Assembly: GCA_902635965.1 (NCBI GenBank)
Contig: CACPQA010000007.1
Location: 1-64,000 of the forward strand
Length of the DNA stretch: 64,000 nucleotides
Source of the DNA: an uncultured Bacteroidota bacterium
GTDB lineage: Bacteria; Bacteroidota; Bacteroidia; Flavobacteriales; Flavobacteriaceae
Direction of reading: 5' to 3'
Of the stretch, positions 1-64,000 are shown one piece after another; position 1 is the first letter of the stretch, and every line of letters begins with the position of its first letter. The notes below the pieces were generated by a model, which was not told the origin of the DNA, ran no database searches, and saw only the letters and a program-made list of their open reading frames with translations. The position numbers and the translations under genes are program-made.

Positions 1-728
1 AAATTTGATACAGAAATTGGAATTGTAATATTTTTTTCCGAGAAAAGATCTACATATAACTCAACATTAACATCAGAAAAACTGTAGGTTAAATTTTTAT
101 AACTTTTTTTTATTGGAATTTTTTGAAAAAAATTTGACTTAATTGGAAATTTATTTTCGTATTGCAGATCGACTTGATGGACATCAGCTAAAAGATCTTT
201 AGGTCCAGTAACTTTAATGCTGTCAGGAACTAGATTAAGTTTTGTAATAGAGTAACCAACGTCTAAATTAAAATTCGGATGAACTACAGGAATTTTTTTA
301 GAAAATTCTGGTTGATAATTGATTCTAATATTACTGGGAAAAAAACTTAATATCTGTGTGTCTCTAAATAATTGTTCTTGTAATTTGTTGAATTCAGATG
401 CTATCTCTAAATACCCTACATTTTTGCTATATCTAGCCTTTTGAAAACTTATTTTGATGGAATTATCTAAAAAATAATAATAGAGAAATTGAAAACCGGT
501 TGCTTTTAAATTCAAATTTAAAACTGTATCTGAAATTGAAGATATTATGTACGATTGTGGAACATCAACTACTTCAATCTTCATTTTGATTTCTTCTTGG
601 TACTCTTTAGAAAATTTTTTAAAAAACCAAATTATAAAAGAAAAAATAATAAATGATATGAGCATTTTAATTCTTCCTTTGTAGATGAGAGCTTTTTGTA
701 AAGAATTAAAATATGTTTTTTCTTGCAA
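1..728 (-). CDS. YbbR-like domain protein (3' end outside window)
   Basis: This membrane-anchored periplasmic protein has the look of the YbbR/CdaR family: a short basic N-terminus, one hydrophobic segment (LISFIIFSFIIWFF), then repeated beta-rich modules with a Val-Pro-Asp-Ser-Ile-Lys-Val-Thr-Gly-Pro motif. The reading frame is open to base 1, so the C-terminus is missing. The first ATG is at 665, but the frame is open upstream to a stop at 732-734 and includes a TTG at 728, eight bases after the fabI stop. The extra 21 residues resemble the basic N-terminus usual in flavobacterial relatives, so I chose the TTG; the ATG at 665 is the alternative. It follows fabI and is probably co-transcribed with it. 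The function in Bacteroidota is not established. Confidence 0.7.
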   Translation of the reverse strand, partial: MQEKTYFNSLQKALIYKGRIKMLISFIIFSFIIWFFKKFSKEYQEEIKMKIEVVDVPQSYIISSISDTVLNLNLKATGFQFLYYYFLDNSIKISFQKARYSKNVGYLEIASEFNKLQEQLFRDTQILSFFPSNIRINYQPEFSKKIPVVHPNFNLDVGYSITKLNLVPDSIKVTGPKDLLADVHQVDLQYENKFPIKSNFFQKIPIKKSYKNLTYSFSDVNVELYVDLFSEKNITIPISVSN

Positions 729-736
729 AATTCAAA

Positions 737-1543
737 TTAAAAATTTTCTATTATTTCACGACTGACACCAGTTGTAGAAAAACCTCCGTCATGAAATAAG
801 TTTTGCATAGTTACTTTTTTTGTGAAATCTGAAAAAAGTGAAACTACATATTGTGCACATTCAAAAGCAGAGGCATTACCAAGTGGGGAGGTTTTTTCGG
901 AAAAATTTAAAAAATTTTCTAATCCTTCAACTCCTTGACCAGCAGTAGTTCTAGTAGGAGACTGAGATATAGTGTTCACTCTTACCTTTTTGTTTTTTCC
1001 AAAAAAGTAACCGAAACTCCTAGCTATCGACTCAAGATACGCTTTGTTATCAGCCATATCATTATAATTTGGAAAAGTTCTTTGAGCTGCAATATATGTT
1101 AGTGCTACAATGCTACCCCACTGATTCAAAGCATCTTTATTGTACAGAACTTGCAACAATTTATGAAATGAAAGGGCAGAAATATCCCAACCTTTATGAG
1201 TCCAGTCATGATTTTGATTGGTATAATGCCTTTTTTTTCTCACATTTAATGACATTCCAATTGAATGTAATACAAAATCAAACTTACCATTAAAATGATC
1301 AAGAGCTTGTTGAATAAGATTTTCTAGTTCTGAAATTTTTGTAGCATCAGCGGGTAAAACAGGTGAATTTAATTCTTCACCTAATTTGTTTATCTCACCC
1401 ATCCTGAGTGCAACGGGAGCATTTGTTAGTATTATATCACCACCTTCTTCTTTCACAAGCCTTGCTACTTTCCAAGCTATTGACTTATCATCTAAGGCGC
1501 CAAAGATTATACCTTTTTTATTTTTTAATAGACTATGTGGCAT
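737..1543 (-). CDS. fabI: enoyl-[acyl-carrier-protein] reductase (NADH)
   Basis: FabI reduces trans-2-enoyl-ACP in the last step of each fatty acid elongation cycle in the cytoplasm. At 268 aa it has the usual length. The cofactor motif near residues 15-24 (GALDDKSIAW) is the FabI form of the Rossmann signature, and the catalytic set appears as Tyr150, Tyr160 and Lys167 (Y-x6-K in PNYNDMADNK). The C-terminal HDGGFSTTG is typical of the family. The start ATG lies 14 bases downstream of a TATATTTG box on this strand, so the leader would be very short. The YbbR-like gene follows eight or more bases later, an order common in flavobacteria. Confidence 0.95.
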   Translation of the reverse strand: MPHSLLKNKKGIIFGALDDKSIAWKVARLVKEEGGDIILTNAPVALRMGEINKLGEELNSPVLPADATKISELENLIQQALDHFNGKFDFVLHSIGMSLNVRKKRHYTNQNHDWTHKGWDISALSFHKLLQVLYNKDALNQWGSIVALTYIAAQRTFPNYNDMADNKAYLESIARSFGYFFGKNKKVRVNTISQSPTRTTAGQGVEGLENFLNFSEKTSPLGNASAFECAQYVVSLFSDFTKKVTMQNLFHDGGFSTTGVSREIIENF

Positions 1544-1556
1544 AAATTATTTTTAG

Positions 1557-1591
1557 CAAATATAACTTAATTAAGTAATTCCTTTGCCAAA
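1557..1591 (-). promoter_or_regulatory. putative fabI promoter (TAnnTTTG type)
   Basis: Read on the minus strand, TATATTTG at 1564-1557 matches the Bacteroidota -7 element. A TTTG at 1591-1588 lies 23 bases upstream, at the edge of the allowed -33 spacing. The -33 element falls inside the 3' end of recN. The expected transcript start is only a few bases before the fabI ATG. Confidence 0.4.
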
Positions 1592-3216
1592 TCATATGCG
1601 GTATCCGCAGATTCATCTCCAGATAGCATTTCTGCAATTTCTGATATCCTTTGAGAAAAATTTAAATTTTTAAGTTTTGTAGAGGTTACTTGATTTTTAA
1701 ATGTCTTATAAACCTTTAACTGATTATTTGCCTTAGCAGCCACTTGGGGTAAGTGTGTAATTGAAATAACCTGCATTTTTTTTCCCATACTTTTCATAAT
1801 TCTTCCAATACTATTAGCAACTTCGCCAGAAACTCCCGTATCAATTTCATCAAAAATAATGGTTGGTAAATTCTTGTATTTTGATAAAATGTACTTTAAA
1901 GAGAGCATTATTCTTGATAGTTCTCCACCTGATGCAGTTTTGTTCAAAGGTCCAAATGCACCACCTTTGTTTGCAGAAAAACTTAATTTAAGTTTATCTT
2001 TCCCATTTTTTAAAAAAATTTCTGAATCATAGAGTTCAATTTTAAAAATAGTGTTTAGCATTCCCATATCACTGAGAAGTATTTCCATTTGATCTTTTAA
2101 AAATGGAATAACTGTTTTTCTATTTCTTCTTATTTTTTTTGACAATTCATCAAGCTTAGATGTGAGTTTAACTGATTTTATTTTAAAACTCCTTATAGTA
2201 TCATCAAGTTGTTCTGTTTCAGATAGTTTTTTTTCAAGTCCTTCCTTAATTTTTAATAAATCATTTATACTGATCACACTGTGCTTTCTAAATAGTGAAT
2301 ATATTTTCTCCAATTTTTGATTCAAAATTTCTTTCATTTCAGTGTTAAACTCTATGGAATCATTTTCAAGTTTTAAATCCCTAGCTATGTCATCCAATTC
2401 AATAATAACACTTTCAATTCTTTCGAAAATACTTTTGTATCCATTTGAAATGTTAATTGTTTTTTTTAATAAGCTTCCAGCCTCACTTAGTTTTACCCTA
2501 ATCCCATCTTGATCATTTTGTAAAATATTTAAGATTTCATTAAAAGATAAATTTAGATCTTCAGAATTGCTTAATTTATTGAATTTTTCTTCCATCGATT
2601 CTAGGGAATCTTCTAAACTGATAGATCTAATCTCATTTAAAAGGTGTGTGTTATATTCTTTTTGTTGATTCATGTTGAATTTTGATGACTCGAGGGTATT
2701 TATTTTTTTTTCAATTTCTTTTAATGAATTTAAATTACATGTATACTTTTGAATCAACTTTTGATTTTGTGCTAATGAATCTAGAATATCAATTTGAAAT
2801 TCTTCTTTAATTATGAAATGATTTTGAAATTGTGAATGAATATCAATTAGCTCGTTAGAAAGTTTCTGTAAAACTTCTAAATTGACTGGTGTATCATTCA
2901 CAAAAGCCCTTGATTTTCCGGATGGAATAATTTCTCTTCTTATTGTCGTTAAAGAATCATAATCAAGATCCAATGAAACGAAAAAATTATGAAGATCTAG
3001 ATTTTCTATTGAGAAAACTATATCAACAAAACATTTTTTTGATTTATCTTTTACTAAACTTGGGTCAGCTCTTTTACCTAATGCTAAGGACAAACCTCCT
3101 AAAAGAATGGATTTACCAGCTCCAGTTTCTCCTGTAATCGAAGTAAAACCATGAGATAAATCAACTCTCAAATAATCAATCAAAGCGTAATTCGAAATAG
3201 TTAACTCTTTTAACAA
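1567..3216 (-). CDS. recN: DNA repair protein RecN
   Basis: RecN is an SMC-like ATPase that acts at double-strand breaks before recombination. The 549-aa protein has the expected length and layout: Walker A GETGAGKS at residues 29-36, a long charged coiled-coil centre, the ABC signature region (TASGGELSR) and Walker B ending in the Asp456-Glu pair of DEIDTGVSG. The C-terminal His of ITHLPQVAA is also present. It sits downstream of porD-like and coaBC on the same strand, with a 70-base gap, an order seen in many flavobacteria. The start ATG gives the family's MLKELTISNYALID start. Confidence 0.96.
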   Translation of the reverse strand: MLKELTISNYALIDYLRVDLSHGFTSITGETGAGKSILLGGLSLALGKRADPSLVKDKSKKCFVDIVFSIENLDLHNFFVSLDLDYDSLTTIRREIIPSGKSRAFVNDTPVNLEVLQKLSNELIDIHSQFQNHFIIKEEFQIDILDSLAQNQKLIQKYTCNLNSLKEIEKKINTLESSKFNMNQQKEYNTHLLNEIRSISLEDSLESMEEKFNKLSNSEDLNLSFNEILNILQNDQDGIRVKLSEAGSLLKKTINISNGYKSIFERIESVIIELDDIARDLKLENDSIEFNTEMKEILNQKLEKIYSLFRKHSVISINDLLKIKEGLEKKLSETEQLDDTIRSFKIKSVKLTSKLDELSKKIRRNRKTVIPFLKDQMEILLSDMGMLNTIFKIELYDSEIFLKNGKDKLKLSFSANKGGAFGPLNKTASGGELSRIMLSLKYILSKYKNLPTIIFDEIDTGVSGEVANSIGRIMKSMGKKMQVISITHLPQVAAKANNQLKVYKTFKNQVTSTKLKNLNFSQRISEIAEMLSGDESADTAYDLAKELLN

Positions 3217-3286
3217 TTTACTTTAATTTTTCTAAATATCGTTAAAATTAAATCAATGTTTACAATTACTTTTTTAAAATTTTTTA

Positions 3287-4168
3287 CTAGCGGATTTTTT
3301 TCCATTTTGGACCAAAATAAGGTGCAATCTTATTCAATGTTTTTAATGTTTGTTTGATTTCAATTTGAGGTCCTTGAGAGAAAATATCTACAATTTCATC
3401 TGATTTCGCATCAAAAAAAGTTTGAATTAAAAAAGCATTTGGTCTGCGTTTATACAAGGGTAAAAATTTTTGCAATGAATTTATAACTGAAACTTTTGCC
3501 TTTTTTAGATTAGTTGTCATAAAATCCATTCCTCTCCTGTGATATTCATACTGGACGGTCCTATATTCTTTAAAAGTATTTGACAATAGCGTATCAACTA
3601 ACCAAAACCTATTTCTTGTTCCATCACTTTGATTCCAACCCTTAGTACTGTTTTGTTGAGCAAGTGAAACAATTTTTTGAGCTTCTTTAAAAAAATTTGT
3701 TCCACCATTAGTTTTAAATGTATCTGCTTCCATTCCCATCGCTATGTAAACATAAAAACTAAGGATTGAAATTAAATTAGATTCAAAGCTAGCAGGATTA
3801 TAAAACAGTGGTTGATATTCGTCATATTGAAAAGATATATCCTTGTCCAGAAAATTAAAAATTGGAGTTAAATATGTTGACTCATATACAGGTCTTTCTA
3901 CTTGAACCTGCAAAGTACCGATGAAGTTTGATCCAACATAAGAATTTAAATTTAGTACTAAGTTCAACTTAACCCTTTGATGTGTTTCTAAAGATTTATT
4001 ATTCCAAAGATTATTGTTTATAAATTCGTTTATAGACTTTTCCAAAGTAGAAAAAACTTGTTGATTTGTTTGATCAACAAATTCTGAATTTAATACAAAA
4101 TTACAATTAACAGTTTGACTAAATATTTTTGAATTAATTAATATCAGAAGTAATAAAAACTGCTTCAT
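3287..4168 (-). CDS. porD: DUF4835 family protein, PorD-like (type IX secretion)
   Basis: This 293-aa exported protein has a clear signal peptide (MKQFLLLLILINSKIFSQ) and no other membrane segment. Its sequence and its place between coaBC and recN match the Bacteroidota family DUF4835, which is annotated as type IX secretion protein PorD. The characteristic features are the repeated Asn-rich N-terminus, a GMEADTF segment near residue 144 and an RRPNAFLIQTFFDAK segment near the C-terminus. It overlaps the coaBC stop by four bases (ATGA), which indicates translational coupling. The exact role of the family in secretion is not something the sequence can show. Confidence 0.75.
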   Translation of the reverse strand: MKQFLLLLILINSKIFSQTVNCNFVLNSEFVDQTNQQVFSTLEKSINEFINNNLWNNKSLETHQRVKLNLVLNLNSYVGSNFIGTLQVQVERPVYESTYLTPIFNFLDKDISFQYDEYQPLFYNPASFESNLISILSFYVYIAMGMEADTFKTNGGTNFFKEAQKIVSLAQQNSTKGWNQSDGTRNRFWLVDTLLSNTFKEYRTVQYEYHRRGMDFMTTNLKKAKVSVINSLQKFLPLYKRRPNAFLIQTFFDAKSDEIVDIFSQGPQIEIKQTLKTLNKIAPYFGPKWKKIR

Positions 4169-5370
4169 ATGTCTTTTATTATTTGTTCAAAAATTTTGAA
4201 AGATAAATCTAATTTTGTCGTTTGTTCAAATGACACAGTTTTTTTTCTAGTTATATATTTTCCCTGATTATACTCTGAATTGAAAACATTGTTTTTATCA
4301 TTTAAAATATTCAAGAAAATGGCATCTAAATTTTTTTTAATTAACTTGTCGTAAGCATTTTCATAGCCATCATCTGTTTCTAATGCAAAACCTACTACTA
4401 TTTGATTTGTTTTAATTTTACCTAATTCGTTTAGGATGTCAATATTTTCGATATATGATATCTTACTTAAATTTTGTTTTTTTTTAATTTTTGAATTATT
4501 GAATTTAGGAATAAAGTCGGCTACAGCAGCAGCAGATATAAAAATATCTGTACTAAAAAAAAACTTTAAAATTTCGTTGTACATTTCATTGGCTGTGACT
4601 ACGTTTATTATGTTAATCGAATGGTTTGAAATTTTAAATGATGTTGGACCAGATATGTAAGTTACATTTGCACCAAGATTAGCTGCGGCTTCAGCTAAGC
4701 AGAAACCCATTTTCCCAGATGAAAAATTACCAATAAATCTCACAGGGTCAATTTTCTCGTAGGTAGGTCCTCCTGTTATAAGAATATTTTTTCCTTTCAA
4801 TGAAAGTTCATGATTTAAATTACTAATTAAACATTTAATAATATTTTTGGGTTCCATCATCCTACCCTTACCCTTTAAACCACTTGCTAAATCTCCAGTC
4901 TCAGATTCTAAAATTATATTCCCATAAGTTTTTAATTGACTTAAATTTTGCTGGTTAGCAGGATGATTGTACATATCTAAATCCATCGATGGGGCTATAA
5001 AAACTCGACATTTTGCAGAAAGATAACAGGCCAAAAGTAAGTTATCACATCTAGCAGATGCCATTGATGATATTGTATTCGAGGTTGCTGGTGCAATTAT
5101 CATATAATCCGCCCATAAAGACAATTTGACATGATTGTTCCACTCTGGATTATCTTGATTCTCTTTAACTTCAGTAAAAGAAGAATTAACCGGATTTTTA
5201 GATAATGTTGAAAGTGTAGTTGGGGTTACAAAATCAAGGGCACTTGGAGTCAAGACAACTTTCACCTCCGCTCCATTTTTAATTAGTAATCTAACTAAAA
5301 GGGGGGCTTTATATGCAGCAATACTTCCAGAAATACCTAGGAGTATTTTTTTACCTCCAAGTGCAAGCAT
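4165..5370 (-). CDS. coaBC: bifunctional phosphopantothenoylcysteine decarboxylase / phosphopantothenate-cysteine ligase
   Basis: CoaBC carries out two successive steps of coenzyme A synthesis. The N-terminal flavoprotein half shows the GISGSIAAYK motif (12-21), a catalytic His80 and the substrate clamp PSMDLDMY (127-134). The ligase half begins near residue 195 with ITGGPTYEKIDPVR, followed by FSSGKMG and the AAAVADF motif. At 401 aa it has the usual length for the fused enzyme. Its start codon shares a base with the rpoZ stop, and its stop overlaps the porD-like start, so the three genes are probably one transcript. Confidence 0.96.
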   Translation of the reverse strand: MLALGGKKILLGISGSIAAYKAPLLVRLLIKNGAEVKVVLTPSALDFVTPTTLSTLSKNPVNSSFTEVKENQDNPEWNNHVKLSLWADYMIIAPATSNTISSMASARCDNLLLACYLSAKCRVFIAPSMDLDMYNHPANQQNLSQLKTYGNIILESETGDLASGLKGKGRMMEPKNIIKCLISNLNHELSLKGKNILITGGPTYEKIDPVRFIGNFSSGKMGFCLAEAAANLGANVTYISGPTSFKISNHSINIINVVTANEMYNEILKFFFSTDIFISAAAVADFIPKFNNSKIKKKQNLSKISYIENIDILNELGKIKTNQIVVGFALETDDGYENAYDKLIKKNLDAIFLNILNDKNNVFNSEYNQGKYITRKKTVSFEQTTKLDLSFKIFEQIIKDI

Positions 5371-5696
5371 TAAACTTCTTCATCAGTATTCCTGTGATAA
5401 ACTTTATTTTTAAACCATTCTTCAATCGCTAAAGCATGAGGTTTAGGTAGGCTTTCATAAAATTTTGAGACTTCAATTTGCTCTTTATTTTCAAAAATCT
5501 CTTCCAAACTATCATTGTGAGTAGCAAATTCGTCAAGTTTTTCGAGTAATTCCTTCCTAATATCGATGTTGATTTGAGTTGATCTCTTTGAAATAATTGA
5601 GATGGCTTCATAGATGTTGTCAACTCCTTTTTCGATCTCGCTCCTATCATAAGTTGATGTTGTTACTGGAGCCTTTGATTCTCTATATTTAGTCAT
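5370..5696 (-). CDS. rpoZ: DNA-directed RNA polymerase omega subunit
   Basis: This 108-aa protein is the Bacteroidota form of omega, a small subunit that helps assemble RNA polymerase. The core Tyr-Glu-Ala-Ile-Ser-Ile-Ile-Ser-Lys-Arg stretch near residues 29-38 corresponds to the conserved omega/Rpb6 helix. The C-terminal half (KPHALAIEEW) is typical of the Bacteroidota proteins. It lies between bamD and coaBC with a gap of 10 bases and an overlap of one base, the standard flavobacterial order. Confidence 0.88.
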   Translation of the reverse strand: MTKYRESKAPVTTSTYDRSEIEKGVDNIYEAISIISKRSTQINIDIRKELLEKLDEFATHNDSLEEIFENKEQIEVSKFYESLPKPHALAIEEWFKNKVYHRNTDEEV

Positions 5697-5706
5697 TTTC
5701 GTAAAT

Positions 5707-6519
5707 TTAAGTGTTATTCTCTTTAATTTTTTTTATCTGTTTTTGAATTTCATCAAGCTTTTCTGAAATGTCTTCCATAAAAAGGGACTCAGGATAGTAT
5801 CTTAGGATTGCTTCGTAAGTATCCTTTGCCCCTTCCAATCTTTCAAGTCGTTTACTTGGAACGCTATTAGTAGCAATTTCGTATTGAGATATGAACTTGT
5901 AATAAAGTGCATTTTCTCTATAAGGAGTGCCTGGAAAATTTGATATAAAGTTATCCAATGAACTAATTGCCGCTTTATAGTCTCTTATAGTATAATATTG
6001 TTTTGAAATCTCAAAATCTTTTTTTTCTAATTTTATTTGTAGCTCCCTTATGTAATTGTTCGCCTCCGTTGAGTAAATTGAATTTGGATAATTATCAATA
6101 AATATCTGTAACTTTTCCATAGCTTCATTTGTATTTTCTTGATCGAGACTGTAATTTGGGGATAACATGTAATAACATTTAGCAATCATAAAATTTGCTT
6201 CATCTAATTTTTCACTTTTGGGAAAAGATTTTACAAAACTCTCAAACTGATAAGCTGCTAGGTAATAGTTGCCTAGCTCATAATGAGAGTTTGCAAAAAA
6301 ATAAATTAATCTCTGTGCCTGTGGTTTTCCTCTGTAAGAGGGTATGATTTGCTCATAAAGACGGTTTGCTCTTCTGTATTCGCCATCATCATAATATTTT
6401 TGAGCTGCTTTTAATTTAGGAGCAATTTCTTTAGAGTTAATCATCTTTTGATAGCTATTGCAAGAAATAAAAAAAAGGAAAGCTGCTAGATTTTTCAAAA
6501 TTCGATTTATAGAAAACAT
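5707..6519 (-). CDS. bamD: outer membrane assembly lipoprotein BamD
   Basis: BamD is the lipoprotein partner of BamA in inserting beta-barrel proteins into the outer membrane. The 270-aa product has a signal peptide with a lipobox ending at Cys20 (FLFFISC) and then tandem TPR-like helices, for example KYYDDGEYRRANRLYEQI and YYTIRDYKAAISSLDNFI. Its length and its position upstream of rpoZ and coaBC match flavobacterial BamD. A short leader separates it from dapA, transcribed in the same direction. Confidence 0.93.
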   Translation of the reverse strand: MFSINRILKNLAAFLFFISCNSYQKMINSKEIAPKLKAAQKYYDDGEYRRANRLYEQIIPSYRGKPQAQRLIYFFANSHYELGNYYLAAYQFESFVKSFPKSEKLDEANFMIAKCYYMLSPNYSLDQENTNEAMEKLQIFIDNYPNSIYSTEANNYIRELQIKLEKKDFEISKQYYTIRDYKAAISSLDNFISNFPGTPYRENALYYKFISQYEIATNSVPSKRLERLEGAKDTYEAILRYYPESLFMEDISEKLDEIQKQIKKIKENNT

Positions 6520-6575
6520 TTACAAATTTAATTAATTATGATAGAAAAATAAAAAGAGTTTATTAATGATAAATT

Positions 6576-7466
6576 TCACAACATGCTTTTGTTAAAACTT
6601 TTCAAGCTTTCTGTAATTTCATCGTATAAACTTTTGCTTACTGGAGTAAGAGGGAGTCTTAAAATATTTTCACAAAAACCAATTATTGAAATTAGCGCTT
6701 TAATACCAGAGGGATTTCCTTCTTTAAACAAAAGTTCAATAAATATTTTTATTTTTTTAAATTGAAATTTTGCTTCATTTATTTTGTTTTCTTTCACTAA
6801 TGCTACAATTTTATTAAACTCACTCGGGAAAGCACCTGCAACAACACTAATAACGCCCGAACCCCCATTTATAACCAAATCGAGTGCAGTAAAATCGTCA
6901 CCTGAAATAACATGAAAGTCTTTTGGTGTATTTTTAATTAAATCTATTCCTTTATTTAAATCTCCTGTGGCATCTTTTATTCCAACAATATTGTCATTTT
7001 TTTCTATTAGTTTAAAAACTGTTTTATTAGAAATAGATACACCAGTCCTTGAAGGAACATCATACAAAATAAGTGGAATGGGTGAAGCATTGGAGATATG
7101 GGAAAAATGTTCAAATAAACCTGTTTGTGAAGGTTTATTGTAATAAGGGCAAACTGACAAAATAGCACTGAAATTTTTCATTTCATAATTCTGGAGTTCA
7201 TCAACTATGTTTTGAGTATTATTTCCGCCAAAACCTGCAATTAGGGGTAACCTCCCCCTATTAATATTACTAATATTTTCAAAAATTCTTCTTTTTTCAT
7301 CGAAAGTAACAGAATGTGATTCACCCGTAGTTCCTAAAATAACCAAATAACTTATTCCATTATTGACATAGAAATCAATTAACGATTCATAAGCACTAAA
7401 GTCTATTTCACCATTTGTTTTAAACGGGGTAATTATTGCAACTCCTATACCTTTTAAAAAATTCAA
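6576..7466 (-). CDS. dapA: 4-hydroxy-tetrahydrodipicolinate synthase
   Basis: DapA condenses pyruvate with aspartate semialdehyde in the first committed step of the diaminopimelate/lysine pathway. The 296-aa protein carries the GTTGE motif (45-49), Tyr135 in LYDVPSRTG, and the Schiff-base Lys164 in VGIKDATGD. Length is normal. It starts one base after the stop of the upstream DUF6913-like gene, so they are co-transcribed. The related dapF is in the window near 17,400, in a separate operon. Confidence 0.97.
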   Translation of the reverse strand: MNFLKGIGVAIITPFKTNGEIDFSAYESLIDFYVNNGISYLVILGTTGESHSVTFDEKRRIFENISNINRGRLPLIAGFGGNNTQNIVDELQNYEMKNFSAILSVCPYYNKPSQTGLFEHFSHISNASPIPLILYDVPSRTGVSISNKTVFKLIEKNDNIVGIKDATGDLNKGIDLIKNTPKDFHVISGDDFTALDLVINGGSGVISVVAGAFPSEFNKIVALVKENKINEAKFQFKKIKIFIELLFKEGNPSGIKALISIIGFCENILRLPLTPVSKSLYDEITESLKSFNKSML

Positions 7467-7467
7467 A

Positions 7468-7977
7468 TTAAACAGTTTTTAATATCTTAACATACTTACG
7501 GAATTCATTTTCAAAAGTATCAGTTTGTAGTGGGAGAAAGTCGAAAATTATATCGTTAATTCTAATATCAGTTTTTCTGAATCCAAAACTTAGTTTATAA
7601 TCGCCTTTAATCGCTATCCATTTTAAATATAAATTGTCATTTCCAAAAAAATTAATTTGTAAATCAACTTTTTTACTGCATGCTTTTGCGAGTTTATCAG
7701 TAAAATTACCAAATAAGCTGATATGATTTTTATCATAACAATCTTTTTCTTTTTTTTGAGTTTCTTTTGAATTAGTAAACTTGATAAATGTAAAATAGAT
7801 TTTCGAGTCTGTTATATCAGTTAAAAGATTCCTGAAATATTTCTCATCCACTGGGAGAGTTTTATCTAAAACAACTCTAATACTTTTGATCTTAAAATCA
7901 GAAGTGACGGTATTTTTAGAGAATCGTTTGTAGAAATCGTTTCTAAACTTGACAATGTGGAATAGTTTTCTAATCAC
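7468..7977 (-). CDS. conserved Bacteroidota protein, DUF6913-like
   Basis: This is a 169-aa cytoplasmic-looking protein with no signal peptide or membrane segment. It has a basic N-terminus and a hydrophilic middle with a Lys/Asp-rich stretch (KETQKKEKDCYDKNHIS). I relate it to DUF6913 mainly from its length and its location immediately before dapA, which is characteristic in flavobacteria. No catalytic motif is recognisable. The one-base spacing to dapA argues that both are made from one transcript, but a role in lysine synthesis does not follow from that. Confidence 0.6.
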   Translation of the reverse strand: MIRKLFHIVKFRNDFYKRFSKNTVTSDFKIKSIRVVLDKTLPVDEKYFRNLLTDITDSKIYFTFIKFTNSKETQKKEKDCYDKNHISLFGNFTDKLAKACSKKVDLQINFFGNDNLYLKWIAIKGDYKLSFGFRKTDIRINDIIFDFLPLQTDTFENEFRKYVKILKTV

Positions 7978-8047
7978 CTAATATAAATTTAAGAAACAGT
8001 TAACAACTAGTAAAGATAAAATATAAATTATATTAAAATTATTATGT

Positions 8048-10042
8048 TCATTTTGCATTTATCATTTCTAAAAAATCATTTTCACTTATGATTGGAATAC
8101 TCAATAATTCAGCTTTTCGTTTTTTTGATGGGCCAATCGACTGACCTCCAATTATTATTTTTGTCTTGGAATTAACTACTGACGACAATTTGCCTCCATT
8201 TTCAACAACTAATTGCTTAATTGTCTCTCTTGATAAAATTTCAAATGTGCCAGATATCACTATAATCTTATCTCTTAAAATATTGGATCCACTTTTGTCT
8301 TCATCGATTTTGAAATTTAATCCCTCTTTTGAAAGCTTATCTATTATTGATAAATTTTCAGAATTACTAAAATAAACACGAATACTGTTAACTATCTTTT
8401 CACCTATTTCTTCAACCGAAATTAGATCATCATTAGTGGAGTTGACTAAATTTTCAATTGACCTAAAGTGATTAGCTAACTTTAATGCAACAGTTTCTCC
8501 AACATGTCTAATTCCTAAAGAAAATAAAACTTTTTGAAAGGGTTGTTTCTTTGATTGCTGTATGGATTCTAATAAATTTAATGCGGACTTTTTCGCCATC
8601 CCGTCGAGACTTGCTAAGTTTTCGAATTCCATTCTATATATATCAGCAATGTTAGTAATTAAGCCCTCATTATACAACATAGCCACTCTTTCACTTCCAA
8701 AGCTTTCAATATTCATCGCTTTGCGGGAAACAAAGTGCTGAATTTTACCAATTATTTGAGTTTTACAATTATTTTCATTTTTACAATAATGTTGTGCCTC
8801 ACCCTTAATTTTTTGAAGTTTTGAACCACAATCAGGGCAATTTTCAACAAATTTTACAAGATTTTTTTGGCTTCCTCTTCTTAACTCATCGATTCCAACA
8901 ATTTTTGGAATAATTTCACCCCCCTTTTCGACGTAAACAAAATCACCTGTTCTAAGGCCAAGTTTTTCAATTTGATCCGAATTATGCAGAGAAGCCCTTT
9001 TAACAATTGAACCAGAAAGATTAATGGGGGTAAAGTTTGCAACTGGTGTTACAGCTCCAGTTCTACCAACTTGATAAGCAACAGACACTAATCTTGTGCT
9101 CTGCCTTTCTGCTTTGTATTTATAAGAAATAGCCCATCTTGGAGCTTTTGCCGTGAAACCTAGGTTATTTTGAACCTTCATAGAATTAACCTTAATCACA
9201 ATACCATCTATATCGTAGGGTAATTCACTTTTCTTTTTTTCCCAGAAATCAATAAAATCAAAAATTTCGTTGATTGAATTTACTCTTTTCATATTTTGGG
9301 GTATAAAAAATCCCCATTGTTTTGATTTTTCTAACAATTCCGAGTGATATAAACATGAATTTTCTCCAACTACCGAATAAAAAAAGCACTTTAATTTTCT
9401 TGATGCAACTTCTCTGCTGTCTTGAAGTTTCAGGGATCCTGAAACAGTATTTCGTGGATTTCTAAAAGGCATAATCCCTTCCTCTTTTCTTTTTTTATTC
9501 AAAAAATTAAAATCATCTATAGTTAAAATTACTTCTCCTCTTATCTCAAATTTTTCAGGGTGTTTACCACTTAAAATCAAAGGAACATTCTTGATGGTTT
9601 TGATATTTGAAGTTACATCATCACCTCTAGTCCCATCCCCTCTGGTAAGTGCCCTTTTTAATTTTCCGTTTTCATAACATAAATTAATAGAAGCCCCATC
9701 AAATTTCAACTCACAATTAAAGTCATCTATATTATGACCGCATCTTTTTTCAATTCTTTTGATCCATTCTTTAATTTCACCTTTTGAATAAGTGTTTGCT
9801 AAAGAATACATTGGATAATTGTGATTAAAACTTTGAAATTGTTTTGTAACCCCACCTCCTACCCTCACTGTAGGCGAATTCTTATCATCAAATTGAGGGT
9901 ACTTTTTTTCCAACTCCTCTAATTTTTTCATGAGCGAATCAAATTCAAAATCGGAAATTAGACTTTCATCCCTGTTATAATAAGAGTTATTATAGATATG
10001 TAATTTATTTCTTAAATTTTTGATTTTCTCTTCTGGGTTCAT
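8048..10042 (-). CDS. ligA: NAD+-dependent DNA ligase LigA
   Basis: LigA seals nicks during replication and repair. The 664-aa protein has all family parts: the N-terminal NMN-binding Ia region with its Tyr/Asp residues (YYNRDESLISDFEFD), the adenylated Lys113 in ELKFDGASIN, an OB-fold, a four-Cys zinc finger (CPDCGSK then CKNENNC), helix-hairpin-helix repeats including SLGIRHVGET, and a C-terminal BRCT domain from about residue 590. The start is supported by a four-base overlap with the prmC stop. Nothing is missing. Confidence 0.97.
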   Translation of the reverse strand: MNPEEKIKNLRNKLHIYNNSYYNRDESLISDFEFDSLMKKLEELEKKYPQFDDKNSPTVRVGGGVTKQFQSFNHNYPMYSLANTYSKGEIKEWIKRIEKRCGHNIDDFNCELKFDGASINLCYENGKLKRALTRGDGTRGDDVTSNIKTIKNVPLILSGKHPEKFEIRGEVILTIDDFNFLNKKRKEEGIMPFRNPRNTVSGSLKLQDSREVASRKLKCFFYSVVGENSCLYHSELLEKSKQWGFFIPQNMKRVNSINEIFDFIDFWEKKKSELPYDIDGIVIKVNSMKVQNNLGFTAKAPRWAISYKYKAERQSTRLVSVAYQVGRTGAVTPVANFTPINLSGSIVKRASLHNSDQIEKLGLRTGDFVYVEKGGEIIPKIVGIDELRRGSQKNLVKFVENCPDCGSKLQKIKGEAQHYCKNENNCKTQIIGKIQHFVSRKAMNIESFGSERVAMLYNEGLITNIADIYRMEFENLASLDGMAKKSALNLLESIQQSKKQPFQKVLFSLGIRHVGETVALKLANHFRSIENLVNSTNDDLISVEEIGEKIVNSIRVYFSNSENLSIIDKLSKEGLNFKIDEDKSGSNILRDKIIVISGTFEILSRETIKQLVVENGGKLSSVVNSKTKIIIGGQSIGPSKKRKAELLSIPIISENDFLEMINAK

Positions 10043-10878
10043 TTTTGAAACTTAATATATCTATTCCTTTTAAAAATATCTTTTTTCAATTCATAACTTG
10101 AAAAATGATATTCATTGGAGAGAGATATTAATTGATTTTTAAATTTAGGATTTATTTCAAAATATATCAGACCACCCGCTTTCAATTTTGATTTTGAAAA
10201 ATCAAATATCCTTTTATAAAAAATCAATGGATTATCATCTGGAACAAAAATTGACTTTTCTGGTTCAAATTTTAAAACATTTATTTTCATAAATTTTTTT
10301 TGGCTTTCAGCTATATACGGAGGGTTTGATATTATAATGTCAACTTCATCACAATTATCCCATGAAAAAATGTCGGCGTTTACGTAATTGATGTTAACTA
10401 AATTTCTTGATGAATTACGTTTAGCTATATTAATTGCTTTTTTGCTTTTTTCTAAAGCAAAAATATCCCATTTTTTCCGTTTAATTTTAATTGTAATTGC
10501 TATACAGCCGCTTCCTGAACAAAGATCAATAACTGTTGCTTTTGAATTATTATTATCATTTAAAATCCAATCCACCAACCCCTCTGTTTCTACCCTAGGT
10601 ATCATAACACTATCATTGACATAAAATTTATAATTACAAAATTTTGTTTCACCAACAATATACTGGTAAGGTCTCCCTTTTTTTAATTCGTCAGTAAACT
10701 TGTTGATTTTTTTCAATTCAATTTTTGTTAATGTGTAATCGGGATTTAAATAAAATTTAGTTATGTTGAAAGATAGAACTTCTTCCAAAACAATTTTAAA
10801 CAATGATGATACTTCCTGCAATGAGTATAAATCAGTCAAATCTGAACTGAACTTAGAATTGAACTCACTTATTGTCAT
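10039..10878 (-). CDS. prmC: release factor N5-glutamine methyltransferase PrmC
   Basis: PrmC methylates the Gln of the GGQ motif in peptide chain release factors. The 279-aa sequence shows the SAM-binding motif DLCSGSGCIA (118-127) and the catalytic NPPY at 185-188. The N-terminal IPRVETE (93-99) corresponds to the family's IPRPETE with Pro replaced by Val, a mild change. It overlaps ligA and the upstream acetyltransferase gene by four bases at each end, so three genes form a tight operon. Confidence 0.95.
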   Translation of the reverse strand: MTISEFNSKFSSDLTDLYSLQEVSSLFKIVLEEVLSFNITKFYLNPDYTLTKIELKKINKFTDELKKGRPYQYIVGETKFCNYKFYVNDSVMIPRVETEGLVDWILNDNNNSKATVIDLCSGSGCIAITIKIKRKKWDIFALEKSKKAINIAKRNSSRNLVNINYVNADIFSWDNCDEVDIIISNPPYIAESQKKFMKINVLKFEPEKSIFVPDDNPLIFYKRIFDFSKSKLKAGGLIYFEINPKFKNQLISLSNEYHFSSYELKKDIFKRNRYIKFQK

Positions 10879-11357
10879 TTTAGTTTCTTAATTAAGAAAA
10901 CATTACATGAGACATGACCTGTATATCCAATTGGCCCGTCGATATACTGAAATCCCTTTTTAAGATAAAGTTTTTGTGCTGCTTTCATGTATGGTAAAGT
11001 CTCAATATAACAATATTTATATTTATTATCTAACGCGAAACTCAAACACTTTTCTATCATTTGATCACCTAATCCCTTACCTCTAATTGTGGGGAGGAAG
11101 TACATTTTTTGTAATTCACAGGTATCGTAATCCGCTCCATTTAAATGTGATATTCCGGCTCCCCCATAGACTTTTCCTTTATTTTCAACTACGTAATAAA
11201 TCGACCTTTTCTTATCATAAGTTTCAAACATAAAGTCTAGTTCAGGGTCAGAAAAAGCTGTTCCTTTCTTAGGTACTCCAATTTCAATTAAAACTTCACG
11301 AATAACATTACCGAGATTTAAATTATCGTTTTTACAAATTTGTCTTATTTTAAACAT
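10875..11357 (-). CDS. GNAT family N-acetyltransferase
   Basis: This 160-aa protein has the GNAT fold with the acetyl-CoA pyrophosphate-binding loop RGKGLG near residue 95, followed by the AAQKLYLKKGF helix typical of small-molecule or protein acetyltransferases. The substrate cannot be told. It is the first gene of the operon with prmC and ligA. The divergent gap to ribD is only 46 bases, so both promoters must lie in that stretch. Confidence 0.85.
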   Translation of the reverse strand: MFKIRQICKNDNLNLGNVIREVLIEIGVPKKGTAFSDPELDFMFETYDKKRSIYYVVENKGKVYGGAGISHLNGADYDTCELQKMYFLPTIRGKGLGDQMIEKCLSFALDNKYKYCYIETLPYMKAAQKLYLKKGFQYIDGPIGYTGHVSCNVFLIKKLK

Positions 11358-11403
11358 AAAATATTTTAATAATTTATCTTTGATTTAAAGCTAGAAATAA
11401 GGA

Positions 11404-12405
11404 TTGGAAAAACATAAAAAATTTATGCAAAGATGCTTTGATTTGGCAATCAAAAGTATGGGAAATACTTATCCAAACCCTCTTGTTGGATCCATTATTG
11501 TTAATAATCAAAAAATAATATCAGAAGGTTGGCACAAAAAAGCTGGAGAAGATCACGCAGAAGTTGTAGCAATTAAAAAAATTAAGAATAAAAAAGAACT
11601 TCAAAAATCAACTCTTTATGTAAATCTAGAACCATGTAATCATACAGGTAAAACACCCCCATGTACTGATTTTATTATTAAGAGTGGAATTAAAAATGTT
11701 GTTGTTGCTTGTCTTGATCCAAATACTCATGTTAAAGGAAAGGGTATTTGTAAACTTATTGAAAATGGAATAAATGTAACTGTTGGGGTTTGTGAGAGTC
11801 AAGCTAAGGAACTAAATAAAAGATTTTTTTGTTTTCATGAAAAAAGAAGACCCTACATAATTCTAAAATGGGCAGAGTCAAAAGATGGTTTTATAGGTCC
11901 CGAGAAAAATCACCAAAATATAGGTAAAGTAAATTATTTAACTGAATTGAAGGATCGAATTCTAGTGCACAAGTGGAGAAAAGAAGAAGAATCTATTCTC
12001 ATAGGAGTTCAAACGCTAAATGATGACAATCCTAAGCTAACAAACAGACATATTAAAGGTAGGAGTCCCATTAAAATAATATTAGACCCAAATGATCGTG
12101 CAGATAAAAATTCTATTCTGTTCAAAACAAATGATTTACTACACCTTACTAACAAAAAATTAAAAATAAATAGTAGTAATGAAAAAAATCTTTTTTTAAA
12201 AAAAGCAATAAGATTTATTCATAGTCAAAAAATTTCATCAATTTTAGTTGAAGGTGGAGGTTTTACAATTCAAGAATTTATAAATCATAAGGTATTTGAC
12301 GAAATTCGAATATTTAAAACATCCAAAAAATTAAATTTAGGAACATCGGCACCTACCGTTCCGAACAATATAGAAGAAAAAAAAATTAAAATTTATAATT
12401 CATAA
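11404..12405 (+). CDS. ribD: riboflavin biosynthesis deaminase/reductase RibD
   Basis: RibD performs the deamination and side-chain reduction steps of riboflavin synthesis. The N-terminal deaminase half has the zinc site His51-Ala-Glu53 and Cys78/Cys87 (PCNHTGKTPPC). The C-terminal reductase half, from about residue 148, has PYIILKWAESKDGF and the VEGGG motif near residue 272. The start is a TTG; the first ATG is seven codons later, but the TTG restores the family's EKHKKFMQRCFDLA start. At 333 aa it is slightly short. The last 13 bases overlap the convergent thioesterase gene. Confidence 0.94.
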   Translation: MEKHKKFMQRCFDLAIKSMGNTYPNPLVGSIIVNNQKIISEGWHKKAGEDHAEVVAIKKIKNKKELQKSTLYVNLEPCNHTGKTPPCTDFIIKSGIKNVVVACLDPNTHVKGKGICKLIENGINVTVGVCESQAKELNKRFFCFHEKRRPYIILKWAESKDGFIGPEKNHQNIGKVNYLTELKDRILVHKWRKEEESILIGVQTLNDDNPKLTNRHIKGRSPIKIILDPNDRADKNSILFKTNDLLHLTNKKLKINSSNEKNLFLKKAIRFIHSQKISSILVEGGGFTIQEFINHKVFDEIRIFKTSKKLNLGTSAPTVPNNIEEKKIKIYNS

Positions 12406-12833
12406 TTTTTTTTGAAAACTAAAGTTAAATTATCAGGGGCTCTAACAGGTACCTGTTTGAATTTGTTTAAAAAAGCTAGATGAACATACCCAAAACAAAT
12501 TTTTTTGTTTTTTGTAATTTCTATCTCATAGTTTAATTTCAGCCTAGAGACAGGTAATTCACTAATTCCAACTTTCACGACAAAAATATCATCGAACTTT
12601 AACGGTAATAAATATTTTATTTCTGAATAAATCACAGGTAATAAAATACCTTTTTCTTCCATTTTTTTGTAAGATATTCCAAGTTTGGAAAGCCATTCTA
12701 GCCTTGCTGCTTCAAAATATTTTAAATAATTAGTGTGATGCACAAACCCCATTTGGTCTGTTTCGCAATAACGAACTTTAAAGGGCGATGATTTAAATTG
12801 AAATTCCAAAATAGTAAAAATTGATGTCCTCAT
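12393..12833 (-). CDS. acyl-CoA thioesterase, YbgC/4HBT family
   Basis: This 146-aa hotdog-fold protein has the 4-hydroxybenzoyl-CoA thioesterase signature: RYCETDQMGFVHHTNYLKYFEAAR near residues 21-44, with the catalytic Asp in ETDQMG. Enzymes of this type release acyl chains from CoA; the substrate is unknown. It is convergent with ribD and its 3' end overlaps the ribD 3' end by 13 bases. It is divergent from dnaA across a 131-base gap. Confidence 0.9.
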   Translation of the reverse strand: MRTSIFTILEFQFKSSPFKVRYCETDQMGFVHHTNYLKYFEAARLEWLSKLGISYKKMEEKGILLPVIYSEIKYLLPLKFDDIFVVKVGISELPVSRLKLNYEIEITKNKKICFGYVHLAFLNKFKQVPVRAPDNLTLVFKKNYEL

Positions 12834-12964
12834 AATTTCTAAAAAAAAAAAATTAAAATCAATACCAAAACTTGTTTTTTTTTATTTATTTTTTCAGCAT
12901 ATTTGACTTATCTAAATTGAAAAAACCAAAACATTTTAAAAAAGAAAGTTATATAGTAATTTAA

Positions 12965-14392
12965 ATGCATAAAACTGCTGAATCTTCTTGGAATAATTGT
13001 TTATCTTTTATAAAAGACAACATTCAGCCTCAAGCATTTAAGACATGGTTTGAACCAATTAGGCCATTAAAGTTAAGTGACAGTGCTTTAAGCATTCAGG
13101 TTCCAAGTAAGTTTTTTTATGAATGGCTTGAAGAACATTACATTAAACTTTTAAAAATTGCACTAACTAAAGAATTGGGTGAATCTGCTCGTCTTGTTTA
13201 TGTAATTAAAATGGAAAATACCTATGGGAATCGAAAACCATTTACTGAAAGTATTCCGAGTAACCAACAAGAAAATTTTCAGTCTCAGCAAGTAGATGCT
13301 CCTTTAAATAGTCTGAACGGTCAGCTTAAAAATCCATTTGTGATTCCTGGTATTAAAAATTTAAATATTGAATCACAGTTAAATCCAAACTATAATTTTC
13401 AAAATTTTTTAGAAGGTGATTCAAATAGGTTGGCTAGATCAGCTGGAATTGCTGTTGCAAACAAACCCGGAGGAACTTCATTTAACCCACTATTGATTTT
13501 TGGAAATGTTGGTTTAGGAAAAACTCATTTGGCTCACGCAATAGGTGTAAAAATTAAAGAAAAATTTCCTGATAAAACTGTTCTTTATATTTCCGCAGAA
13601 AAATTTACGCAACAATATATAGAATCAGTTAAGAAAAATACTAGAAACGACTTTATCCACTTTTACCAAATTATTGATATATTAATTATTGATGATGTTC
13701 AATTTTTGTCAGGTAAATCGGGTACACAAGATGTTTTTTTTCACATTTTTAACCATCTCCACCAAAACGGTAAGCAAGTAATTATAACATCTGACAAGGC
13801 TCCCGTCGATATGCAGGACATTGAGCAGAGACTTTTATCGAGGTTCAAATGGGGATTGTCAGCTGAACTTCAACAACCAAACTATGAAACAAGATTTTCT
13901 ATTCTCAAAAATAAGTTATATAGAGATGGTGTAGTTATTGATGACGATATTGTGGATTATATAGCTAAAAATATAAAAAGCAACATTCGAGAATTAGAAG
14001 GTGCAATAATTTCATTAATAGCTCAATCTTCATTTAATAAACTTGAAGTAACAATTGAATTAGCTAAAGAGATTGTAGATAAGTTCGTTAAAAATACAAA
14101 AAGAGAAGTTAGCATTGATTATATTCAAAAAGTTGTTTCGGAATATTTCCAAATGGATGTAGAAACCCTGCAATCAAAAACCAGAAAAAGACACATCGTA
14201 CAAGCAAGACAGTTAGCTATGTATTTTGCAAAAAAATTTACTAAAGCTTCATTGGCAAGCATAGGCAGCCAAATCGGGAAAAGAGACCATGCTACTGTTT
14301 TGCATGCATGTAAAACAGTCGATAACTTATCTTTCACAGATAAGCAATTCAGAAAATACGTAGAAGATTTAAACAAGAAATTAACACTTTGA
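12965..14392 (+). CDS. dnaA: chromosomal replication initiator DnaA
   Basis: DnaA binds the origin and opens the DNA for replication. All four domains are visible in the 475-aa protein: domain I (about 1-80, with the NNCLSFIKDNIQPQAFKTWF start), a Gln/Asn-rich linker (about 95-140), the AAA+ core with Walker A GNVGLGKTH (180-188) and Walker B IDDVQFL, and the DNA-binding domain with the signature GKRDHATVLHACKTV. The 131 bases upstream contain no cluster of DnaA boxes. The LMW phosphatase gene follows after one base. Confidence 0.98.
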   Translation: MHKTAESSWNNCLSFIKDNIQPQAFKTWFEPIRPLKLSDSALSIQVPSKFFYEWLEEHYIKLLKIALTKELGESARLVYVIKMENTYGNRKPFTESIPSNQQENFQSQQVDAPLNSLNGQLKNPFVIPGIKNLNIESQLNPNYNFQNFLEGDSNRLARSAGIAVANKPGGTSFNPLLIFGNVGLGKTHLAHAIGVKIKEKFPDKTVLYISAEKFTQQYIESVKKNTRNDFIHFYQIIDILIIDDVQFLSGKSGTQDVFFHIFNHLHQNGKQVIITSDKAPVDMQDIEQRLLSRFKWGLSAELQQPNYETRFSILKNKLYRDGVVIDDDIVDYIAKNIKSNIRELEGAIISLIAQSSFNKLEVTIELAKEIVDKFVKNTKREVSIDYIQKVVSEYFQMDVETLQSKTRKRHIVQARQLAMYFAKKFTKASLASIGSQIGKRDHATVLHACKTVDNLSFTDKQFRKYVEDLNKKLTL

Positions 14393-14393
14393 C

Positions 14394-14837
14394 ATGTACA
14401 AACCAGGAAATGTTCTAATGGTTTGTTTAGGAAATATTTGCAGGTCACCACTGGCACAAGGTGTGTTTCAGAATATGTCCAAAGAATATAATATTAAAGT
14501 AGATTCCGCCGGTATTGCAAATTACCATACTGGCCACCCCCCTGATAAAAGAAGTATTTATGTTGCACAAAAAAATGGAATTGATATTAGCAAGCAAAAA
14601 GCAAGGCAGTTTAAAGTTGAAGATTTTAAAATTTTTCAATATATTTTTGTAATGGACAAACAAAATTTTTTTAGCCTTAAAAAGCTATGCGAAACATACC
14701 AAACCAATTCCTTGATACAACTTTTAAACAAACCCTACGAAATTGAGGATCCTTATTATGGAGATGATAAAAGTTTTGAAATAGCTTACAATAAAATCTA
14801 TCAAGGTTGTAAAAGAGTTCTAAGTAGTTGGAGATAA
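14394..14837 (+). CDS. low molecular weight protein tyrosine phosphatase
   Basis: This 147-aa enzyme dephosphorylates phosphotyrosine proteins. The P-loop is complete: Cys11-x5-Arg17 (CLGNICRSPL), and the general acid Asp is in EIEDPYYGDD near residue 117. Length is normal. It starts one base after the dnaA stop, and its last 10 bases overlap the next gene, so it is part of a dnaA operon, an arrangement common in flavobacteria. No tyrosine kinase is visible in the window. Confidence 0.93.
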   Translation: MYKPGNVLMVCLGNICRSPLAQGVFQNMSKEYNIKVDSAGIANYHTGHPPDKRSIYVAQKNGIDISKQKARQFKVEDFKIFQYIFVMDKQNFFSLKKLCETYQTNSLIQLLNKPYEIEDPYYGDDKSFEIAYNKIYQGCKRVLSSWR

Positions 14838-15544
14838 AAAAACCAATTCTTTATGTTATTCCAAGTTTTATTGGAAGTAATCAAGGGTTAGCGCATATAT
14901 CCACATACAATCTTAAAATTATTAATGAAATTAAGTACTTCATTGTAGAGAATGAAAAAAAATCAAGAAGATTTATAAATAAAATTTTGCCTGAAAAAAA
15001 TCAAGATAATTTATTTTTTTTTCAGATAAAAAAAGATAAAAATTACATTAATATCGAAACATATTTAAATCCTTTAAAAAGAGGAGAGAATATGGGTTTA
15101 ATGTCAGACTCAGGGAACCCTGTTATAGCAGATCCTGGTTCTTCTATAATAGAAGCAGCTCATATTTTAAAAATTAATATTAAACCCTTGGTTGGTCCGT
15201 CCTCAATTTTACTCGCATTAGTATCATCTGGAATGAATGGACAAAAATTCGCTTTCAATGGTTATCTACCGATAAATACAAAAGAAAGAACGAAACAATT
15301 AAAATATTTGGAGAAAAAATCTATAATAAATAAAGAAACCCAAATTTTTATCGAAACACCCTACAGGAACAATCAGCTTTTGGCTTTAATTTTAAAAGTA
15401 CTTTCTTCACACACACGACTATCAGTAGCTTCATGCTTAGACTCAAATGAGGAAAAGATTATTAACTTATCAATTATTGAATGGAGGAAAGAAAAAATCG
15501 ACCTAAACAAAAAACCAACTGTTTTTTTAATTGGGAATAAATAA
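14828..15544 (+). CDS. RsmI-like SAM-dependent methyltransferase
   Basis: This 238-aa protein belongs to the tetrapyrrole-methylase superfamily. Motifs include the N-terminal PILYVIPSFIG, the SAM-binding loop GLMSDSGNPVIADPGS near residues 95-110, and VGPSSILLALVSSG. The RsmI subfamily methylates 16S rRNA C1402; the Bacteroidota proteins in this position are shorter relatives whose substrate I cannot assign. The start is a TTG that overlaps the phosphatase gene by 10 bases; no ATG is available upstream in frame, and a later start would remove the first conserved strand. It is convergent with mltG, two bases apart. Confidence 0.85.
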   Translation: MEIKKPILYVIPSFIGSNQGLAHISTYNLKIINEIKYFIVENEKKSRRFINKILPEKNQDNLFFFQIKKDKNYINIETYLNPLKRGENMGLMSDSGNPVIADPGSSIIEAAHILKINIKPLVGPSSILLALVSSGMNGQKFAFNGYLPINTKERTKQLKYLEKKSIINKETQIFIETPYRNNQLLALILKVLSSHTRLSVASCLDSNEEKIINLSIIEWRKEKIDLNKKPTVFLIGNK

Positions 15545-15546
15545 TC

Positions 15547-16569
15547 TTAGTTTATTTTTTTTATCCAATTTATATAAATTCTCCTGTAGTTGTTGTGCTC
15601 TTTCAAAGTTCTTGAGAAAGAATGATGTCCAGGCTTGTTTGGATTCGCAACAAAATACAAATAGTCATGCCTTTTAAAATTTAGTACTGCCTCAATTGAA
15701 GAAATGTCAGGCATACAAATTGGACCTGGAGGTAGACCTAAATACTTGTATGTATTATATTTGGAATCTATATCTAAATCTTTGTAAAGAACTCTTTTTA
15801 TAATCTTATTGAAGTTTTTATTTTTCTGTTTAATTGAATAAATTACAGTAGGGTCTGCTTGAAGTTTTATTTTTTTATTTAGTCGATTCATATAAACTCC
15901 TGCAATAATCGGTCTTTCTTTTTCAACAGAAGACTCTTTTTTTACTATTGAGGCCAAAATACTCACTTGGACTGGTGTTAAATTAATTTCTTTAGCCCTG
16001 GAAAGTCTTTTTTGATTCCAAAATTTCAAAAATTCCATATGCATTCTTTTTTGAAAATCAGCTGGGCTGACATTCCAAAAAAATTCATATGAATTTGGTA
16101 TGAACATTGAAAGTAGGTTTTGATAATTAAACCCATTTTTAATTAGAAATTCATCACTTAAAAACTGATTAATCAAATTTGAACTATCTGCTTCAATTTG
16201 TTTAGATAAATTTGAAGCTAGATTTTCAATTCTTTCTATGTTGTTGAAAATAACTTTTATTGGGATATTCTTGACTCTCAGGTTGTTTATGAGTTGATTG
16301 TTACTCATAGAGTTTTCAATTATATATCTACCAGCTTTTATATTTATATTGTATTTTTTAATCTTTGAGGCTAATCTAAAACTAGTTTTAGATTTGAGGT
16401 GTGGTTCTAAATCCTCCAAAATCTGATCAAATGATGTTTTCTGTTTAATAAAAAAATCTATTTTTTTATTCTCAACTGAAACATTTGGAATAAAAAAAAG
16501 CCAACAAAAAATAATTATTAATAATGTTGAAAAAAAAGATAATCGAATTAATATTTTTTTATGGCTCAC
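15547..16569 (-). CDS. mltG: endolytic transglycosylase MltG
   Basis: MltG cuts nascent peptidoglycan at the inner membrane. The 340-aa protein has one N-terminal membrane segment (about 8-28), then the YceG domain with the catalytic Glu212 in KKESSVEKERP and the MNRL...QADPTVIYS signature. Length is normal. Its start overlaps the preceding acetyltransferase by 11 bases, and with dapF the three form an operon, the usual flavobacterial order. This pairs a precursor enzyme with a wall-remodelling enzyme. Confidence 0.95.
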   Translation of the reverse strand: MSHKKILIRLSFFSTLLIIIFCWLFFIPNVSVENKKIDFFIKQKTSFDQILEDLEPHLKSKTSFRLASKIKKYNINIKAGRYIIENSMSNNQLINNLRVKNIPIKVIFNNIERIENLASNLSKQIEADSSNLINQFLSDEFLIKNGFNYQNLLSMFIPNSYEFFWNVSPADFQKRMHMEFLKFWNQKRLSRAKEINLTPVQVSILASIVKKESSVEKERPIIAGVYMNRLNKKIKLQADPTVIYSIKQKNKNFNKIIKRVLYKDLDIDSKYNTYKYLGLPPGPICMPDISSIEAVLNFKRHDYLYFVANPNKPGHHSFSRTLKEHNNYRRIYINWIKKIN

Positions 16570-17080
16570 TACTCAAAATTTTCTGAAATAATATTTCATC
16601 AGTGTATCGGCCATTAGAATAATTCCATTCCTTTTTTATTCCAACCTTATTATACCCCAACTTTCTGAACAAATTCAAACTACTTTTATTATTAATTCCG
16701 ACATTAACAAATAGCTGATGAATTTGTAGATCTTTTTTTGAAATATCTTCAATTAATTTTACTGATTCGAGAGCATAACCTCTCTTTCTGTGCTTATTCT
16801 TTATAACTATGCCAATTCCCGCACGATGATTAATTGGATCAAAATCAAATATATCTATTAACCCTACAGGTGTTTTATTTTCAAGACTTATGACAAAACG
16901 AAACTGTTTCTCAGAAAAAATATCAAGATTAGATTCTTTAATATATTTTTCAAGATGGTATTTTGAGAATGGTAATATTGTATCTGATATTTTCCAAAGG
17001 CTTCCATTATTTTCGATTTCAAACAAAAATTCCACATCATCTAGTTCAAGCGCTCGAAGGTTAATTTTATTAATATTCAT
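16559..17080 (-). CDS. GNAT family acetyltransferase, RimJ/RimL-like
   Basis: The 173-aa protein has the GNAT fold: an N-terminal INLRALELDDVEFLF strand-helix, an AGIGIVIKNKHRKRGYA segment carrying the acetyl-CoA loop, and NKSSLNLFRKLGY near the C-terminus. Such proteins acetylate N-termini or small molecules; the target is unknown. Its start shares a base with the dapF stop (TAATG) and its end overlaps mltG, so translation of all three is probably coupled. Confidence 0.88.
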   Translation of the reverse strand: MNINKINLRALELDDVEFLFEIENNGSLWKISDTILPFSKYHLEKYIKESNLDIFSEKQFRFVISLENKTPVGLIDIFDFDPINHRAGIGIVIKNKHRKRGYALESVKLIEDISKKDLQIHQLFVNVGINNKSSLNLFRKLGYNKVGIKKEWNYSNGRYTDEILFQKILSSEP

Positions 17081-17853
17081 TAGTATTCTCCTTTAAACAC
17101 AAATCTAGTAGGCCCTTCGAGAAAAATATTCTTATATCCTGTTTCGCTAACTTGAAAAGAAATAATTAATTCCCCGCCCCTTGTTTGAATAATTATTCTA
17201 TTTTTCTTTGTTAAACCCATAGCATGAACAGCAATTGCTACAGCAGTTGCTCCTGTTCCACACGATAGAGTTTCATTCTCAACTCCTCGCTCATATGTTC
17301 TAATTTCAAATTTTTTATCACTTATTTTACTACAAAAATTTACATTGGTTCCATTTGGTAAATATCTATTTGAAAAACGAATCGATGATCCCATTTCTTT
17401 TACAGATATTTTATTTAAATCATTTGTCATCTCAACGTGATGAGGAGAGCCAGAATTTAAATATGCCTTGTTTTCAAATAAAATAATATCATCAATATTT
17501 TTCATTTTTAAAGACACCAGTTTGTTATCTGAAATTGATGCACTAAAAACTCCTTCAGATGTTTCAATTTTAGCTGTTTTTTCAATGATTCCTAAACTTA
17601 AAGAAAATGAAAAGAGACATCTAGTTCCATTGCCACACAAAGAACTTGGTAACCCATTTGAATTATAATAAAGCATTTTAATATCTGCGATTGAAGAACT
17701 TTTTAAAACAATAAATCCATCAGATCCAACGCCGAAATTTCTACTACAAATATTTTTTATTTTTGAAGTAGTTAAATTATAATTGTTTTTTCTGTCATCT
17801 ATCAAGACAAAGTCATTTCCGCCTGATTCATATTTTTCAAATTTTAATTTCAT
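17080..17853 (-). CDS. dapF: diaminopimelate epimerase
   Basis: DapF converts LL- to meso-diaminopimelate for lysine and peptidoglycan. The 257-aa enzyme has both catalytic cysteines in their motifs: SSLCGNGTRC near residue 73 and ETLSCGTGATA near residue 198. It begins with the family's KFEKYESGGNDFVLID. It heads the dapF-acetyltransferase-mltG operon and is divergent from the HtrA-type protease gene across a short gap. Confidence 0.96.
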   Translation of the reverse strand: MKLKFEKYESGGNDFVLIDDRKNNYNLTTSKIKNICSRNFGVGSDGFIVLKSSSIADIKMLYYNSNGLPSSLCGNGTRCLFSFSLSLGIIEKTAKIETSEGVFSASISDNKLVSLKMKNIDDIILFENKAYLNSGSPHHVEMTNDLNKISVKEMGSSIRFSNRYLPNGTNVNFCSKISDKKFEIRTYERGVENETLSCGTGATAVAIAVHAMGLTKKNRIIIQTRGGELIISFQVSETGYKNIFLEGPTRFVFKGEY

Positions 17854-17949
17854 TAAAGTTTAATATTTTTATTGTTAAAATGGAGTTAAATGAAAAATTG
17901 TAAACTTTTTACGAAGGTATTATTTATAAAATTTGTAAAAAAAAATTAT

Positions 17950-19311
17950 ATGATGAAAACATATTTTATTTCATGGTTTGTAGCGCTAACCTGTTTTTCA
18001 TGTGCAAATGAAAAAAAATCAGATACTATTGCTTATGAATCTAACACTCGTGCCGTAAATTATAATAGATTCTTGGATAGAGGTAATAGACAACCAGTAG
18101 ATTTCGTTGAAGCAGCTGAGAAAAGTATCAATGGAGTTGTTCATGTTAAAAATACATCTATCGTATCGGATGACTTTTCATATTTAGATTACTTTTATGG
18201 AAGAAACAAAAGCCCTCAAAATAGAATTGGTACTGGATCGGGAGTGATTGTGTCACCAGATGGTTATATTATAACCAATAACCACGTAATTGAGAATGCA
18301 ACTAAAATAGAAGTTACAACCAATGATAACATTAGGTATGAGGCAAAGCTTGTAGGAACAGATCCATATACAGATATTGCTGTCCTTAAAATTGAAACTC
18401 AAAAGCTTCTACCCTACCTATATTTTGGTAATTCAGATAATACAAAAATTGGTGAATGGGTATTGGCAATAGGAAATCCATTTAACTTAAATTCTACAGT
18501 TACGGCTGGAATAATAAGTGCGAAATCAAGAGATTTAAATAAATTGGACAGGAGAAATCAGTCTTTTATTCAAACAGATGCGGCAGTAAATCAAGGAAAC
18601 AGTGGAGGTGCTTTGGTTAATCTAAATGGGGAATTAATAGGAATAAATACCGCAATTACAACTATTTCGGGTGGATTTGAAGGTTACTCATTTGCAGTCC
18701 CTAGCAATATAGCTAGAAAAGTTTTCGAAGACATTATAGAATTTGGAACAAATCAAAAGGGGATGCTAGGCGTCCAAGGATTTGCTATATCCCCAGAATT
18801 TGAAAAATTTATAAACGAAAACAACATAAAACAGTCAGAGGGGTTCTATGTAAGCAAAGTACTTGAAAACATGGGAGCTTACAATGCAGGAATCAAAGAA
18901 GGTGATGTTTTGATTTCAGTTGATGAGATTAAAATTAAAAAGTTTTCAGATTTAACAGGGTATCTTGAGAGCAAAAGACCAGGGGATAATGTAAAACTTG
19001 GATTTTTTAGAAAGGATTCCAAAAAATACTTGAATGTAAAATTAGAGAAAACAAAAACTATACAGTTTTTAAACATGACGCTTTCTAATCTAACAAAAAA
19101 GGAAAAAGAGGATTTAAAAATTAAAAGTGGAATAAAAATTGTAGAATCAGGAGAACTTTTAAAGGGCCAAATTGAGAATAATTCAATTTTGATTGATGTT
19201 AATGGTGATTCTATTGAGGCAGTTGACCAAATTTTGCAAATTGAGCCTGAAAATGTTAGATGGATAACATATATTAATCCGAATGGGGAAAAAATTCGAC
19301 TAAGATTTTAG
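17950..19311 (+). CDS. HtrA/DegP-type periplasmic serine protease (lipoprotein)
   Basis: This trypsin-like protease acts in periplasmic protein quality control. Counting from the ATG at 17950 (453 aa), the triad is His112 (TNNHVIE), Asp142 (DPYTDIAV) and Ser218 (QGNSGGALVN). A PDZ domain follows at about 270-370 and a shorter, more divergent second PDZ-like segment ends the protein. The signal ends in a relaxed lipobox before Cys18 (LTCFSC), so it is probably lipid-anchored. A further in-frame ATG at 17890 would add 20 basic residues; I prefer the later start because it gives a normal signal peptide. Confidence 0.93.
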   Translation: MMKTYFISWFVALTCFSCANEKKSDTIAYESNTRAVNYNRFLDRGNRQPVDFVEAAEKSINGVVHVKNTSIVSDDFSYLDYFYGRNKSPQNRIGTGSGVIVSPDGYIITNNHVIENATKIEVTTNDNIRYEAKLVGTDPYTDIAVLKIETQKLLPYLYFGNSDNTKIGEWVLAIGNPFNLNSTVTAGIISAKSRDLNKLDRRNQSFIQTDAAVNQGNSGGALVNLNGELIGINTAITTISGGFEGYSFAVPSNIARKVFEDIIEFGTNQKGMLGVQGFAISPEFEKFINENNIKQSEGFYVSKVLENMGAYNAGIKEGDVLISVDEIKIKKFSDLTGYLESKRPGDNVKLGFFRKDSKKYLNVKLEKTKTIQFLNMTLSNLTKKEKEDLKIKSGIKIVESGELLKGQIENNSILIDVNGDSIEAVDQILQIEPENVRWITYINPNGEKIRLRF

Positions 19312-19324
19312 ATTTTTTTCATAT

Positions 19325-19996
19325 ATGAGAATCGATATTCTGTCACTTTTCCCTGAAATAATCAAGAGCTCTTTAGAACATTCCATTATTAAAAAAGCTC
19401 TTACAAATGACCAAATAATTATTAAGTATCATAATATAAGAGACTTTTCAAATAATAAACATAAAAAAGTTGACGATTATCAATACGGGGGCGGTAGCGG
19501 TATGGTCCTTATGATACAACCAATATATGATTGTATTAAAAAATTAGAAGGAGAAAGAAAATACAAAAACATCATATATTTAACACCTGATGGTGAAAAA
19601 CTTGATCAAGCATCATGTAATAAATTTTCTTTATCAAAAAACATAATTTTAATATGTGGACATTATAAAGGTATTGATCAAAGAATCAGAGAGCATTTAG
19701 TTACTGACGAAATCTCTATTGGTGATTACGTATTATCTGGTGGAGAATTAGCAGCTGCTGTTTTTTGTGATTCAATTATAAGATTAATACCAGGTGTACT
19801 AGGCGATGAGTCTTCAGCATTAACCGACAGTTTTCAAGACAACAGGTTATCTGAACCTATTTATACTCGACCGAAAAATTATGAAGGACTAAAAGTTCCT
19901 GAAATTTTGATTTCAGGTGATACTAAAGCGATTGAAAAGTGGAGAGAGGAGAAATCTTTAGAAAGAACTAAAAAACACCGTCCAAATTTAATTTAA
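19325..19996 (+). CDS. trmD: tRNA (guanine37-N1)-methyltransferase
   Basis: TrmD methylates G37 next to the anticodon to prevent frameshifting. The 223-aa protein starts with RIDILSLFPEI and contains the knot-fold motifs DDYQYGGGSGMV near residue 50, ICGHYKGIDQRI near residue 110 and SIGDYVLSGGELAA near residue 133. It lies 13 bases after the HtrA-type gene and is followed by rplS, but rplS has its own promoter, so the usual trmD-rplS pairing is only partly transcriptional here. Confidence 0.96.
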   Translation: MRIDILSLFPEIIKSSLEHSIIKKALTNDQIIIKYHNIRDFSNNKHKKVDDYQYGGGSGMVLMIQPIYDCIKKLEGERKYKNIIYLTPDGEKLDQASCNKFSLSKNIILICGHYKGIDQRIREHLVTDEISIGDYVLSGGELAAAVFCDSIIRLIPGVLGDESSALTDSFQDNRLSEPIYTRPKNYEGLKVPEILISGDTKAIEKWREEKSLERTKKHRPNLI

Positions 19997-20032
19997 AGCA
20001 AAGCTTGATCAGTCAACATAATAATTATATTA

Positions 20033-20063
20033 TTGTTTTGACAAAAAAATAATTGTATTTTTG
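20033..20063 (+). promoter_or_regulatory. rplS promoter (TTG-N20-TAnnTTTG)
   Basis: A TTG at 20033-20035 and TATTTTTG at 20056-20063 match the Bacteroidota sigma factor consensus with a 20-base spacer. The predicted start of transcription is about 15 bases before the rplS ATG. This is the clearest full promoter in the window. Confidence 0.6.
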
Positions 20064-20085
20064 CAATCTTATAGAAGCTTACAAT

Positions 20086-20436
20086 ATGAATTCGATTGTA
20101 AAAAGTATACAGGAAGAACTAATTGAAAACAAAAATTTTCCTTCATTTAAAGCAGGCGACACAATAACTGCCTATTATGAAATTCGTGAGGGAGAAAAAG
20201 TTAGAACTCAGTTTTTTAAAGGCGTTGTTATACAAGTCAAAGGTCAAGGTTTAAATAAAACTTTTACCATTAGAAAAATGTCAGGTACCATAGGAGTTGA
20301 AAGGATTTTTCCCATGAATATGCCTACTCTGCAAAGAGTTGAGATCAATAAAAAAGGAAAAGTGAGGAAGTCTAGGATTTTTTATTTTAGAAAGTTAAGA
20401 GGTAAAAAAGCAAAAATTAAAGAACGTCAATTATAA
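20086..20436 (+). CDS. rplS: ribosomal protein L19
   Basis: L19 lies at the interface of the ribosomal subunits. The open frame begins upstream at 20053, but the ATG at 20086 gives MNSIVKSIQEEL and 116 aa, the normal length and start. The conserved GDTITAYYEIREGEK and the C-terminal VRKSRIFYFRKLRGKKAKI are present. It is flanked by its own promoter and a hairpin terminator, so it can be transcribed alone. Confidence 0.95.
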   Translation: MNSIVKSIQEELIENKNFPSFKAGDTITAYYEIREGEKVRTQFFKGVVIQVKGQGLNKTFTIRKMSGTIGVERIFPMNMPTLQRVEINKKGKVRKSRIFYFRKLRGKKAKIKERQL

Positions 20437-20440
20437 ATAG

Positions 20441-20462
20441 AGTCGCTGAGGCGACTTTTTTT
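20441..20462 (+). terminator. rho-independent terminator after rplS
   Basis: AGTCGC and GCGACT form a six-pair stem around a TGAG loop, followed directly by a run of seven T. It starts four bases after the rplS stop and separates it from icd. Confidence 0.85.
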
Positions 20463-20478
20463 AATATTTATTATTAAA

Positions 20479-21723
20479 ATGGTAAAAAGAATCAAAGTTA
20501 AAAATCCTGTAGTAGAAATGGATGGGGATGAAATGACAAGAGTAATCTGGAAATTCATAAAAGAAAAATTAATACTCCCCTATTTGGATATTGAAATAAA
20601 GTATTTTGATTTGGGAATTAAGAATAGGGATTTTACTAATGATTTAGTAACTGTAAAGGCTGCAGAAGCAATTAAAAAATATAATGTTGGTATTAAATGT
20701 GCAACAATTACACCAGACGAACAAAGAGTTCAGGAATATACACTAAAGAAAATGTGGCGTTCACCAAATGGAACAATTAGAAATATTGTAGGAGGAACTG
20801 TCTTTAGGGAACCTATTATAATGAGAAATATACCAAAATATGTTCAAGGTTGGGATAAACCTATATGCATTGGAAGACATGCATTTGGAGATCAATATAA
20901 AGCTACCGACATTGTCACCCACGGTAAGGGAACTTTGACAATGACTTTTACACCCGAAAATGGAGATGAATCTCTTACATGGGAAGTTTACAATTTTCAA
21001 GAAGATGGAGTAGCTATGGCTATGTACAATATAGAATCCTCAATTTATGGATTTGCTAGATCATGTATGAATCAAGCTATTTCAAAAAGATGGCCGCTGT
21101 ATTTGTCAACAAAAAACACAATATTGAAAGCATACGACGGTAGGTTTAAAGATATTTTTCATGATGTCTATGAAAATGAATTTAAAGAAAAGTTTAAAAA
21201 AATTGGAATTTTTTACGAACACAGACTCATCGATGATATGGTAGCAGCAGCCATGAAATGGAAAGGTGGTTTTGTTTGGGCCTGCAAAAACTATGATGGT
21301 GATGTTCAGTCCGATACTGTTGCTCAAGGATTTGGATCTTTAGGCTTAATGACATCCACCCTTGTAACACCTGATGGAAAAACTCTTGAAGCAGAGGCAG
21401 CTCATGGAACAGTGACCAGACACTTCAGAGAGCACCAAAAAGGAAGACCAACTTCTACGAATCCAATAGCTTCAATTTTTGCATGGACTCGTGGGCTAGC
21501 TCACAGGGCTAAAATTGATAAAAACTCAAAACTTAAAAAGTTTTGCCTTTTATTAGAAGAAGTTTGCATAAAGATTGTTGAAAACGGTTTCATGACTAAA
21601 GATTTAGCCCTACTAGTTCACAAAGAAGGTCTAAATTCAAATCATTATTTAAATACTCAAAATTTTTTAAACCTCATTAAAGACAATTTGGATCAAAAAT
21701 TAGATTTTTTAAATAGAAAATAA
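20479..21723 (+). CDS. icd: NADP-dependent isocitrate dehydrogenase
   Basis: This enzyme oxidises isocitrate to 2-oxoglutarate in the citric acid cycle. The 414-aa protein is of the eukaryotic-type dimeric subfamily, shown by [13 protein letters not shown] near residue 12, the substrate-binding SPNGTIRN near residue 95 and [15 protein letters not shown] near residue 312. Length is normal for that subfamily. It lies directly after the rplS terminator, and murQ follows after 20 bases. Confidence 0.96.
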
Positions 21724-21743
21724 GTCTTAATTAAATAACAAAC

Positions 21744-22559
21744 ATGTCAATCTATAAAATTACTGAACAAGATTCATTATATGATAATTTAGAAAATCTT
21801 ACCACGACCGAATTAGTTAACTCTATTCACAAAGAAGATAAAAAAATTTGTTCTTCAGTTCAAAAGGTTCTTCCATTAGTGTGCAAGCTTGTGGATGCCT
21901 TAGTAATCAAACTTTCATCGGGAGGTAGATTATTTTACCTAGGTGCTGGTACAAGCGGAAGATTAGGTGTCTTAGATGCATCAGAATGTCCACCAACATT
22001 TGGTACACCTGATTGGAAAGTAAATGGAGTAATAGCAGGTGGGACTGATGCTTTATTTAAAAGTGTTGAACATGCAGAGGATTCAAAAACTCAAGCTTGG
22101 AAAGACTTATGTGATAGAAAAATAGATAAAAAAGATTTTGTAATTGGAATTGCTGCCTCTGGAACTACCCCCTATGTAGTTGGGGGTATTAAATCGTGCA
22201 ATAATAACGGTATTATGACTGGATCCATTTCTTGTAATCATAAATCCCCATTAGCAAAATTTTCAGAGTTTCCAATTGAAGTCATAGTTGGTCCTGAATT
22301 TATAACGGGAAGTACAAGAATGAAAGCAGGTACTGCTCAAAAAATGATTTTGAATATGATAACCACTTCCGCTATGGTCAAATTGGGTCATATTAAAGGA
22401 AACAAAATGATAGATATGCAGACTAATAACAAAAAACTTAAAGAGAGGGCAATCAGAATAATTAGTGAAACTTTAAGTGTATCTATAAATCAAGCTTCTG
22501 AGTTGTTTGGTGAATACGGTAGTATAAGGGAAGTTTTAGAAAAACATCAAGTAAAATGA
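21744..22559 (+). CDS. murQ: N-acetylmuramic acid 6-phosphate etherase
   Basis: MurQ cleaves the lactyl ether of MurNAc-6-phosphate during recycling of cell wall sugars. The SIS-domain signature GAGTSGRLGVLDASECPP is near residues 71-88, and the conserved IAGG, GSTRMKAGTAQK and MIDMQTNNKKL motifs follow. At 271 aa it lacks the longer C-terminal extension of enterobacterial MurQ, as is usual in Bacteroidota. Its stop overlaps the start of the next small gene by four bases. Confidence 0.94.
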   Translation: MSIYKITEQDSLYDNLENLTTTELVNSIHKEDKKICSSVQKVLPLVCKLVDALVIKLSSGGRLFYLGAGTSGRLGVLDASECPPTFGTPDWKVNGVIAGGTDALFKSVEHAEDSKTQAWKDLCDRKIDKKDFVIGIAASGTTPYVVGGIKSCNNNGIMTGSISCNHKSPLAKFSEFPIEVIVGPEFITGSTRMKAGTAQKMILNMITTSAMVKLGHIKGNKMIDMQTNNKKLKERAIRIISETLSVSINQASELFGEYGSIREVLEKHQVK

Positions 22560-22783
22560 ATATTGTTCTTTTTAAAAAATCATTACGTAAAATTTTTTAC
22601 TTCATAATTCTCTGTTTTATGTCTCCTGTTATAATTATGCAGGCTTTTAAAAATAAAGAAAATGTGCTTTTTCTACCTGTTCTATTGTTTGGAATTTTTC
22701 TTTCAACTACTGCTGTCGCAGTTGGCTATTTTGGAATAAAAGATTTAGTTAAATCACTAATAGGAAAAGTAAAAAAAGATTAA
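22556..22783 (+). CDS. small membrane protein, DUF6095-like
   Basis: This 75-aa protein has two predicted membrane helices (about 14-32 and 39-58) and a basic tail. I relate it to DUF6095 from its size, its helices and its location after murQ, as seen in other flavobacteria; no function is known. The four-base overlap with murQ suggests coupled translation. Confidence 0.65.
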   Translation: MNIVLFKKSLRKIFYFIILCFMSPVIIMQAFKNKENVLFLPVLLFGIFLSTTAVAVGYFGIKDLVKSLIGKVKKD

Positions 22784-22830
22784 ATTATATTTACAAGTGC
22801 AAATTTATATGCTATATTTTAACCTCAAAA

Positions 22831-24774
22831 ATGATTGAAATAACCCTCAAAGACGGATCCACCAAAAAATACAAAAAAGGAATTTCTGCATATAGCATTG
22901 CTGAAGACATAAGTGAGAGTCTAGCAAGAAATGTGTTATCTGCTAATTTCAATGGTGCTAAGATAGAATTATCAACAGAGATTTTAAAAAGTGGAAAATT
23001 AAATTTTTATACATGGAATGATGATGAGGGAAAATCGGCATTTTGGCATTCGTCAGCCCATATTCTTGCGCAAACTGTATTGAGTCTTTATCCTAAAGTC
23101 AAACTTACCATAGGACCCTCGATCGAAAATGGATTTTATTATGATTTTGATTTAGGTGATAAAACTATATCTGAAAATGATTTCCCCATAATTGAAAAGA
23201 AATTCATGTTTTTCGCTTCGCAAAAAAGTGAATTTAGGATGAAGCTTTTATCGAAACTAGATGCAAAGGCATATTACAAAAAAGAAAAAAATCCCTATAA
23301 ACTTGAGTTGATTGAGAAGTTAAATGATGGGGAAATTACATTCTGTCATCACTCGGACTTCAGTGATCTGTGCAAAGGAGGTCACATTCCCCACACGGGA
23401 TTAGTGAAAGCTGTAAAGTTAACTAACATTGCAGGTGCATATTGGAAAGGAGATGAAAATAATAAGCAACTCACCCGAATATATGGGATTTCATTTCCAA
23501 AGCAAAAATTTTTAAAAGAATATTTAACATTAATAGAGGAAGCTAATAAAAGAGATCATAGGAAGATCGGTAAGGAATTAAACCTTTTTACATTTAGTAA
23601 CAAAGTTGGTTTAGGACTACCACTATGGCTTCCTAAAGGAACAGATTTAAAAAATAGATTGCAAACTTTTTTAACAAAAGCCCAAGATAAAGCTGGCTAT
23701 AAAATGGTTGAAACTCCTCATATTGGTAAAAAAGAATTATATGAAACATCTGGTCACTTTGAAAAGTATGGCATGGATAGCTTTCAGCCGATAGAGACTC
23801 CTGGGAAAAAAGAAACTTTTCTCTTAAAACCAATGAATTGTCCTCATCATTGTGAAATTTATAATTCACAAAATTGGAGCTACAAGGACCTTCCCGTAAG
23901 ATATGCAGAATTTGGGACAGTATATAGATACGAACAAAGCGGTGAACTCCATGGATTAACGAGAGTTAGAGGTTTTACTCAAGATGACGCTCATATCTTT
24001 TGCACACCTAATCAATTAGAAGAAGAGTTCATAAAAGTTATAGATTTAGTAAAATATGTTTTTAAAGCAGTAAGTTTTGATGTTTTTACTGTTCAAGTTT
24101 CTCTAAGAGATCCTAATAATCCAGAGAAATATATAGGTTCTGAAAGAAATTGGAATTTAGCAGAAAAAGCTATTTTGATGGCAGCTGATTCAAAAAAACT
24201 GGATTATAATATAAAATATGGTGAAGCAGCATTTTATGGTCCCAAATTGGATTTTATGGTAAAGGATGCCCTGGGTCGAAAATGGCAACTTGGAACTATC
24301 CAAGTTGATTATAATTTACCTGTAAGATTCGATTTAAAATATAAAACAAAAAACAATGAATATATGCGTCCTGTAATGATTCACAGAGCCCCTTTTGGAA
24401 GCCTTGAGAGGTTTGTCGCAATTTTGCTGGAACATTCAGGAGGTAACCTTCCGTTATGGTTAGTTCCAGATCATTTAATAATTCTTACACTTTCTGAAAA
24501 GTATGAAAAATACGCACAAAAAGTTTTAAATAAGCTGAAAATTAACGAAATTCGCGCACTGATTGATAATAGGAACGAGACTGTAGGAAAAAAAATTAGA
24601 GAAGCTCAATTAAAAAAATATCCATACATGTTAGTTGTTGGTGAGAGAGAAATGAAAGACAACGTTGTGTCTGTAAGACACAGAATTGACGGTGATTTAG
24701 GATCCTTAACAATTGAAACTTTTGTTCAAATATTATCTACAGAAATCAAAGGGAGCAATCTAATAGAAGTTTAA
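22831..24774 (+). CDS. thrS: threonine-tRNA ligase
   Basis: ThrRS charges tRNA-Thr. The 647-aa protein has an N-terminal TGS domain (1-60), the editing domain with the HSSAHILAQ motif near residue 73, the catalytic core with zinc ligand Cys in KPMNCPHHCEIY, and the anticodon-binding domain from about 545. Length is normal. It begins the thrS-infC-rpmI-rplT cluster, a widely conserved translation operon. The 47-base gap before it contains an imperfect -7 box (TATATTTT). Confidence 0.97.
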   Translation: MIEITLKDGSTKKYKKGISAYSIAEDISESLARNVLSANFNGAKIELSTEILKSGKLNFYTWNDDEGKSAFWHSSAHILAQTVLSLYPKVKLTIGPSIENGFYYDFDLGDKTISENDFPIIEKKFMFFASQKSEFRMKLLSKLDAKAYYKKEKNPYKLELIEKLNDGEITFCHHSDFSDLCKGGHIPHTGLVKAVKLTNIAGAYWKGDENNKQLTRIYGISFPKQKFLKEYLTLIEEANKRDHRKIGKELNLFTFSNKVGLGLPLWLPKGTDLKNRLQTFLTKAQDKAGYKMVETPHIGKKELYETSGHFEKYGMDSFQPIETPGKKETFLLKPMNCPHHCEIYNSQNWSYKDLPVRYAEFGTVYRYEQSGELHGLTRVRGFTQDDAHIFCTPNQLEEEFIKVIDLVKYVFKAVSFDVFTVQVSLRDPNNPEKYIGSERNWNLAEKAILMAADSKKLDYNIKYGEAAFYGPKLDFMVKDALGRKWQLGTIQVDYNLPVRFDLKYKTKNNEYMRPVMIHRAPFGSLERFVAILLEHSGGNLPLWLVPDHLIILTLSEKYEKYAQKVLNKLKINEIRALIDNRNETVGKKIREAQLKKYPYMLVVGEREMKDNVVSVRHRIDGDLGSLTIETFVQILSTEIKGSNLIEV

Positions 24775-24789
24775 TTTAAATTATTTGTC

Positions 24790-25347
24790 ATAGCAATACG
24801 AAGAAAAAGAACTAAGAGGCCAGGTAGGATAATAAAAGAAGATCCACATCTTATCAACGAGAAAATAAAAGCAACGGAAGTTAGGTTAGTTGGGGAAAAC
24901 GTTAATGTTGGCGTGTATTCAAAGCAAAAAGCACTTCAAATAGCCAACGATCTCGAATTAGATTTGGTAGAAATTTCAGGTAAAGCTATTCCCCCAGTAT
25001 GTAAAGTCCTTGAATACAAAAAGTTTCTTTATGAGCAGAAGAAAAGAGACAAAGTTTTAAAATCAAAAACAACCAAAGTCTTCATAAAAGAAATTCGATT
25101 TGGACCACAAACTGACGAACATGACTACCTATTTAAGAAAAAGCATGCAGAAAAATTTTTAAAGGATGGTGCGAAATTAAAGGCTTTTGTCTTCTTTAAG
25201 GGAAGATCTATTATTTTTAAAGAACAGGGGCAAATCTTGTTATTACGTCTCGCACAAGATTTAGAAGACTTCGGAAAAGTAGAACAAATGCCTAAACTGG
25301 AGGGCAAAAGAATGATTATGTTTATTAATCCAAAAAAAATTAAATAA
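24790..25347 (+). CDS. infC: translation initiation factor IF-3, rare ATA start
   Basis: IF-3 prevents premature subunit joining and checks the start codon. In-frame coding extends upstream of the first ATG/GTG/TTG candidates: the segment after codon ATA at 24790 reads [12 protein letters not shown], then [25 protein letters not shown], all conserved in IF-3. Without it the protein would lose the first half of the N-terminal domain. In this frame a stop (24772-24774, the thrS stop) precedes the segment, leaving only ATA at 24790 or 24796 as start. I choose 24790 (185 aa). A non-standard infC start is known in E. coli (AUU), where it allows self-regulation. Confidence 0.85.
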
Positions 25348-25355
25348 TTGAAATT

Positions 25356-25553
25356 ATGCCAAAAATGAAAACAAAATCAAGTGCGAAAAAAAGATTTAAG
25401 ATAACTGGCACTGGTAAAATAAAAAGGAAACATGCATTTAAAAATCATATTTTGACAAAAAAATCAAAAAAAAGGAAATTGAAGTTAACTCATTCAACCC
25501 TAGTGAATAAAACTGATATACGTAATATAGAACAACAGTTAAGATTGAGATAA
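25356..25553 (+). CDS. rpmI: ribosomal protein L35
   Basis: L35 is a small basic protein of the large subunit. The 65-aa sequence has the family signature [20 protein letters not shown] and the [14 protein letters not shown] segment. It is eight bases after infC and 26 bases before rplT, the canonical order. Confidence 0.96.
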
Positions 25554-25579
25554 ATTATTTTAAATTTAAATTATAAAAA

Positions 25580-25924
25580 ATGCCAAGATCACAAAATTCA
25601 GTTGCCTCTAGAAATAAAAGGAAGAAAATATTAAAAAAAGCTAAAGGCTACTACGGTAGAAGAAAAAATGTTTGGAAAGTAGCTAAAAACGCAGTTGAAA
25701 AGGGACTTCTATATTCATACAGAGACAGAAGAAACAAAAAAAGGACTTTTAGATTATTATGGATTGTTAGAATAAATGCTGCTGCAAGATTACATGGGAT
25801 GTCTTATGCAAAGTTGATATCCTGTTTAAAATCTAACAAAATTAACTTAGATAGAAAAGTTTTGTCAGATATAGCCATGAATCATCCCGACACTTTTAGT
25901 AAAATCATACAAAAAGTAAAATAG
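25580..25924 (+). CDS. rplT: ribosomal protein L20
   Basis: L20 is needed early in assembly of the large subunit. The 114-aa sequence shows [36 protein letters not shown] and [17 protein letters not shown]. It ends the thrS cluster. It is convergent with dnaB; the stop codons are four bases apart and no terminator hairpin is seen between them. Confidence 0.97.
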
Positions 25925-25928
25925 AAAT

Positions 25929-27434
25929 CTAAAAAGGAGTTAAATTATCACTATCATCTAAAGCACCGCCTGTAGGATCCCTCCTTTTTTTTACTTCATT
26001 TATTTTTGAGGGATATTCAGATAATAAATCTAACTCATTTAAGTTTTCGAATTTTCCAAGTTGTGGAGTAAATTTAAGTCTTATTGTGTCCAACCCTCCA
26101 TTTCTATGTTTTGCAACTATAAATTCGGCTTGTCCTTCTGATGAAGATCTATCATCGTCATCCCACTCATCAATGCCATAATATTCTGGTCTATAAATAA
26201 AAGAAACAATATCTGCATCTTGTTCAATTGCACCTGAATCCCTCAAATCTGACAGAATTGGTCTTTTTGTACCACCTCTTGTTTCAACAGCTCTAGATAA
26301 TTGAGACAAGGCAATAACAGGTACATTTAATTCTTTAGCGAGAGCCTTTAAATTTCTTGATATTGATGATATTTCTTGTTCTCTATTTCCTGTTTTACTA
26401 GTTGTACCAGAGGTCATTAACTGCAAGTAGTCTACAATTATCAATTGAATTCCATGTTTTGAGGATAAACGTCTAGCTTTTGCTCTAAGATCAAAAATAG
26501 ATAAGGATGGGCTATCATCAATATAAAGGGGTGCTTTTTCTAAATCACCAACCTTAACATTTAATTGTTCCCATTCATGACTTTCAAGTTTCCCCGTTCT
26601 AAGTTTTTCAGATGTTAATCCAGTTTCAGCTGAAATCAGTCTTGTAATTAATTGTACAGAAGACATTTCAAGTGAAAAAAAAGCTACTGGAGTTTTCTTT
26701 AAAACAGCAATATTCCTTGCCATTGAAAGAGTGAGAGCAGTTTTTCCCATTCCGGGTCTTGCAGCTATAACAATTAGATCACTTGGTTGCCATCCTGAGG
26801 TTAGTAAATCGAGTTTATCAAAGCCTGTTGCTACTCCACTTAAACCATCTTTGTTTGAAATGTCTTCAATTCTTTGTTTTGCTTGAATAACAAGACTTTG
26901 AGCTGTTTCGGAGGATCTTTTAATATTACCTTGGGTAATCTCATATAGTTTTGATTCAGCTTCGTCTAATAAATCAAAAACATCAACGGAATCTTTAAAA
27001 GAATTTTCAATGATTTCGTTTGAAATCCTTATTAATGACCTTTGTATAAATTTTTGGAGTATAATTCGAGCGTGAAATTCAATATTCGCAGAAGTTGAAA
27101 CTTTTTTTGACAGTTGAACGAGATAAAAATCTCCACCTACTTTCTCAAGTACTCCCATCTTTCTAAGCTTACTTGACACTGTTAGAAGGTCAACTGGCTC
27201 AGATGACTGAAATAAACTATATATTGCTTCAAATATTTTTTTGTGAGATTCTTTATAAAAAGCATCCATTTGGAGAATATCGATTACTTCGTCAACACCT
27301 TTTTTATCTATTAACATAGCTCCAAGCACCGCCTCTTCGAGGTCTAAAGCCTGGGGAGGAATCCTACCAGATTCAATGTTGAAAATTCCTTTGTTGATAT
27401 TTTCAGATGACAATAACTGTTTACTTCTTTCCAC
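25929..27434 (-). CDS. dnaB: replicative DNA helicase DnaB
   Basis: DnaB unwinds DNA ahead of the fork. The 501-aa protein has the N-terminal primase-contact domain (about 25-130, PPQALDLEEAVLGAMLID), Walker A in AARPGMGKTALT near residue 230, the IIVDYLQLM Walker B, and QLSRAVETRGGTKRPILSDLRDSGAIEQDAD. No intein is present. It is monocistronic: 120 bases separate it from accA upstream. Confidence 0.97.
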   Translation of the reverse strand: MERSKQLLSSENINKGIFNIESGRIPPQALDLEEAVLGAMLIDKKGVDEVIDILQMDAFYKESHKKIFEAIYSLFQSSEPVDLLTVSSKLRKMGVLEKVGGDFYLVQLSKKVSTSANIEFHARIILQKFIQRSLIRISNEIIENSFKDSVDVFDLLDEAESKLYEITQGNIKRSSETAQSLVIQAKQRIEDISNKDGLSGVATGFDKLDLLTSGWQPSDLIVIAARPGMGKTALTLSMARNIAVLKKTPVAFFSLEMSSVQLITRLISAETGLTSEKLRTGKLESHEWEQLNVKVGDLEKAPLYIDDSPSLSIFDLRAKARRLSSKHGIQLIIVDYLQLMTSGTTSKTGNREQEISSISRNLKALAKELNVPVIALSQLSRAVETRGGTKRPILSDLRDSGAIEQDADIVSFIYRPEYYGIDEWDDDDRSSSEGQAEFIVAKHRNGGLDTIRLKFTPQLGKFENLNELDLLSEYPSKINEVKKRRDPTGGALDDSDNLTPF

Positions 27435-27554
27435 ATTTAAATGTAAAAAAAAGTATGATCAATTATTTGTTTAGAAAATTTAAAGTGCTATAAAAAAGTC
27501 AACAGCAAGTGTTTATAATTATTGTAAAATTGTTAATACTTATAAATGTTTTTA

Positions 27555-28508
27555 TTAACTCTTAAAAACTCCCATATTTTCAAATTTCGTTCTCCTGAAA
27601 TTAATTAAATCTTTCGAAGATAGTTTATCAAGTTCTAAAAACGATTTAGTGATTTCATTGCCTACAATTGTAAACATTTTTTGTCTATTTTGATGAGCTC
27701 CACCAAGAGGCTCTTTGATTATCTTGTCGATCAATTTTGATTTTTTCATGTCCTGGGCAGTGAGCTTTAAAGATTCAGCCGCTCTTTCCTTGTACTCCCA
27801 ACTCCTCCACAATATAGATGAACATGATTCAGGAGAAATAACCGAATACCAAGTATTTTCTAACATTAAAATTCTATCACCTATTCCAATTCCTAAAGCA
27901 CCACCAGAAGCTCCTTCTCCGATGATTATGGTAATAATAGGAACTTTTATTGAAAGCATATTAAAAATATTTCTAGCTATAGCCTCGCCCTGCCCTCTTT
28001 CTTCAGCTTCTTGCCCTGGATAAGCACCTGGAGTATCAATTAAACAAATAATAGGAATATTAAATTTTTCGGCTGATTTCATTAACCTTAAAGCTTTTCT
28101 GTATCCTTCAGGATTTGCCATTCCAAAATTTCTATATTTTCGTGTGATAGTATTGTAACCTTTTTGAGTTCCAATAAACATAAAAGTTTGGTACTTGACC
28201 TTTCCTAAACCTCCAATCATAGCTTTATCGTCCTTTACATTTCTGTCTCCATGAAGTTCCAAAAATGAATTTCCACATAAAGCTTTTATGTAATCTAATG
28301 TGTACGGTCTCGATGGGTGTCTAGATAATTGTACTCTTTGCCATGGAGATAAATTACCATATATTTTTTCTTTAGTTTTTTTTAACTTTATTTCCAGTTT
28401 GCTGCACGTGTCGGTGACATCTATATCACTTTCGCTTCCAATTATCTCACACTTAGATAACTGTTCTTGGATTTCTTTTATTGGCAATTCGAAATCTAAA
28501 TATTCCAT
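27555..28508 (-). CDS. accA: acetyl-CoA carboxylase carboxyltransferase alpha subunit
   Basis: AccA is half of the carboxyltransferase that makes malonyl-CoA. The 317-aa protein has [13 protein letters not shown] near residue 61, the [24 protein letters not shown] motif near residue 161 and [15 protein letters not shown] near residue 198. Length is normal. The accD partner is not in the window. A long antisense frame inside it is an artefact. Confidence 0.96.
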
Positions 28509-28538
28509 ACTTACAAATTAATTGTAAAATTATAATTT

Positions 28539-29420
28539 TCAGGAGATTTTTTTATGCTTCAACAAAATATTTCCAAAAACACAAAATAATATGACAATAG
28601 ATCCAATGTAAAATTGAATACCCATGTACTCTTTTTCTCCGAAAATTATTAATGAAAAAAAGATTCCATAAACAGGTTCAAGATTTAAAGACATCATCAT
28701 AGTATAAGGTGTTATAAATTTTAGAATATAAGTAGATGCTACAAATGCATACGCAGTACATAATGATCCTAAAATAAAGATATAAATCCACTCTGAAGAT
28801 TTAATTAAATATAGTTTTGAAAACTTATATTCAGATGATATTATGATGGACGAAATTATCAATAAACCAAAAATAAGTTCATAAAAAGAAATTTGGATTG
28901 ATGAATATTTTTGAACCAAATGTCCATTTAAGAGAGAAAATAAAACAGATAACAAAGTACAAATAAGTGATAAAGTGATGGCTAAGTAATTTTCAGACTG
29001 TGTGCCAAAAATAAGTAATAGTCCTAGAACTGCTACTAAGCCGAATAAAAGTTCATAAATTTTAAAAGGTCTTTTATAAAAAATTGGCTCCAAAAAAGAG
29101 GTCATCAAGGATGCTGTTGATAAAATCGATAGGGTTAGCGAAATGGAAGAGATTTTTATTGAATAGAAAAATAAATACCAATGAATTGATATTAGAAAGC
29201 CTCCAAGTAAAAATTTTAAAAAACTAGATGTACTTAGTTTCAGTGAACTAACATTAAAAAAAAATAAATAAATAAAAATTAAAATTGATGCAATCGCTAA
29301 TCTTAGCCAAACAATAAAAATTGGATTAAGATCAATTAAAGCTCCAAAAATTGAAGTGAAACCCCATAAAAAAATCAAAAAATGTAAATGAATTAAACTC
29401 TTGAAATTATTTTTTCGCAT
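28539..29420 (-). CDS. DMT-superfamily transporter (EamA)
   Basis: The 293-aa protein is almost wholly hydrophobic with about ten membrane helices in two EamA halves. The internal duplication is visible, with the second half starting near residue 150. Such proteins export or import small metabolites across the inner membrane; the substrate is not predictable. Its first 14 bases overlap the 3' end of the LptF/LptG-like gene, so the two are co-transcribed. Confidence 0.9.
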   Translation of the reverse strand: MRKNNFKSLIHLHFLIFLWGFTSIFGALIDLNPIFIVWLRLAIASILIFIYLFFFNVSSLKLSTSSFLKFLLGGFLISIHWYLFFYSIKISSISLTLSILSTASLMTSFLEPIFYKRPFKIYELLFGLVAVLGLLLIFGTQSENYLAITLSLICTLLSVLFSLLNGHLVQKYSSIQISFYELIFGLLIISSIIISSEYKFSKLYLIKSSEWIYIFILGSLCTAYAFVASTYILKFITPYTMMMSLNLEPVYGIFFSLIIFGEKEYMGIQFYIGSIVILFCVFGNILLKHKKIS

Positions 29421-30486
29421 ATCTCATTAGATACAATCCCATACCGCCAAAAAATATTATAGGGGACCAAGCAGCCAACGCGGCAGGAAAATTTGACTTA
29501 TTCACTAAAACGACCAATACCTTATCAATAAAAATAAATGAAAAACCCATAAGAATACCCAAAGCGAGATTAATACCCATCCCTCCTCTTCTTCTAACCG
29601 AGGAAACAGACACAGATATAAGAGTAAGAACAAATACAGAAATAGGTAAGCTATATCTTTTGTGTCTAACCAATAAATGTTTATTAATTAGTTTTGATCC
29701 TGACTTAGTTTCAGAATCAATAAATTTATTTAAATCAAATAATGTCAAAGTTTCCGCTTCATAATTTAGGGGTGATAAATCTTGAATGTTAAAATTAAAT
29801 ATGGTATCAATTGATTTTTTTTTAATTAAAATTTCTTCATCCTCATAAATAACCCTCTTCCTATAATTTAAAAGACGAAACACAGAATCAGATTTAATCC
29901 ATCTAATTGATTGTGCCATAATTTTGAATTGTAATTTTTCTTTATCAAAACGTTCAAGAGTAAAATTCATAGCTCTTTCTCTAGTAGGATTGTAACTACT
30001 CACATAGACAAATTCATTTTTTGAGATTTGTTTAAATACTCTAGATGTATTTCTAATTTCTGTTTTTTTATTAAGATACTTGTAATTAAATTCATTAAAT
30101 CCTCTACTTGCTTTAGGAACAATAAACATCCCTAAATAAAATGACATGCTGGCAACCAATAGAGAAGAAAAAAAGTATGGTCTAAGAAACCTTGAAAACG
30201 ATACTCCTGAGCTTAATATTGAAATAATTTCCGTATTATTTGCTAATTTCGATGTAAACCATATTACAGATAAAAATAATAGAATAGGGAAAAGTAAATT
30301 TCCAAAATACCACGTAAAATCGAAGTAATAACTAATAATTTCAGAAAACGGTATCTCATTTTCCTTAAACTTATCTATCCTCTCAGCCACATCAACCATA
30401 ATACCTATTGGTATAAATAAAAAAAGAGAAACAAAAAAAGTTGTTAAATATTTTTTGATTATATAAGTATCTAAAATTTTAAGCAT
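29407..30486 (-). CDS. LptF/LptG family lipopolysaccharide export permease
   Basis: This 359-aa inner-membrane permease has the family layout: three N-terminal helices, a periplasmic beta-jellyroll region (about 110-270) and three C-terminal helices. The start MLKILDTYIIKKYL is the characteristic LptF/LptG opening. Together with LptB it moves lipopolysaccharide to the outer membrane. Which of the two it is cannot be decided from this sequence. It starts right after the tgt stop (tgt ends at 30487). Confidence 0.9.
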   Translation of the reverse strand: MLKILDTYIIKKYLTTFFVSLFLFIPIGIMVDVAERIDKFKENEIPFSEIISYYFDFTWYFGNLLFPILLFLSVIWFTSKLANNTEIISILSSGVSFSRFLRPYFFSSLLVASMSFYLGMFIVPKASRGFNEFNYKYLNKKTEIRNTSRVFKQISKNEFVYVSSYNPTRERAMNFTLERFDKEKLQFKIMAQSIRWIKSDSVFRLLNYRKRVIYEDEEILIKKKSIDTIFNFNIQDLSPLNYEAETLTLFDLNKFIDSETKSGSKLINKHLLVRHKRYSLPISVFVLTLISVSVSSVRRRGGMGINLALGILMGFSFIFIDKVLVVLVNKSNFPAALAAWSPIIFFGGMGLYLMRYAKK

Positions 30487-31617
30487 CTAAATCTTAGTAT
30501 TTAATGTCTTTAATATTGCATTTTTCCATAATGAGAAATCCCCATTTAGTATTTTCTGCCTTGCAGTTTTTAATAGATTTTTATAAAAATTCAGGTTATG
30601 TATGGCAGCAATCTGTCCACCAAGAGTTTCATTTGCCATAAAAAGGTGTCTGAGATACGCTTTAGAATACTGATTCTCTGATTTTTTATTATCCTCAGTT
30701 TGAATTTTTGAATGATCATTTTCCCATTTCTTGTTTTTAATGTTAATAATTCCGTCATAGGTAAATAGCATCCCGTTCCTTCCATTTCTAGTAGGAATTA
30801 CACAATCAAACATATCAATTCCGTTTGAAATATTTTCTAATAAATTTACAGGTGTACCAACTCCCATTAAATATCTTGGTTTGTCGGATGGCAGAATTGC
30901 ACAAACCAAATCCGTAACTTTGTACATTTCTTCATTTGGTTCTCCCACAGACAATCCACCAACCGCGTATCCTTTGGCAAATTTATTCAAAACAAAATTC
31001 GTTGACTCTTTTCTTAAATCGTTAAAAACTCCTCCTTGAATGATTGGAAATAAAATTTGTTTTTTTTCGAATAAAAAAGGGGTGTTTTTATGCATTTCCA
31101 TACATCTATCTAGCCACCTGTGCGTAAGCTGCATTGAGCTTTTCACGTATTCAAATTTTGATGGATATGGAGGACATTCATCAAAAGCCATGATTATATC
31201 TGCTCCAATTTCCCTTTGTATTTTTATCACCGACTCAGGAGTTAACAGATGTTGTCTTCCATCTATATGTGAATTGAATAAGACGCCTCTTTCTGTAATT
31301 TTTCTTTTATTAGATAATGAGTAGACTTGGTACCCTCCAGAATCTGTTAGAATTATTCTATCCCAATTCATAAATTTATGAATCCCCCCCGCATTTTTAA
31401 TTACATTAGTGCCAGGCCTTAAAAATAGGTGATACGTATTGGACAAAATAATTTTGGAATCAATTTGTTCCTTCAATATTTTTTGATCAATACCTTTGAC
31501 TGATGCTTGTGTACCAACAGGCATGAAGATAGGTGTTTCTATTTTTCCAACTGAAGAATTAAAAATACCTGCTCGAGCATTAGAACGAATATCTTTTTTG
31601 ATTAATTTAAATTCCAT
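30487..31617 (-). CDS. tgt: tRNA-guanine transglycosylase, zinc cysteines missing
   Basis: Tgt swaps G34 of certain tRNAs for preQ1 in queuosine synthesis. Catalytic aspartates are kept: Asp92 in TDSGGYQVYSL and Asp271 in MFDCVIPTRNGRNG, with GGLSVGE at 220-226. The bacterial zinc site C-x-C-x2-C normally lies between the KKW and KAYLRHL segments; here residues 301-317 contain no Cys, while the His340 ligand position in AAIHNL remains. I believe other flavobacterial homologues share this loss. Length (376 aa) is normal. It precedes the LptF/LptG and EamA genes in one operon. Confidence 0.95.
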   Translation of the reverse strand: MEFKLIKKDIRSNARAGIFNSSVGKIETPIFMPVGTQASVKGIDQKILKEQIDSKIILSNTYHLFLRPGTNVIKNAGGIHKFMNWDRIILTDSGGYQVYSLSNKRKITERGVLFNSHIDGRQHLLTPESVIKIQREIGADIIMAFDECPPYPSKFEYVKSSMQLTHRWLDRCMEMHKNTPFLFEKKQILFPIIQGGVFNDLRKESTNFVLNKFAKGYAVGGLSVGEPNEEMYKVTDLVCAILPSDKPRYLMGVGTPVNLLENISNGIDMFDCVIPTRNGRNGMLFTYDGIINIKNKKWENDHSKIQTEDNKKSENQYSKAYLRHLFMANETLGGQIAAIHNLNFYKNLLKTARQKILNGDFSLWKNAILKTLNTKI

Positions 31618-31743
31618 ATTTTTCCGGAAACCTTAGTACTTTAAAAATAATGAACAAAAATTGTTCGTAATCTTTTCAAAATAGATGGTCATTGGTTAAA
31701 TGAATTTAATCTAAAAAATTAAATTTACAATACAAAAATAAAT

Positions 31744-32589
31744 ATGTCAAGAATAGTTCATCTCGAAAAACTAACTCAGCAGGTTAGACGAGATATTTTA
31801 AGGATGGTTCACTCTGTTAATTCTGGGCATCCTGGGGGATCACTTGGTTGTGCAGAATTTTTTGTTGCTCTTTACAATGAAGTTTTAGATTTAAATGACA
31901 AATTTGACATGAATGGTAGAAACGAAGATTTATTTTTTTTGTCAAATGGACATATTTCACCTGTTTTTTATAGTGTGTTAGCTAGGAGAGGATACTTTCC
32001 TATTAATGAACTTGATACTTTTAGAAAATTAAATTCGAGATTGCAAGGACACCCAACAACACATGAAAAACTTCCTGGTATAAGAATTGCCTCTGGTTCT
32101 CTTGGACAAGGAATATCAGTAGCAATAGGAAGTGCATTATCTAAAAAATTAAATAAAGATTGTAAACTTGTTTATGTGATGGTTGGGGATGGTGAACTTC
32201 AAGAGGGTCAGAATTGGGAAGCCATAATGTTTGCCGCTGCAAAAAAAATTGATAATTTAATTTTGTGTGTTGATTTGAATGGTAAACAAATTGATGGATC
32301 TACAAATGATGTTTTACCCATGGGAAATTTAAAAATTAAATTCGAGGCATTTGGATGGAAAGTTATAATGATTGAAAAGGGTAATAATCTCAAATCAATT
32401 ATTAAAAAATTGAATCAAGCAAAAAAAGAAACAAATAAAAATTTGCCGGTTTGCTTACTTATAAAAACTGAAATGGGAAATGGTGTTGATTTTATGATGA
32501 ATACTCATGAATGGCATGGTGTAGCTCCAAACGATGAACAACTTAAGGCTGCTTTATCACAGAATCCAGAGACATTTGGTGATTACTAA
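31744..32589 (+). CDS. transketolase, N-terminal subunit
   Basis: Transketolase moves two-carbon units in the pentose phosphate pathway. In this organism it is split; this 281-aa part holds the thiamine diphosphate-binding half: HSVNSGHPGGSLGCAEF near residue 23, GSLGQGISVAIG and the GDGELQEGQNWEA motif near residue 146. The C-terminal subunit follows 9 bases later. Split transketolases are common in Bacteroidota. The promoter lies in the 126-base divergent gap to tgt. Confidence 0.95.
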   Translation: MSRIVHLEKLTQQVRRDILRMVHSVNSGHPGGSLGCAEFFVALYNEVLDLNDKFDMNGRNEDLFFLSNGHISPVFYSVLARRGYFPINELDTFRKLNSRLQGHPTTHEKLPGIRIASGSLGQGISVAIGSALSKKLNKDCKLVYVMVGDGELQEGQNWEAIMFAAAKKIDNLILCVDLNGKQIDGSTNDVLPMGNLKIKFEAFGWKVIMIEKGNNLKSIIKKLNQAKKETNKNLPVCLLIKTEMGNGVDFMMNTHEWHGVAPNDEQLKAALSQNPETFGDY

Positions 32590-32598
32590 AATAATTAA

Positions 32599-33552
32599 AT
32601 GAGGAAATTTACTTACACAGAATTAAAGGATACAAGATCTGGATTTGGTGACGGACTTACAGAATTGGGAAGAAAAAATAAAAATGTCGTCGCATTATGT
32701 GCAGATCTGACAGGTTCTTTAAAAATGAATCAATTTAAAAAAGAAAATCCTAATAGATTTTTTCAAGTTGGAATTGCAGAAGCTAATATGATGGGTATTG
32801 CAGCAGGACTCACAATTGGTGGTAAAATACCTTTCACAGGGACATTTGCAAATTTTTCTACTGGAAGAGTTTATGATCAAATTAGACAGTCAATTGCATA
32901 TTCAGGAAAAAATGTAAAAATTTGCGCCTCACACGCAGGATTAACTTTAGGAGAAGACGGAGCAACGCATCAAATACTTGAGGATATTGGTCTAATGAAA
33001 ATGTTACCTGGGATGACTGTAATAAATACTTGTGATTACAACCAAACTAAATTAGCAACAATTAAAATAGCTGATTATCAGGGCCCTGTTTATCTAAGGT
33101 TTGGAAGACCTAAAGTACCAAATTTTACAAAAATAGATGAAAAATTTGATATTGGTAAAGGAATTCTATTAAGTGAGGGGAAAGATGTTACCATTGTTGC
33201 AACCGGCCACTTAGTTTGGGAATCACTCTTGGCTAGAGAAAAGCTTAGTAATTTGGGTATTTCAGCGGAGATTATAAATATCCACACTATTAAACCAATT
33301 GATGAAGCAATAATTCTAAATTCAATAAAAAAAAGTCGTTGCCTTGTAACGGCAGAGGAACATAATTATTTAGGAGGACTAGGAGAAAGTATTTCTAGAG
33401 TTTTAACAAAAAATGACCCTGTGCCTCAAGAATTTGTTGCTACTAATGATACTTTTGGTGAATCTGGATCCCCATCAAAGTTGATGGATAAATATGGTTT
33501 AAATTCTAAAGCAATTATAAGTGCTGTAGAGAAAGTTTTATCAAGAAAGTGA
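32599..33552 (+). CDS. transketolase, C-terminal subunit
   Basis: This 317-aa protein is the pyrimidine-binding and C-terminal part of the split transketolase. The N-terminal region has the TRSGFGDGLTELG and FQVGIAEANMMGIAAGL motifs, including the catalytic Glu in GIAEA. It works as a complex with the preceding subunit. Its stop overlaps the start of the next gene by four bases. Confidence 0.95.
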   Translation: MRKFTYTELKDTRSGFGDGLTELGRKNKNVVALCADLTGSLKMNQFKKENPNRFFQVGIAEANMMGIAAGLTIGGKIPFTGTFANFSTGRVYDQIRQSIAYSGKNVKICASHAGLTLGEDGATHQILEDIGLMKMLPGMTVINTCDYNQTKLATIKIADYQGPVYLRFGRPKVPNFTKIDEKFDIGKGILLSEGKDVTIVATGHLVWESLLAREKLSNLGISAEIINIHTIKPIDEAIILNSIKKSRCLVTAEEHNYLGGLGESISRVLTKNDPVPQEFVATNDTFGESGSPSKLMDKYGLNSKAIISAVEKVLSRK

Positions 33553-34166
33553 AAAAAAATTGTTCGCTAATTTTTTTATTTATTCTATTCATTAACTTGA
33601 CTACCAACAAATTACACTGCCAGCTTAATTATGGGATAAAGATCGGTGCTAACTTTGATAATTTTGGAGAAACAAAAAGTACAAGCTCCTTTAAAAATCA
33701 GATTAATACAAACTCTATTGCAAGCGCTCATTTGGGAATGTTTGTACAATTAAAAATGGTTGACTTTTTCATAAGACCAGAATTACAAATAAGTCAAAAT
33801 AAATCAGATCTTCAGTCTTTGGATAAGATAGAGATCAATAAAATAGAAATACCAATTTTAGTCGGATACAATTTTTTAGGTCCTTTATCGATTTTTACAG
33901 GTCCTATTTTTCAGAACATAATTTCAATTAATAGCGAATCATTGAATTTTGGTGATTACACAAATAACCTTACAATGGGACTTCAAATTGGATTAAGGGT
34001 TGAGATGGGAAAATTTGGATTAGGTTTCCGATTTGAAAGGGGATTTACTGATAACGAAATTGAAATTTTAGACGACAATAACATTGACATTATGGCTTAT
34101 TCAGATATAAGACCAAAATTATGGTCAATTAGCTTAACATATAATCTTAGAAAGAAAAAATTATAA
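33549..34166 (+). CDS. outer-membrane beta-barrel protein, PorT-like
   Basis: The 205-aa product has a signal peptide (1-25, ending LHCQ) and alternating amphipathic strands ending in an aromatic-rich strand (SISLTYNLRKKKL), typical of small outer-membrane barrels. The GIKIGANFDNF start after the signal is common to the porin/PorT family in Bacteroidota. The exact role is unknown. It overlaps the transketolase stop by four bases, and is convergent with the FKBP gene four bases away. Confidence 0.8.
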   Translation: MKKNCSLIFLFILFINLTTNKLHCQLNYGIKIGANFDNFGETKSTSSFKNQINTNSIASAHLGMFVQLKMVDFFIRPELQISQNKSDLQSLDKIEINKIEIPILVGYNFLGPLSIFTGPIFQNIISINSESLNFGDYTNNLTMGLQIGLRVEMGKFGLGFRFERGFTDNEIEILDDNNIDIMAYSDIRPKLWSISLTYNLRKKKL

Positions 34167-34170
34167 ATTA

Positions 34171-35094
34171 CTACGTGTTTTTGTCAAGATAATTTGGGAT
34201 TCCATCATTGTTTGAGTCATCTGGTAAATTGTCTGGGTCATTTCCATCTAACTCATCTTTAGTTAATATTCCGTCTCCATCGTCATCTTCATCGTACATA
34301 TTAATCACTCCGTCTTCATCTGTATCATCATTATAAGGATTACCGTCTTTGTTAGGGTCCTCATTGATTGATAAAACACCATCACCATCATGATCAGATT
34401 TATTTATAGTAAATACAGAAATCTCAAAGATCAATGGAGAATAAGTTGGAATACTTGTCTGAGCACTATTAAAATATCCTAATCCTGAGGGCATAAATAT
34501 CAATCCTCTACCAAATTTATCAAAGTCAACAGTTCCATCCTCTCTTTGAAAAAAAATTCCAGGTGAAAAATATTGTAATCCATATCTGAAACCTCTAATT
34601 ACATTAGCCGTATCAAACCAAACTGGATTCGATTTTTTGTCAAACTCAATTCCATTTAATAATTTACCTTTGTATGAAAGGTATACTGAATCGACTATGC
34701 TGGGTCTATCGTTTGTTCTAATTCCTTCTTTGACAATTATATGATATAATTTGTGGTCTATAATTTCTCCTGCGTTAGATATTAAAGGAACGGTGGTTTG
34801 GATAGCAAAATCATACAACGATTTGAGATTAGAATTATCGGAAGTTATTGTGTCAATAACAATTTCTTTATCATCCTCTGATGTTGTGTTAAAATCATAA
34901 TAATTAAAGTAGTGTGTTTTTAAGTACTGGGTGATTAGTTGGTCATCATCTAATGACTGTTCTAGGTAATCTCTTGGCGGTTCAGCATCTTCTTCATCGT
35001 CAGGTCTACAAGACACACTAATTAAAATTAAGAGAAATAAATAATAGAATTTAACACTATTATAAATACAATGTTCAATTTTTAATTTGATCAT
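34171..35094 (-). CDS. FKBP-type peptidyl-prolyl isomerase lipoprotein with calcium-binding repeats
   Basis: The 307-aa protein has a signal with Cys29 (ISVSC) and then an acidic linker. The FKBP domain (about 120-230) includes DSVYLSYKGKLLNGIEFD and VIRGFRYGLQYFSPG. The C-terminal 75 residues are repeats of the DxDxDG type (DHDGDGVLS, DTDEDGVINMYDEDDDGDG, DSNNDGIPNYLD), like thrombospondin type 3 repeats that bind calcium. It probably faces the periplasm or the cell surface. TAAATTTG at 35118-35111 may be its -7 box. Confidence 0.88.
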   Translation of the reverse strand: MIKLKIEHCIYNSVKFYYLFLLILISVSCRPDDEEDAEPPRDYLEQSLDDDQLITQYLKTHYFNYYDFNTTSEDDKEIVIDTITSDNSNLKSLYDFAIQTTVPLISNAGEIIDHKLYHIIVKEGIRTNDRPSIVDSVYLSYKGKLLNGIEFDKKSNPVWFDTANVIRGFRYGLQYFSPGIFFQREDGTVDFDKFGRGLIFMPSGLGYFNSAQTSIPTYSPLIFEISVFTINKSDHDGDGVLSINEDPNKDGNPYNDDTDEDGVINMYDEDDDGDGILTKDELDGNDPDNLPDDSNNDGIPNYLDKNT

Positions 35095-35110
35095 TTATGT
35101 TTAATTTACA

Positions 35111-35118
35111 CAAATTTA
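35111..35118 (-). promoter_or_regulatory. possible -7 box for the FKBP gene
   Basis: Minus-strand TAAATTTG matches TAnnTTTG and lies 17 bases before the FKBP start codon. No TTG is found at the expected -33 position, so support is limited to this one element. Confidence 0.3.
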
Positions 35119-35134
35119 ATATTAATTTATAAAA

Positions 35135-35485
35135 TTGAGAATTGACTCATACATATGGAAAGTTAGATATTTTGGTTCTAGAAACAAGGCAACAATAGCT
35201 TGTAAAAGCGGAAATGTGAAAGTGAACGGAAAAAAAGTAAAAGCATCCCATGAAGTGTTAGTTAATGATATAATAGAAATTAAAAAAAAGGATAAGATTG
35301 ATAAATTTAAGGCTCTTGATTTTCCAAAATCAAGAGTAGGCAATAAATTGGTTGATATTTACAGGCTAAAAAAAGAGATTAATACTAAAAATATATTGCA
35401 TACTAAATTAAATAATTCAAGAAAAAAAGGTGAGGGAAGGCCCACAAAAAAAGAAAGAAGAAATCTTGATAAATTTTTAACTTAA
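35135..35485 (+). CDS. S4-domain RNA-binding protein, Hsp15-like
   Basis: This 116-aa protein has an N-terminal S4 domain: RIDSYIWKVRYFGSRNKATIACKSGNVKVNGKKVKAS, and a basic tail with KGEGRPTKKERRNLDKF. Relatives such as Hsp15 bind free 50S subunits with stalled nascent chains. The start is a TTG at 35135; the next ATG in frame would remove the domain's first helix. It precedes the phosphoribosyltransferase gene by 14 bases. Confidence 0.88.
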   Translation: MRIDSYIWKVRYFGSRNKATIACKSGNVKVNGKKVKASHEVLVNDIIEIKKKDKIDKFKALDFPKSRVGNKLVDIYRLKKEINTKNILHTKLNNSRKKGEGRPTKKERRNLDKFLT

Positions 35486-35499
35486 ATTAAGAAAAGAAT

Positions 35500-36003
35500 A
35501 TGCTAAAAGACGAAAATTTGATTTTTGACGAAAGAAAAATTAAATATTGCACTAAAAGAATTGCCTACCAAATATTTGAATCTAATATAAAAAATGATGA
35601 AATTTTTCTGGTTGGAATTTCTGAAAATGGTTCTGTTTTTGCGAGAGAAATAGAAAGGATATTAAATAGTATATGTAAATTAAAAGTTATAACCTTAAGA
35701 TTGGAGATAGATAAAAAGAATCCTCAAAATAAAATTTCTTTTGAATATGGAGTTAAAAAATTAGAAAATAAAAGTATAGTAATTGTTGATGACGTTCTGA
35801 ATACTGGGTTCATTCTTGCATATTCATTAAAGTTTCTTTTAACGGCTTATTTGAAACAAATAAAAATAGCTGTTTTGGTAAATAGAGAACATAATAAATT
35901 TCCAATTAAAGCAGATTACAAAGGAATATCTCTCTCCACTTCTGTCAATGAGACTGTTAAGGTTAATTTAAATGGAAAAAATAAAGGTATATACTTAGTC
36001 TAG
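35500..36003 (+). CDS. phosphoribosyltransferase, PyrR-like
   Basis: The 167-aa protein has the type I phosphoribosyltransferase fold with the PRPP-binding loop VIVDDVLNTGFIL near residue 91. The N-terminal KRIAYQIFESN and the VGISENGSVFAREI segments match PyrR-like proteins, which bind UMP or transfer ribose phosphate to uracil. Its function is not decided by sequence. Its last nine bases overlap the convergent shikimate kinase gene. Confidence 0.85.
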   Translation: MLKDENLIFDERKIKYCTKRIAYQIFESNIKNDEIFLVGISENGSVFAREIERILNSICKLKVITLRLEIDKKNPQNKISFEYGVKKLENKSIVIVDDVLNTGFILAYSLKFLLTAYLKQIKIAVLVNREHNKFPIKADYKGISLSTSVNETVKVNLNGKNKGIYLV

Positions 36004-36516
36004 TGAAAGTAAAATTTCTCCTATTATTTCAGGAATTGATTTATTGTCAACACTAATTTTAATACTTGCTTTTTCATAAAATAAAGACCTTTCAAAAAGG
36101 TGTTTTGAAATAAATTCTTTTAAATCAATTTTATTTTTTACGTGCGAAATTAATGGTCTTGTTTGACTATTGTTATATAATTTATTAACAAGATTGTCCA
36201 CACTTGCATGAAAATATATGGACTGGTGAGACGAGTTTACTATATCATTCATATTTGTAAAATAGCAAGGTGCACCTCCCCCTAAAGAAATAATTTTTGG
36301 AATCGAAGAATTTATTAATTCAAGTAAAACTTTTCTTTCAATTTGACGAAAATATAACTCACCTTTTAATTCAAATATTTTACGAATTGATTTATTTTCA
36401 TATTCCTCAATTTTTTTATCTAAATCAAGAAAAGGGTAGTTTACCTGAGATGCAAGTGCCTTACCAAGAATAGTTTTACCACAACCCATATATCCTAAAA
36501 GAAAAACAGTGTTCAA
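35995..36516 (-). CDS. aroK: shikimate kinase
   Basis: AroK phosphorylates shikimate in the aromatic amino acid pathway. The 173-aa protein has Walker A in GYMGCGKTILGKALA near residues 8-22, the substrate-binding DLD near residue 32 and LGGGAPCYF near residue 77. Length is normal. It is single-gene and convergent with the phosphoribosyltransferase gene. Upstream is the promoter region of the tRNA cluster. Confidence 0.94.
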   Translation of the reverse strand: MNTVFLLGYMGCGKTILGKALASQVNYPFLDLDKKIEEYENKSIRKIFELKGELYFRQIERKVLLELINSSIPKIISLGGGAPCYFTNMNDIVNSSHQSIYFHASVDNLVNKLYNNSQTRPLISHVKNKIDLKEFISKHLFERSLFYEKASIKISVDNKSIPEIIGEILLSLD

Positions 36517-36576
36517 AATGAAATAAATTGATTATAAATTTAATCATTAACACAATGGTTTATAAATTTTTGCGTG

Positions 36577-36584
36577 TATATTTG
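36577..36584 (+). promoter_or_regulatory. -7 box of the tRNA cluster promoter
   Basis: TATATTTG matches the TAnnTTTG element. It lies 18 bases before the first tRNA gene, a fitting distance for a short tRNA leader. I find no TTG at the matching -33 position. Confidence 0.5.
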
Positions 36585-36602
36585 CGAGCTTAAATATAAA
36601 TT

Positions 36603-36675
36603 GATTTGGTAGCTCAGTTGGTAGAGCATCTCCCTTTTAAGGAGAGGGTCCTGGGTTCGAGCCCCAGCCAAATCA
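36603..36675 (+). tRNA. tRNA-Lys (TTT), copy 1
   Basis: All arms pair: acceptor GATTTGG with CCAAATC, D stem GCTC/GAGC, anticodon stem TCTCC/GGAGA with loop CTTTTAA giving anticodon TTT, and T arm CTGGG/CCCAG around TTCGAGC. The discriminator is A. CCA is not encoded. It is followed by a near-identical copy 31 bases later. Confidence 0.97.
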
Positions 36676-36706
36676 CATTTTTATACTATTTTTAACAAAG
36701 ATTTGA

Positions 36707-36779
36707 GACTTGGTAGCTCAGTTGGTAGAGCATCTCCCTTTTAAGGAGAGGGTCCTGGGTTCGAGCCCCAGCCAAGTCA
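36707..36779 (+). tRNA. tRNA-Lys (TTT), copy 2
   Basis: The sequence equals copy 1 except at one base pair of the acceptor stem: GACTTGG/CCAAGTC in place of GATTTGG/CCAAATC, so a T-A pair became a C-G pair. Anticodon TTT and discriminator A are the same. CCA is not encoded. Confidence 0.97.
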
Positions 36780-36787
36780 CTTTTGAT

Positions 36788-36871
36788 GCGCACGTGGCGG
36801 AATTGGTAGACGCGTTAGGTTGAGGGCCTAATGAGAAATATCTCGTGGAAGTTCGAGTCTTCTCGTGCGTA
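36788..36871 (+). tRNA. tRNA-Leu (GAG)
   Basis: This 84-nt gene has a long variable arm, as class II tRNAs do. Acceptor GCGCACG pairs with CGTGCGT (one G-T wobble at the end), the anticodon stem is TTAGG/CCTAA around loop TTGAGGG (anticodon GAG), and the variable arm has TGAGA/TCTCG. The T loop TTCGAGT is intact. It begins eight bases after the second tRNA-Lys, so the three are one transcript. Confidence 0.94.
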
Positions 36872-36899
36872 CTACTTTACCCTTTAAATTTTTTTTGTT

Positions 36900-36907
36900 T
36901 ATATTTG
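36900..36907 (+). promoter_or_regulatory. -7 box before the MerR regulator gene
   Basis: TATATTTG matches TAnnTTTG and ends 25 bases before the regulator's ATG. No good -33 TTG is seen, which fits a regulated promoter. This may be the promoter for the whole carotenoid group, because the genes that follow are closely spaced. Confidence 0.45.
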
Positions 36908-36932
36908 ATTGCTTTTTAATGAGTTATGAAAT

Positions 36933-37853
36933 ATGAAGAAGGTAAAAAGTGATTTCAGCATAAAAAACTTAGAAAATATTTCTGGGATTAAAGCCCATAC
37001 CATAAGAATATGGGAAAAAAGGTATAAGCTTCTTTCACCTGAAAGGACTAATACTAATATAAGAAAATACTCACTCGAGAGTTTGAGAAAGTTACTTAAC
37101 ATAACATTACTATATAAAAAGGGTTTTAAAATTTCGAAAATAGCAAATTTAGAACCACACAATATCCCTTTATTAGTTAGAGAAATCGCTTTAGAAAATA
37201 GTTCGGAAAATATTTCTATAAACGCTCTAAAACTTTCTATGGTCAACTTTGATGTTGGAATGTTTGATGCCAAATACGAAGCTTTGATTAAAAACAATGG
37301 TTTTGAATTTGTTTTCTTCAAAATCTTTGTTCCACTAATGACCGAATTGGGAATTTTGTGGCAAACTGGGGCAATTTGCCCATCACACGAACATTTTGTA
37401 ACAAGCTTAATAAAACAAAAAATTCATATTCAGACTGAAAAATTCCAAAAAAATAAATATTTAACTAGCAGTCCTAAATTTGTAATTTTTTTACCTGACA
37501 ACGAAATCCACGAATTAAGTATTCTTTTCCTTAATTACCTGATTTTAAATAAAGGGTTTCAGACTATTTTTTTAGGGCAATCTATACCTATAGAAAGCTT
37601 AAAAACACTTTTATCACAAAAAGATATTTTACATTTCGTAACCTACATTACTGTCCAACCTTCAAAAAATGATATTTTAAAATTTATAAAATCATTCGAT
37701 GAAAATCTAATCAAAGACTTAGATAATAAGTTATCTGTTTTTGGCCCTATGTTGAAATATATTAACCTAGAAGAGCTTCCAAGTAATATTTTCATCCATC
37801 ATGATCATGAAACTTTTGTCGAACAGTTTCTCAACCAACCTGTTTTTGCATAA
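36933..37853 (+). CDS. MerR-family regulator with B12-binding domain (CarH-like light sensor)
   Basis: The 306-aa protein joins an N-terminal MerR DNA-binding domain (about 9-75, HTIRIWEKRYKLLSPER) to a cobalamin-binding module. A helical part carries Trp143-x9-Glu153-His154, the Wx9EH motif that in CarH packs against adenosylcobalamin and makes it light-sensitive. The Rossmann part has Glu191-x-His193, where the His is the expected cobalt ligand; the Gly usual in ExHxxG is Ser196. It lies just before crtB and crtZ, so it most likely represses carotenoid synthesis in the dark. Confidence is high for family and moderate for light sensing. Confidence 0.9.
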   Translation: MKKVKSDFSIKNLENISGIKAHTIRIWEKRYKLLSPERTNTNIRKYSLESLRKLLNITLLYKKGFKISKIANLEPHNIPLLVREIALENSSENISINALKLSMVNFDVGMFDAKYEALIKNNGFEFVFFKIFVPLMTELGILWQTGAICPSHEHFVTSLIKQKIHIQTEKFQKNKYLTSSPKFVIFLPDNEIHELSILFLNYLILNKGFQTIFLGQSIPIESLKTLLSQKDILHFVTYITVQPSKNDILKFIKSFDENLIKDLDNKLSVFGPMLKYINLEELPSNIFIHHDHETFVEQFLNQPVFA

Positions 37854-37894
37854 TTTTTTTTATTTTTAATAAAGAATTCAAAGTTTTTGGATTA

Positions 37895-38737
37895 ATGAAA
37901 GAACTTTTTGATGTTGTTTCCGAAAAATGTAGTAAAAAGGTTACTAAATCCTATAGTACTTCTTTTTCTATGGCAACAAAAATGTTAGCTTCCTCTATCC
38001 AACAAGATATATACAATATCTACGGTTTTGTCAGGCTATCAGACGAAATTGTAGACTCACTTCATGACTACGACAAGGAGTTGTTATTTAATCGCTTCGA
38101 AGAGGACTTGAAAAATTCAATAAAAGAGAAAATAAGTTTGAATCCAATCCTAAATTCATTTCAACACACTTTTCATAAATATAGTTTTGATATAGAATTG
38201 GTTAATTCATTTATGAAAAGTATGAGATGGGATCTTCACAAGAAAAAATACTCAAATAAGACAGATTACAATGAATATATTTATGGTTCAGCTGACGTAG
38301 TAGGTTTAATGTGTTTAAATGTTTTTGTCGATGGAGATACTAAAAAATATAATGAATTAAAACAGTATGCTATGTCACTTGGCTCTGCTTTTCAAAAAGT
38401 GAATTTTCTTAGAGATGTAAAAAATGATTTTGAAAATCTTAACAGAACATATTTTCCAAAAGTAAATTTTTTTGATTTTTCTGAAAACGATAAAAATAAT
38501 ATAATTACTGAGATTGAAAAAGATTTTAAAAATGGACTGAAAGGTATTTTCCTGCTCCCAAATAACTCAAGATTTGGAGTATACACTGCTTACAAATATT
38601 ATTTTAGTTTACTGAAAAAACTTAAAAAAACACCGTCAAAATTTATACTTTCAACCCGAATTCGAATACCCAATTATGCCAAAATGGGACTTCTCGCAGA
38701 ATCCTATTTTAATTATCATTTTAACACTTATAAATGA
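37895..38737 (+). CDS. crtB: phytoene synthase
   Basis: CrtB joins two geranylgeranyl diphosphates to form phytoene. The 280-aa enzyme has both Asp-rich metal-binding sites: Asp50-x3-Asp54 (RLSDEIVDS) and Asp174-x3-Asp178 (FLRDVKND). The N-terminal SYSTSFSMATKML is typical. It is 41 bases after the regulator and overlaps the hydroxylase by four bases. The phytoene desaturase that normally sits between regulator and crtB in flavobacteria is absent here. Confidence 0.95.
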   Translation: MKELFDVVSEKCSKKVTKSYSTSFSMATKMLASSIQQDIYNIYGFVRLSDEIVDSLHDYDKELLFNRFEEDLKNSIKEKISLNPILNSFQHTFHKYSFDIELVNSFMKSMRWDLHKKKYSNKTDYNEYIYGSADVVGLMCLNVFVDGDTKKYNELKQYAMSLGSAFQKVNFLRDVKNDFENLNRTYFPKVNFFDFSENDKNNIITEIEKDFKNGLKGIFLLPNNSRFGVYTAYKYYFSLLKKLKKTPSKFILSTRIRIPNYAKMGLLAESYFNYHFNTYK

Positions 38738-39189
38738 CTGATATGTGGAATACATTATGGATTTTTATTTTAATATTTACTTTTCTATTTATGGAATTTG
38801 TAGCTTGGTTTTCGCACAAATATATAATGCACGGATTTTTATGGTCTTGGCATAAAGACCATCACAGAAAAGATCACGACTCTTGGTTTGAGAAAAATGA
38901 CTTATTTTTTTTAGTTTATGCTATCCCAAGTATAGTCTTTGTGATATTGTGGGGTGAGTTTTCATTTTGGGCGGGTTTACCAATAGCAATCGGAATTTTT
39001 TGCTACGGCTTTACTTATTTTGTTGTTCATGATATTTTTATTCATAGAAGATTTAAAATATTTAGAAATATTGACAATAAGTATGCAAAAGGGATTAGAA
39101 GAGCACATAAAATTCACCACAAAAATATAAATAAAAACGGAGGGGTATGCTTTGGAATGCTCTTTGTGCCAAGAAAGTATTTTCAATAA
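38734..39189 (+). CDS. crtZ: beta-carotene hydroxylase
   Basis: CrtZ adds hydroxyl groups to beta-ionone rings to make zeaxanthin. The 151-aa membrane protein has the four histidine clusters of the family: HKYIMHG, HKDHHR, HDIFIHRRF and HKIHHKN, which bind two irons. Several hydrophobic segments are present, as expected. Its start overlaps the crtB stop. It is convergent with surA-like, five bases apart. No lycopene cyclase is next to it. Confidence 0.93.
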   Translation: MTDMWNTLWIFILIFTFLFMEFVAWFSHKYIMHGFLWSWHKDHHRKDHDSWFEKNDLFFLVYAIPSIVFVILWGEFSFWAGLPIAIGIFCYGFTYFVVHDIFIHRRFKIFRNIDNKYAKGIRRAHKIHHKNINKNGGVCFGMLFVPRKYFQ

Positions 39190-39194
39190 AACAT

Positions 39195-40583
39195 TTATTG
39201 TTTAGTCCAATTATTTGAGAAATTACAGCTTCGGAAAGATTTATTTACATTAACAAAAGTTTCATCAATTTTTAATTTTAGCCATTTTTTTATAGCTTTT
39301 AATTGCTTATCCTTTAACGCCAAATCTTTAATTTTAGTGAAATCCGAAGAAAAATTTGCTACATGCTCTTCAAATCTTTTAGATACCATAATAATTTTAT
39401 ACTTTTTTAATCCAGATCGGTCGGTCTCAAGTAGTGGAAGTGAAATTTTACCCTCATCTAAATTTTTAACTTGGTTATAAAGCTTTGGATCCATTTTTGT
39501 TAACTCAAAACGCGTGTCTCCTGTCACTGGATTTACAAGTTTTCCACCATTATTTCTAGTTTCTTTATCATAAGAAAAATTAAATGCTGCGTCTTTAAAC
39601 TCAATTTCATTATCTACAATCCTTTTTCTTATCGTATCTAACAATTTTTTAGACTCCATAAGTTTTGATTCACTAACATTAGGAGTAATTAATATATGTC
39701 TAATATCCACTTGTTGACCCCTGATTTTTTCAACAGTTAAAATATGCCATCCAAAGTCAGTTTTGAAAGGAGCAGAAATTTCTCCCTCTTCAAGACTGAA
39801 CGCAACATCTCTAAATTCTTTTACCATTCTGGGTCTTTTTCTATGTAGAGTATATTTTCCGCCATTTGCTCTAGATCCAGGATCCTGGGAATATAAAATA
39901 GCTTTAGATGCAAAACTTAAACCTTTTTCTTCAACATCATTCTTGAAGGAATTTAATAAATTAATGACCCTTTTTTTTTCATCTTCACTTACAGTGGGTT
40001 CTATTACTATTTGTGATATTTCCAACTCAGTTCCAAAGATTGGCAAATCAGTCAAAGGTATTGACTCGAAAAATAGCTTAACTTCTTCAGGTGTAACTTC
40101 CACATCATCTACTATTTTAGATTGCATAAGCTGTGACAGTTTTTGAATTTTATTCAACTGATATAACTCTTCACGAAAGGACAACTCATCCTTTTTATTG
40201 TAGAATTCTAGAACTTTCTCTAAGCTACCAAGCTGCTCTGTAAAGTACTCAATGCTTTGATCAACATATGAATAAATTTCCGTATCACTTACTTCTAAGC
40301 TATCTTGAATTGCATGGTGCGCATATAATTTATCTTCCATTAATTTACCAAGAAGTTCACATCTACTTACATTTTTTGTAGAAATACCTTGAGATTCCAT
40401 TTCTGAAAAAGTTTTATCAATGTCCGAATCTAGAATAACGTAATCCCCTATGACTGAAGCAACTCCGTCAAGTTTAAACCTAAAGGCTTTTTGGCTAAAT
40501 AAGTTTTGATTTAGGCAAAGTAAAATAAAAATAAGATTAAAAAAATTAAGGAAAGATTTCAAATTTGTTGGTTTGTATTGCAT
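39195..40583 (-). CDS. SurA-like periplasmic peptidyl-prolyl isomerase
   Basis: This 462-aa secreted chaperone has a signal peptide (about 1-31), an N-terminal helical chaperone region, and two PpiC/parvulin domains (about 180-285 and 290-400), shown by GWHILTVEKIRGQQVDIRHILI. Such proteins escort outer-membrane barrels to the BAM complex. Its start overlaps the end of the neighbouring foldase-like gene by 38 bases. The order guaB, foldase, surA is common in flavobacteria. Confidence 0.9.
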   Translation of the reverse strand: MQYKPTNLKSFLNFFNLIFILLCLNQNLFSQKAFRFKLDGVASVIGDYVILDSDIDKTFSEMESQGISTKNVSRCELLGKLMEDKLYAHHAIQDSLEVSDTEIYSYVDQSIEYFTEQLGSLEKVLEFYNKKDELSFREELYQLNKIQKLSQLMQSKIVDDVEVTPEEVKLFFESIPLTDLPIFGTELEISQIVIEPTVSEDEKKRVINLLNSFKNDVEEKGLSFASKAILYSQDPGSRANGGKYTLHRKRPRMVKEFRDVAFSLEEGEISAPFKTDFGWHILTVEKIRGQQVDIRHILITPNVSESKLMESKKLLDTIRKRIVDNEIEFKDAAFNFSYDKETRNNGGKLVNPVTGDTRFELTKMDPKLYNQVKNLDEGKISLPLLETDRSGLKKYKIIMVSKRFEEHVANFSSDFTKIKDLALKDKQLKAIKKWLKLKIDETFVNVNKSFRSCNFSNNWTKQ

Positions 40584-41385
40584 CGTCTAAAATTTCTTTA
40601 TCAAAATCTTTAAAAAAAATTAATTTTTTTTGATTAATTAATATTCTCTCTATATTACCTTCAACGACATCGTATGGGGCGATCGAGTTATATTTTTTAT
40701 AATCAAAAACTTTTAACAAATATACTTGTAAAGAATCCTTCAAAACAAAAAAATTTTTTTTATTTAAATTAAGTTCCTTTGTTAATATATTTTGAAATGG
40801 AATTTTTTGTATCAAATTATTTTTGTCTATCCAAAGCGGTTTATCCAAATGGAAACTATTAAATTGATAACTAAGAGAATCTAAAAAAAAAAGATCTTTA
40901 TCTGAAAAATTTCTCAATCTGGATTTAATTAATTTTAAATTATTGTTGCTTTCTGGTAAAATTATGTATGCTACATTGTAAAAATCACGTTTTAATCTGA
41001 AATTATTTTTATTTTTTTCATAGTATTCAATTTTTTCCAAACTATCAATCTTGTAGTTAAAATTTGATTTGGATAAGAAATTTCTATAAGTGTTAGCCCA
41101 TAATTGGAGTTTGTAGTTCTCAACCATTTCAGTTAGTTTTTGCTGGATTGAATCATGAAGGTGTAAAAGCGATTGATTATAAACAAGTTTATTGATTGCC
41201 CAATTACGAATGATTGATTTCGAAATAATTATACTGTCCTCATAAGATGATTCAGAATTAATTTCATCATCAAAGTCAGATTGGTATAAAAAGCTTGAAT
41301 TAACCCTAGCAACCTTTTTTCTTTTTTCGGTTTGCTGAAAATTTTTACAACTGTTTAATAAAATTAACAGAATTAGTAGCCTCAT
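40546..41385 (-). CDS. foldase-like lipoprotein (PpiC/SurA N-domain relative)
   Basis: This protein is 279 aa from the ATG at 41385, which gives a compact lipoprotein signal ending at Cys13 (LILLNSC). An earlier in-frame ATG at 41406 is possible but less likely. The rest is charged and helical with a segment that looks like a degenerate parvulin region. I see no clear active-site signature, so a holdase or a worn isomerase is likely. It overlaps surA by 38 bases, which is unusually long and may mean tight coupling. Confidence 0.7.
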   Translation of the reverse strand: MRLLILLILLNSCKNFQQTEKRKKVARVNSSFLYQSDFDDEINSESSYEDSIIISKSIIRNWAINKLVYNQSLLHLHDSIQQKLTEMVENYKLQLWANTYRNFLSKSNFNYKIDSLEKIEYYEKNKNNFRLKRDFYNVAYIILPESNNNLKLIKSRLRNFSDKDLFFLDSLSYQFNSFHLDKPLWIDKNNLIQKIPFQNILTKELNLNKKNFFVLKDSLQVYLLKVFDYKKYNSIAPYDVVEGNIERILINQKKLIFFKDFDKEILDDAIQTNKFEIFP

Positions 41386-41510
41386 TTCTAAATATTTATC
41401 AAACATAAAAAAAATAAATAACAGAATTTTTTAAATATTAATTAAATACTTGAACTAAGAGAGTTTTTTTTAATTTATAATATTGTCATAACTTGCCCTA
41501 AATTTACTAA

Positions 41511-41855
41511 ATGCGTCATTTTGTTCAGATAATTATAATTTCCATTTTTTTTAATCCTGATTTTAATATTTCTTATGCTAAAGATCGAATTAAATTTTCA
41601 TCCATAGCATTCTTGGATTCTGGACAGAAATCCAAAGCCAAACTATTTTATAAAGACGGTTTTTTAAGTATAAATGGATTGACTGGTAGTGCTAATCTTA
41701 CTATTTACAGCATAATTGGTAATGAAATTGCATTTTTTCCAAATATAGATTTAAAAAATTTTAAAGAATCTATCCTTTTGCAAAAAGAAACGATGTACAT
41801 AGCTAGAATTGAATCCACAAATACAGTTTTTACTTACAAATTTTTTACTCGATAA
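41511..41855 (+). CDS. small secreted protein made mainly of a T9SS-like sorting domain
   Basis: The 114-aa protein has an N-terminal signal peptide (about 1-23) and a short linker. The last 65 residues (SINGLTGSANLTIYSIIGNEI through YIARIESTNTVFTYKFF) follow the strand pattern of type IX secretion C-terminal signals: a Leu-x-Ile-Tyr-Ser-Ile-x-Gly strand, then a Tyr-Ile-Ala-Arg-Ile strand and a final basic strand. There is almost no cargo in front of it. It could be a substrate, a regulator or a relic of a larger protein. It is convergent with guaB, one base apart. Confidence 0.6.
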   Translation: MRHFVQIIIISIFFNPDFNISYAKDRIKFSSIAFLDSGQKSKAKLFYKDGFLSINGLTGSANLTIYSIIGNEIAFFPNIDLKNFKESILLQKETMYIARIESTNTVFTYKFFTR

Positions 41856-41856
41856 A

Positions 41857-43329
41857 CTACCTAGAATAATTTGGGGCCTCTTTTGTGATCTCTATATTAT
41901 GAGGATGACTTTCTGTTATTCCAGCTGATGTAATTCTAACGAACTCGCTTTTGGTTTTTAACTCATTTATATTTTTTGTACCACAATAACCCATACCTGC
42001 TCTGAGTCCACCCATTAGTTGTTGAATACTCTCATAAATTTCACCTTTGTAAGGTACTCTTCCCTCAATTCCTTCTGGAACAAGTTTTTTTATATCATCC
42101 TCAACATCTTGAAAATATCGATCTTTACTACCCTTCTTCATTGCCCCAACACTACCCATACCTCTGTAAGATTTAAATTTTCTTCCTTCATATATGATAG
42201 TCTCTCCAGGAGATTCTTTTGTTCCAGCGAAAAGGGAGCCAAGCATTACGCAATCTGCACCAGCAGCTATTGCTTTTGGTAAATCACCAGTGTAACGTAT
42301 TCCTCCATCTGCAATTACCGGTATACCTGTTCCTTTAATTGCACTTGAAACAGACATTATCGCAGATAACTGGGGATATCCAACACCAGCAATAATTCTA
42401 GTTGTACATATTGAACCCGGACCTATGCCTACTTTGATAGCGTCAGCACCCAGATCAACTAAAAACTTAGCAGCTTCACCAGTTGCAATATTTCCAACTA
42501 TTACATCTAAATCTGAAAAGGAATTTTTAATTTCTTTTAATATTTGAGCCACCCTTTTTGAATGTGCATGTGCTGTGTCAATAACAACAGAGTCAACACC
42601 CGCAGCAACTAATGCTTGAGTTCTCTCAATAACGTCATTAGTTACACCTACAGCAGCAGCTAAACGAAGCCTTCCGTAAATATCTTTATTGGAGGTAGGT
42701 TTGGTAGTTTGCTTGGTTATATCCCTGTACGTAATTAAACCAATCAATTTGTATGATTGATCAACCACTGGTAATTTTTCGATTTTGTGCTTCTGTAAAA
42801 TTTCTTCTGCATCTTTTAAAGAAGTGTTTGGATTAACTGTGATAAGGTTTTTAGATGTCATTACTTCTTTTATCGATTTTTTACCATCCTTTTCGAAGCG
42901 TAAATCCCTATTCGTTACAATACCACACAGTTTTCCACTTTTACTCACTATTGGTATTCCTCCAATGTTGTTTTTTTTCATGGATTCTTTAGCATCAGAT
43001 ACTTTTCCTTCTAAAGAAAGGGTTACAGGGTCAAGTATCATACCTGATTCAGCTCTTTTAACAAATCTAACCTTATCGGCTTGCTTTGCTATTGACATAT
43101 TTTTATGTAAAACACCTATACCGCCCTCTCGAGCAAGTGCAATTGCCATTTGACTTTCCGTGACAGTATCCATTGCCGAGGAAATAACAGGTATATTTAG
43201 GGGAATATTTTTAGAAAACATAGTTTTAACATCTACCTCTCTAGGTAATACTTCAGAGTACTTTGGCACAAGTAATACATCGTCAAATGTAAGACCCTCT
43301 TCGATTTTGCTATGCTTTCTGGTATTCAT
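41857..43329 (-). CDS. guaB: IMP dehydrogenase
   Basis: GuaB oxidises IMP to XMP, the committed step to GMP. The 490-aa protein has the [15 protein letters not shown] start, two CBS domains (about 90-205), and the active-site loop GPGSICTTR with the catalytic Cys near residue 304, followed by [10 protein letters not shown] and [10 protein letters not shown]. An upstream in-frame ATG at 43356 would add nine hydrophobic residues and is less plausible; I chose 43329. The 83-base gap to the LysE gene has no clear promoter. Confidence 0.96.
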
Positions 43330-43439
43330 CGCAACTAAAAAAAAAAATAGTTGCAAGCAAATTTATTAAAAAAACATTGAAATTCAGTTCTCTGCTCAAT
43401 CTTTCTTAATCCTTATCAAGTTTAAAACCAGTGGTTAAA

Positions 43440-44033
43440 CTAAGAAAATAATATATACATGGCTAAGAAAATTAAAATTAACCCGTTTAGTGGTTTTAAA
43501 AATTTTAATTTCAGATTACTTGAAGCTCTAGATGAAAAGTATGCTGTTAGTGAAAAGACGACAAAAACCTGAATAATAAAAATTGAACACAAAATGATAT
43601 ATTGAAATGGTTCCTTAATTTCTGTACTAAACAAGAAATTAGGAAAAAAAAGCCAAAAAAATAGACCAACCTTAGGATTTGTTATATTCATAATAATTCC
43701 TTGTTTAAATAAATTTTTTGAGCTATTTAAATTTGCTTCACTTTGATTTTGAACAAAAACAAAGTAAAGTTCTACTATACCTTGATACAAAAAATATGTA
43801 AATCCAATTATTTTAATATATGATAAAATTATTTGCGAGTTAGAAAAAAAATTTGACCATCCAAAAATCAATATAACTGAATGAAACAAAAGTCCAGTTA
43901 TTAAACCCATTATAAATTTTATAGAAGAACTCAATCCTTTCTGAAGACTGTATGAAATAACTATTATTATATCTGGTCCTGGAGACAATGTAATCAGAAT
44001 AGATGCTACTATAAAAGTTAATAATTCTTGCAT
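43440..44033 (-). CDS. LysE/RhtB family exporter
   Basis: This 197-aa inner-membrane protein has six predicted helices. The N-terminal ILITLSPGPDIIIVISYSLQKGLSSS is the LysE/RhtB signature (SPGPD). Members export amino acids or homoserine lactones; the substrate is not predictable. It is divergent from the DUF3050 gene across 57 bases and is not coupled to guaB, which lies downstream on the same strand. Confidence 0.92.
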   Translation of the reverse strand: MQELLTFIVASILITLSPGPDIIIVISYSLQKGLSSSIKFIMGLITGLLFHSVILIFGWSNFFSNSQIILSYIKIIGFTYFLYQGIVELYFVFVQNQSEANLNSSKNLFKQGIIMNITNPKVGLFFWLFFPNFLFSTEIKEPFQYIILCSIFIIQVFVVFSLTAYFSSRASSNLKLKFLKPLNGLILIFLAMYILFS

Positions 44034-44077
44034 TGATTTTCAATATAATTATAATTTTAGGATTTTAGCTTTTCAAC

Positions 44078-44085
44078 TATATTTG
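44078..44085 (+). promoter_or_regulatory. -7 box directly before the DUF3050 gene
   Basis: TATATTTG matches TAnnTTTG and ends five bases before the ATG. Transcription would begin at or next to the start codon, so the mRNA may be leaderless. No -33 TTG is evident. Confidence 0.45.
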
Positions 44086-44090
44086 CACAT

Positions 44091-44855
44091 ATGGATAAAA
44101 ACTCCGTTTTTTTTGATGATGATTTGAATTATTTAAGAAAATCTTTAATTGAGCATCCCTTGTATAATTCTATGGAGAATCTGAGTGATATTAAAAAATT
44201 TATGGAGGTTCATGTTTATGCTGTTTGGGATTTTATGTCGTTAGTAAAAAATCTTCAAATGAATCTAACATGCATTAGTACGCCCTGGATTCCATCTGAA
44301 AATAGTTTAACAGCCAGGCTCATAAATGAAATTGTTATGGGGGAAGAAACCGATATAGACAAAAATGAAGTTGCCAAAAGTCATTTCGAAATGTACTTAG
44401 ATTCAATGAATGAAATTGGTGCAAATACAAATAAAATAGGGGATTTAATTGAGCTCGTTAAACAAGGAAAAGATATTTTTAATATTATTCAAAACCAAGA
44501 TATTTCAGACGAAATCAAAGATTTTTTAAATTTTACATTTTCTGTAATAAAAAATAATAAAGTACATGTTACTGCAGCAGTTTTTACTTTTGGAAGGGAA
44601 GATTTGATTCCAAATATGTTTATTGAGATTGTTAGGAAAATCAAATTAGAAAATAAATCTGTTGAAAGCCTAATTTATTATCTTGAGAGACATATTGAGA
44701 TGGACGGCGATCATCATGGGCCAATGGCAATGAATATGATTGAATCTTTATGTGAAAACAACGATAATAAAATTAAAGAGGCTTTAGATTCATCCAAATT
44801 AGCCCTTAAGAAAAGAATCAAATTATGGGACCACATATACCAACAAATAAAGTGA
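44091..44855 (+). CDS. DUF3050 family protein (haem-oxygenase-like fold)
   Basis: The 254-aa protein is soluble and helical. Sequence features such as HPLYNSM near residue 22, FMEVHVYAVWDFMSLVK near residue 37 and the C-terminal RHIEMDGDHHGPMAMNMI near residue 200 match DUF3050, whose fold resembles haem oxygenase-like diiron proteins. The His/Asp/Glu positions in those segments could bind metal. The role is unknown. It couples by a GTGA overlap with the M28 peptidase gene. Confidence 0.85.
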   Translation: MDKNSVFFDDDLNYLRKSLIEHPLYNSMENLSDIKKFMEVHVYAVWDFMSLVKNLQMNLTCISTPWIPSENSLTARLINEIVMGEETDIDKNEVAKSHFEMYLDSMNEIGANTNKIGDLIELVKQGKDIFNIIQNQDISDEIKDFLNFTFSVIKNNKVHVTAAVFTFGREDLIPNMFIEIVRKIKLENKSVESLIYYLERHIEMDGDHHGPMAMNMIESLCENNDNKIKEALDSSKLALKKRIKLWDHIYQQIK

Positions 44856-45901
44856 TTTTTTTAAAAAAATACATATACTTTTCATTTGCGTGCTTATTTA
44901 CTATTAATCTTTTTTCTCAAAGTTTAAACCCTAATCTTTTCACCAATAATATTAATGAAAATGAATTAAAAAATCTTATATATGTTTATTCATCTGATTT
45001 TTTTAAGGGTAGGGAAACAGGAAAAATAGGTCAGAAAAGAGCTGTAAAATTTATTTCGGAATATTATGAATCCTTAGATATCAAAGAAGCTAAAGGTACC
45101 GAAAACTATTTTCAAAAAATGGAACTTAATATTTCTAGAAATATTGTTCAAACAGAAAATGTAGTTGCAGTAATTGAAGGCTCAGAAGAGCCTAATGAGT
45201 TTATTATTATTTCAGCACACTTGGATCACGAAGGAGTAAAAAATGGAAAAATTTATAACGGAGCTGACGATAATGCTTCAGGTACAATAGGTATTCTTAA
45301 AATTGCTGAGGCTTTCCAAAATGCTGTAAAAACTGGTTTTAGACCCAAAAGATCAATAGTTTTTCTGCACTTTACGGGAGAAGAAAAAGGTTTGTTGGGC
45401 TCAAAATATTACACGGACAATCCAATATATCCTCTTGAGAGTACTATTGTCAATCTTAATATTGATATGATAGGCAGGATTGATTCAAGACATATGAATA
45501 ATGACGAAAGATATATATATCTAATTGGTTCTAATCTACTTAGCTCAGAATTACATGAGGTATCAGAGACAGCAAACAGAAATACAATTAAATTAAATCT
45601 CGATTACAAATATAATGATATAGACCAGTCAGAATGTATTTATTACAGGAGTGACCACTTCCATTTTGTCAAAAATAATATCCCTGTGATTTTTTATTTT
45701 AATGGTCTTCACAAGGATTACCATAAACCAACTGACACGGCTGAAAAAATTGAATACAGACTATTAAAAGACAGGATAAAACTAATATTTTTTACAGCTT
45801 GGGAACTTGCAAATAGGGACAAAGCTATTGAAGTTGACAAAAATGTTGATTATTCTAAACTAAGAAATTGCAGAAGATATCTTAAGCTATATAATTTATG
45901 A
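44852..45901 (+). CDS. secreted M28-family zinc aminopeptidase
   Basis: This metallopeptidase (349 aa) has a signal peptide (about 3-22, ending LFSQ). Zinc ligands of family M28 are visible: His in SAHLDHEG, Asp in NGADDNASGT, the Glu pair in HFTGEEKGLLGS, Asp in NLNIDMIGR and a late His in FNGLHKDYHKPTD. I chose a GTG start at 44852 overlapping the upstream stop as GTGA; an ATG at 44825 is in frame but would add nine residues before the signal. It probably trims peptides in the periplasm. It overlaps the next gene by four bases. Confidence 0.92.
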   Translation: MIFLKKYIYFSFACLFTINLFSQSLNPNLFTNNINENELKNLIYVYSSDFFKGRETGKIGQKRAVKFISEYYESLDIKEAKGTENYFQKMELNISRNIVQTENVVAVIEGSEEPNEFIIISAHLDHEGVKNGKIYNGADDNASGTIGILKIAEAFQNAVKTGFRPKRSIVFLHFTGEEKGLLGSKYYTDNPIYPLESTIVNLNIDMIGRIDSRHMNNDERYIYLIGSNLLSSELHEVSETANRNTIKLNLDYKYNDIDQSECIYYRSDHFHFVKNNIPVIFYFNGLHKDYHKPTDTAEKIEYRLLKDRIKLIFFTAWELANRDKAIEVDKNVDYSKLRNCRRYLKLYNL

Positions 45902-46566
45902 GGTTAATCATAACAATTGCTATAATTGTAAATTTTATACCGAAAACTTCTTTTACCCAAAAAATTCAACCAATTGACAAAATCGAAGTTGACACAGTTT
46001 CTAATTTAAAACGTTTTTCATTTGGAATTAAGATGGGCATACCCAATATACTAGGTTTAACAACTGAGGCTATTTTACCAATATTTAAAAATAGAGTGTC
46101 ACCATATTTTGACTACAGTAGTTTTAAATTAAATCCCGATAAAACAAGTATTGATTTAAACTATACAGATTATGGAGTAAACATTTACATCAATACTAAA
46201 GGTAATGGTTTGTATGCATCTATAGGTTCAGGTAGTCTTAGTTCACTGATTTTTTTTGAGGAAATAGAACTTACGGATGAAAACGGAAATAAAGGGATAG
46301 GAAGTGCTCAGATAGAGAAAAATATCAACACCTTTAATATTAAATTTGGAATTAAATCAAACTCGAAGGTATTTTTTAGACTAGAAGTTGGATATGGAAT
46401 TGGAAATATTCCAAATAATTTGAATTTGACAGGTAGTTTTAGTTATGAAGAAGACGGTATATCTATTATTTCAAACGGATCAAGCACCGAAAATTTTCCA
46501 ACAATACCAGGAATAGGTAAGAGGGGTATCATTATGGGTAATTTTGGATTTGGAATATCTTTATAA
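45898..46566 (+). CDS. outer-membrane beta-barrel protein of unknown function
   Basis: The 222-aa product has a signal peptide (1-20) and alternating hydrophobic strands with many Gly and aromatic residues, ending IMGNFGFGISL; the last strand suits recognition by the BAM machinery. I do not recognise the family. It overlaps the M28 gene by four bases and ends at the strong terminator after 46566, closing the DUF3050-M28-barrel operon. Confidence 0.72.
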   Translation: MRLIITIAIIVNFIPKTSFTQKIQPIDKIEVDTVSNLKRFSFGIKMGIPNILGLTTEAILPIFKNRVSPYFDYSSFKLNPDKTSIDLNYTDYGVNIYINTKGNGLYASIGSGSLSSLIFFEEIELTDENGNKGIGSAQIEKNINTFNIKFGIKSNSKVFFRLEVGYGIGNIPNNLNLTGSFSYEEDGISIISNGSSTENFPTIPGIGKRGIIMGNFGFGISL

Positions 46567-46592
46567 AAAAACCCCTCAAATGAGGGGTTTTT
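46567..46592. terminator. bidirectional rho-independent terminator
   Basis: A perfect 12-bp inverted repeat (AAAAACCCCTCA and TGAGGGGTTTTT) with an AA loop sits just past the barrel gene's stop. Because the arms carry A- and T-runs, it can end transcription of both the plus-strand operon and the susC/susD-like operon arriving on the minus strand. Confidence 0.9.
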
Positions 46593-46610
46593 AAATTAAT
46601 TGATATTTAA

Positions 46611-47924
46611 TTACTGAATATTCGGATTTGCTTGAATTTCAGAAATAGTTATTGGAAAAAATTCTCCTGGTGCTGTAGTAGCAATAGAAGTTGGGATCCA
46701 ATATTCTGAAGGACTAGCAAATCTGTAATGATCGGAAAGTCTCCTTCCCTGTAGAAATAAATTTACACGTCTAGTATGTAGAAGCATTGCCTGCGCATCA
46801 ATTTGTCCTGAATATGGAGTTAATCCATCCATTGCTCTAATATGGTTGATGTGGGTTGTAAAACCTGCATTATCACCACTAGCTAATGAATTTTCAGCTA
46901 AAATCAAATGCATCTCTCTACCAGTAGCAACAGGATATTCAGGAAAACGACCAGCATTAGTAAATGCTGCAACATGTCTGTATAGAGCTGGATCAGCAAT
47001 ATCATCTATAGGATCTTTTAGACTAATAGTGGTTGCAGGGTCACCATCATTAGGAGAATCTGGTCTTTTCAAATCTGTTGAAATTACATAAGTATTTGAA
47101 AGTCTCATCTCAAGTCTGTCATTAACCTCACCTGCGATATCTAAGGCTCCAATTGTTTCAGGAGCACTTGGATCCGTTATCAAGTTGACACTAAAATCCG
47201 TTCCAAGATCAGCTAAAGCAGCTGCAGCTAAATTGGCAGCATCTGCAGAAGAAACAAGTGGACTAGCTGTATTTACAGGATTAACTTTACCCCATATACC
47301 TTTCGCAAAAGTAGCTCTCGCTTTAAGTGCAGTTAACTCTCCTGTTAAACCCGCATTTAACGCTAGAGCAGCATTTATGTATCCTAAAGCAGTATCGTAA
47401 AGGGAACTCATATTTGATTCACCAACAGGGGGTGCAGCCTCTGTTTTAGCAGAACCAACCACGAAATCATCAAACATGTCAGCAATAACAATATAAATTA
47501 CTGCTCCATACATATAAGCTCTTGCTAAATCCGCTTTATTAGAAGCAGAAAAAGCATTTGAAGTACTAAACTCTAAACCTCTAGCAATTACATCGTCTGC
47601 CCAATAACGAGCTTCATTAACATAAAAATAGGCTCCATCAACGAATTCGTTTCCTATACCATCTAGGTTTCCAAAGTTAAGCTGCTGCCATGCATCTCTT
47701 GATCCTATCCAAATCATTTCATCTGATGCAACAGAATAAGGAGCCAAAATGTTTCCATATGCACGTATTAGTACACCTTCTAACCCGTTAACCATAGGAC
47801 CAAAAGCTCTAATATCTAGACCATCTTCAAGAAGGTTATTAGGGTTATCAGCATCAAGGCTACAATTATTGAATAGTAATACTGAAAAAACTATTCCAAA
47901 ATATTTTATTATATTATTTTTCAT
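46611..47924 (-). CDS. SusD/RagB family surface lipoprotein
   Basis: SusD-like proteins bind substrates on the outer face of the outer membrane and act as a lid on the SusC channel. The ATG at 47924 gives 437 aa and a signal ending at Cys21 (LLFNNC); an ATG at 47945 is also in frame. The protein is all-helical in style, with TPR-like segments and the C-terminal HTRRVNLFLQGRRLSDHYRF typical of the family. It follows the susC-like gene by 10 bases and is the last gene before the terminator. The substrate is unknown. Confidence 0.93.
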   Translation of the reverse strand: MKNNIIKYFGIVFSVLLFNNCSLDADNPNNLLEDGLDIRAFGPMVNGLEGVLIRAYGNILAPYSVASDEMIWIGSRDAWQQLNFGNLDGIGNEFVDGAYFYVNEARYWADDVIARGLEFSTSNAFSASNKADLARAYMYGAVIYIVIADMFDDFVVGSAKTEAAPPVGESNMSSLYDTALGYINAALALNAGLTGELTALKARATFAKGIWGKVNPVNTASPLVSSADAANLAAAALADLGTDFSVNLITDPSAPETIGALDIAGEVNDRLEMRLSNTYVISTDLKRPDSPNDGDPATTISLKDPIDDIADPALYRHVAAFTNAGRFPEYPVATGREMHLILAENSLASGDNAGFTTHINHIRAMDGLTPYSGQIDAQAMLLHTRRVNLFLQGRRLSDHYRFASPSEYWIPTSIATTAPGEFFPITISEIQANPNIQ

Positions 47925-47934
47925 AATTATTAAT

Positions 47935-50900
47935 TTAAAATCCAACTTTTAACGTTAACAATACCTGTGTAGGAATTGGCCATCCAAATGCAGCGATTCC
48001 CTGGCCGTAGTTTTGATCTAGGTTTGAACCACTCCCTCTTCCTACAAAATTTATTTCAGGGTCCACTCCTGTATAACTTGTGAATATCGCAATATTTCTT
48101 CCAGAAAGACCAATTGAAGCAGTATCTAATCTAAACTGATCAAGTATTGAACCTGTAATGTTGTAGTTTAAACTTAATTCTCTCCATCTAATAAAATCAG
48201 CCTTTTCCAAAGTGTTAAGACCTGAAAAAGGTGCTAAAGCGAGAGTATTATTTAACCACTCGTCTAATGCAGCAAGTCTCACGTTACCGTCCCCTTGTGG
48301 AGTAAATCCAGCGTCAACACCACCTGTAGCATAATCTCGTGCTACTTTAGCTGATCTTGGTAGATTTCTTCCAATTGCACCGTTTGCTTGTCTAAAAGCA
48401 TCAGTTAAGTTGTTTACCACAAAGTTTCCAGCTTTAAATTCAAAGGTGGTATTTAAAGTCCAATTTTTGTAGTTAACGGAACCTCCAAAAGCACCAGTCC
48501 AATCTGGAGTTGACTTTCCTAGATAATGATCAAGATAATCGCCATCCCCATCATCATCTGCCAAAAGAACAGATCCTGTACCAATTGAGGTTGGAAGGCT
48601 ATAGCTGCCATTTCCGGTTAAGAAAGCTACTAGCTGTTGTGTCGTATCAGGAAGTCCATCACCATTTGCAATATCAATAGGTAACGAACCTGAAGGTACG
48701 CTAGCTAATTGAGCTCCAAAATTTGCACCAGGTGCAAATCCTTCTTGTAAGAAATTTCTATATCTAGGATATGAACCACCAACTTTTAGTGGTGGCGCCC
48801 CGCCTAAACTTTTAACATTTTCTTGTAGATAAGCGGCGTTCACGTAAGCATTAACGGTTAAATCACCCTTTCTTATAATATTACCACTTAAATTGATTTC
48901 CATACCATTTGCTTCAAGTTCACCAACATTGGTTAACTGCTGGTTTCTAAAACCACCAGACAATGGGAACTGTCTAGCATAAAGTGCATCAGTAGTAATT
49001 CTGTCCCAATAAGTAAATTCTAAATTAAATTTATCACCAAATAAACCTGCGTTAAATCCAATTTCGAATTCTTTTGATACCTCAGGCTTAAGATCAGGAT
49101 CCCCTAAATTGTTTGGTGCTATTCCAGCTCCACTTGCAGATGCAAGTGCTAAATAAGAAGTAAATGCATCAAATGCTCCAGGTTGTAATCCGGCCATACC
49201 ATAAGCAGTTCTTAATTGTAGGGAACTTATTGGCCCTAAACCACTCCAACCGCTTGAATCAGAAGGTATATATGAAAGTGAAACTTTAGGGTAGAATTGA
49301 CCATTAAAGTTACTTCCAAAAGCAGAGTGAGCATCAAATCTAGCGCCAAGTGTTAAAAATAAGTAATCATTATATCCAATTTGTTCTTGAACAAAAGCCC
49401 CTACATTTATCGTCTCTACAAACTGCTCAAAGTTAACTTGCTGTGCAGCAGCACCAACAACCTCAAAACCAGGTCCTGGAAATTCGGTACCTTGACTACC
49501 TACTATCTTTTCTTGTTGCCCAACGTATTGTCCTCCGACGATTAAATTCGAAGTAAGTGATCCAAATTTGTTGTCCATTACTATTTTTACTTCAGCTGTT
49601 TTAGCCATATAATCTCTAGTTCCAACAGATAATTGACCAGTTGGTCTACTACCAGAAAAACCGTCTATGTTCCACTGAAATGGCCAAAAATCTTCACTAA
49701 CCTGGCCTGAGTAATCAATTCCAAAGGTACCATCTAGTTTAAGCCATTCTGTGGCATAGTAATTAAGACCTACACTACCGTTATAGTGATTAATTCTTGT
49801 GTTATAACCTAACTGTAAGGTTTCATCAACAGTAGCAAAAGCAATTACACCTGTTGTATTGCTTTCAGTAACCAATTCAGGCTTACTAAATTGAGCTAAT
49901 GAACCTGTACCATATATGTTGTTGTTGTTTTGAAGCGTTGTTTGATATCTAGAAGTAAAACCTGAAGTTAATCTAATATTAAACTTATCACTAGGGTTAA
50001 TATTTAAATTAATATTAAATTGTCCCATCTCATTAATATCTGAAGCGTTTGTTTTTTGTCCCTCAAGATATCCTTCTCTTTCTTTACCACCAACAGGGCC
50101 GTCAGAATATTGATACCTTGCAGATGCAAAATACGTCATAAACTCACTACCTCCAGATACATTTAGATTCACTATGTTATTGAAACCAGTTTCAAATAAG
50201 TCTTCAGTCGCATTAAAGCTTACAAGTTCATAAGGCGAAACTGATCTTCCAAGAACAGTACTCATTCTTGCTGCTGTAGCGGCACTCGATGTCCATCCTG
50301 TATTATCAGCGAATTTTCCCTTTGGAAAATTAATCCATCCTTGCGTTGCTTTAAAATTGAATTTTGGTGCTCCAATTTGACCTTTTTTAGTAAAGATTTG
50401 AATTACACCATTACTTGCTTCAGTTCCAAACAGCGTAGCTGCAGAGGCACCTTTTAAAATTTCTATTCTTTCGATTGATTCAGGATTTATATCATCGAGT
50501 CTTGAACCTGCTCCTCCACCGGAGTCAATGTAACCACCAAAACCACCACCTCTATCGACTCTAACTCCGTCAACAATGATGATTGGCTCGTTTAATTGAG
50601 AAAGTGAAGCATTTCCACGAATTCTAATTTGAGCACCTTCTCCATTTAATCCCCCAGAAGGAAATGCAACCAATCCTGGTTCTCTTCCTTGAAGGATATC
50701 AGAGAATGAATTAATAGGTAAATTTTCCAATTTAGCTGTAGAAATTGAACCAATACTGTTTCCTATTTTTTTTCTAGCAACTGGTGCTCCCGTACCTGTA
50801 ACAACTAATTCATCTAGCTTAGATGCCGAAAAAGTCATTGCAAAGTCATACGTGGCATCATCTCCTCCGACAGTAATTGTCTGAGAAATCCGCCCATAAC

Positions 50901-51147
50901 CGATGTAAGACAAGTCAATGGTATAATCGCCTGGCTCAACGTTATTTATTGTATAGTTACCATCAAAATCAGTAACTACTCCTTTGTTTGTATTTTTTAA
51001 TATAATTGTTACCCCTAATAATGGATCACCAGTTTCAGCATCTGTTACAGTTCCAGAAATAGACTGAGAAAATGCTGATAATGAAACAAATAGAAGAAAA
51101 AAAAGTGCTAAAAAATACTTTGATTTTTCTAAGATTAATTTTTTCAT
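47935..51147 (-). CDS. SusC/RagA family TonB-linked outer-membrane protein
   Basis: This 1070-aa receptor imports large or complex substrates with energy from TonB. It has a signal peptide (about 1-27, AFSQ), a carboxypeptidase-regulatory-like beta domain (about 29-108), a plug domain (about 110-250) with the SusC signature ERIEILKGASAATLFGTEAS, and the beta barrel. It ends in a barrel closing strand (TQVLLTLKVGF). It is intact, pairs with the SusD-like gene, and lies 90 bases after the haloperoxidase-like gene. It is rich in Gly, Ala and Ser codons compared with its neighbours. Confidence 0.96.
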   Translation of the reverse strand: MKKLILEKSKYFLALFFLLFVSLSAFSQSISGTVTDAETGDPLLGVTIILKNTNKGVVTDFDGNYTINNVEPGDYTIDLSYIGYGRISQTITVGGDDATYDFAMTFSASKLDELVVTGTGAPVARKKIGNSIGSISTAKLENLPINSFSDILQGREPGLVAFPSGGLNGEGAQIRIRGNASLSQLNEPIIIVDGVRVDRGGGFGGYIDSGGGAGSRLDDINPESIERIEILKGASAATLFGTEASNGVIQIFTKKGQIGAPKFNFKATQGWINFPKGKFADNTGWTSSAATAARMSTVLGRSVSPYELVSFNATEDLFETGFNNIVNLNVSGGSEFMTYFASARYQYSDGPVGGKEREGYLEGQKTNASDINEMGQFNINLNINPSDKFNIRLTSGFTSRYQTTLQNNNNIYGTGSLAQFSKPELVTESNTTGVIAFATVDETLQLGYNTRINHYNGSVGLNYYATEWLKLDGTFGIDYSGQVSEDFWPFQWNIDGFSGSRPTGQLSVGTRDYMAKTAEVKIVMDNKFGSLTSNLIVGGQYVGQQEKIVGSQGTEFPGPGFEVVGAAAQQVNFEQFVETINVGAFVQEQIGYNDYLFLTLGARFDAHSAFGSNFNGQFYPKVSLSYIPSDSSGWSGLGPISSLQLRTAYGMAGLQPGAFDAFTSYLALASASGAGIAPNNLGDPDLKPEVSKEFEIGFNAGLFGDKFNLEFTYWDRITTDALYARQFPLSGGFRNQQLTNVGELEANGMEINLSGNIIRKGDLTVNAYVNAAYLQENVKSLGGAPPLKVGGSYPRYRNFLQEGFAPGANFGAQLASVPSGSLPIDIANGDGLPDTTQQLVAFLTGNGSYSLPTSIGTGSVLLADDDGDGDYLDHYLGKSTPDWTGAFGGSVNYKNWTLNTTFEFKAGNFVVNNLTDAFRQANGAIGRNLPRSAKVARDYATGGVDAGFTPQGDGNVRLAALDEWLNNTLALAPFSGLNTLEKADFIRWRELSLNYNITGSILDQFRLDTASIGLSGRNIAIFTSYTGVDPEINFVGRGSGSNLDQNYGQGIAAFGWPIPTQVLLTLKVGF

Positions 51148-51237
51148 AACAGAGAATATTGTTAATTAAATGTTAATAAGTCGATAAATATAATGAAAAA
51201 CAAGGATATAAAAACAAATTTTTAAAAAAACAGGCTT

Positions 51238-52587
51238 TTAATTTGTTGCTAGTTTGTAAGAGTCTAGGTTAGTCTTGAGGTTCTCAGATATAAAATTCCC
51301 GACCTTTTCTCCCTGCGAAACTCCCTCTTCTACAGCCATTCTATAGTGTATACCACCATAAAGCCTTGAAATAGCCGCCTCTTCCGCAGCTTCAATAAAA
51401 GAATTATATTTTCTTGAAGGTAGACCGTATGCAACCTCAGTTGTATCGATAAATTTAAATTTATCGCCATACAAATTGGTGAGAGCTTTTGCTGCAGCAC
51501 GTGAAATTACTGAATGGCCGCTTGTGTACTCAGGGAATGGTGGAGTTTGTAAAAGAGGTAACCATTCTTCATCATAATGTTGATTAATTAAAGTTTCTGG
51601 TCTAACCAATATAGACCTCCACTTTTCATCCCAGCAACTTATAAAAGAGTCAAACAATGAAATCGAAACATTGACATAAGCATTTACTACTTCGTCAAAA
51701 GTACTGTTAGCTGTCCTACCCGCAATAGCTGTAATACCAATCCAGTGTCCGCCAGGGGTGATTTTTTTTGTCGCAAACATTGCATGCCCTCTGTGATGTG
51801 TAACATAGGGGTTACAATCCCAAAATTTTGCAATCTGAATCTTTTCAGGGTCCATTTTATTGCCTATCTCATATACTTCTTGAAGCTGTTTTTGAAAAGG
51901 ACTACCTTTTGTTAAATCAAATTTCAAAGGTTCTTTTGGAACAAATTGATTTGCTGAGTCTATAACAAGTGTTCTTATTTTATTCCAGTGGGGCTCAATT
52001 CCATCCATGTAGTCTGGTGGTGTAGGTTTCCAGAAAACTTCCTCTTCCAAAATTGTGTATTTGGGAAATGTTCTAGTTTGATTGTATAGATCGTTCTTTG
52101 CCCAATCCAAAATATGATTAGCAACTTTCTCAGCGTACTTTTTAGATGCCATTCTAATGTTTCTTGGGACACCAATTGAATTTAACTTATCATTTAATCT
52201 TTTTTCAAACTTTTCCATCAATTCGTCCGAAAAAATGAGGCTCTTACCTACTTTATTAAATGCATACAAAATAGTTAAGTTTAAGTTGTAATTTTTGAAA
52301 TCCTTTTCTGGTTCGGGAATTGGTTTAAGGTCTTTGACCTGTCCTACCAAAGATTTGTATTTCAAAGGCATATTTTTTGCCATTAATTCGTAAGCCGCAA
52401 TTGAGGGATATAGATAAACTCTAGAAGCTACAGGTGGAGAAAAAATATCATATACAATAACATCAGATAAATTCTGCATCGCTGAGTGAAAAAGTGATGC
52501 ATCTTTAAGTTTATTTGGATCGAACCTTTTGTTTTCACAACCAAAAATGATAACTGAAAATATTAAATATAAAAGTATTTTTTTCAT
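51238..52587 (-). CDS. vanadium-dependent haloperoxidase-like lipoprotein (PAP2 superfamily)
   Basis: The 449-aa protein has a lipoprotein signal (Cys17 in IIFGC). The C-terminal half carries the vanadate/phosphate site: Lys322-x6-Arg329-Pro330, Ser356-Gly357-His358 (motif TSGH in place of PSGH) and Arg408-x5-His414, the last being the expected vanadium ligand. Phe351 falls where fungal chloroperoxidase has Phe397 and algal bromoperoxidases have His. So it could oxidise halides, or be an acid phosphatase-like relative. It is next to the SusC/SusD pair, with 90- and 92-base gaps on its two sides. Confidence 0.85.
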   Translation of the reverse strand: MKKILLYLIFSVIIFGCENKRFDPNKLKDASLFHSAMQNLSDVIVYDIFSPPVASRVYLYPSIAAYELMAKNMPLKYKSLVGQVKDLKPIPEPEKDFKNYNLNLTILYAFNKVGKSLIFSDELMEKFEKRLNDKLNSIGVPRNIRMASKKYAEKVANHILDWAKNDLYNQTRTFPKYTILEEEVFWKPTPPDYMDGIEPHWNKIRTLVIDSANQFVPKEPLKFDLTKGSPFQKQLQEVYEIGNKMDPEKIQIAKFWDCNPYVTHHRGHAMFATKKITPGGHWIGITAIAGRTANSTFDEVVNAYVNVSISLFDSFISCWDEKWRSILVRPETLINQHYDEEWLPLLQTPPFPEYTSGHSVISRAAAKALTNLYGDKFKFIDTTEVAYGLPSRKYNSFIEAAEEAAISRLYGGIHYRMAVEEGVSQGEKVGNFISENLKTNLDSYKLATN

Positions 52588-52679
52588 AAACAGACTGTAA
52601 ATTTAATCAAACTAATTTTTTTGTAGAGTTAAAAAACAATCTGTTTTACTTATAAACTATAATTCAAATGAAAAATAAA

Positions 52680-54032
52680 CTAGCTTCCACCAATAAGTTT
52701 AAGTTTTTCTTCTTTGCTATTAAATTCTTCTACTTCACTTCTAGATATGCTTGTTCCCCATACATATGCCCTCTTTAAGTTCTTAAATTTTTTCAGGACT
52801 TCAATAGATTTACTCGTAATTCTTGTGTTATGAATATTAAGTATTTCAAGATTATCGAGTGATTGGAGGATTTTAATGCTTTCGTCATCAATATTATTAT
52901 TTTGAATTTCAAGTTTTACTAAGTTTTCAAAACTAGATATACCTTTAATTAATTCATTGGAAAGATTAGAAGATTTTGCAGTGAAATAAGCAATATTTCG
53001 TCTAACCTTTTCAAGTTTTTCAATGTCAGAAATATTTACATTTTTCTTTAAGTATTTCACAGAAAGGAATTTCTTGTCGTCTGAAATATACTTTATTTGA
53101 AATAGATTGTTATCAATATTTTGAACCAAAGACTCGTCTAATTTTTCAATCAAAAGTTTTTCAAACCATTGTTTTTCAGTAAAGTTCAAGCTGTAAAGCA
53201 TTTCAAGGGATTCTTTAATATCATCGTCAACTTTTAACGAGGCTAAAATTTCATTTGATTTGTCCAGATTATTAATCCACCAAATCAAAGTCTTAATTTC
53301 ATCAAAGGATACCGGCTCACCATCAGGAGGCATATATTTAAGTTCACTTGTTGGCATAGTAATTCTTTTTATCAACAAGCTTTTTCTGGGCTCAGATTTA
53401 TTAATTGGATTTCCACTACTTCCGCCCTTTAAAAGATTACTATAGGAATCCATATTTAGATTTCCCCTAGATATTTCTTTGTTGTGGCAAGAAACACATT
53501 TTTGATTAAAAATTGGTTGTATAAGATCATCATAAACTTTAACAGAGTCAATTTCTAATTCTACATATTTATTTTTTTTAATAACCAACTCTTTAATGTT
53601 TTCAGGAGCGTAATCCACAAGGTATGTTTCACCATGTGTCAAATTTCCACCATAATGACCAGTTAAAGTCAAAAGAACAATTATTGCAGTGTTTGACAAT
53701 GTCTTTAATGAAGAAGAAAATAAATTTGAAAAAATAGATAACCTTAAAAACCAAGATATAAATGAGATGGCGGTTAAAGACAAACCAAAAATTTTATGCA
53801 TAAATAAATTTTCATCTATATAATGGCCGGTTTCTGCGATTAAAAGTCCCAAGATTGTTGTTAAGACTGAGGAAAAGAAAGCAACAAACCAAGTAAAATT
53901 AATTATGCTCTGATTAATTCTTATTTTAAAAATGGAGCAATAAATTTCGATTAAAATAGCTAAGATCAAAAATCCAATTGGCAAGTGAACTAGCAACGGG
54001 TGAAATCTACCTAGAAAGAAAATAGCTTCCAA
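52680..54032 (-). CDS. DUF2231 membrane protein fused to c-type haem motif and leucine-rich repeats
   Basis: The 450-aa protein has several membrane helices in the N-terminal 130 residues, starting FLGRFHPLLVHLPIGFLILA, typical of DUF2231. A c-type haem motif (Cys179-x2-Cys182-His183 in QKCVSCHNKE) follows in a planctomycete-type cytochrome segment, with MPP near residue 235 as a possible sixth ligand region. The last 100 residues contain leucine-rich repeats (LDNLEILNIHNTRITSKSIEVLKK). The haem faces the periplasm. It starts 10 bases after the stop of the NHL-type gene. Confidence 0.85.
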   Translation of the reverse strand: MEAIFFLGRFHPLLVHLPIGFLILAILIEIYCSIFKIRINQSIINFTWFVAFFSSVLTTILGLLIAETGHYIDENLFMHKIFGLSLTAISFISWFLRLSIFSNLFSSSLKTLSNTAIIVLLTLTGHYGGNLTHGETYLVDYAPENIKELVIKKNKYVELEIDSVKVYDDLIQPIFNQKCVSCHNKEISRGNLNMDSYSNLLKGGSSGNPINKSEPRKSLLIKRITMPTSELKYMPPDGEPVSFDEIKTLIWWINNLDKSNEILASLKVDDDIKESLEMLYSLNFTEKQWFEKLLIEKLDESLVQNIDNNLFQIKYISDDKKFLSVKYLKKNVNISDIEKLEKVRRNIAYFTAKSSNLSNELIKGISSFENLVKLEIQNNNIDDESIKILQSLDNLEILNIHNTRITSKSIEVLKKFKNLKRAYVWGTSISRSEVEEFNSKEEKLKLIGGS

Positions 54033-54042
54033 AAGAAAAAGT

Positions 54043-55098
54043 TTATACTCTATTTAATTTTAAAGGAGTTGTTCTCCCAGAGTTCCATTGAGGAACATAA
54101 ATATTTTCATCATCATCTATACAAACGTCGTGTGGATTAAGGAAACTACGATCATCATAAACAGGTTTATTAATTATTCCATTTTTATATGATGGTTTAC
54201 CTCCTCCTGGGAGTGATACTACTTTATTATTTTTATCTAAAACTGCAATCATTCCGTCATAGTTCCACCAATTGTAGGTGTTAATAATAGCAAAATAAAG
54301 ATTGTCTCCTTTAATAACCGGTCTACACATCCAATAACCAGGTAGGGAAACAGTTTCTAAATGTTTTCCACCCAAGGTAAATCTTTTGAATTCATTTTTT
54401 GTTCTAGATGAAATAAGTAGAGTTGGATTTTGATTAAATCGGCTATCCAGTGTTATCCCATGACAACAATCAAAGTGATTTTTACCACTCCCTTTACCTC
54501 CAAAATGTCCTAAATAATTTCCTTTTTGGTCATATTTTATAATAAAATCTTTACCATAACCGTCTGCAACATAAATATCACCGTTAGGTGCAATCGCTGT
54601 CTCAGTTGGCTTGAAATCGTCCTGTGAAGAATATTCCTTAATTTCTTTTGGGTAAAAAATTTCGAGAATTAATTTTCCATTTAAGTCAGTTTTACAAACC
54701 CTATGCAAGTCCGGATCAGTAATGTATAAAAATTCAGTACCACCTTCATTACTTAATGTCAAACCATGGGCACCATTAAAACCTACACTCCATCCATCTA
54801 AAACCTTTCCATCATTGTTATAGACCAAAATATTGTTTTTTTTATGAGTTGTTGTCATAAACAATCTTCCCTTTTTATCCATAACCATTTCATGACAATG
54901 GTGAACTGGATGAATATTGACATTTTGTTTACTCCAGCGTTTATCAACTTTATAGGTAAATCCGTTATGTCCAACTGTATTTTCTAATGATTTGCTTTTA
55001 TTTGCAATTGAGAATGTTTTATCAGCTGAAGCAATACCTAGCCCAACAATAGCTGAATTTCTTAAAAAATTTCTTCTTGAATTATTATTTTTTTTCAT
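54043..55098 (-). CDS. Tat-exported six-bladed beta-propeller protein (NHL-like)
   Basis: The 351-aa protein has a twin-arginine signal (SRRNFLRN at 7-14) and then repeated strands of the NHL/SMP-30-like propeller type: GRLFMTTTHKKNNILVYNNDGKVLDGW, NGDIYVADGYGKDFIIKYDQKGNYLGHFGG, and ENIYVPQWNSGRTTPLKL. A HPVHHCHEM cluster near residue 63 and DCCHGIT may bind metal. Similar proteins include peptidylamidoglycolate lyase-like domains, but assignment is uncertain. Its start overlaps the DUF1501 stop by four bases. Confidence 0.85.
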   Translation of the reverse strand: MKKNNNSRRNFLRNSAIVGLGIASADKTFSIANKSKSLENTVGHNGFTYKVDKRWSKQNVNIHPVHHCHEMVMDKKGRLFMTTTHKKNNILVYNNDGKVLDGWSVGFNGAHGLTLSNEGGTEFLYITDPDLHRVCKTDLNGKLILEIFYPKEIKEYSSQDDFKPTETAIAPNGDIYVADGYGKDFIIKYDQKGNYLGHFGGKGSGKNHFDCCHGITLDSRFNQNPTLLISSRTKNEFKRFTLGGKHLETVSLPGYWMCRPVIKGDNLYFAIINTYNWWNYDGMIAVLDKNNKVVSLPGGGKPSYKNGIINKPVYDDRSFLNPHDVCIDDDENIYVPQWNSGRTTPLKLNRV

Positions 55099-56552
55099 AC
55101 AAGTATATCATTTACAATTTTTCCGTGAACATCGGTTAATCTGTATCTCCTACCCTGGTGTTTGAATGTTAATCTTTCGTGATCGAGACCTAAAAGATGT
55201 AGAATTGTAGCTTGAAAATCATGAACATGCACCGGGTTTTCTCTTAAATTATAGCCAAATTCATCAGTTGCCCCATAGGTAATACCTTTTTTAACACCAG
55301 CCCCAGCCATAAAAATAGTAAAACATCTAGGATGATGATCCCTACCATAACCAGGATCTAGAATGTTTCCTTGAGTATAGTTTGTCCTTCCAAATTCTCC
55401 ACCCCAAATCACCAGTGTATCTTCTAAAAGACCCCTTTGTTTTAGATCCATAATAAGTGCGGCAGATGGCTGATCAGTATCCTTACATTGTATTTTTAAT
55501 TCTTTATTTAAATTTCCATGATGGTCCCATCCTTGGTGATAAAGTTGAACAAATTTGACATCCTTTTCGATTAGCTTTCTTGCGAGTAAACAGTTAGCAG
55601 CAAATGTTCCAGGGTTTTTACTATCTTCTCCATACATGTCAAAAATATAGTCTGGTTCGTTAGAAACGTCCATAACTTCAGGGACAGAGGTCTGCATTCT
55701 GTAGGCCATTTCATATTGAGACATCCTAGATAAAATCTCAGGATCACCTATGTCTCGGTAATTATCGTCTTCTAGTTTCTTTAAATATTCTAATTGTTCC
55801 CTTCTTAAATCACCTGTAACACCTGGGGGATTTTGTAAATAAAGAACAGCATCTTTTCCAGATCTAAATTGAACACCTTGGTATTTTGATGGTAAAAATC
55901 CATTACCCCAAGAACGGGCATAGAGTGGTTGACCTTGTTTATCTTTTGTAACTAGTACAACAAACTCAGGTAAATTTTTATTATCGGAACCTAAACCATA
56001 ACTAATCCATGATCCCATAGAGGGTCTTCCAGGTAGGTTTGAACCTGTTTGAATAAACGTAACAGCCGGATCATGATTGATTTCTTCTGTGTACATCGAC
56101 TTTACAAAACATAGTTCATCGACAATTTTTGATGTATATGGCATTAACTCACTGACCCAAGCTCCACTTTGACCATATTGTTTAAAATCATAAATAGATG
56201 AAACTAAAGGAAAAGATGCCTGACCCGCACTCATACCTGTCAGTCTTTGTCCACCTCTTACGCTGGGGGGAAGTTCTTTACCGTGCATCTTTGTAAGAAG
56301 AGGTTTGTGATCGAAAAGATCAATCTGGGAGGGCGCACCACTTTGAAATAAATATATTATTCTTTTTGCCTTTGCTGGAAAATGAGGTAATTGTGGAGGA
56401 AGAGTTGTATTATTGAGATTTGAAATACCGTCAAAAGCTCTGGCAGGACTTATTAAGGAACCCAGAGTAAGAGCACCAAGTCCAAGTGAAGTTTTAGTTA
56501 AAAAATCCCTCCTAGAAAACTTTTCGTTATGATGATGGTGATTACAATTCAT
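55095..56552 (-). CDS. DUF1501 family protein, Tat-exported (alkaline-phosphatase-like fold)
   Basis: The 485-aa protein opens with a His cluster, then a Tat signal with SRRDFLTK at residues 13-20. The DUF1501 family is related to sulfatases and phosphatases; visible motifs include SGAPSQIDLFDHKP, LVIWGGEFGRTNYTQG and GRDHHPRCFTIFMAGAGV, in which the Asp, Glu and His residues could bind metal. The function of the family is unproven. It lies between the DUF1553 gene (8 bases) and the propeller gene (overlap of four), a combination first noted in planctomycetes. Confidence 0.92.
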   Translation of the reverse strand: MNCNHHHHNEKFSRRDFLTKTSLGLGALTLGSLISPARAFDGISNLNNTTLPPQLPHFPAKAKRIIYLFQSGAPSQIDLFDHKPLLTKMHGKELPPSVRGGQRLTGMSAGQASFPLVSSIYDFKQYGQSGAWVSELMPYTSKIVDELCFVKSMYTEEINHDPAVTFIQTGSNLPGRPSMGSWISYGLGSDNKNLPEFVVLVTKDKQGQPLYARSWGNGFLPSKYQGVQFRSGKDAVLYLQNPPGVTGDLRREQLEYLKKLEDDNYRDIGDPEILSRMSQYEMAYRMQTSVPEVMDVSNEPDYIFDMYGEDSKNPGTFAANCLLARKLIEKDVKFVQLYHQGWDHHGNLNKELKIQCKDTDQPSAALIMDLKQRGLLEDTLVIWGGEFGRTNYTQGNILDPGYGRDHHPRCFTIFMAGAGVKKGITYGATDEFGYNLRENPVHVHDFQATILHLLGLDHERLTFKHQGRRYRLTDVHGKIVNDILV

Positions 56553-56560
56553 ATTTTGAT

Positions 56561-59500
56561 TTATCTTTTCATATAAACTTCATCATGGTTGAGCATTACA
56601 TTTGCTACCATGGAAAGTGCTGCGGTTTTATATAAATTTAAGGTTTTATCTCTAGGTTTTTTTCCATTTTTAAAAATATTGTATGCAAGTTTAGGGTTTT
56701 GCTTGAATTTTTTAAGCTGATCGTCATATAATTTTCTAAGTAATTCTATTTCCTTATCTCTAGGTTTTCTTGAGGTGCATAGACGGAAACCATGCTTTAT
56801 TGATTCATCAATAGAGGAAGGCTTTTCCTTTTGAATCCTCTCTGCAAGAATTCTTGATGCCTCGACAAATTGAGGATCATTCAATAAAACAAGTGCCTGC
56901 AGAGGTGTGTTGGTTATTTCTCTTTTTACTGTACAAACCTCTCTTGTTGGTGCATCAAAAGTAGACATAGAAGGAGGTGGGTTTGTTCGTCTTATAAATG
57001 TGTACATGCTTCTTCGATATAAACTATCACCAGTTGACTCTTTGTAATTTAAAAGTTTAATTGAAAAATTAGATTTTTCTTTCCATAGACCTTTGGGCTG
57101 ATACGGTTTAACACTTTTTCCACCAACATGTTTTACAAGTAACCCGCTAGCTGCTAATGCATTGTCTCTGATCATTTCAGCTGGAAGTCGGTAACTGTTA
57201 CTTCTAGATAGGAGTATATTGTCGGGATCAATTTCGACTTGCTTTTGACTTGGTTTAGAAGATTGCATGTAGGAGTGTGATGTTACCATTAATCTTAGTA
57301 AATCCCTGATATCCCAATCCTTTTCCATGAAATAGTTGGATAGATATTCAAGTAAATTAGGATGTGATGGAAGTTGTCCTTGAACCCCAAAGTCACCAGG
57401 AGTATTTACAATACCCCTGCCAAAAATCATTTGCCAATACCTGTTGACTGCAACTCTAGCAGTCAATGGATTTTTCTTATCGAATATCCATTTGGATAGA
57501 CCCAGTCTGTTTTTGGGCATTTCAGCAGACATTTTGGGAAGTTTAGACGGAACATCTGCCTCAACTTCATAACTAGGTGATTGGTAACTTCCTCTGTCAT
57601 AAAGAAAAGTCTTTCTTTTATCTTTCATCTCCTCCATGACCATAATCGTCTTGACATCAGAGATGTTTTTTAGCCACTGTTTTTTTAAATTTTGAATTTG
57701 ATTTTTAATTTTTTTTGTGGATATGTCATTGTAAACTAAATGCTCAACTTTATCTACATCATCTAAAAGCTTTTCGTCTATGTTGTATGCATTGTATAAA
57801 TTTTTTAATTCATAAGAACTTATTGATTTGTTAAAAATAAATAGTTCGTCCATTAAGCCTTCGACCCAACCATTATCTCCCGAGGAAAAATCTCCTGATG
57901 CTCCAATTTTGAGTGCTTGTTCTTGAAGGTAAATTCCGCTACTTGAAACGGGTAGTATTGATTTTTTTAAATTGTCAAAAACTACTTTTTTATTAATTTT
58001 TTCACCATTTAAGAATAAATTAATACCTGAAGAGTTTCCACTACCGTCATATGAAAAAGCTATGTGATACCAGTTGTTTACTTTCAAGGAGTCAACTGAT
58101 TTAACATGAATGGCGTCACCAGGTAGAGAACTAACAAGCCTTAGATTCAAATAATTTTTATCATCTAGGATTAAATCCCATCCTCTCCACCAAGAGTTTT
58201 TTCCACCGGTAGTAGTAAGTAAACTCTGGGTAAAACCTTTTTTTCTTTTTATAGTTTTAAACCAAAAAGCTCCAGAAAATGAATCTGTCCACTCAAAGTT
58301 TGGGACCTTTTCAACAAATACTTGATTACTGCCATCGAATTCCAATGCATTACCTTGTATGCCTTTTTTAAGCTTTTGATTAGTGTAAGAAGTGATATCT
58401 CGACTATTGTCAATAATATAATCTGTTTCACGCCCAAAAGAACCTTGAACTATAATTGTTTTATCATCACTTATTACTTTCTGTTTAATTATTTTATCAA
58501 AAGAAACTTTTTCAATTATATTTTTTTTGGATACAGCGCTAGATTCAAAATTTGAAAGCTTATCTGCGTATTTATAAAAATTATTTAATTCGGATATCTT
58601 AGCACTTAACTCCTTCTGCTTGGCATCAATTGCAACTTCTAATTTGTTCAATTTTTTTTCAGTTTTCTGATCAGGTAGAAAAAGTAAGGGTCCAAAATCT
58701 CCATCATCGCCAGTCATTCCAATTTCTCTAGTTTGGTTAAAAAATGCTGATAGTTGATAATAATCTTTTTGAGAAATTGGATCAAATTTGTGATCATGAC
58801 ACTTTGCACACATAAGTGTTAGTCCCATTACGGCTGTACCTAAAGTTTCTGTTCTATCGAAAACGTAATTCAAACGCCACTCTTCATCAATGACACCTCC
58901 CTCGGCTGTCATGGGATTATTTCTATTAAATGCGGTAGCCAATTTCTCTTCTTTGGTAGCGTTTTCTCTCATATCACCGCTGAGTTGAACAGAAACAAAT
59001 TCATCGTAAGGTGTATTGTTTTTAAATGCTTTTATTACCCAATCTCTCCAAGGCCACATAGTCCTTATGCCATCTGCATGAAGCCCGTGAGAATCAGCGT
59101 ACCTAGAAACATCTAACCAATCCATCGTTAATCTTTCTGCATGCTCATCACTTTCGAGGAGTCTATTTACAACATTTAAGTATGTATTTTTGTCGTTTGA
59201 CTTAACAAAAGATTCAACCTCATCAATTGAGGGAGGTAAACCGGTCAAATCGAAATATAACCTTCTAATTAATTTTTCTTTAGAAGAGATAGGAGAAAAC
59301 TCCAGTCCCTTTGTTTTAAGTTTTTTTGAAATAAAATAATCAATTGGATTTTTATATTGATCTGATGATGAGCTTGATACATGTTGTATTGGTAAAAAAG
59401 ACCAATGTTCTTTCCACTCTGCTCCTTGTTCAATCCATTTTAAAAGGATTGCTTTTTCGGTATTTGTCAAACTTAAATTAGATTCAGGAGTTGGCATTAC

Positions 59501-59815
59501 TTCATCGGGATCATTTGATAAAATTCTGTGGGCCATTTCACTGCCGCTAATACTTCCGGGATCTATAGCCGTTCTTCCACTAGATAATTTCATAAATGCA
59601 GTCTTTTCTTGATCTAACCTAAGTCCAGCTCTTCTTGATTTTTCGTCAGGTCCATGGCAAGAGTAACATCTATCGGAAAGTATTGGTTTTACATGATAAT
59701 TGAAATCAACTTTTTCTGGAATTTGGTCATATTTAACCTCAACCTCTTTGGGTACTGTAAGTGTACATCCATATAAAAGAAGGAGCAAAATAAAAGTTAA
59801 ATATCTCATACCCAT
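56561..59815 (-). CDS. PSCyt1/DUF1549/LamG/DUF1553 multidomain lipoprotein
   Basis: This 1084-aa exported protein has a lipobox at Cys17 (LLYGC). Domains in order: a planctomycete cytochrome-type segment with Cys50-x2-Cys53-His54; DUF1549 (about 155-360), which contains a second haem-type motif Cys336-x2-Cys339-His340; a LamG-like jellyroll (about 490-690); and DUF1553 (about 785-1070). Two c-type haem motifs imply electron transfer in the periplasm. The target could be a glycan bound by the LamG part. It is the first gene after a 161-base gap with its own -7 box. Confidence 0.92.
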   Translation of the reverse strand: MGMRYLTFILLLLLYGCTLTVPKEVEVKYDQIPEKVDFNYHVKPILSDRCYSCHGPDEKSRRAGLRLDQEKTAFMKLSSGRTAIDPGSISGSEMAHRILSNDPDEVMPTPESNLSLTNTEKAILLKWIEQGAEWKEHWSFLPIQHVSSSSSDQYKNPIDYFISKKLKTKGLEFSPISSKEKLIRRLYFDLTGLPPSIDEVESFVKSNDKNTYLNVVNRLLESDEHAERLTMDWLDVSRYADSHGLHADGIRTMWPWRDWVIKAFKNNTPYDEFVSVQLSGDMRENATKEEKLATAFNRNNPMTAEGGVIDEEWRLNYVFDRTETLGTAVMGLTLMCAKCHDHKFDPISQKDYYQLSAFFNQTREIGMTGDDGDFGPLLFLPDQKTEKKLNKLEVAIDAKQKELSAKISELNNFYKYADKLSNFESSAVSKKNIIEKVSFDKIIKQKVISDDKTIIVQGSFGRETDYIIDNSRDITSYTNQKLKKGIQGNALEFDGSNQVFVEKVPNFEWTDSFSGAFWFKTIKRKKGFTQSLLTTTGGKNSWWRGWDLILDDKNYLNLRLVSSLPGDAIHVKSVDSLKVNNWYHIAFSYDGSGNSSGINLFLNGEKINKKVVFDNLKKSILPVSSSGIYLQEQALKIGASGDFSSGDNGWVEGLMDELFIFNKSISSYELKNLYNAYNIDEKLLDDVDKVEHLVYNDISTKKIKNQIQNLKKQWLKNISDVKTIMVMEEMKDKRKTFLYDRGSYQSPSYEVEADVPSKLPKMSAEMPKNRLGLSKWIFDKKNPLTARVAVNRYWQMIFGRGIVNTPGDFGVQGQLPSHPNLLEYLSNYFMEKDWDIRDLLRLMVTSHSYMQSSKPSQKQVEIDPDNILLSRSNSYRLPAEMIRDNALAASGLLVKHVGGKSVKPYQPKGLWKEKSNFSIKLLNYKESTGDSLYRRSMYTFIRRTNPPPSMSTFDAPTREVCTVKREITNTPLQALVLLNDPQFVEASRILAERIQKEKPSSIDESIKHGFRLCTSRKPRDKEIELLRKLYDDQLKKFKQNPKLAYNIFKNGKKPRDKTLNLYKTAALSMVANVMLNHDEVYMKR

Positions 59816-59976
59816 TAATGAAAAGCTAATTTACTAAAAAACACACATTTATCTACGTTTTCAAATCTATTGACTAAGTCCAATGAATTTTCATGATTGC
59901 AATAACTTAACACTATATGTTATTTGTTTTACTTATTAAAAAAATTTTTCTTATAATTAAAATCATACTACGAGAT
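59816..59976. other. 161-base intergenic gap with possible promoter
   Basis: This AT-rich gap separates the FG-GAP pair from the DUF1553 operon. On the minus strand TAGATTTG at 59869-59862 matches TAnnTTTG and would start the DUF1553 transcript about 40 bases before its ATG. No TTG at the right spacing and no terminator hairpin were seen. Confidence 0.4.
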
Positions 59977-62900
59977 TTATTTTAGGGAAGCAGCTTTCAA
60001 AGAATATATGTAATCATTATTTGAAAATATCAATTGGTTGTCATCAAAATCTAAAATAGCTCTATAATCTTTACTAATTGGTAAGGGAAGGTTTTTTGTA
60101 TTTTTAAAATACATTTTTTCTGTATCTAAATCCAATAATAATCCCCCAGGATTAGCACTAGAAAATCCAAGTTCAGTAACATATTTACTAAAATTACCTA
60201 CATAAATTAAATCATTTGAATTTTTAAAAAATTTAAAATCCTCAATGCAACTAAGTTGTGCTGAAGGAGGTAAAGCATATTTTTTAAAGCTTCCTTCTTT
60301 ATTTATAAAAATTGAAGATTCAAGATCATAAATATATTTTATCTCAAGAATATCGTTTTCCCCCTTACCTGTTAGAGATTTAATATCTTTAATTTTTGAA
60401 AAATTATTATAATTAGGAAACTTCTTTTTTAAAAAAGGTAGCTGTTTATCTAGTTTATCTTTTGATGAAAAAGGGACATATTTTCCAAAAAAATCATAAA
60501 ATATGATTGGGTCCGGTTGCTGGTTCCCATCGAAGTCATCAAGGTATAATTTTACAGGTTTTTTAATTGAAGGCTTCCATTTAAAGTTTGTCCCAGCATT
60601 TCCAGCAATTATGTCAATCTTGCCGTCTTCATTGAAATCCTTTATATCAACTACATTCCATAATCCATTTGTTCCAGAGAGTCCATACTCAAAAGTTTTA
60701 TTTATAAATTTAAAATCATCTTCCTGAATTAAAACAGTTATTGGCATCCAATCACCGACTAAAACAATGTCCTCTTTTCCATCGGAGTTAATGTCAACCC
60801 ATTTACTGTCTGTCACCATTCCATATCTTTGTTGCTGAACTGGTGATAACGTATTATCTTTGTTATTTACCAAAAAAAAGCTGTAAGGACTTAGTCCATA
60901 AAAACCAGTAATTGACCTTGATCCTACAAACAAGTCATCATAGCCATCATTATTAAAATCGGAGACTGAAACTGATGAACCGTTGGTCCTTGGGAGAAAG
61001 ATTTTAAGACGTGTGAAATTCCCCAAACCATCATTTAAATAGACACGATCCATATAATTTTTGTCTAATTCTTTATACTCGTTTCCGCCACTTACAACAT
61101 AAAGGTCAAGGTCCCCATCATTGTCTATATCAAAAGCTGCCGCGTCTGTATCTTCAAATTTATTATCCTTTTGTAAATCAAAATTTTTAACCTCGTCAAA
61201 ACCTTTATTTTTTGTAGAAAGAAAAACTCTACCTCTTTGGAATTTCGCACCCCCCATAAAAAAATCTTCAAGACCATCATTATTAAAGTCTGCTTTAACA
61301 ACTGCTGGACCTTCAAATGACAATCTTTCAGGAATTAACCTTTCTTTCTGATAATCATAATACTCAGTTTCTTCATGTTTAATCGGAAGATAACTTACAT
61401 TTAATTTAGTTGGTTTTTTAATTTTGATATCAACTTCATCTTCAAAATTATAGTCCCCTTTAGAGATGGATACACTTTGATTAGTATCCGTGATTATCTT
61501 TCTTTCTTTATGCCCATCTGGCCATCTTATAATTAAGGAGTCAATTTTTTTGTTTTCTCCCAAACCAAAAAAAACATTATGTGAAGAAGAGGACTGAAAC
61601 CCTCTAGTTGTGATATTTTCCTTAACAAGTTTATTACCATTTACATATAGTTCAATTCTCGATCCCTTTGTTACGGGATATTTAGAATTTCCAGCTAGTT
61701 TTATAGAAATAAAGTTTGATTTTTCAGTTAAATTTTCAAGAATGGTAGCCTCAGAATTCAAATTATTTAAAATGATATCTAAATCTCCATCAAGATCTAA
61801 GTCTGCGTATGCAGCACCATTGCTATAAGAGGGTACACCTGTATTAGATGAATTTACTTTTTCAAAATTTAAATCTCCATTATTCTTAAATAAAATATTT
61901 GGAATTTTAAGAGTTGGCATCTTATCAATAAGGTTTTTCTTGAGTACATCCTGCCTTGAGTTATTGTACTCTGTAAAGTCTACATTGCTTAAGTAATTAA
62001 TGTAATCTAAATCATTGGGTCGTTTAAGTATACCATTGGATATAAAAATATCTTCTTTACCGTCAGAATCAAAATCTTGTAACAAAACGCCCCAACTCCA
62101 GTCTGTTGCATGTGTATTGGTTTGAATCGCAACATCATAAAAAGTATTGTTACCACTATTAATTTGCATATGGTTTCTTGAAAATTGCTGTTCAAATCCT
62201 AAATCTTTTTTAATTCTTGATATTTTATCCAAATCCTCACCACCAGATTTCAAAAAGATTTTTGGATCGTATGGCATCATATCTGTTGTAAAAACATCTA
62301 GCTTTCCATCCTGATTTAAATCGGCAACATCAACTCCCATTGTGAAATGAGATGTATGACTCATTGACTTTTTTATTGACTCAGTAAATGTTTTGTCTTT
62401 ATTATTTATGTATATATAATCGTTTTCATGAAAATCATTCCCAACATAAAGGTCTAACCAGCCGTCATTGTTAAAATCAGTTGAAGTTAGAGCTAGTCCG
62501 TAACCCAGGGGGCTATCATAAATCTTCGACTCTTTAGTGACATCTATGAACTTTTTATCTTTTTCGTTTAATCTATTTTCAAAGAACTTGTCACCAGATA
62601 ATTCATCCGATTCTCTTCTTTTTTTTGAGCTCCCGTAGCTTCTTACAGTATGAATTGCATGGTTCATTAAATAAATGTCTAAGTCTCCATCTTTATCGTA
62701 ATCCAAAAATGTAGAATGGGTTGAAAAACCAGAAAAATCTAATCCCAATTGAGAAGAACTTTCTGTGAAAGTCATGTTTTTATTATTGATGTAAAGTAAA
62801 TTATGTGTTCCTTTTGGACTAAGAGGACTGACTTTGCAAACATATATATCTAAATACCCATCATTGTTTACATCCTCAAAGCTAACTCCATTAGACCACG

Positions 62901-63246
62901 ACACATCGGTTTTGATTCCTGATTTTAAGGTGATATCTTGAAATTTTAAATTCCCCAAGTTTAGATATAACCGGTCAGAGACTTGATTTCCTGAAAAATA
63001 AATATCCTCTAATCCGTCGTTATTTATATCTCCGATTGCCACACCTCCACCGTTATAATAGTACAAATACTCAATAATATTAACTTTCGTTTTATACGTG
63101 AGTTTATTTTTAAAATTTATTCCCGTATCTAAGTAATTTAATGTCCTAAATTTTATAGTACTTTCATCCTTCTTGTCTAACTTATTACAAAAAAGCATTA
63201 ATAAAAAAGAAGCTATTAAGAGTATATTTGATTTTTCTTTGATCAC
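59977..63246 (-). CDS. FG-GAP/VCBS repeat protein with ASPIC/UnbV domain (lipoprotein)
   Basis: The 1089-aa protein has a lipobox at Cys20 (LLMLFC). It is filled with FG-GAP-type repeats, each with a DxNxDGxxD calcium-binding loop, such as GDINNDGLEDIYFSG, DVNNDGYLDIYV and DFNNDGWLDLYVG; together they should form beta-propellers. An ASPIC/UnbV domain lies at about 502-585 (SRIELYVNGNKLVKENITTRGFQS). The family resembles animal CRTAC1. It is likely surface-exposed and adhesive or substrate-binding. It begins seven bases after the stop of a paralogue upstream. Confidence 0.92.
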   Translation of the reverse strand: MIKEKSNILLIASFLLMLFCNKLDKKDESTIKFRTLNYLDTGINFKNKLTYKTKVNIIEYLYYYNGGGVAIGDINNDGLEDIYFSGNQVSDRLYLNLGNLKFQDITLKSGIKTDVSWSNGVSFEDVNNDGYLDIYVCKVSPLSPKGTHNLLYINNKNMTFTESSSQLGLDFSGFSTHSTFLDYDKDGDLDIYLMNHAIHTVRSYGSSKKRRESDELSGDKFFENRLNEKDKKFIDVTKESKIYDSPLGYGLALTSTDFNNDGWLDLYVGNDFHENDYIYINNKDKTFTESIKKSMSHTSHFTMGVDVADLNQDGKLDVFTTDMMPYDPKIFLKSGGEDLDKISRIKKDLGFEQQFSRNHMQINSGNNTFYDVAIQTNTHATDWSWGVLLQDFDSDGKEDIFISNGILKRPNDLDYINYLSNVDFTEYNNSRQDVLKKNLIDKMPTLKIPNILFKNNGDLNFEKVNSSNTGVPSYSNGAAYADLDLDGDLDIILNNLNSEATILENLTEKSNFISIKLAGNSKYPVTKGSRIELYVNGNKLVKENITTRGFQSSSSHNVFFGLGENKKIDSLIIRWPDGHKERKIITDTNQSVSISKGDYNFEDEVDIKIKKPTKLNVSYLPIKHEETEYYDYQKERLIPERLSFEGPAVVKADFNNDGLEDFFMGGAKFQRGRVFLSTKNKGFDEVKNFDLQKDNKFEDTDAAAFDIDNDGDLDLYVVSGGNEYKELDKNYMDRVYLNDGLGNFTRLKIFLPRTNGSSVSVSDFNNDGYDDLFVGSRSITGFYGLSPYSFFLVNNKDNTLSPVQQQRYGMVTDSKWVDINSDGKEDIVLVGDWMPITVLIQEDDFKFINKTFEYGLSGTNGLWNVVDIKDFNEDGKIDIIAGNAGTNFKWKPSIKKPVKLYLDDFDGNQQPDPIIFYDFFGKYVPFSSKDKLDKQLPFLKKKFPNYNNFSKIKDIKSLTGKGENDILEIKYIYDLESSIFINKEGSFKKYALPPSAQLSCIEDFKFFKNSNDLIYVGNFSKYVTELGFSSANPGGLLLDLDTEKMYFKNTKNLPLPISKDYRAILDFDDNQLIFSNNDYIYSLKAASLK

Positions 63247-63253
63247 AATAATT

Positions 63254-64000
63254 TTAAAATTTAAATACCTCTATCTTGTCATTATTTTTAGAAACAAAAA
63301 CATTCTTATCAGATATTAAAATATCTCTAATTTCTCCTTTCACAAAGAAACCTTTTCCATCTCGGTGATATTTAAACTTCAAATTACCAAGATTTTCTAG
63401 GTATAATCCAAAAGAAGCATCGTAAATACCAATTTCTGGTTTTACGTCATATAAATTGCCTCCTAGTAAAATATCTTTATCTCCATCATTGTCAAAATCG
63501 TAACTATTAATTGAATAAACTGGACTAAATTGTGTTTCTTTTGGAATACTTATTTTCTCAAATTCAAATCCCTCCTTTTTTATGTATATTGAAGTCTCTA
63601 ATGTATTAACAATATGGATATCAGATTGGTTAAGAATTTTTTGATCAAAAATCTTGGTTATATCTGCCGTTTTAAATGATTCATAATCGGGGAATTTTTT
63701 CTTTAAGCTTTTAATCTGATCAATCAAATCATGACGTAAGGCGTAAGGGTAATCTTTTCCGTTTTCGGCTTCAAAACAAATTATTCCTTCTCCAAAGCCA
63801 TTTTTATCAAAATCATTATAATATAACCTTAGAGGTTTAGACTTGCTCGCATTAAATCTTGAATTTAAACCATGATTACCAACGATCAAATCATTTTTAC
63901 CATCATTATTTAAATCTGTAATGTGAATTTCGTTCCACCACCCTTTCTCATCTAAAAGTTTATTTTCAATTCGGACGAATTGTGACCCTTCATTTTTAAA
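63254..64000 (-). CDS. FG-GAP repeat protein, C-terminal part (5' end outside window)
   Basis: The frame is open to base 64000 and continues beyond the window, so 248 residues of the C-terminus are visible. They align with the C-terminus of the following gene product: a DLNNDGKNDLIVGNHG repeat, KPLRLYYNDFDKNGFGE, the KKFPDYESF segment that recurs as KKFPNYNNF in the neighbour, and a final FDNDGDKDILLGGN repeat. The two are tandem paralogues. A start within the window (TTG at 63889) is not believable because conserved coding continues upstream. Confidence 0.88.
   Translation of the reverse strand, partial: FKNEGSQFVRIENKLLDEKGWWNEIHITDLNNDGKNDLIVGNHGLNSRFNASKSKPLRLYYNDFDKNGFGEGIICFEAENGKDYPYALRHDLIDQIKSLKKKFPDYESFKTADITKIFDQKILNQSDIHIVNTLETSIYIKKEGFEFEKISIPKETQFSPVYSINSYDFDNDGDKDILLGGNLYDVKPEIGIYDASFGLYLENLGNLKFKYHRDGKGFFVKGEIRDILISDKNVFVSKNNDKIEVFKF

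Follow-up and report, generated by a model that had tools for sequence, protein, structure and literature searches.

The 64,000-nucleotide stretch of DNA analysed here (the window), from a marine bacterium, ends in a block of minus-strand genes that, judged by domain content, is a composite of two modules: module A, with the order SusC-SusD-FG-GAP/UnbV-haloperoxidase, and module B, a planctomycete-cytochrome cassette with the order PSD1-DUF1501-propeller-membrane cytochrome. Uptake with a halogen-oxidising enzyme and the cytochrome cassette are known apart, and by gene content they are joined here in one block. We read the block as a composite two-module locus for using a sugar or a sugar conjugate, with cytochrome-coupled oxidation, at slightly better than even odds (≈0.52). 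Sequence comparison yields its architecture, conservation, and modularity, the recurrence of FG-GAP/UnbV proteins with haloperoxidases, and the sugar-gene neighbours of related loci.

Architecture and conservation of the block

Gene calls and Pfam searches bore out the original prediction of nine same-strand (minus) genes with the domain content assigned to them. Contrary to the original prediction, the block has its start beyond 64000: the window edge runs through the uppermost FG-GAP gene, and ≈11 kb more follow, up to contig position 75061. Beyond the edge lie, in order, a 201-amino acid small lipoprotein (contig 66510-67115), FG-GAP/UnbV protein c (contig 67072-70332, UnbV at contig 68575), SusD with SusD-type PDB matches (contig 70430-72079), and SusC (contig 72080-75061), all on the minus strand. 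The genes at the edge encode FG-GAP/UnbV propeller protein b, a putative lipoprotein (63254-64000, gene continuing to contig 66526, UnbV at contig 64778), and propeller protein a, assigned by Pfam (59977-63246), in which the lipobox pattern is unmatched.

Within the window, the intergenic gaps from top to bottom are 7, 161, 8, −4, 10, 92, 90, and −11 bases, the last becoming about +10 if SusD starts at the ATG seven codons downstream. The largest gap of the block (59816-59976, no strand) separates the FG-GAP genes from the cytochrome cassette. With gaps of 90-161 bases, the block may be covered by one transcript or by several; promoter and terminator scans came out near chance level, and the four minus-strand terminator-like sites in 46000-64000 each lie within a gene.

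The original prediction expected the gene order to recur in relatives, and it does. In all 7 genomes of the genus, DUF1501, the propeller, the membrane cytochrome, and the haloperoxidase follow one another without a break; the four whose contigs reach far enough all share the upstream order SusC-SusD-FG-small-FG-FG-PSD1 as well. Because both parts are conserved within the genus, the order reflects more than chance, and the linkage of SusCD-FG-GAP with the cytochrome cassette extends to two more genera.

At the lower end, the predicted SusC/SusD pair is present, with a qualification for SusD. The second SusC of the block is a SusC-type TonB-dependent transporter (47935-51147, minus strand; TIGR04056 498 bits, cut-off 368) whose PDB matches are SusC/RagA, and the SusD-like protein beside it (46611-47945, minus strand) is a weak, divergent match just under the Pfam cut-off (SusD_RagB, 21 bits against 23.1). 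The tandem SusC/SusD pair expected of a polysaccharide utilisation locus occurs twice, with the SusD-like member in the window below cut-off. The block resembles such loci of the Bacteroidota in having its SusC/SusD pairs on the same strand as surface-type lipoproteins and, in homologous loci, in a LacI regulator, permeases, and glycoside hydrolases. It differs in that the window block carries no glycoside hydrolase, has FG-GAP/UnbV propellers as surface proteins, and has a haloperoxidase and cytochromes in place of the usual enzymes.

The haloperoxidase and its FG-GAP/UnbV partners

What had been called haloperoxidase-like can be stated more sharply: the protein encoded at 51238-52587 (minus strand), a putative lipoprotein, is homologous over its full length to 4cit, a vanadium haloperoxidase of solved structure (residues 1-439 of 449, E 9.4e-143). 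We take 4cit/4usz to be the Zobellia galactanivorans iodoperoxidase. The two are alike in full-length homology and motifs (here K322..RP330, SGH 356-358, and R408..H414, invariant across 18 aligned sequences); the difference is that this haloperoxidase sits inside a SusCD-FG-GAP-cytochrome block. Lipobox-like cysteines occur in both the haloperoxidase and the PSD1 protein.

Further copies of module A come from records titled Flavobacteriaceae, Cyclobacteriaceae, Flammeovirgaceae, and Saprospiraceae. In the culturable Cellulophaga tyrosinoxydans DSM 21164, locus L137 has the order FG-small-FG-FG-haloperoxidase. Among 110 unique haloperoxidase loci, which were picked by similarity and are mutually related, so that the counts are not independent, an FG-GAP gene lies directly upstream of the haloperoxidase on the same strand in 59, any same-strand FG-GAP gene is present in 78, and none is found in the available stretch in 32, whereas just one of the 32 control PSD1 loci has an FG-GAP match. 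The contrast for SusC/D is weak (same strand in 40/110 haloperoxidase loci versus any SusC/D in 7/32 control loci). Two duplicates among 118 haloperoxidase loci were removed from the 110-locus count and retained in the control comparison, the next-gene listing, and the count by a home-made trehalase profile. The counts of upstream genes, neighbours, and trehalases leave out L116 and L117, which belong to the window's genus.

The same genome holds a second locus with the order SusC-SusD-FG/UnbV-FG/UnbV-GH20-VCPO-type haloperoxidase, repeated in four further genomes of the genus, and the five UnbV domains detected in this genome, which is 85% complete, all fall in these two loci. Fusions of FG-GAP/UnbV to a VCPO-type haloperoxidase, counted from matches spanning both parts, number at least 52 proteins, spread over at least 47 of the 397 genomes of the family; the two checked by Pfam contain FG-GAP/UnbV and haloperoxidase domains with a T9SS tail. 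SusC-like genes adjoin two of eight fusion-protein loci examined and are absent from six, and four unfused VCPO-type loci from other genera gave neither SusC nor an FG-GAP match. In a literature search that covered few subscription papers, haloperoxidase, SusD, and FG-GAP never appeared together; two papers mention both haloperoxidase and "polysaccharide utilization", and the passages found in them describe no such locus.

The cytochrome cassette

Module B, all on the minus strand, begins with a putative lipoprotein of PSCyt1-PSCyt2-LamG-PSD1 architecture (DUF1549/DUF1553; 56561-59815), in which Pfam places an inserted Laminin_G_3 domain and two haem c motifs (CxxCH) lie at residues 50 and 336. 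It is followed by a DUF1501 protein with a Tat signal (55095-56552; 536 bits) and an NHL/DUF5128 propeller assigned by Pfam and motif (54043-55098), both bearing an SRRxFL twin-arginine motif, and by a membrane monohaem cytochrome (52680-54032) with DUF2231, PSCyt1, and weak leucine-rich-repeat matches and one CxxCH motif (CVSCH) at 179. Among the 32 control loci, 31 have DUF1501 next after PSD1; the PSD1 gene of the lone exception, for which no same-strand gene is listed, lies at the contig start. The membrane cytochrome comes next, or after the propeller, in 19 of 32. Most of these cassettes lack module A, with FG-GAP in 1/32, haloperoxidase in 1/32, and any SusC/D in 7/32.

In Pfam, DUF1501, DUF1549, and DUF1553 still carry names that mark their function as unknown. 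PDB sequence and profile searches returned no usable relative for DUF1501 (best E 0.063 and 0.19) or for the PSD1 core, whose matches lay only in the LamG and haem regions, and structure predictions were unusable (DUF1501, five sequences, pLDDT 34.7; PSD1, four sequences, one of them partial, 35.2). DUF1501 presumably has a sulfatase-like fold, an assumption on which we do not rely. As a suggestive side observation, a regular-expression search detected sulfatase-motif genes in 6/25 cassette loci from other genera versus 2/40 and 2/78 haloperoxidase loci.

The main text of He et al. 2017 (PMC5615132) describes PSCyt/PSD genes, with nothing known of their functions, and proposes a role with carbohydrates; they combine PSCyt and PSD in one protein, some with Laminin_G_3, and adjoin a conserved unknown family. 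The cassette here is alike in its PSCyt and PSD domains with haem motifs in one protein and in the conserved family beside PSD1. That family, which the main text of PMC5615132 does not name, is probably DUF1501. In contrast to the genes of that account, the present cassette lies outside the PVC phyla, includes a propeller plus a membrane cytochrome with DUF2231, and is joined to SusCD, FG-GAP, and haloperoxidase.

Sugar-related genes in homologous loci

The nine window genes (by Pfam) and the small gene include no glycoside hydrolase, lyase, or other CAZyme, in agreement with the original prediction. Its further claim, that this is not an ordinary polysaccharide locus, is weakened because sister loci carry glycoside hydrolases: CAZymes are present in homologous loci L205, L210, and L079, with a GH16 gene between FG-GAP and PSD1 in L205 and an MGH1-like glycoside hydrolase behind the FG-GAP genes in L210. 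By genus, GH16 lies within the g105 version of the locus, and in g119 a LacI regulator is divergent from SusC.

Haloperoxidase loci elsewhere adjoin MFS permeases, trehalases, GH97, and carbohydrate kinases. Among 64 next-gene proteins, Pfam families, which may overlap within one protein, included MFS_1 (19), MFS sugar transporter (9), trehalase (6), FGGY kinase (6), and SSF (6). The scan omitted 20 of 84 next genes: three FG-GAP, one haloperoxidase, one duplicate, five others, and ten of ≈755 amino acids that we take to be malic enzyme. Trehalase motifs occur in 12 of 116 unique haloperoxidase loci and in none of the control set. A home-made trehalase profile (count 32) mixed trehalases with symporters and was discarded in favour of Pfam and motifs. 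The window block itself has no trehalase, and the single trehalase-family match in the genome is an MGH1-like gene at the C6 locus.

Linkage of the modules and alternative explanations

In a tree of 23 selected PSD1 proteins, from which the partial or split copies of G004, G006, and G341 were omitted, a single clade from three genera is joined to SusCD-FG-GAP with support of 100/100. The block might instead be two unrelated operons, haloperoxidase/SusCD and cytochrome cassette, that are neighbours in a few genera and have no common substrate. Consistent with this, modules A and B are apart in most loci examined and together in a few genera, the 161-base gap coincides with their junction, and the g119 haloperoxidase is divergent, at the other side of SusC. 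But the A-B junction is kept in 4/4 testable genomes of the genus and 2/2 of g119, and the same-clade PSD1 of g105 sits behind a different SusCD-FG-GAP set. Chance adjacency is disfavoured because of these two findings, and we consider unrelated operons unlikely. The predicted single redox import system is partly supported: its order is conserved and its linkage recurs, and in most loci the modules are separate.

The enzyme could also be a phosphatase of the PAP2 type that dephosphorylates a sugar phosphate ahead of its uptake. The gene has a Pfam match to the PAP2 superfamily, the vanadium haloperoxidase fold is common to acid phosphatases, and permeases and carbohydrate kinases are next genes at related loci. 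The KxxxxxxRP, SGH, and RxxxxxH pattern does not decide the matter, since it is common to vanadium haloperoxidases and PAP2 phosphatases; the match to a haloperoxidase of solved structure, which spans the full length (E 9.4e-143), makes a phosphatase very unlikely. A defensive haloperoxidase, removing H2O2 and turning over iodide or bromide near algae, and travelling with the uptake locus because algal surfaces demand both, is a somewhat better prospect that we still hold doubtful. It fits the homology to 4cit, the lack of adjoining SusCD at most fusion loci examined, and the induction of one Zobellia iodoperoxidase gene on Ascophyllum nodosum versus alginate in the passages of PMC9296495. Against it, the recurrent FG-GAP/UnbV linkage, including fusion, and the linkage to trehalases and permeases indicate a role in an uptake system.

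Proposed function

For the utilisation locus that we favour, we infer the substrate, reactions, electron flow, and cellular place of each protein as follows. Module A would capture a substrate at the cell surface and import it by means of SusC-SusD, three propellers, and the 4cit-type haloperoxidase. The FG-GAP/UnbV propellers might hold the substrate, the haloperoxidase, or both, and the enzyme, acting outside the cell with H2O2 and halide, could oxidise or halogenate the substrate or clear peroxide around it. In module B, the imported material would be oxidised in the periplasm by the PSD1 dihaem protein, DUF1501, the propeller, and the DUF2231 cytochrome, the haem c domains passing electrons to the membrane chain. 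The other SusC/SusD-like pair, which lies behind the haloperoxidase, probably serves the uptake of a second ligand or product. The surface capture, import, and periplasmic redox chemistry of the original prediction are compatible with these parts, the reactions being our deduction.

A bolder proposal, which we regard as distinctly unlikely, is an oxidative class of sugar utilisation in the Bacteroidota, in which surface haloperoxidases tethered to propellers would generate hypohalous acid to break glycans or loosen them, SusCD would import the fragments, and, in this lineage, the cassette would finish their oxidation in the periplasm and deliver electrons to respiration. The same chemistry could possibly include N-halogenation, with N-acetylhexosamines as its targets; the second locus, linked to GH20, would be such a case. 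If true, this would be the first concrete role for DUF1501/DUF1549/DUF1553.

The linkage, the second enzyme type, and the frequent fusions suggest that FG-GAP/UnbV propellers are frequent working partners of the haloperoxidases of this phylum and that part of these enzymes work with nutrient uptake. With one PSD1 clade linked to SusCD and FG-GAP genes, and in one genus to GH16, the carbohydrate role proposed in PMC5615132 becomes testable. These findings suggest that some bacteria may process sugars by oxidation besides cutting enzymes, an idea that can be tested.

Architecture of the gene block

We read the gene block past the window edge on its contig of 83,309 bases, in a genome of 1.77 Mb (85% complete, 39 contigs). 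The original prediction described nine consecutive minus-strand genes; the lower nine are present, the topmost being cut by the window edge, and the block extends beyond it. All on the minus strand and in transcription order, it encodes SusC, SusD, FG-GAP/UnbV protein c, a 201-aa lipoprotein without a Pfam match, FG-GAP/UnbV proteins b and a, and PSD1, a DUF1549/DUF1553 protein with two haem c motifs, followed by DUF1501, a propeller, a DUF2231/PSCyt1 membrane protein (the membrane cytochrome), a haloperoxidase, a further SusC, and a SusD-like protein scoring just below the Pfam cut-off. The haem, Tat, and lipobox-like motifs agree with those predicted. Past the lower end of the block, a gene on the plus strand ends at 46566. 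Intergenic gaps are short within subgroups and measure 161, 92, and 90 bases between them. Terminator scans yielded no more than chance, all four minus-strand sites lying inside genes, so the operon structure is putative only. Each of the genome's two haloperoxidase loci has a gene of the Pfam Beta-lactamase family just past its SusC (L002:11279-12508 and L227:759-2003).

The block joins two modules, a SusC-SusD-propeller-haloperoxidase set and a PSD1-DUF1501-propeller-cytochrome cassette. Seven of seven genomes of the genus have an unbroken run of DUF1501, propeller, membrane cytochrome, and haloperoxidase, with SusC or its start next, and FG-GAP a, FG-GAP b, the small lipoprotein gene, FG-GAP c, SusD, and SusC lie upstream in the four whose contigs continue. 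In genome G002 (L036:812-3815), the SusC start is joined to unrelated genes, which we take to resemble cell-division/cell-wall genes, reflecting either a deletion or a misassembly. Genus g119 (G139, G341) has SusC-SusD-FG-small-FG-FG leading into PSD1-DUF1501-propeller-cytochrome, with the haloperoxidase and an MFS-like gene upstream and divergent; FG-GAP b of G341 is split into two frames. In genus g105 (G125, G333), a PSD1 that belongs to the same clade stands behind a different SusC-SusD-FG set, and a GH16 gene separates the FG-GAP gene from PSD1 (L205:13288-14187; identified by Pfam in G125, its G333 counterpart being a gene of equal length and near-identical start). The last gene of the window-type FG-GAP cluster of G333 encodes an MGH1-like glycoside hydrolase and shares 4 bases with FG-GAP a. 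The eight SusCD-linked PSD1 proteins form one clade (support 100/100, tree of 23 sequences), and these data would fit a linkage that arose once and was then rearranged.

The cytochrome cassette

PSD1 homologues (E ≤ 1e-100) occur in 101 of 397 sampled family genomes. Our control comprised 32 PSD1 loci, 25 from other genera and 7 other-type copies from the window's genus. DUF1501 follows PSD1 in 31/32; in 19/32 the membrane cytochrome is either the next gene or stands behind the propeller, and a haloperoxidase is close by in one (L071, convergent). In that genome (G030, outside the window's genus; L071/L114), a short-type cassette and a haloperoxidase gene run toward each other, about 40 bases apart. 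Sulfatase-motif genes appear in 6/25 cassette loci versus 2/40 and 2/78 haloperoxidase loci (the latter among the matches listed). Other cassette neighbors include GH109-like oxidoreductases (L211, L212), GH20 (L207), and an esterase-family gene (L216). A CCP_MauG di-haem cytochrome c peroxidase lies directly 3′ of the cassette at L049:13030-14232, and by motif in L050; it is a possible redox partner. He et al. report that Verrucomicrobia carry PSCyt/PSD genes, part of them encoding carbohydrate-binding domains (Laminin_G_3, for example); the authors describe the functions of these genes as wholly unknown and propose a carbohydrate role (PMC5615132). Contigs that IMG/VR lists as viral also carry DUF1501 genes (L196-L200) and PSD1 genes (L197, L199, and L200, the last two on one contig); these are either virus-borne or misassigned.

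The haloperoxidase and its neighbors

The window haloperoxidase matches the solved vanadium-dependent haloperoxidase 4cit, presumably from Zobellia, over its length (E 9.4e-143), and its motif residues are retained and invariant across 18 homologues. Homologues (E ≤ 1e-20) occur in 180/397 family genomes. We collected 40 neighborhoods from sampled genomes and the best 80 of at least 585 confirmed candidates from named records, leaving 116 unique loci after removal of two from the window's genus and two duplicates. Among the matches listed for the 110 loci with at least 1.5 kb upstream, a same-strand FG-GAP gene is immediately upstream in 59 and at any position in 78, and SusC or SusD is present in 40, many stretches ending before the expected SusC; these counts represent recurrence rather than probability because the loci are similarity-selected and related. 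On any strand, the control loci gave 1/32 FG-GAP and 7/32 SusC/D matches. The contrast is strong for FG-GAP but not for SusC/D.

Downstream, in 84 of 105 loci with room (duplicates included; among the matches listed), a gene on the same strand follows within 300 bases. Families listed for the 64 of these that we scanned include MFS_1 (19), MFS sugar transporter (9), FGGY kinase, SSF symporter, trehalase, and MGH1-like (6 each), GyrI-like (5), GH97 (1), and others; trehalase and MGH1-like families both match in each of four trehalases checked individually. Trehalase motifs occur in 12/116 unique loci (among the matches listed) versus none in the control set. A trehalase gene lies immediately 3′ of the haloperoxidase (−3 to 295 bases) in L149, L151, L156, L157, L158, and L175 (by motif only in L157 and L175), and a trehalase-motif protein some genes further on in L079, L096, L099, L132, and L139. 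Xylose-isomerase motifs occur in 7/40 and 5/78 haloperoxidase loci (among the matches listed), accompanied where checked (L100) by xylulokinase-family and symporter genes, and in genus g119 a divergent LacI regulator precedes SusC. These neighbors point to sugars or glycosides, with no particular one named. Against this reading, the window block contains none of these sugar-context genes, and the sole trehalase-family match in its genome is the MGH1-like gene of a second locus, on contig C6.

A second locus and fused proteins

Two loci hold all five of the UnbV domains that we found in the genome. The second (L227:2273-18830, contig C6 ~6272-22829) reads SusC-SusD-FG/UnbV-FG/UnbV-GH20-VCPO-type haloperoxidase, with MGH1-like, GH20, and GH109-like genes facing it. 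Its 641-aa haloperoxidase has VCPO-type domains and all three motifs, matching solved vanadium haloperoxidases partially (best E 1.4e-10). Four further genomes of the genus keep this order (L250-L253), the MGH1-like gene not being seen in L253. In other genera, single proteins carry FG-GAP repeats and UnbV followed by this VCPO-type domain, together with a T9SS sorting domain (L235:1-3624 and L234:1231-4857; Pfam on two). We counted by hand at least 52 such fusions in at least 47/397 genomes (matches spanning query residues ≤94 to ≥1195, one with an internal stop), a lower bound since at most two candidates were scored per genome. The propeller-haloperoxidase partnership is therefore well supported at the sequence level. 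Only some of the cases link this partnership to SusCD: SusC-like genes lie upstream in two of eight fusion loci read (L238 and L242, both G025) and are lacking upstream in six (one stretch stopping at a contig end), and all four unfused VCPO-type loci read have no SusC or FG-GAP match.

Proposed function

The sequences show the parts, their motifs and gene order, the conservation, and the fusion. SusCD and the propellers would capture and import a sugar-containing substrate, and the haloperoxidase may work on or near it using H2O2 and halide. Hypohalous attack on glycans, above all at the GH20-linked locus, would be chemically reasonable, as HOCl fragments glycosaminoglycans (PMC10006533). Zobellia vIPO3 is reported to be induced on Ascophyllum (PMC9296495), a finding that suits a defensive role for the haloperoxidase just as well as substrate processing. 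DUF1501/PSD1 would oxidize the imported material, and electrons would pass from the PSD1 haems through the membrane cytochrome to the respiratory chain.
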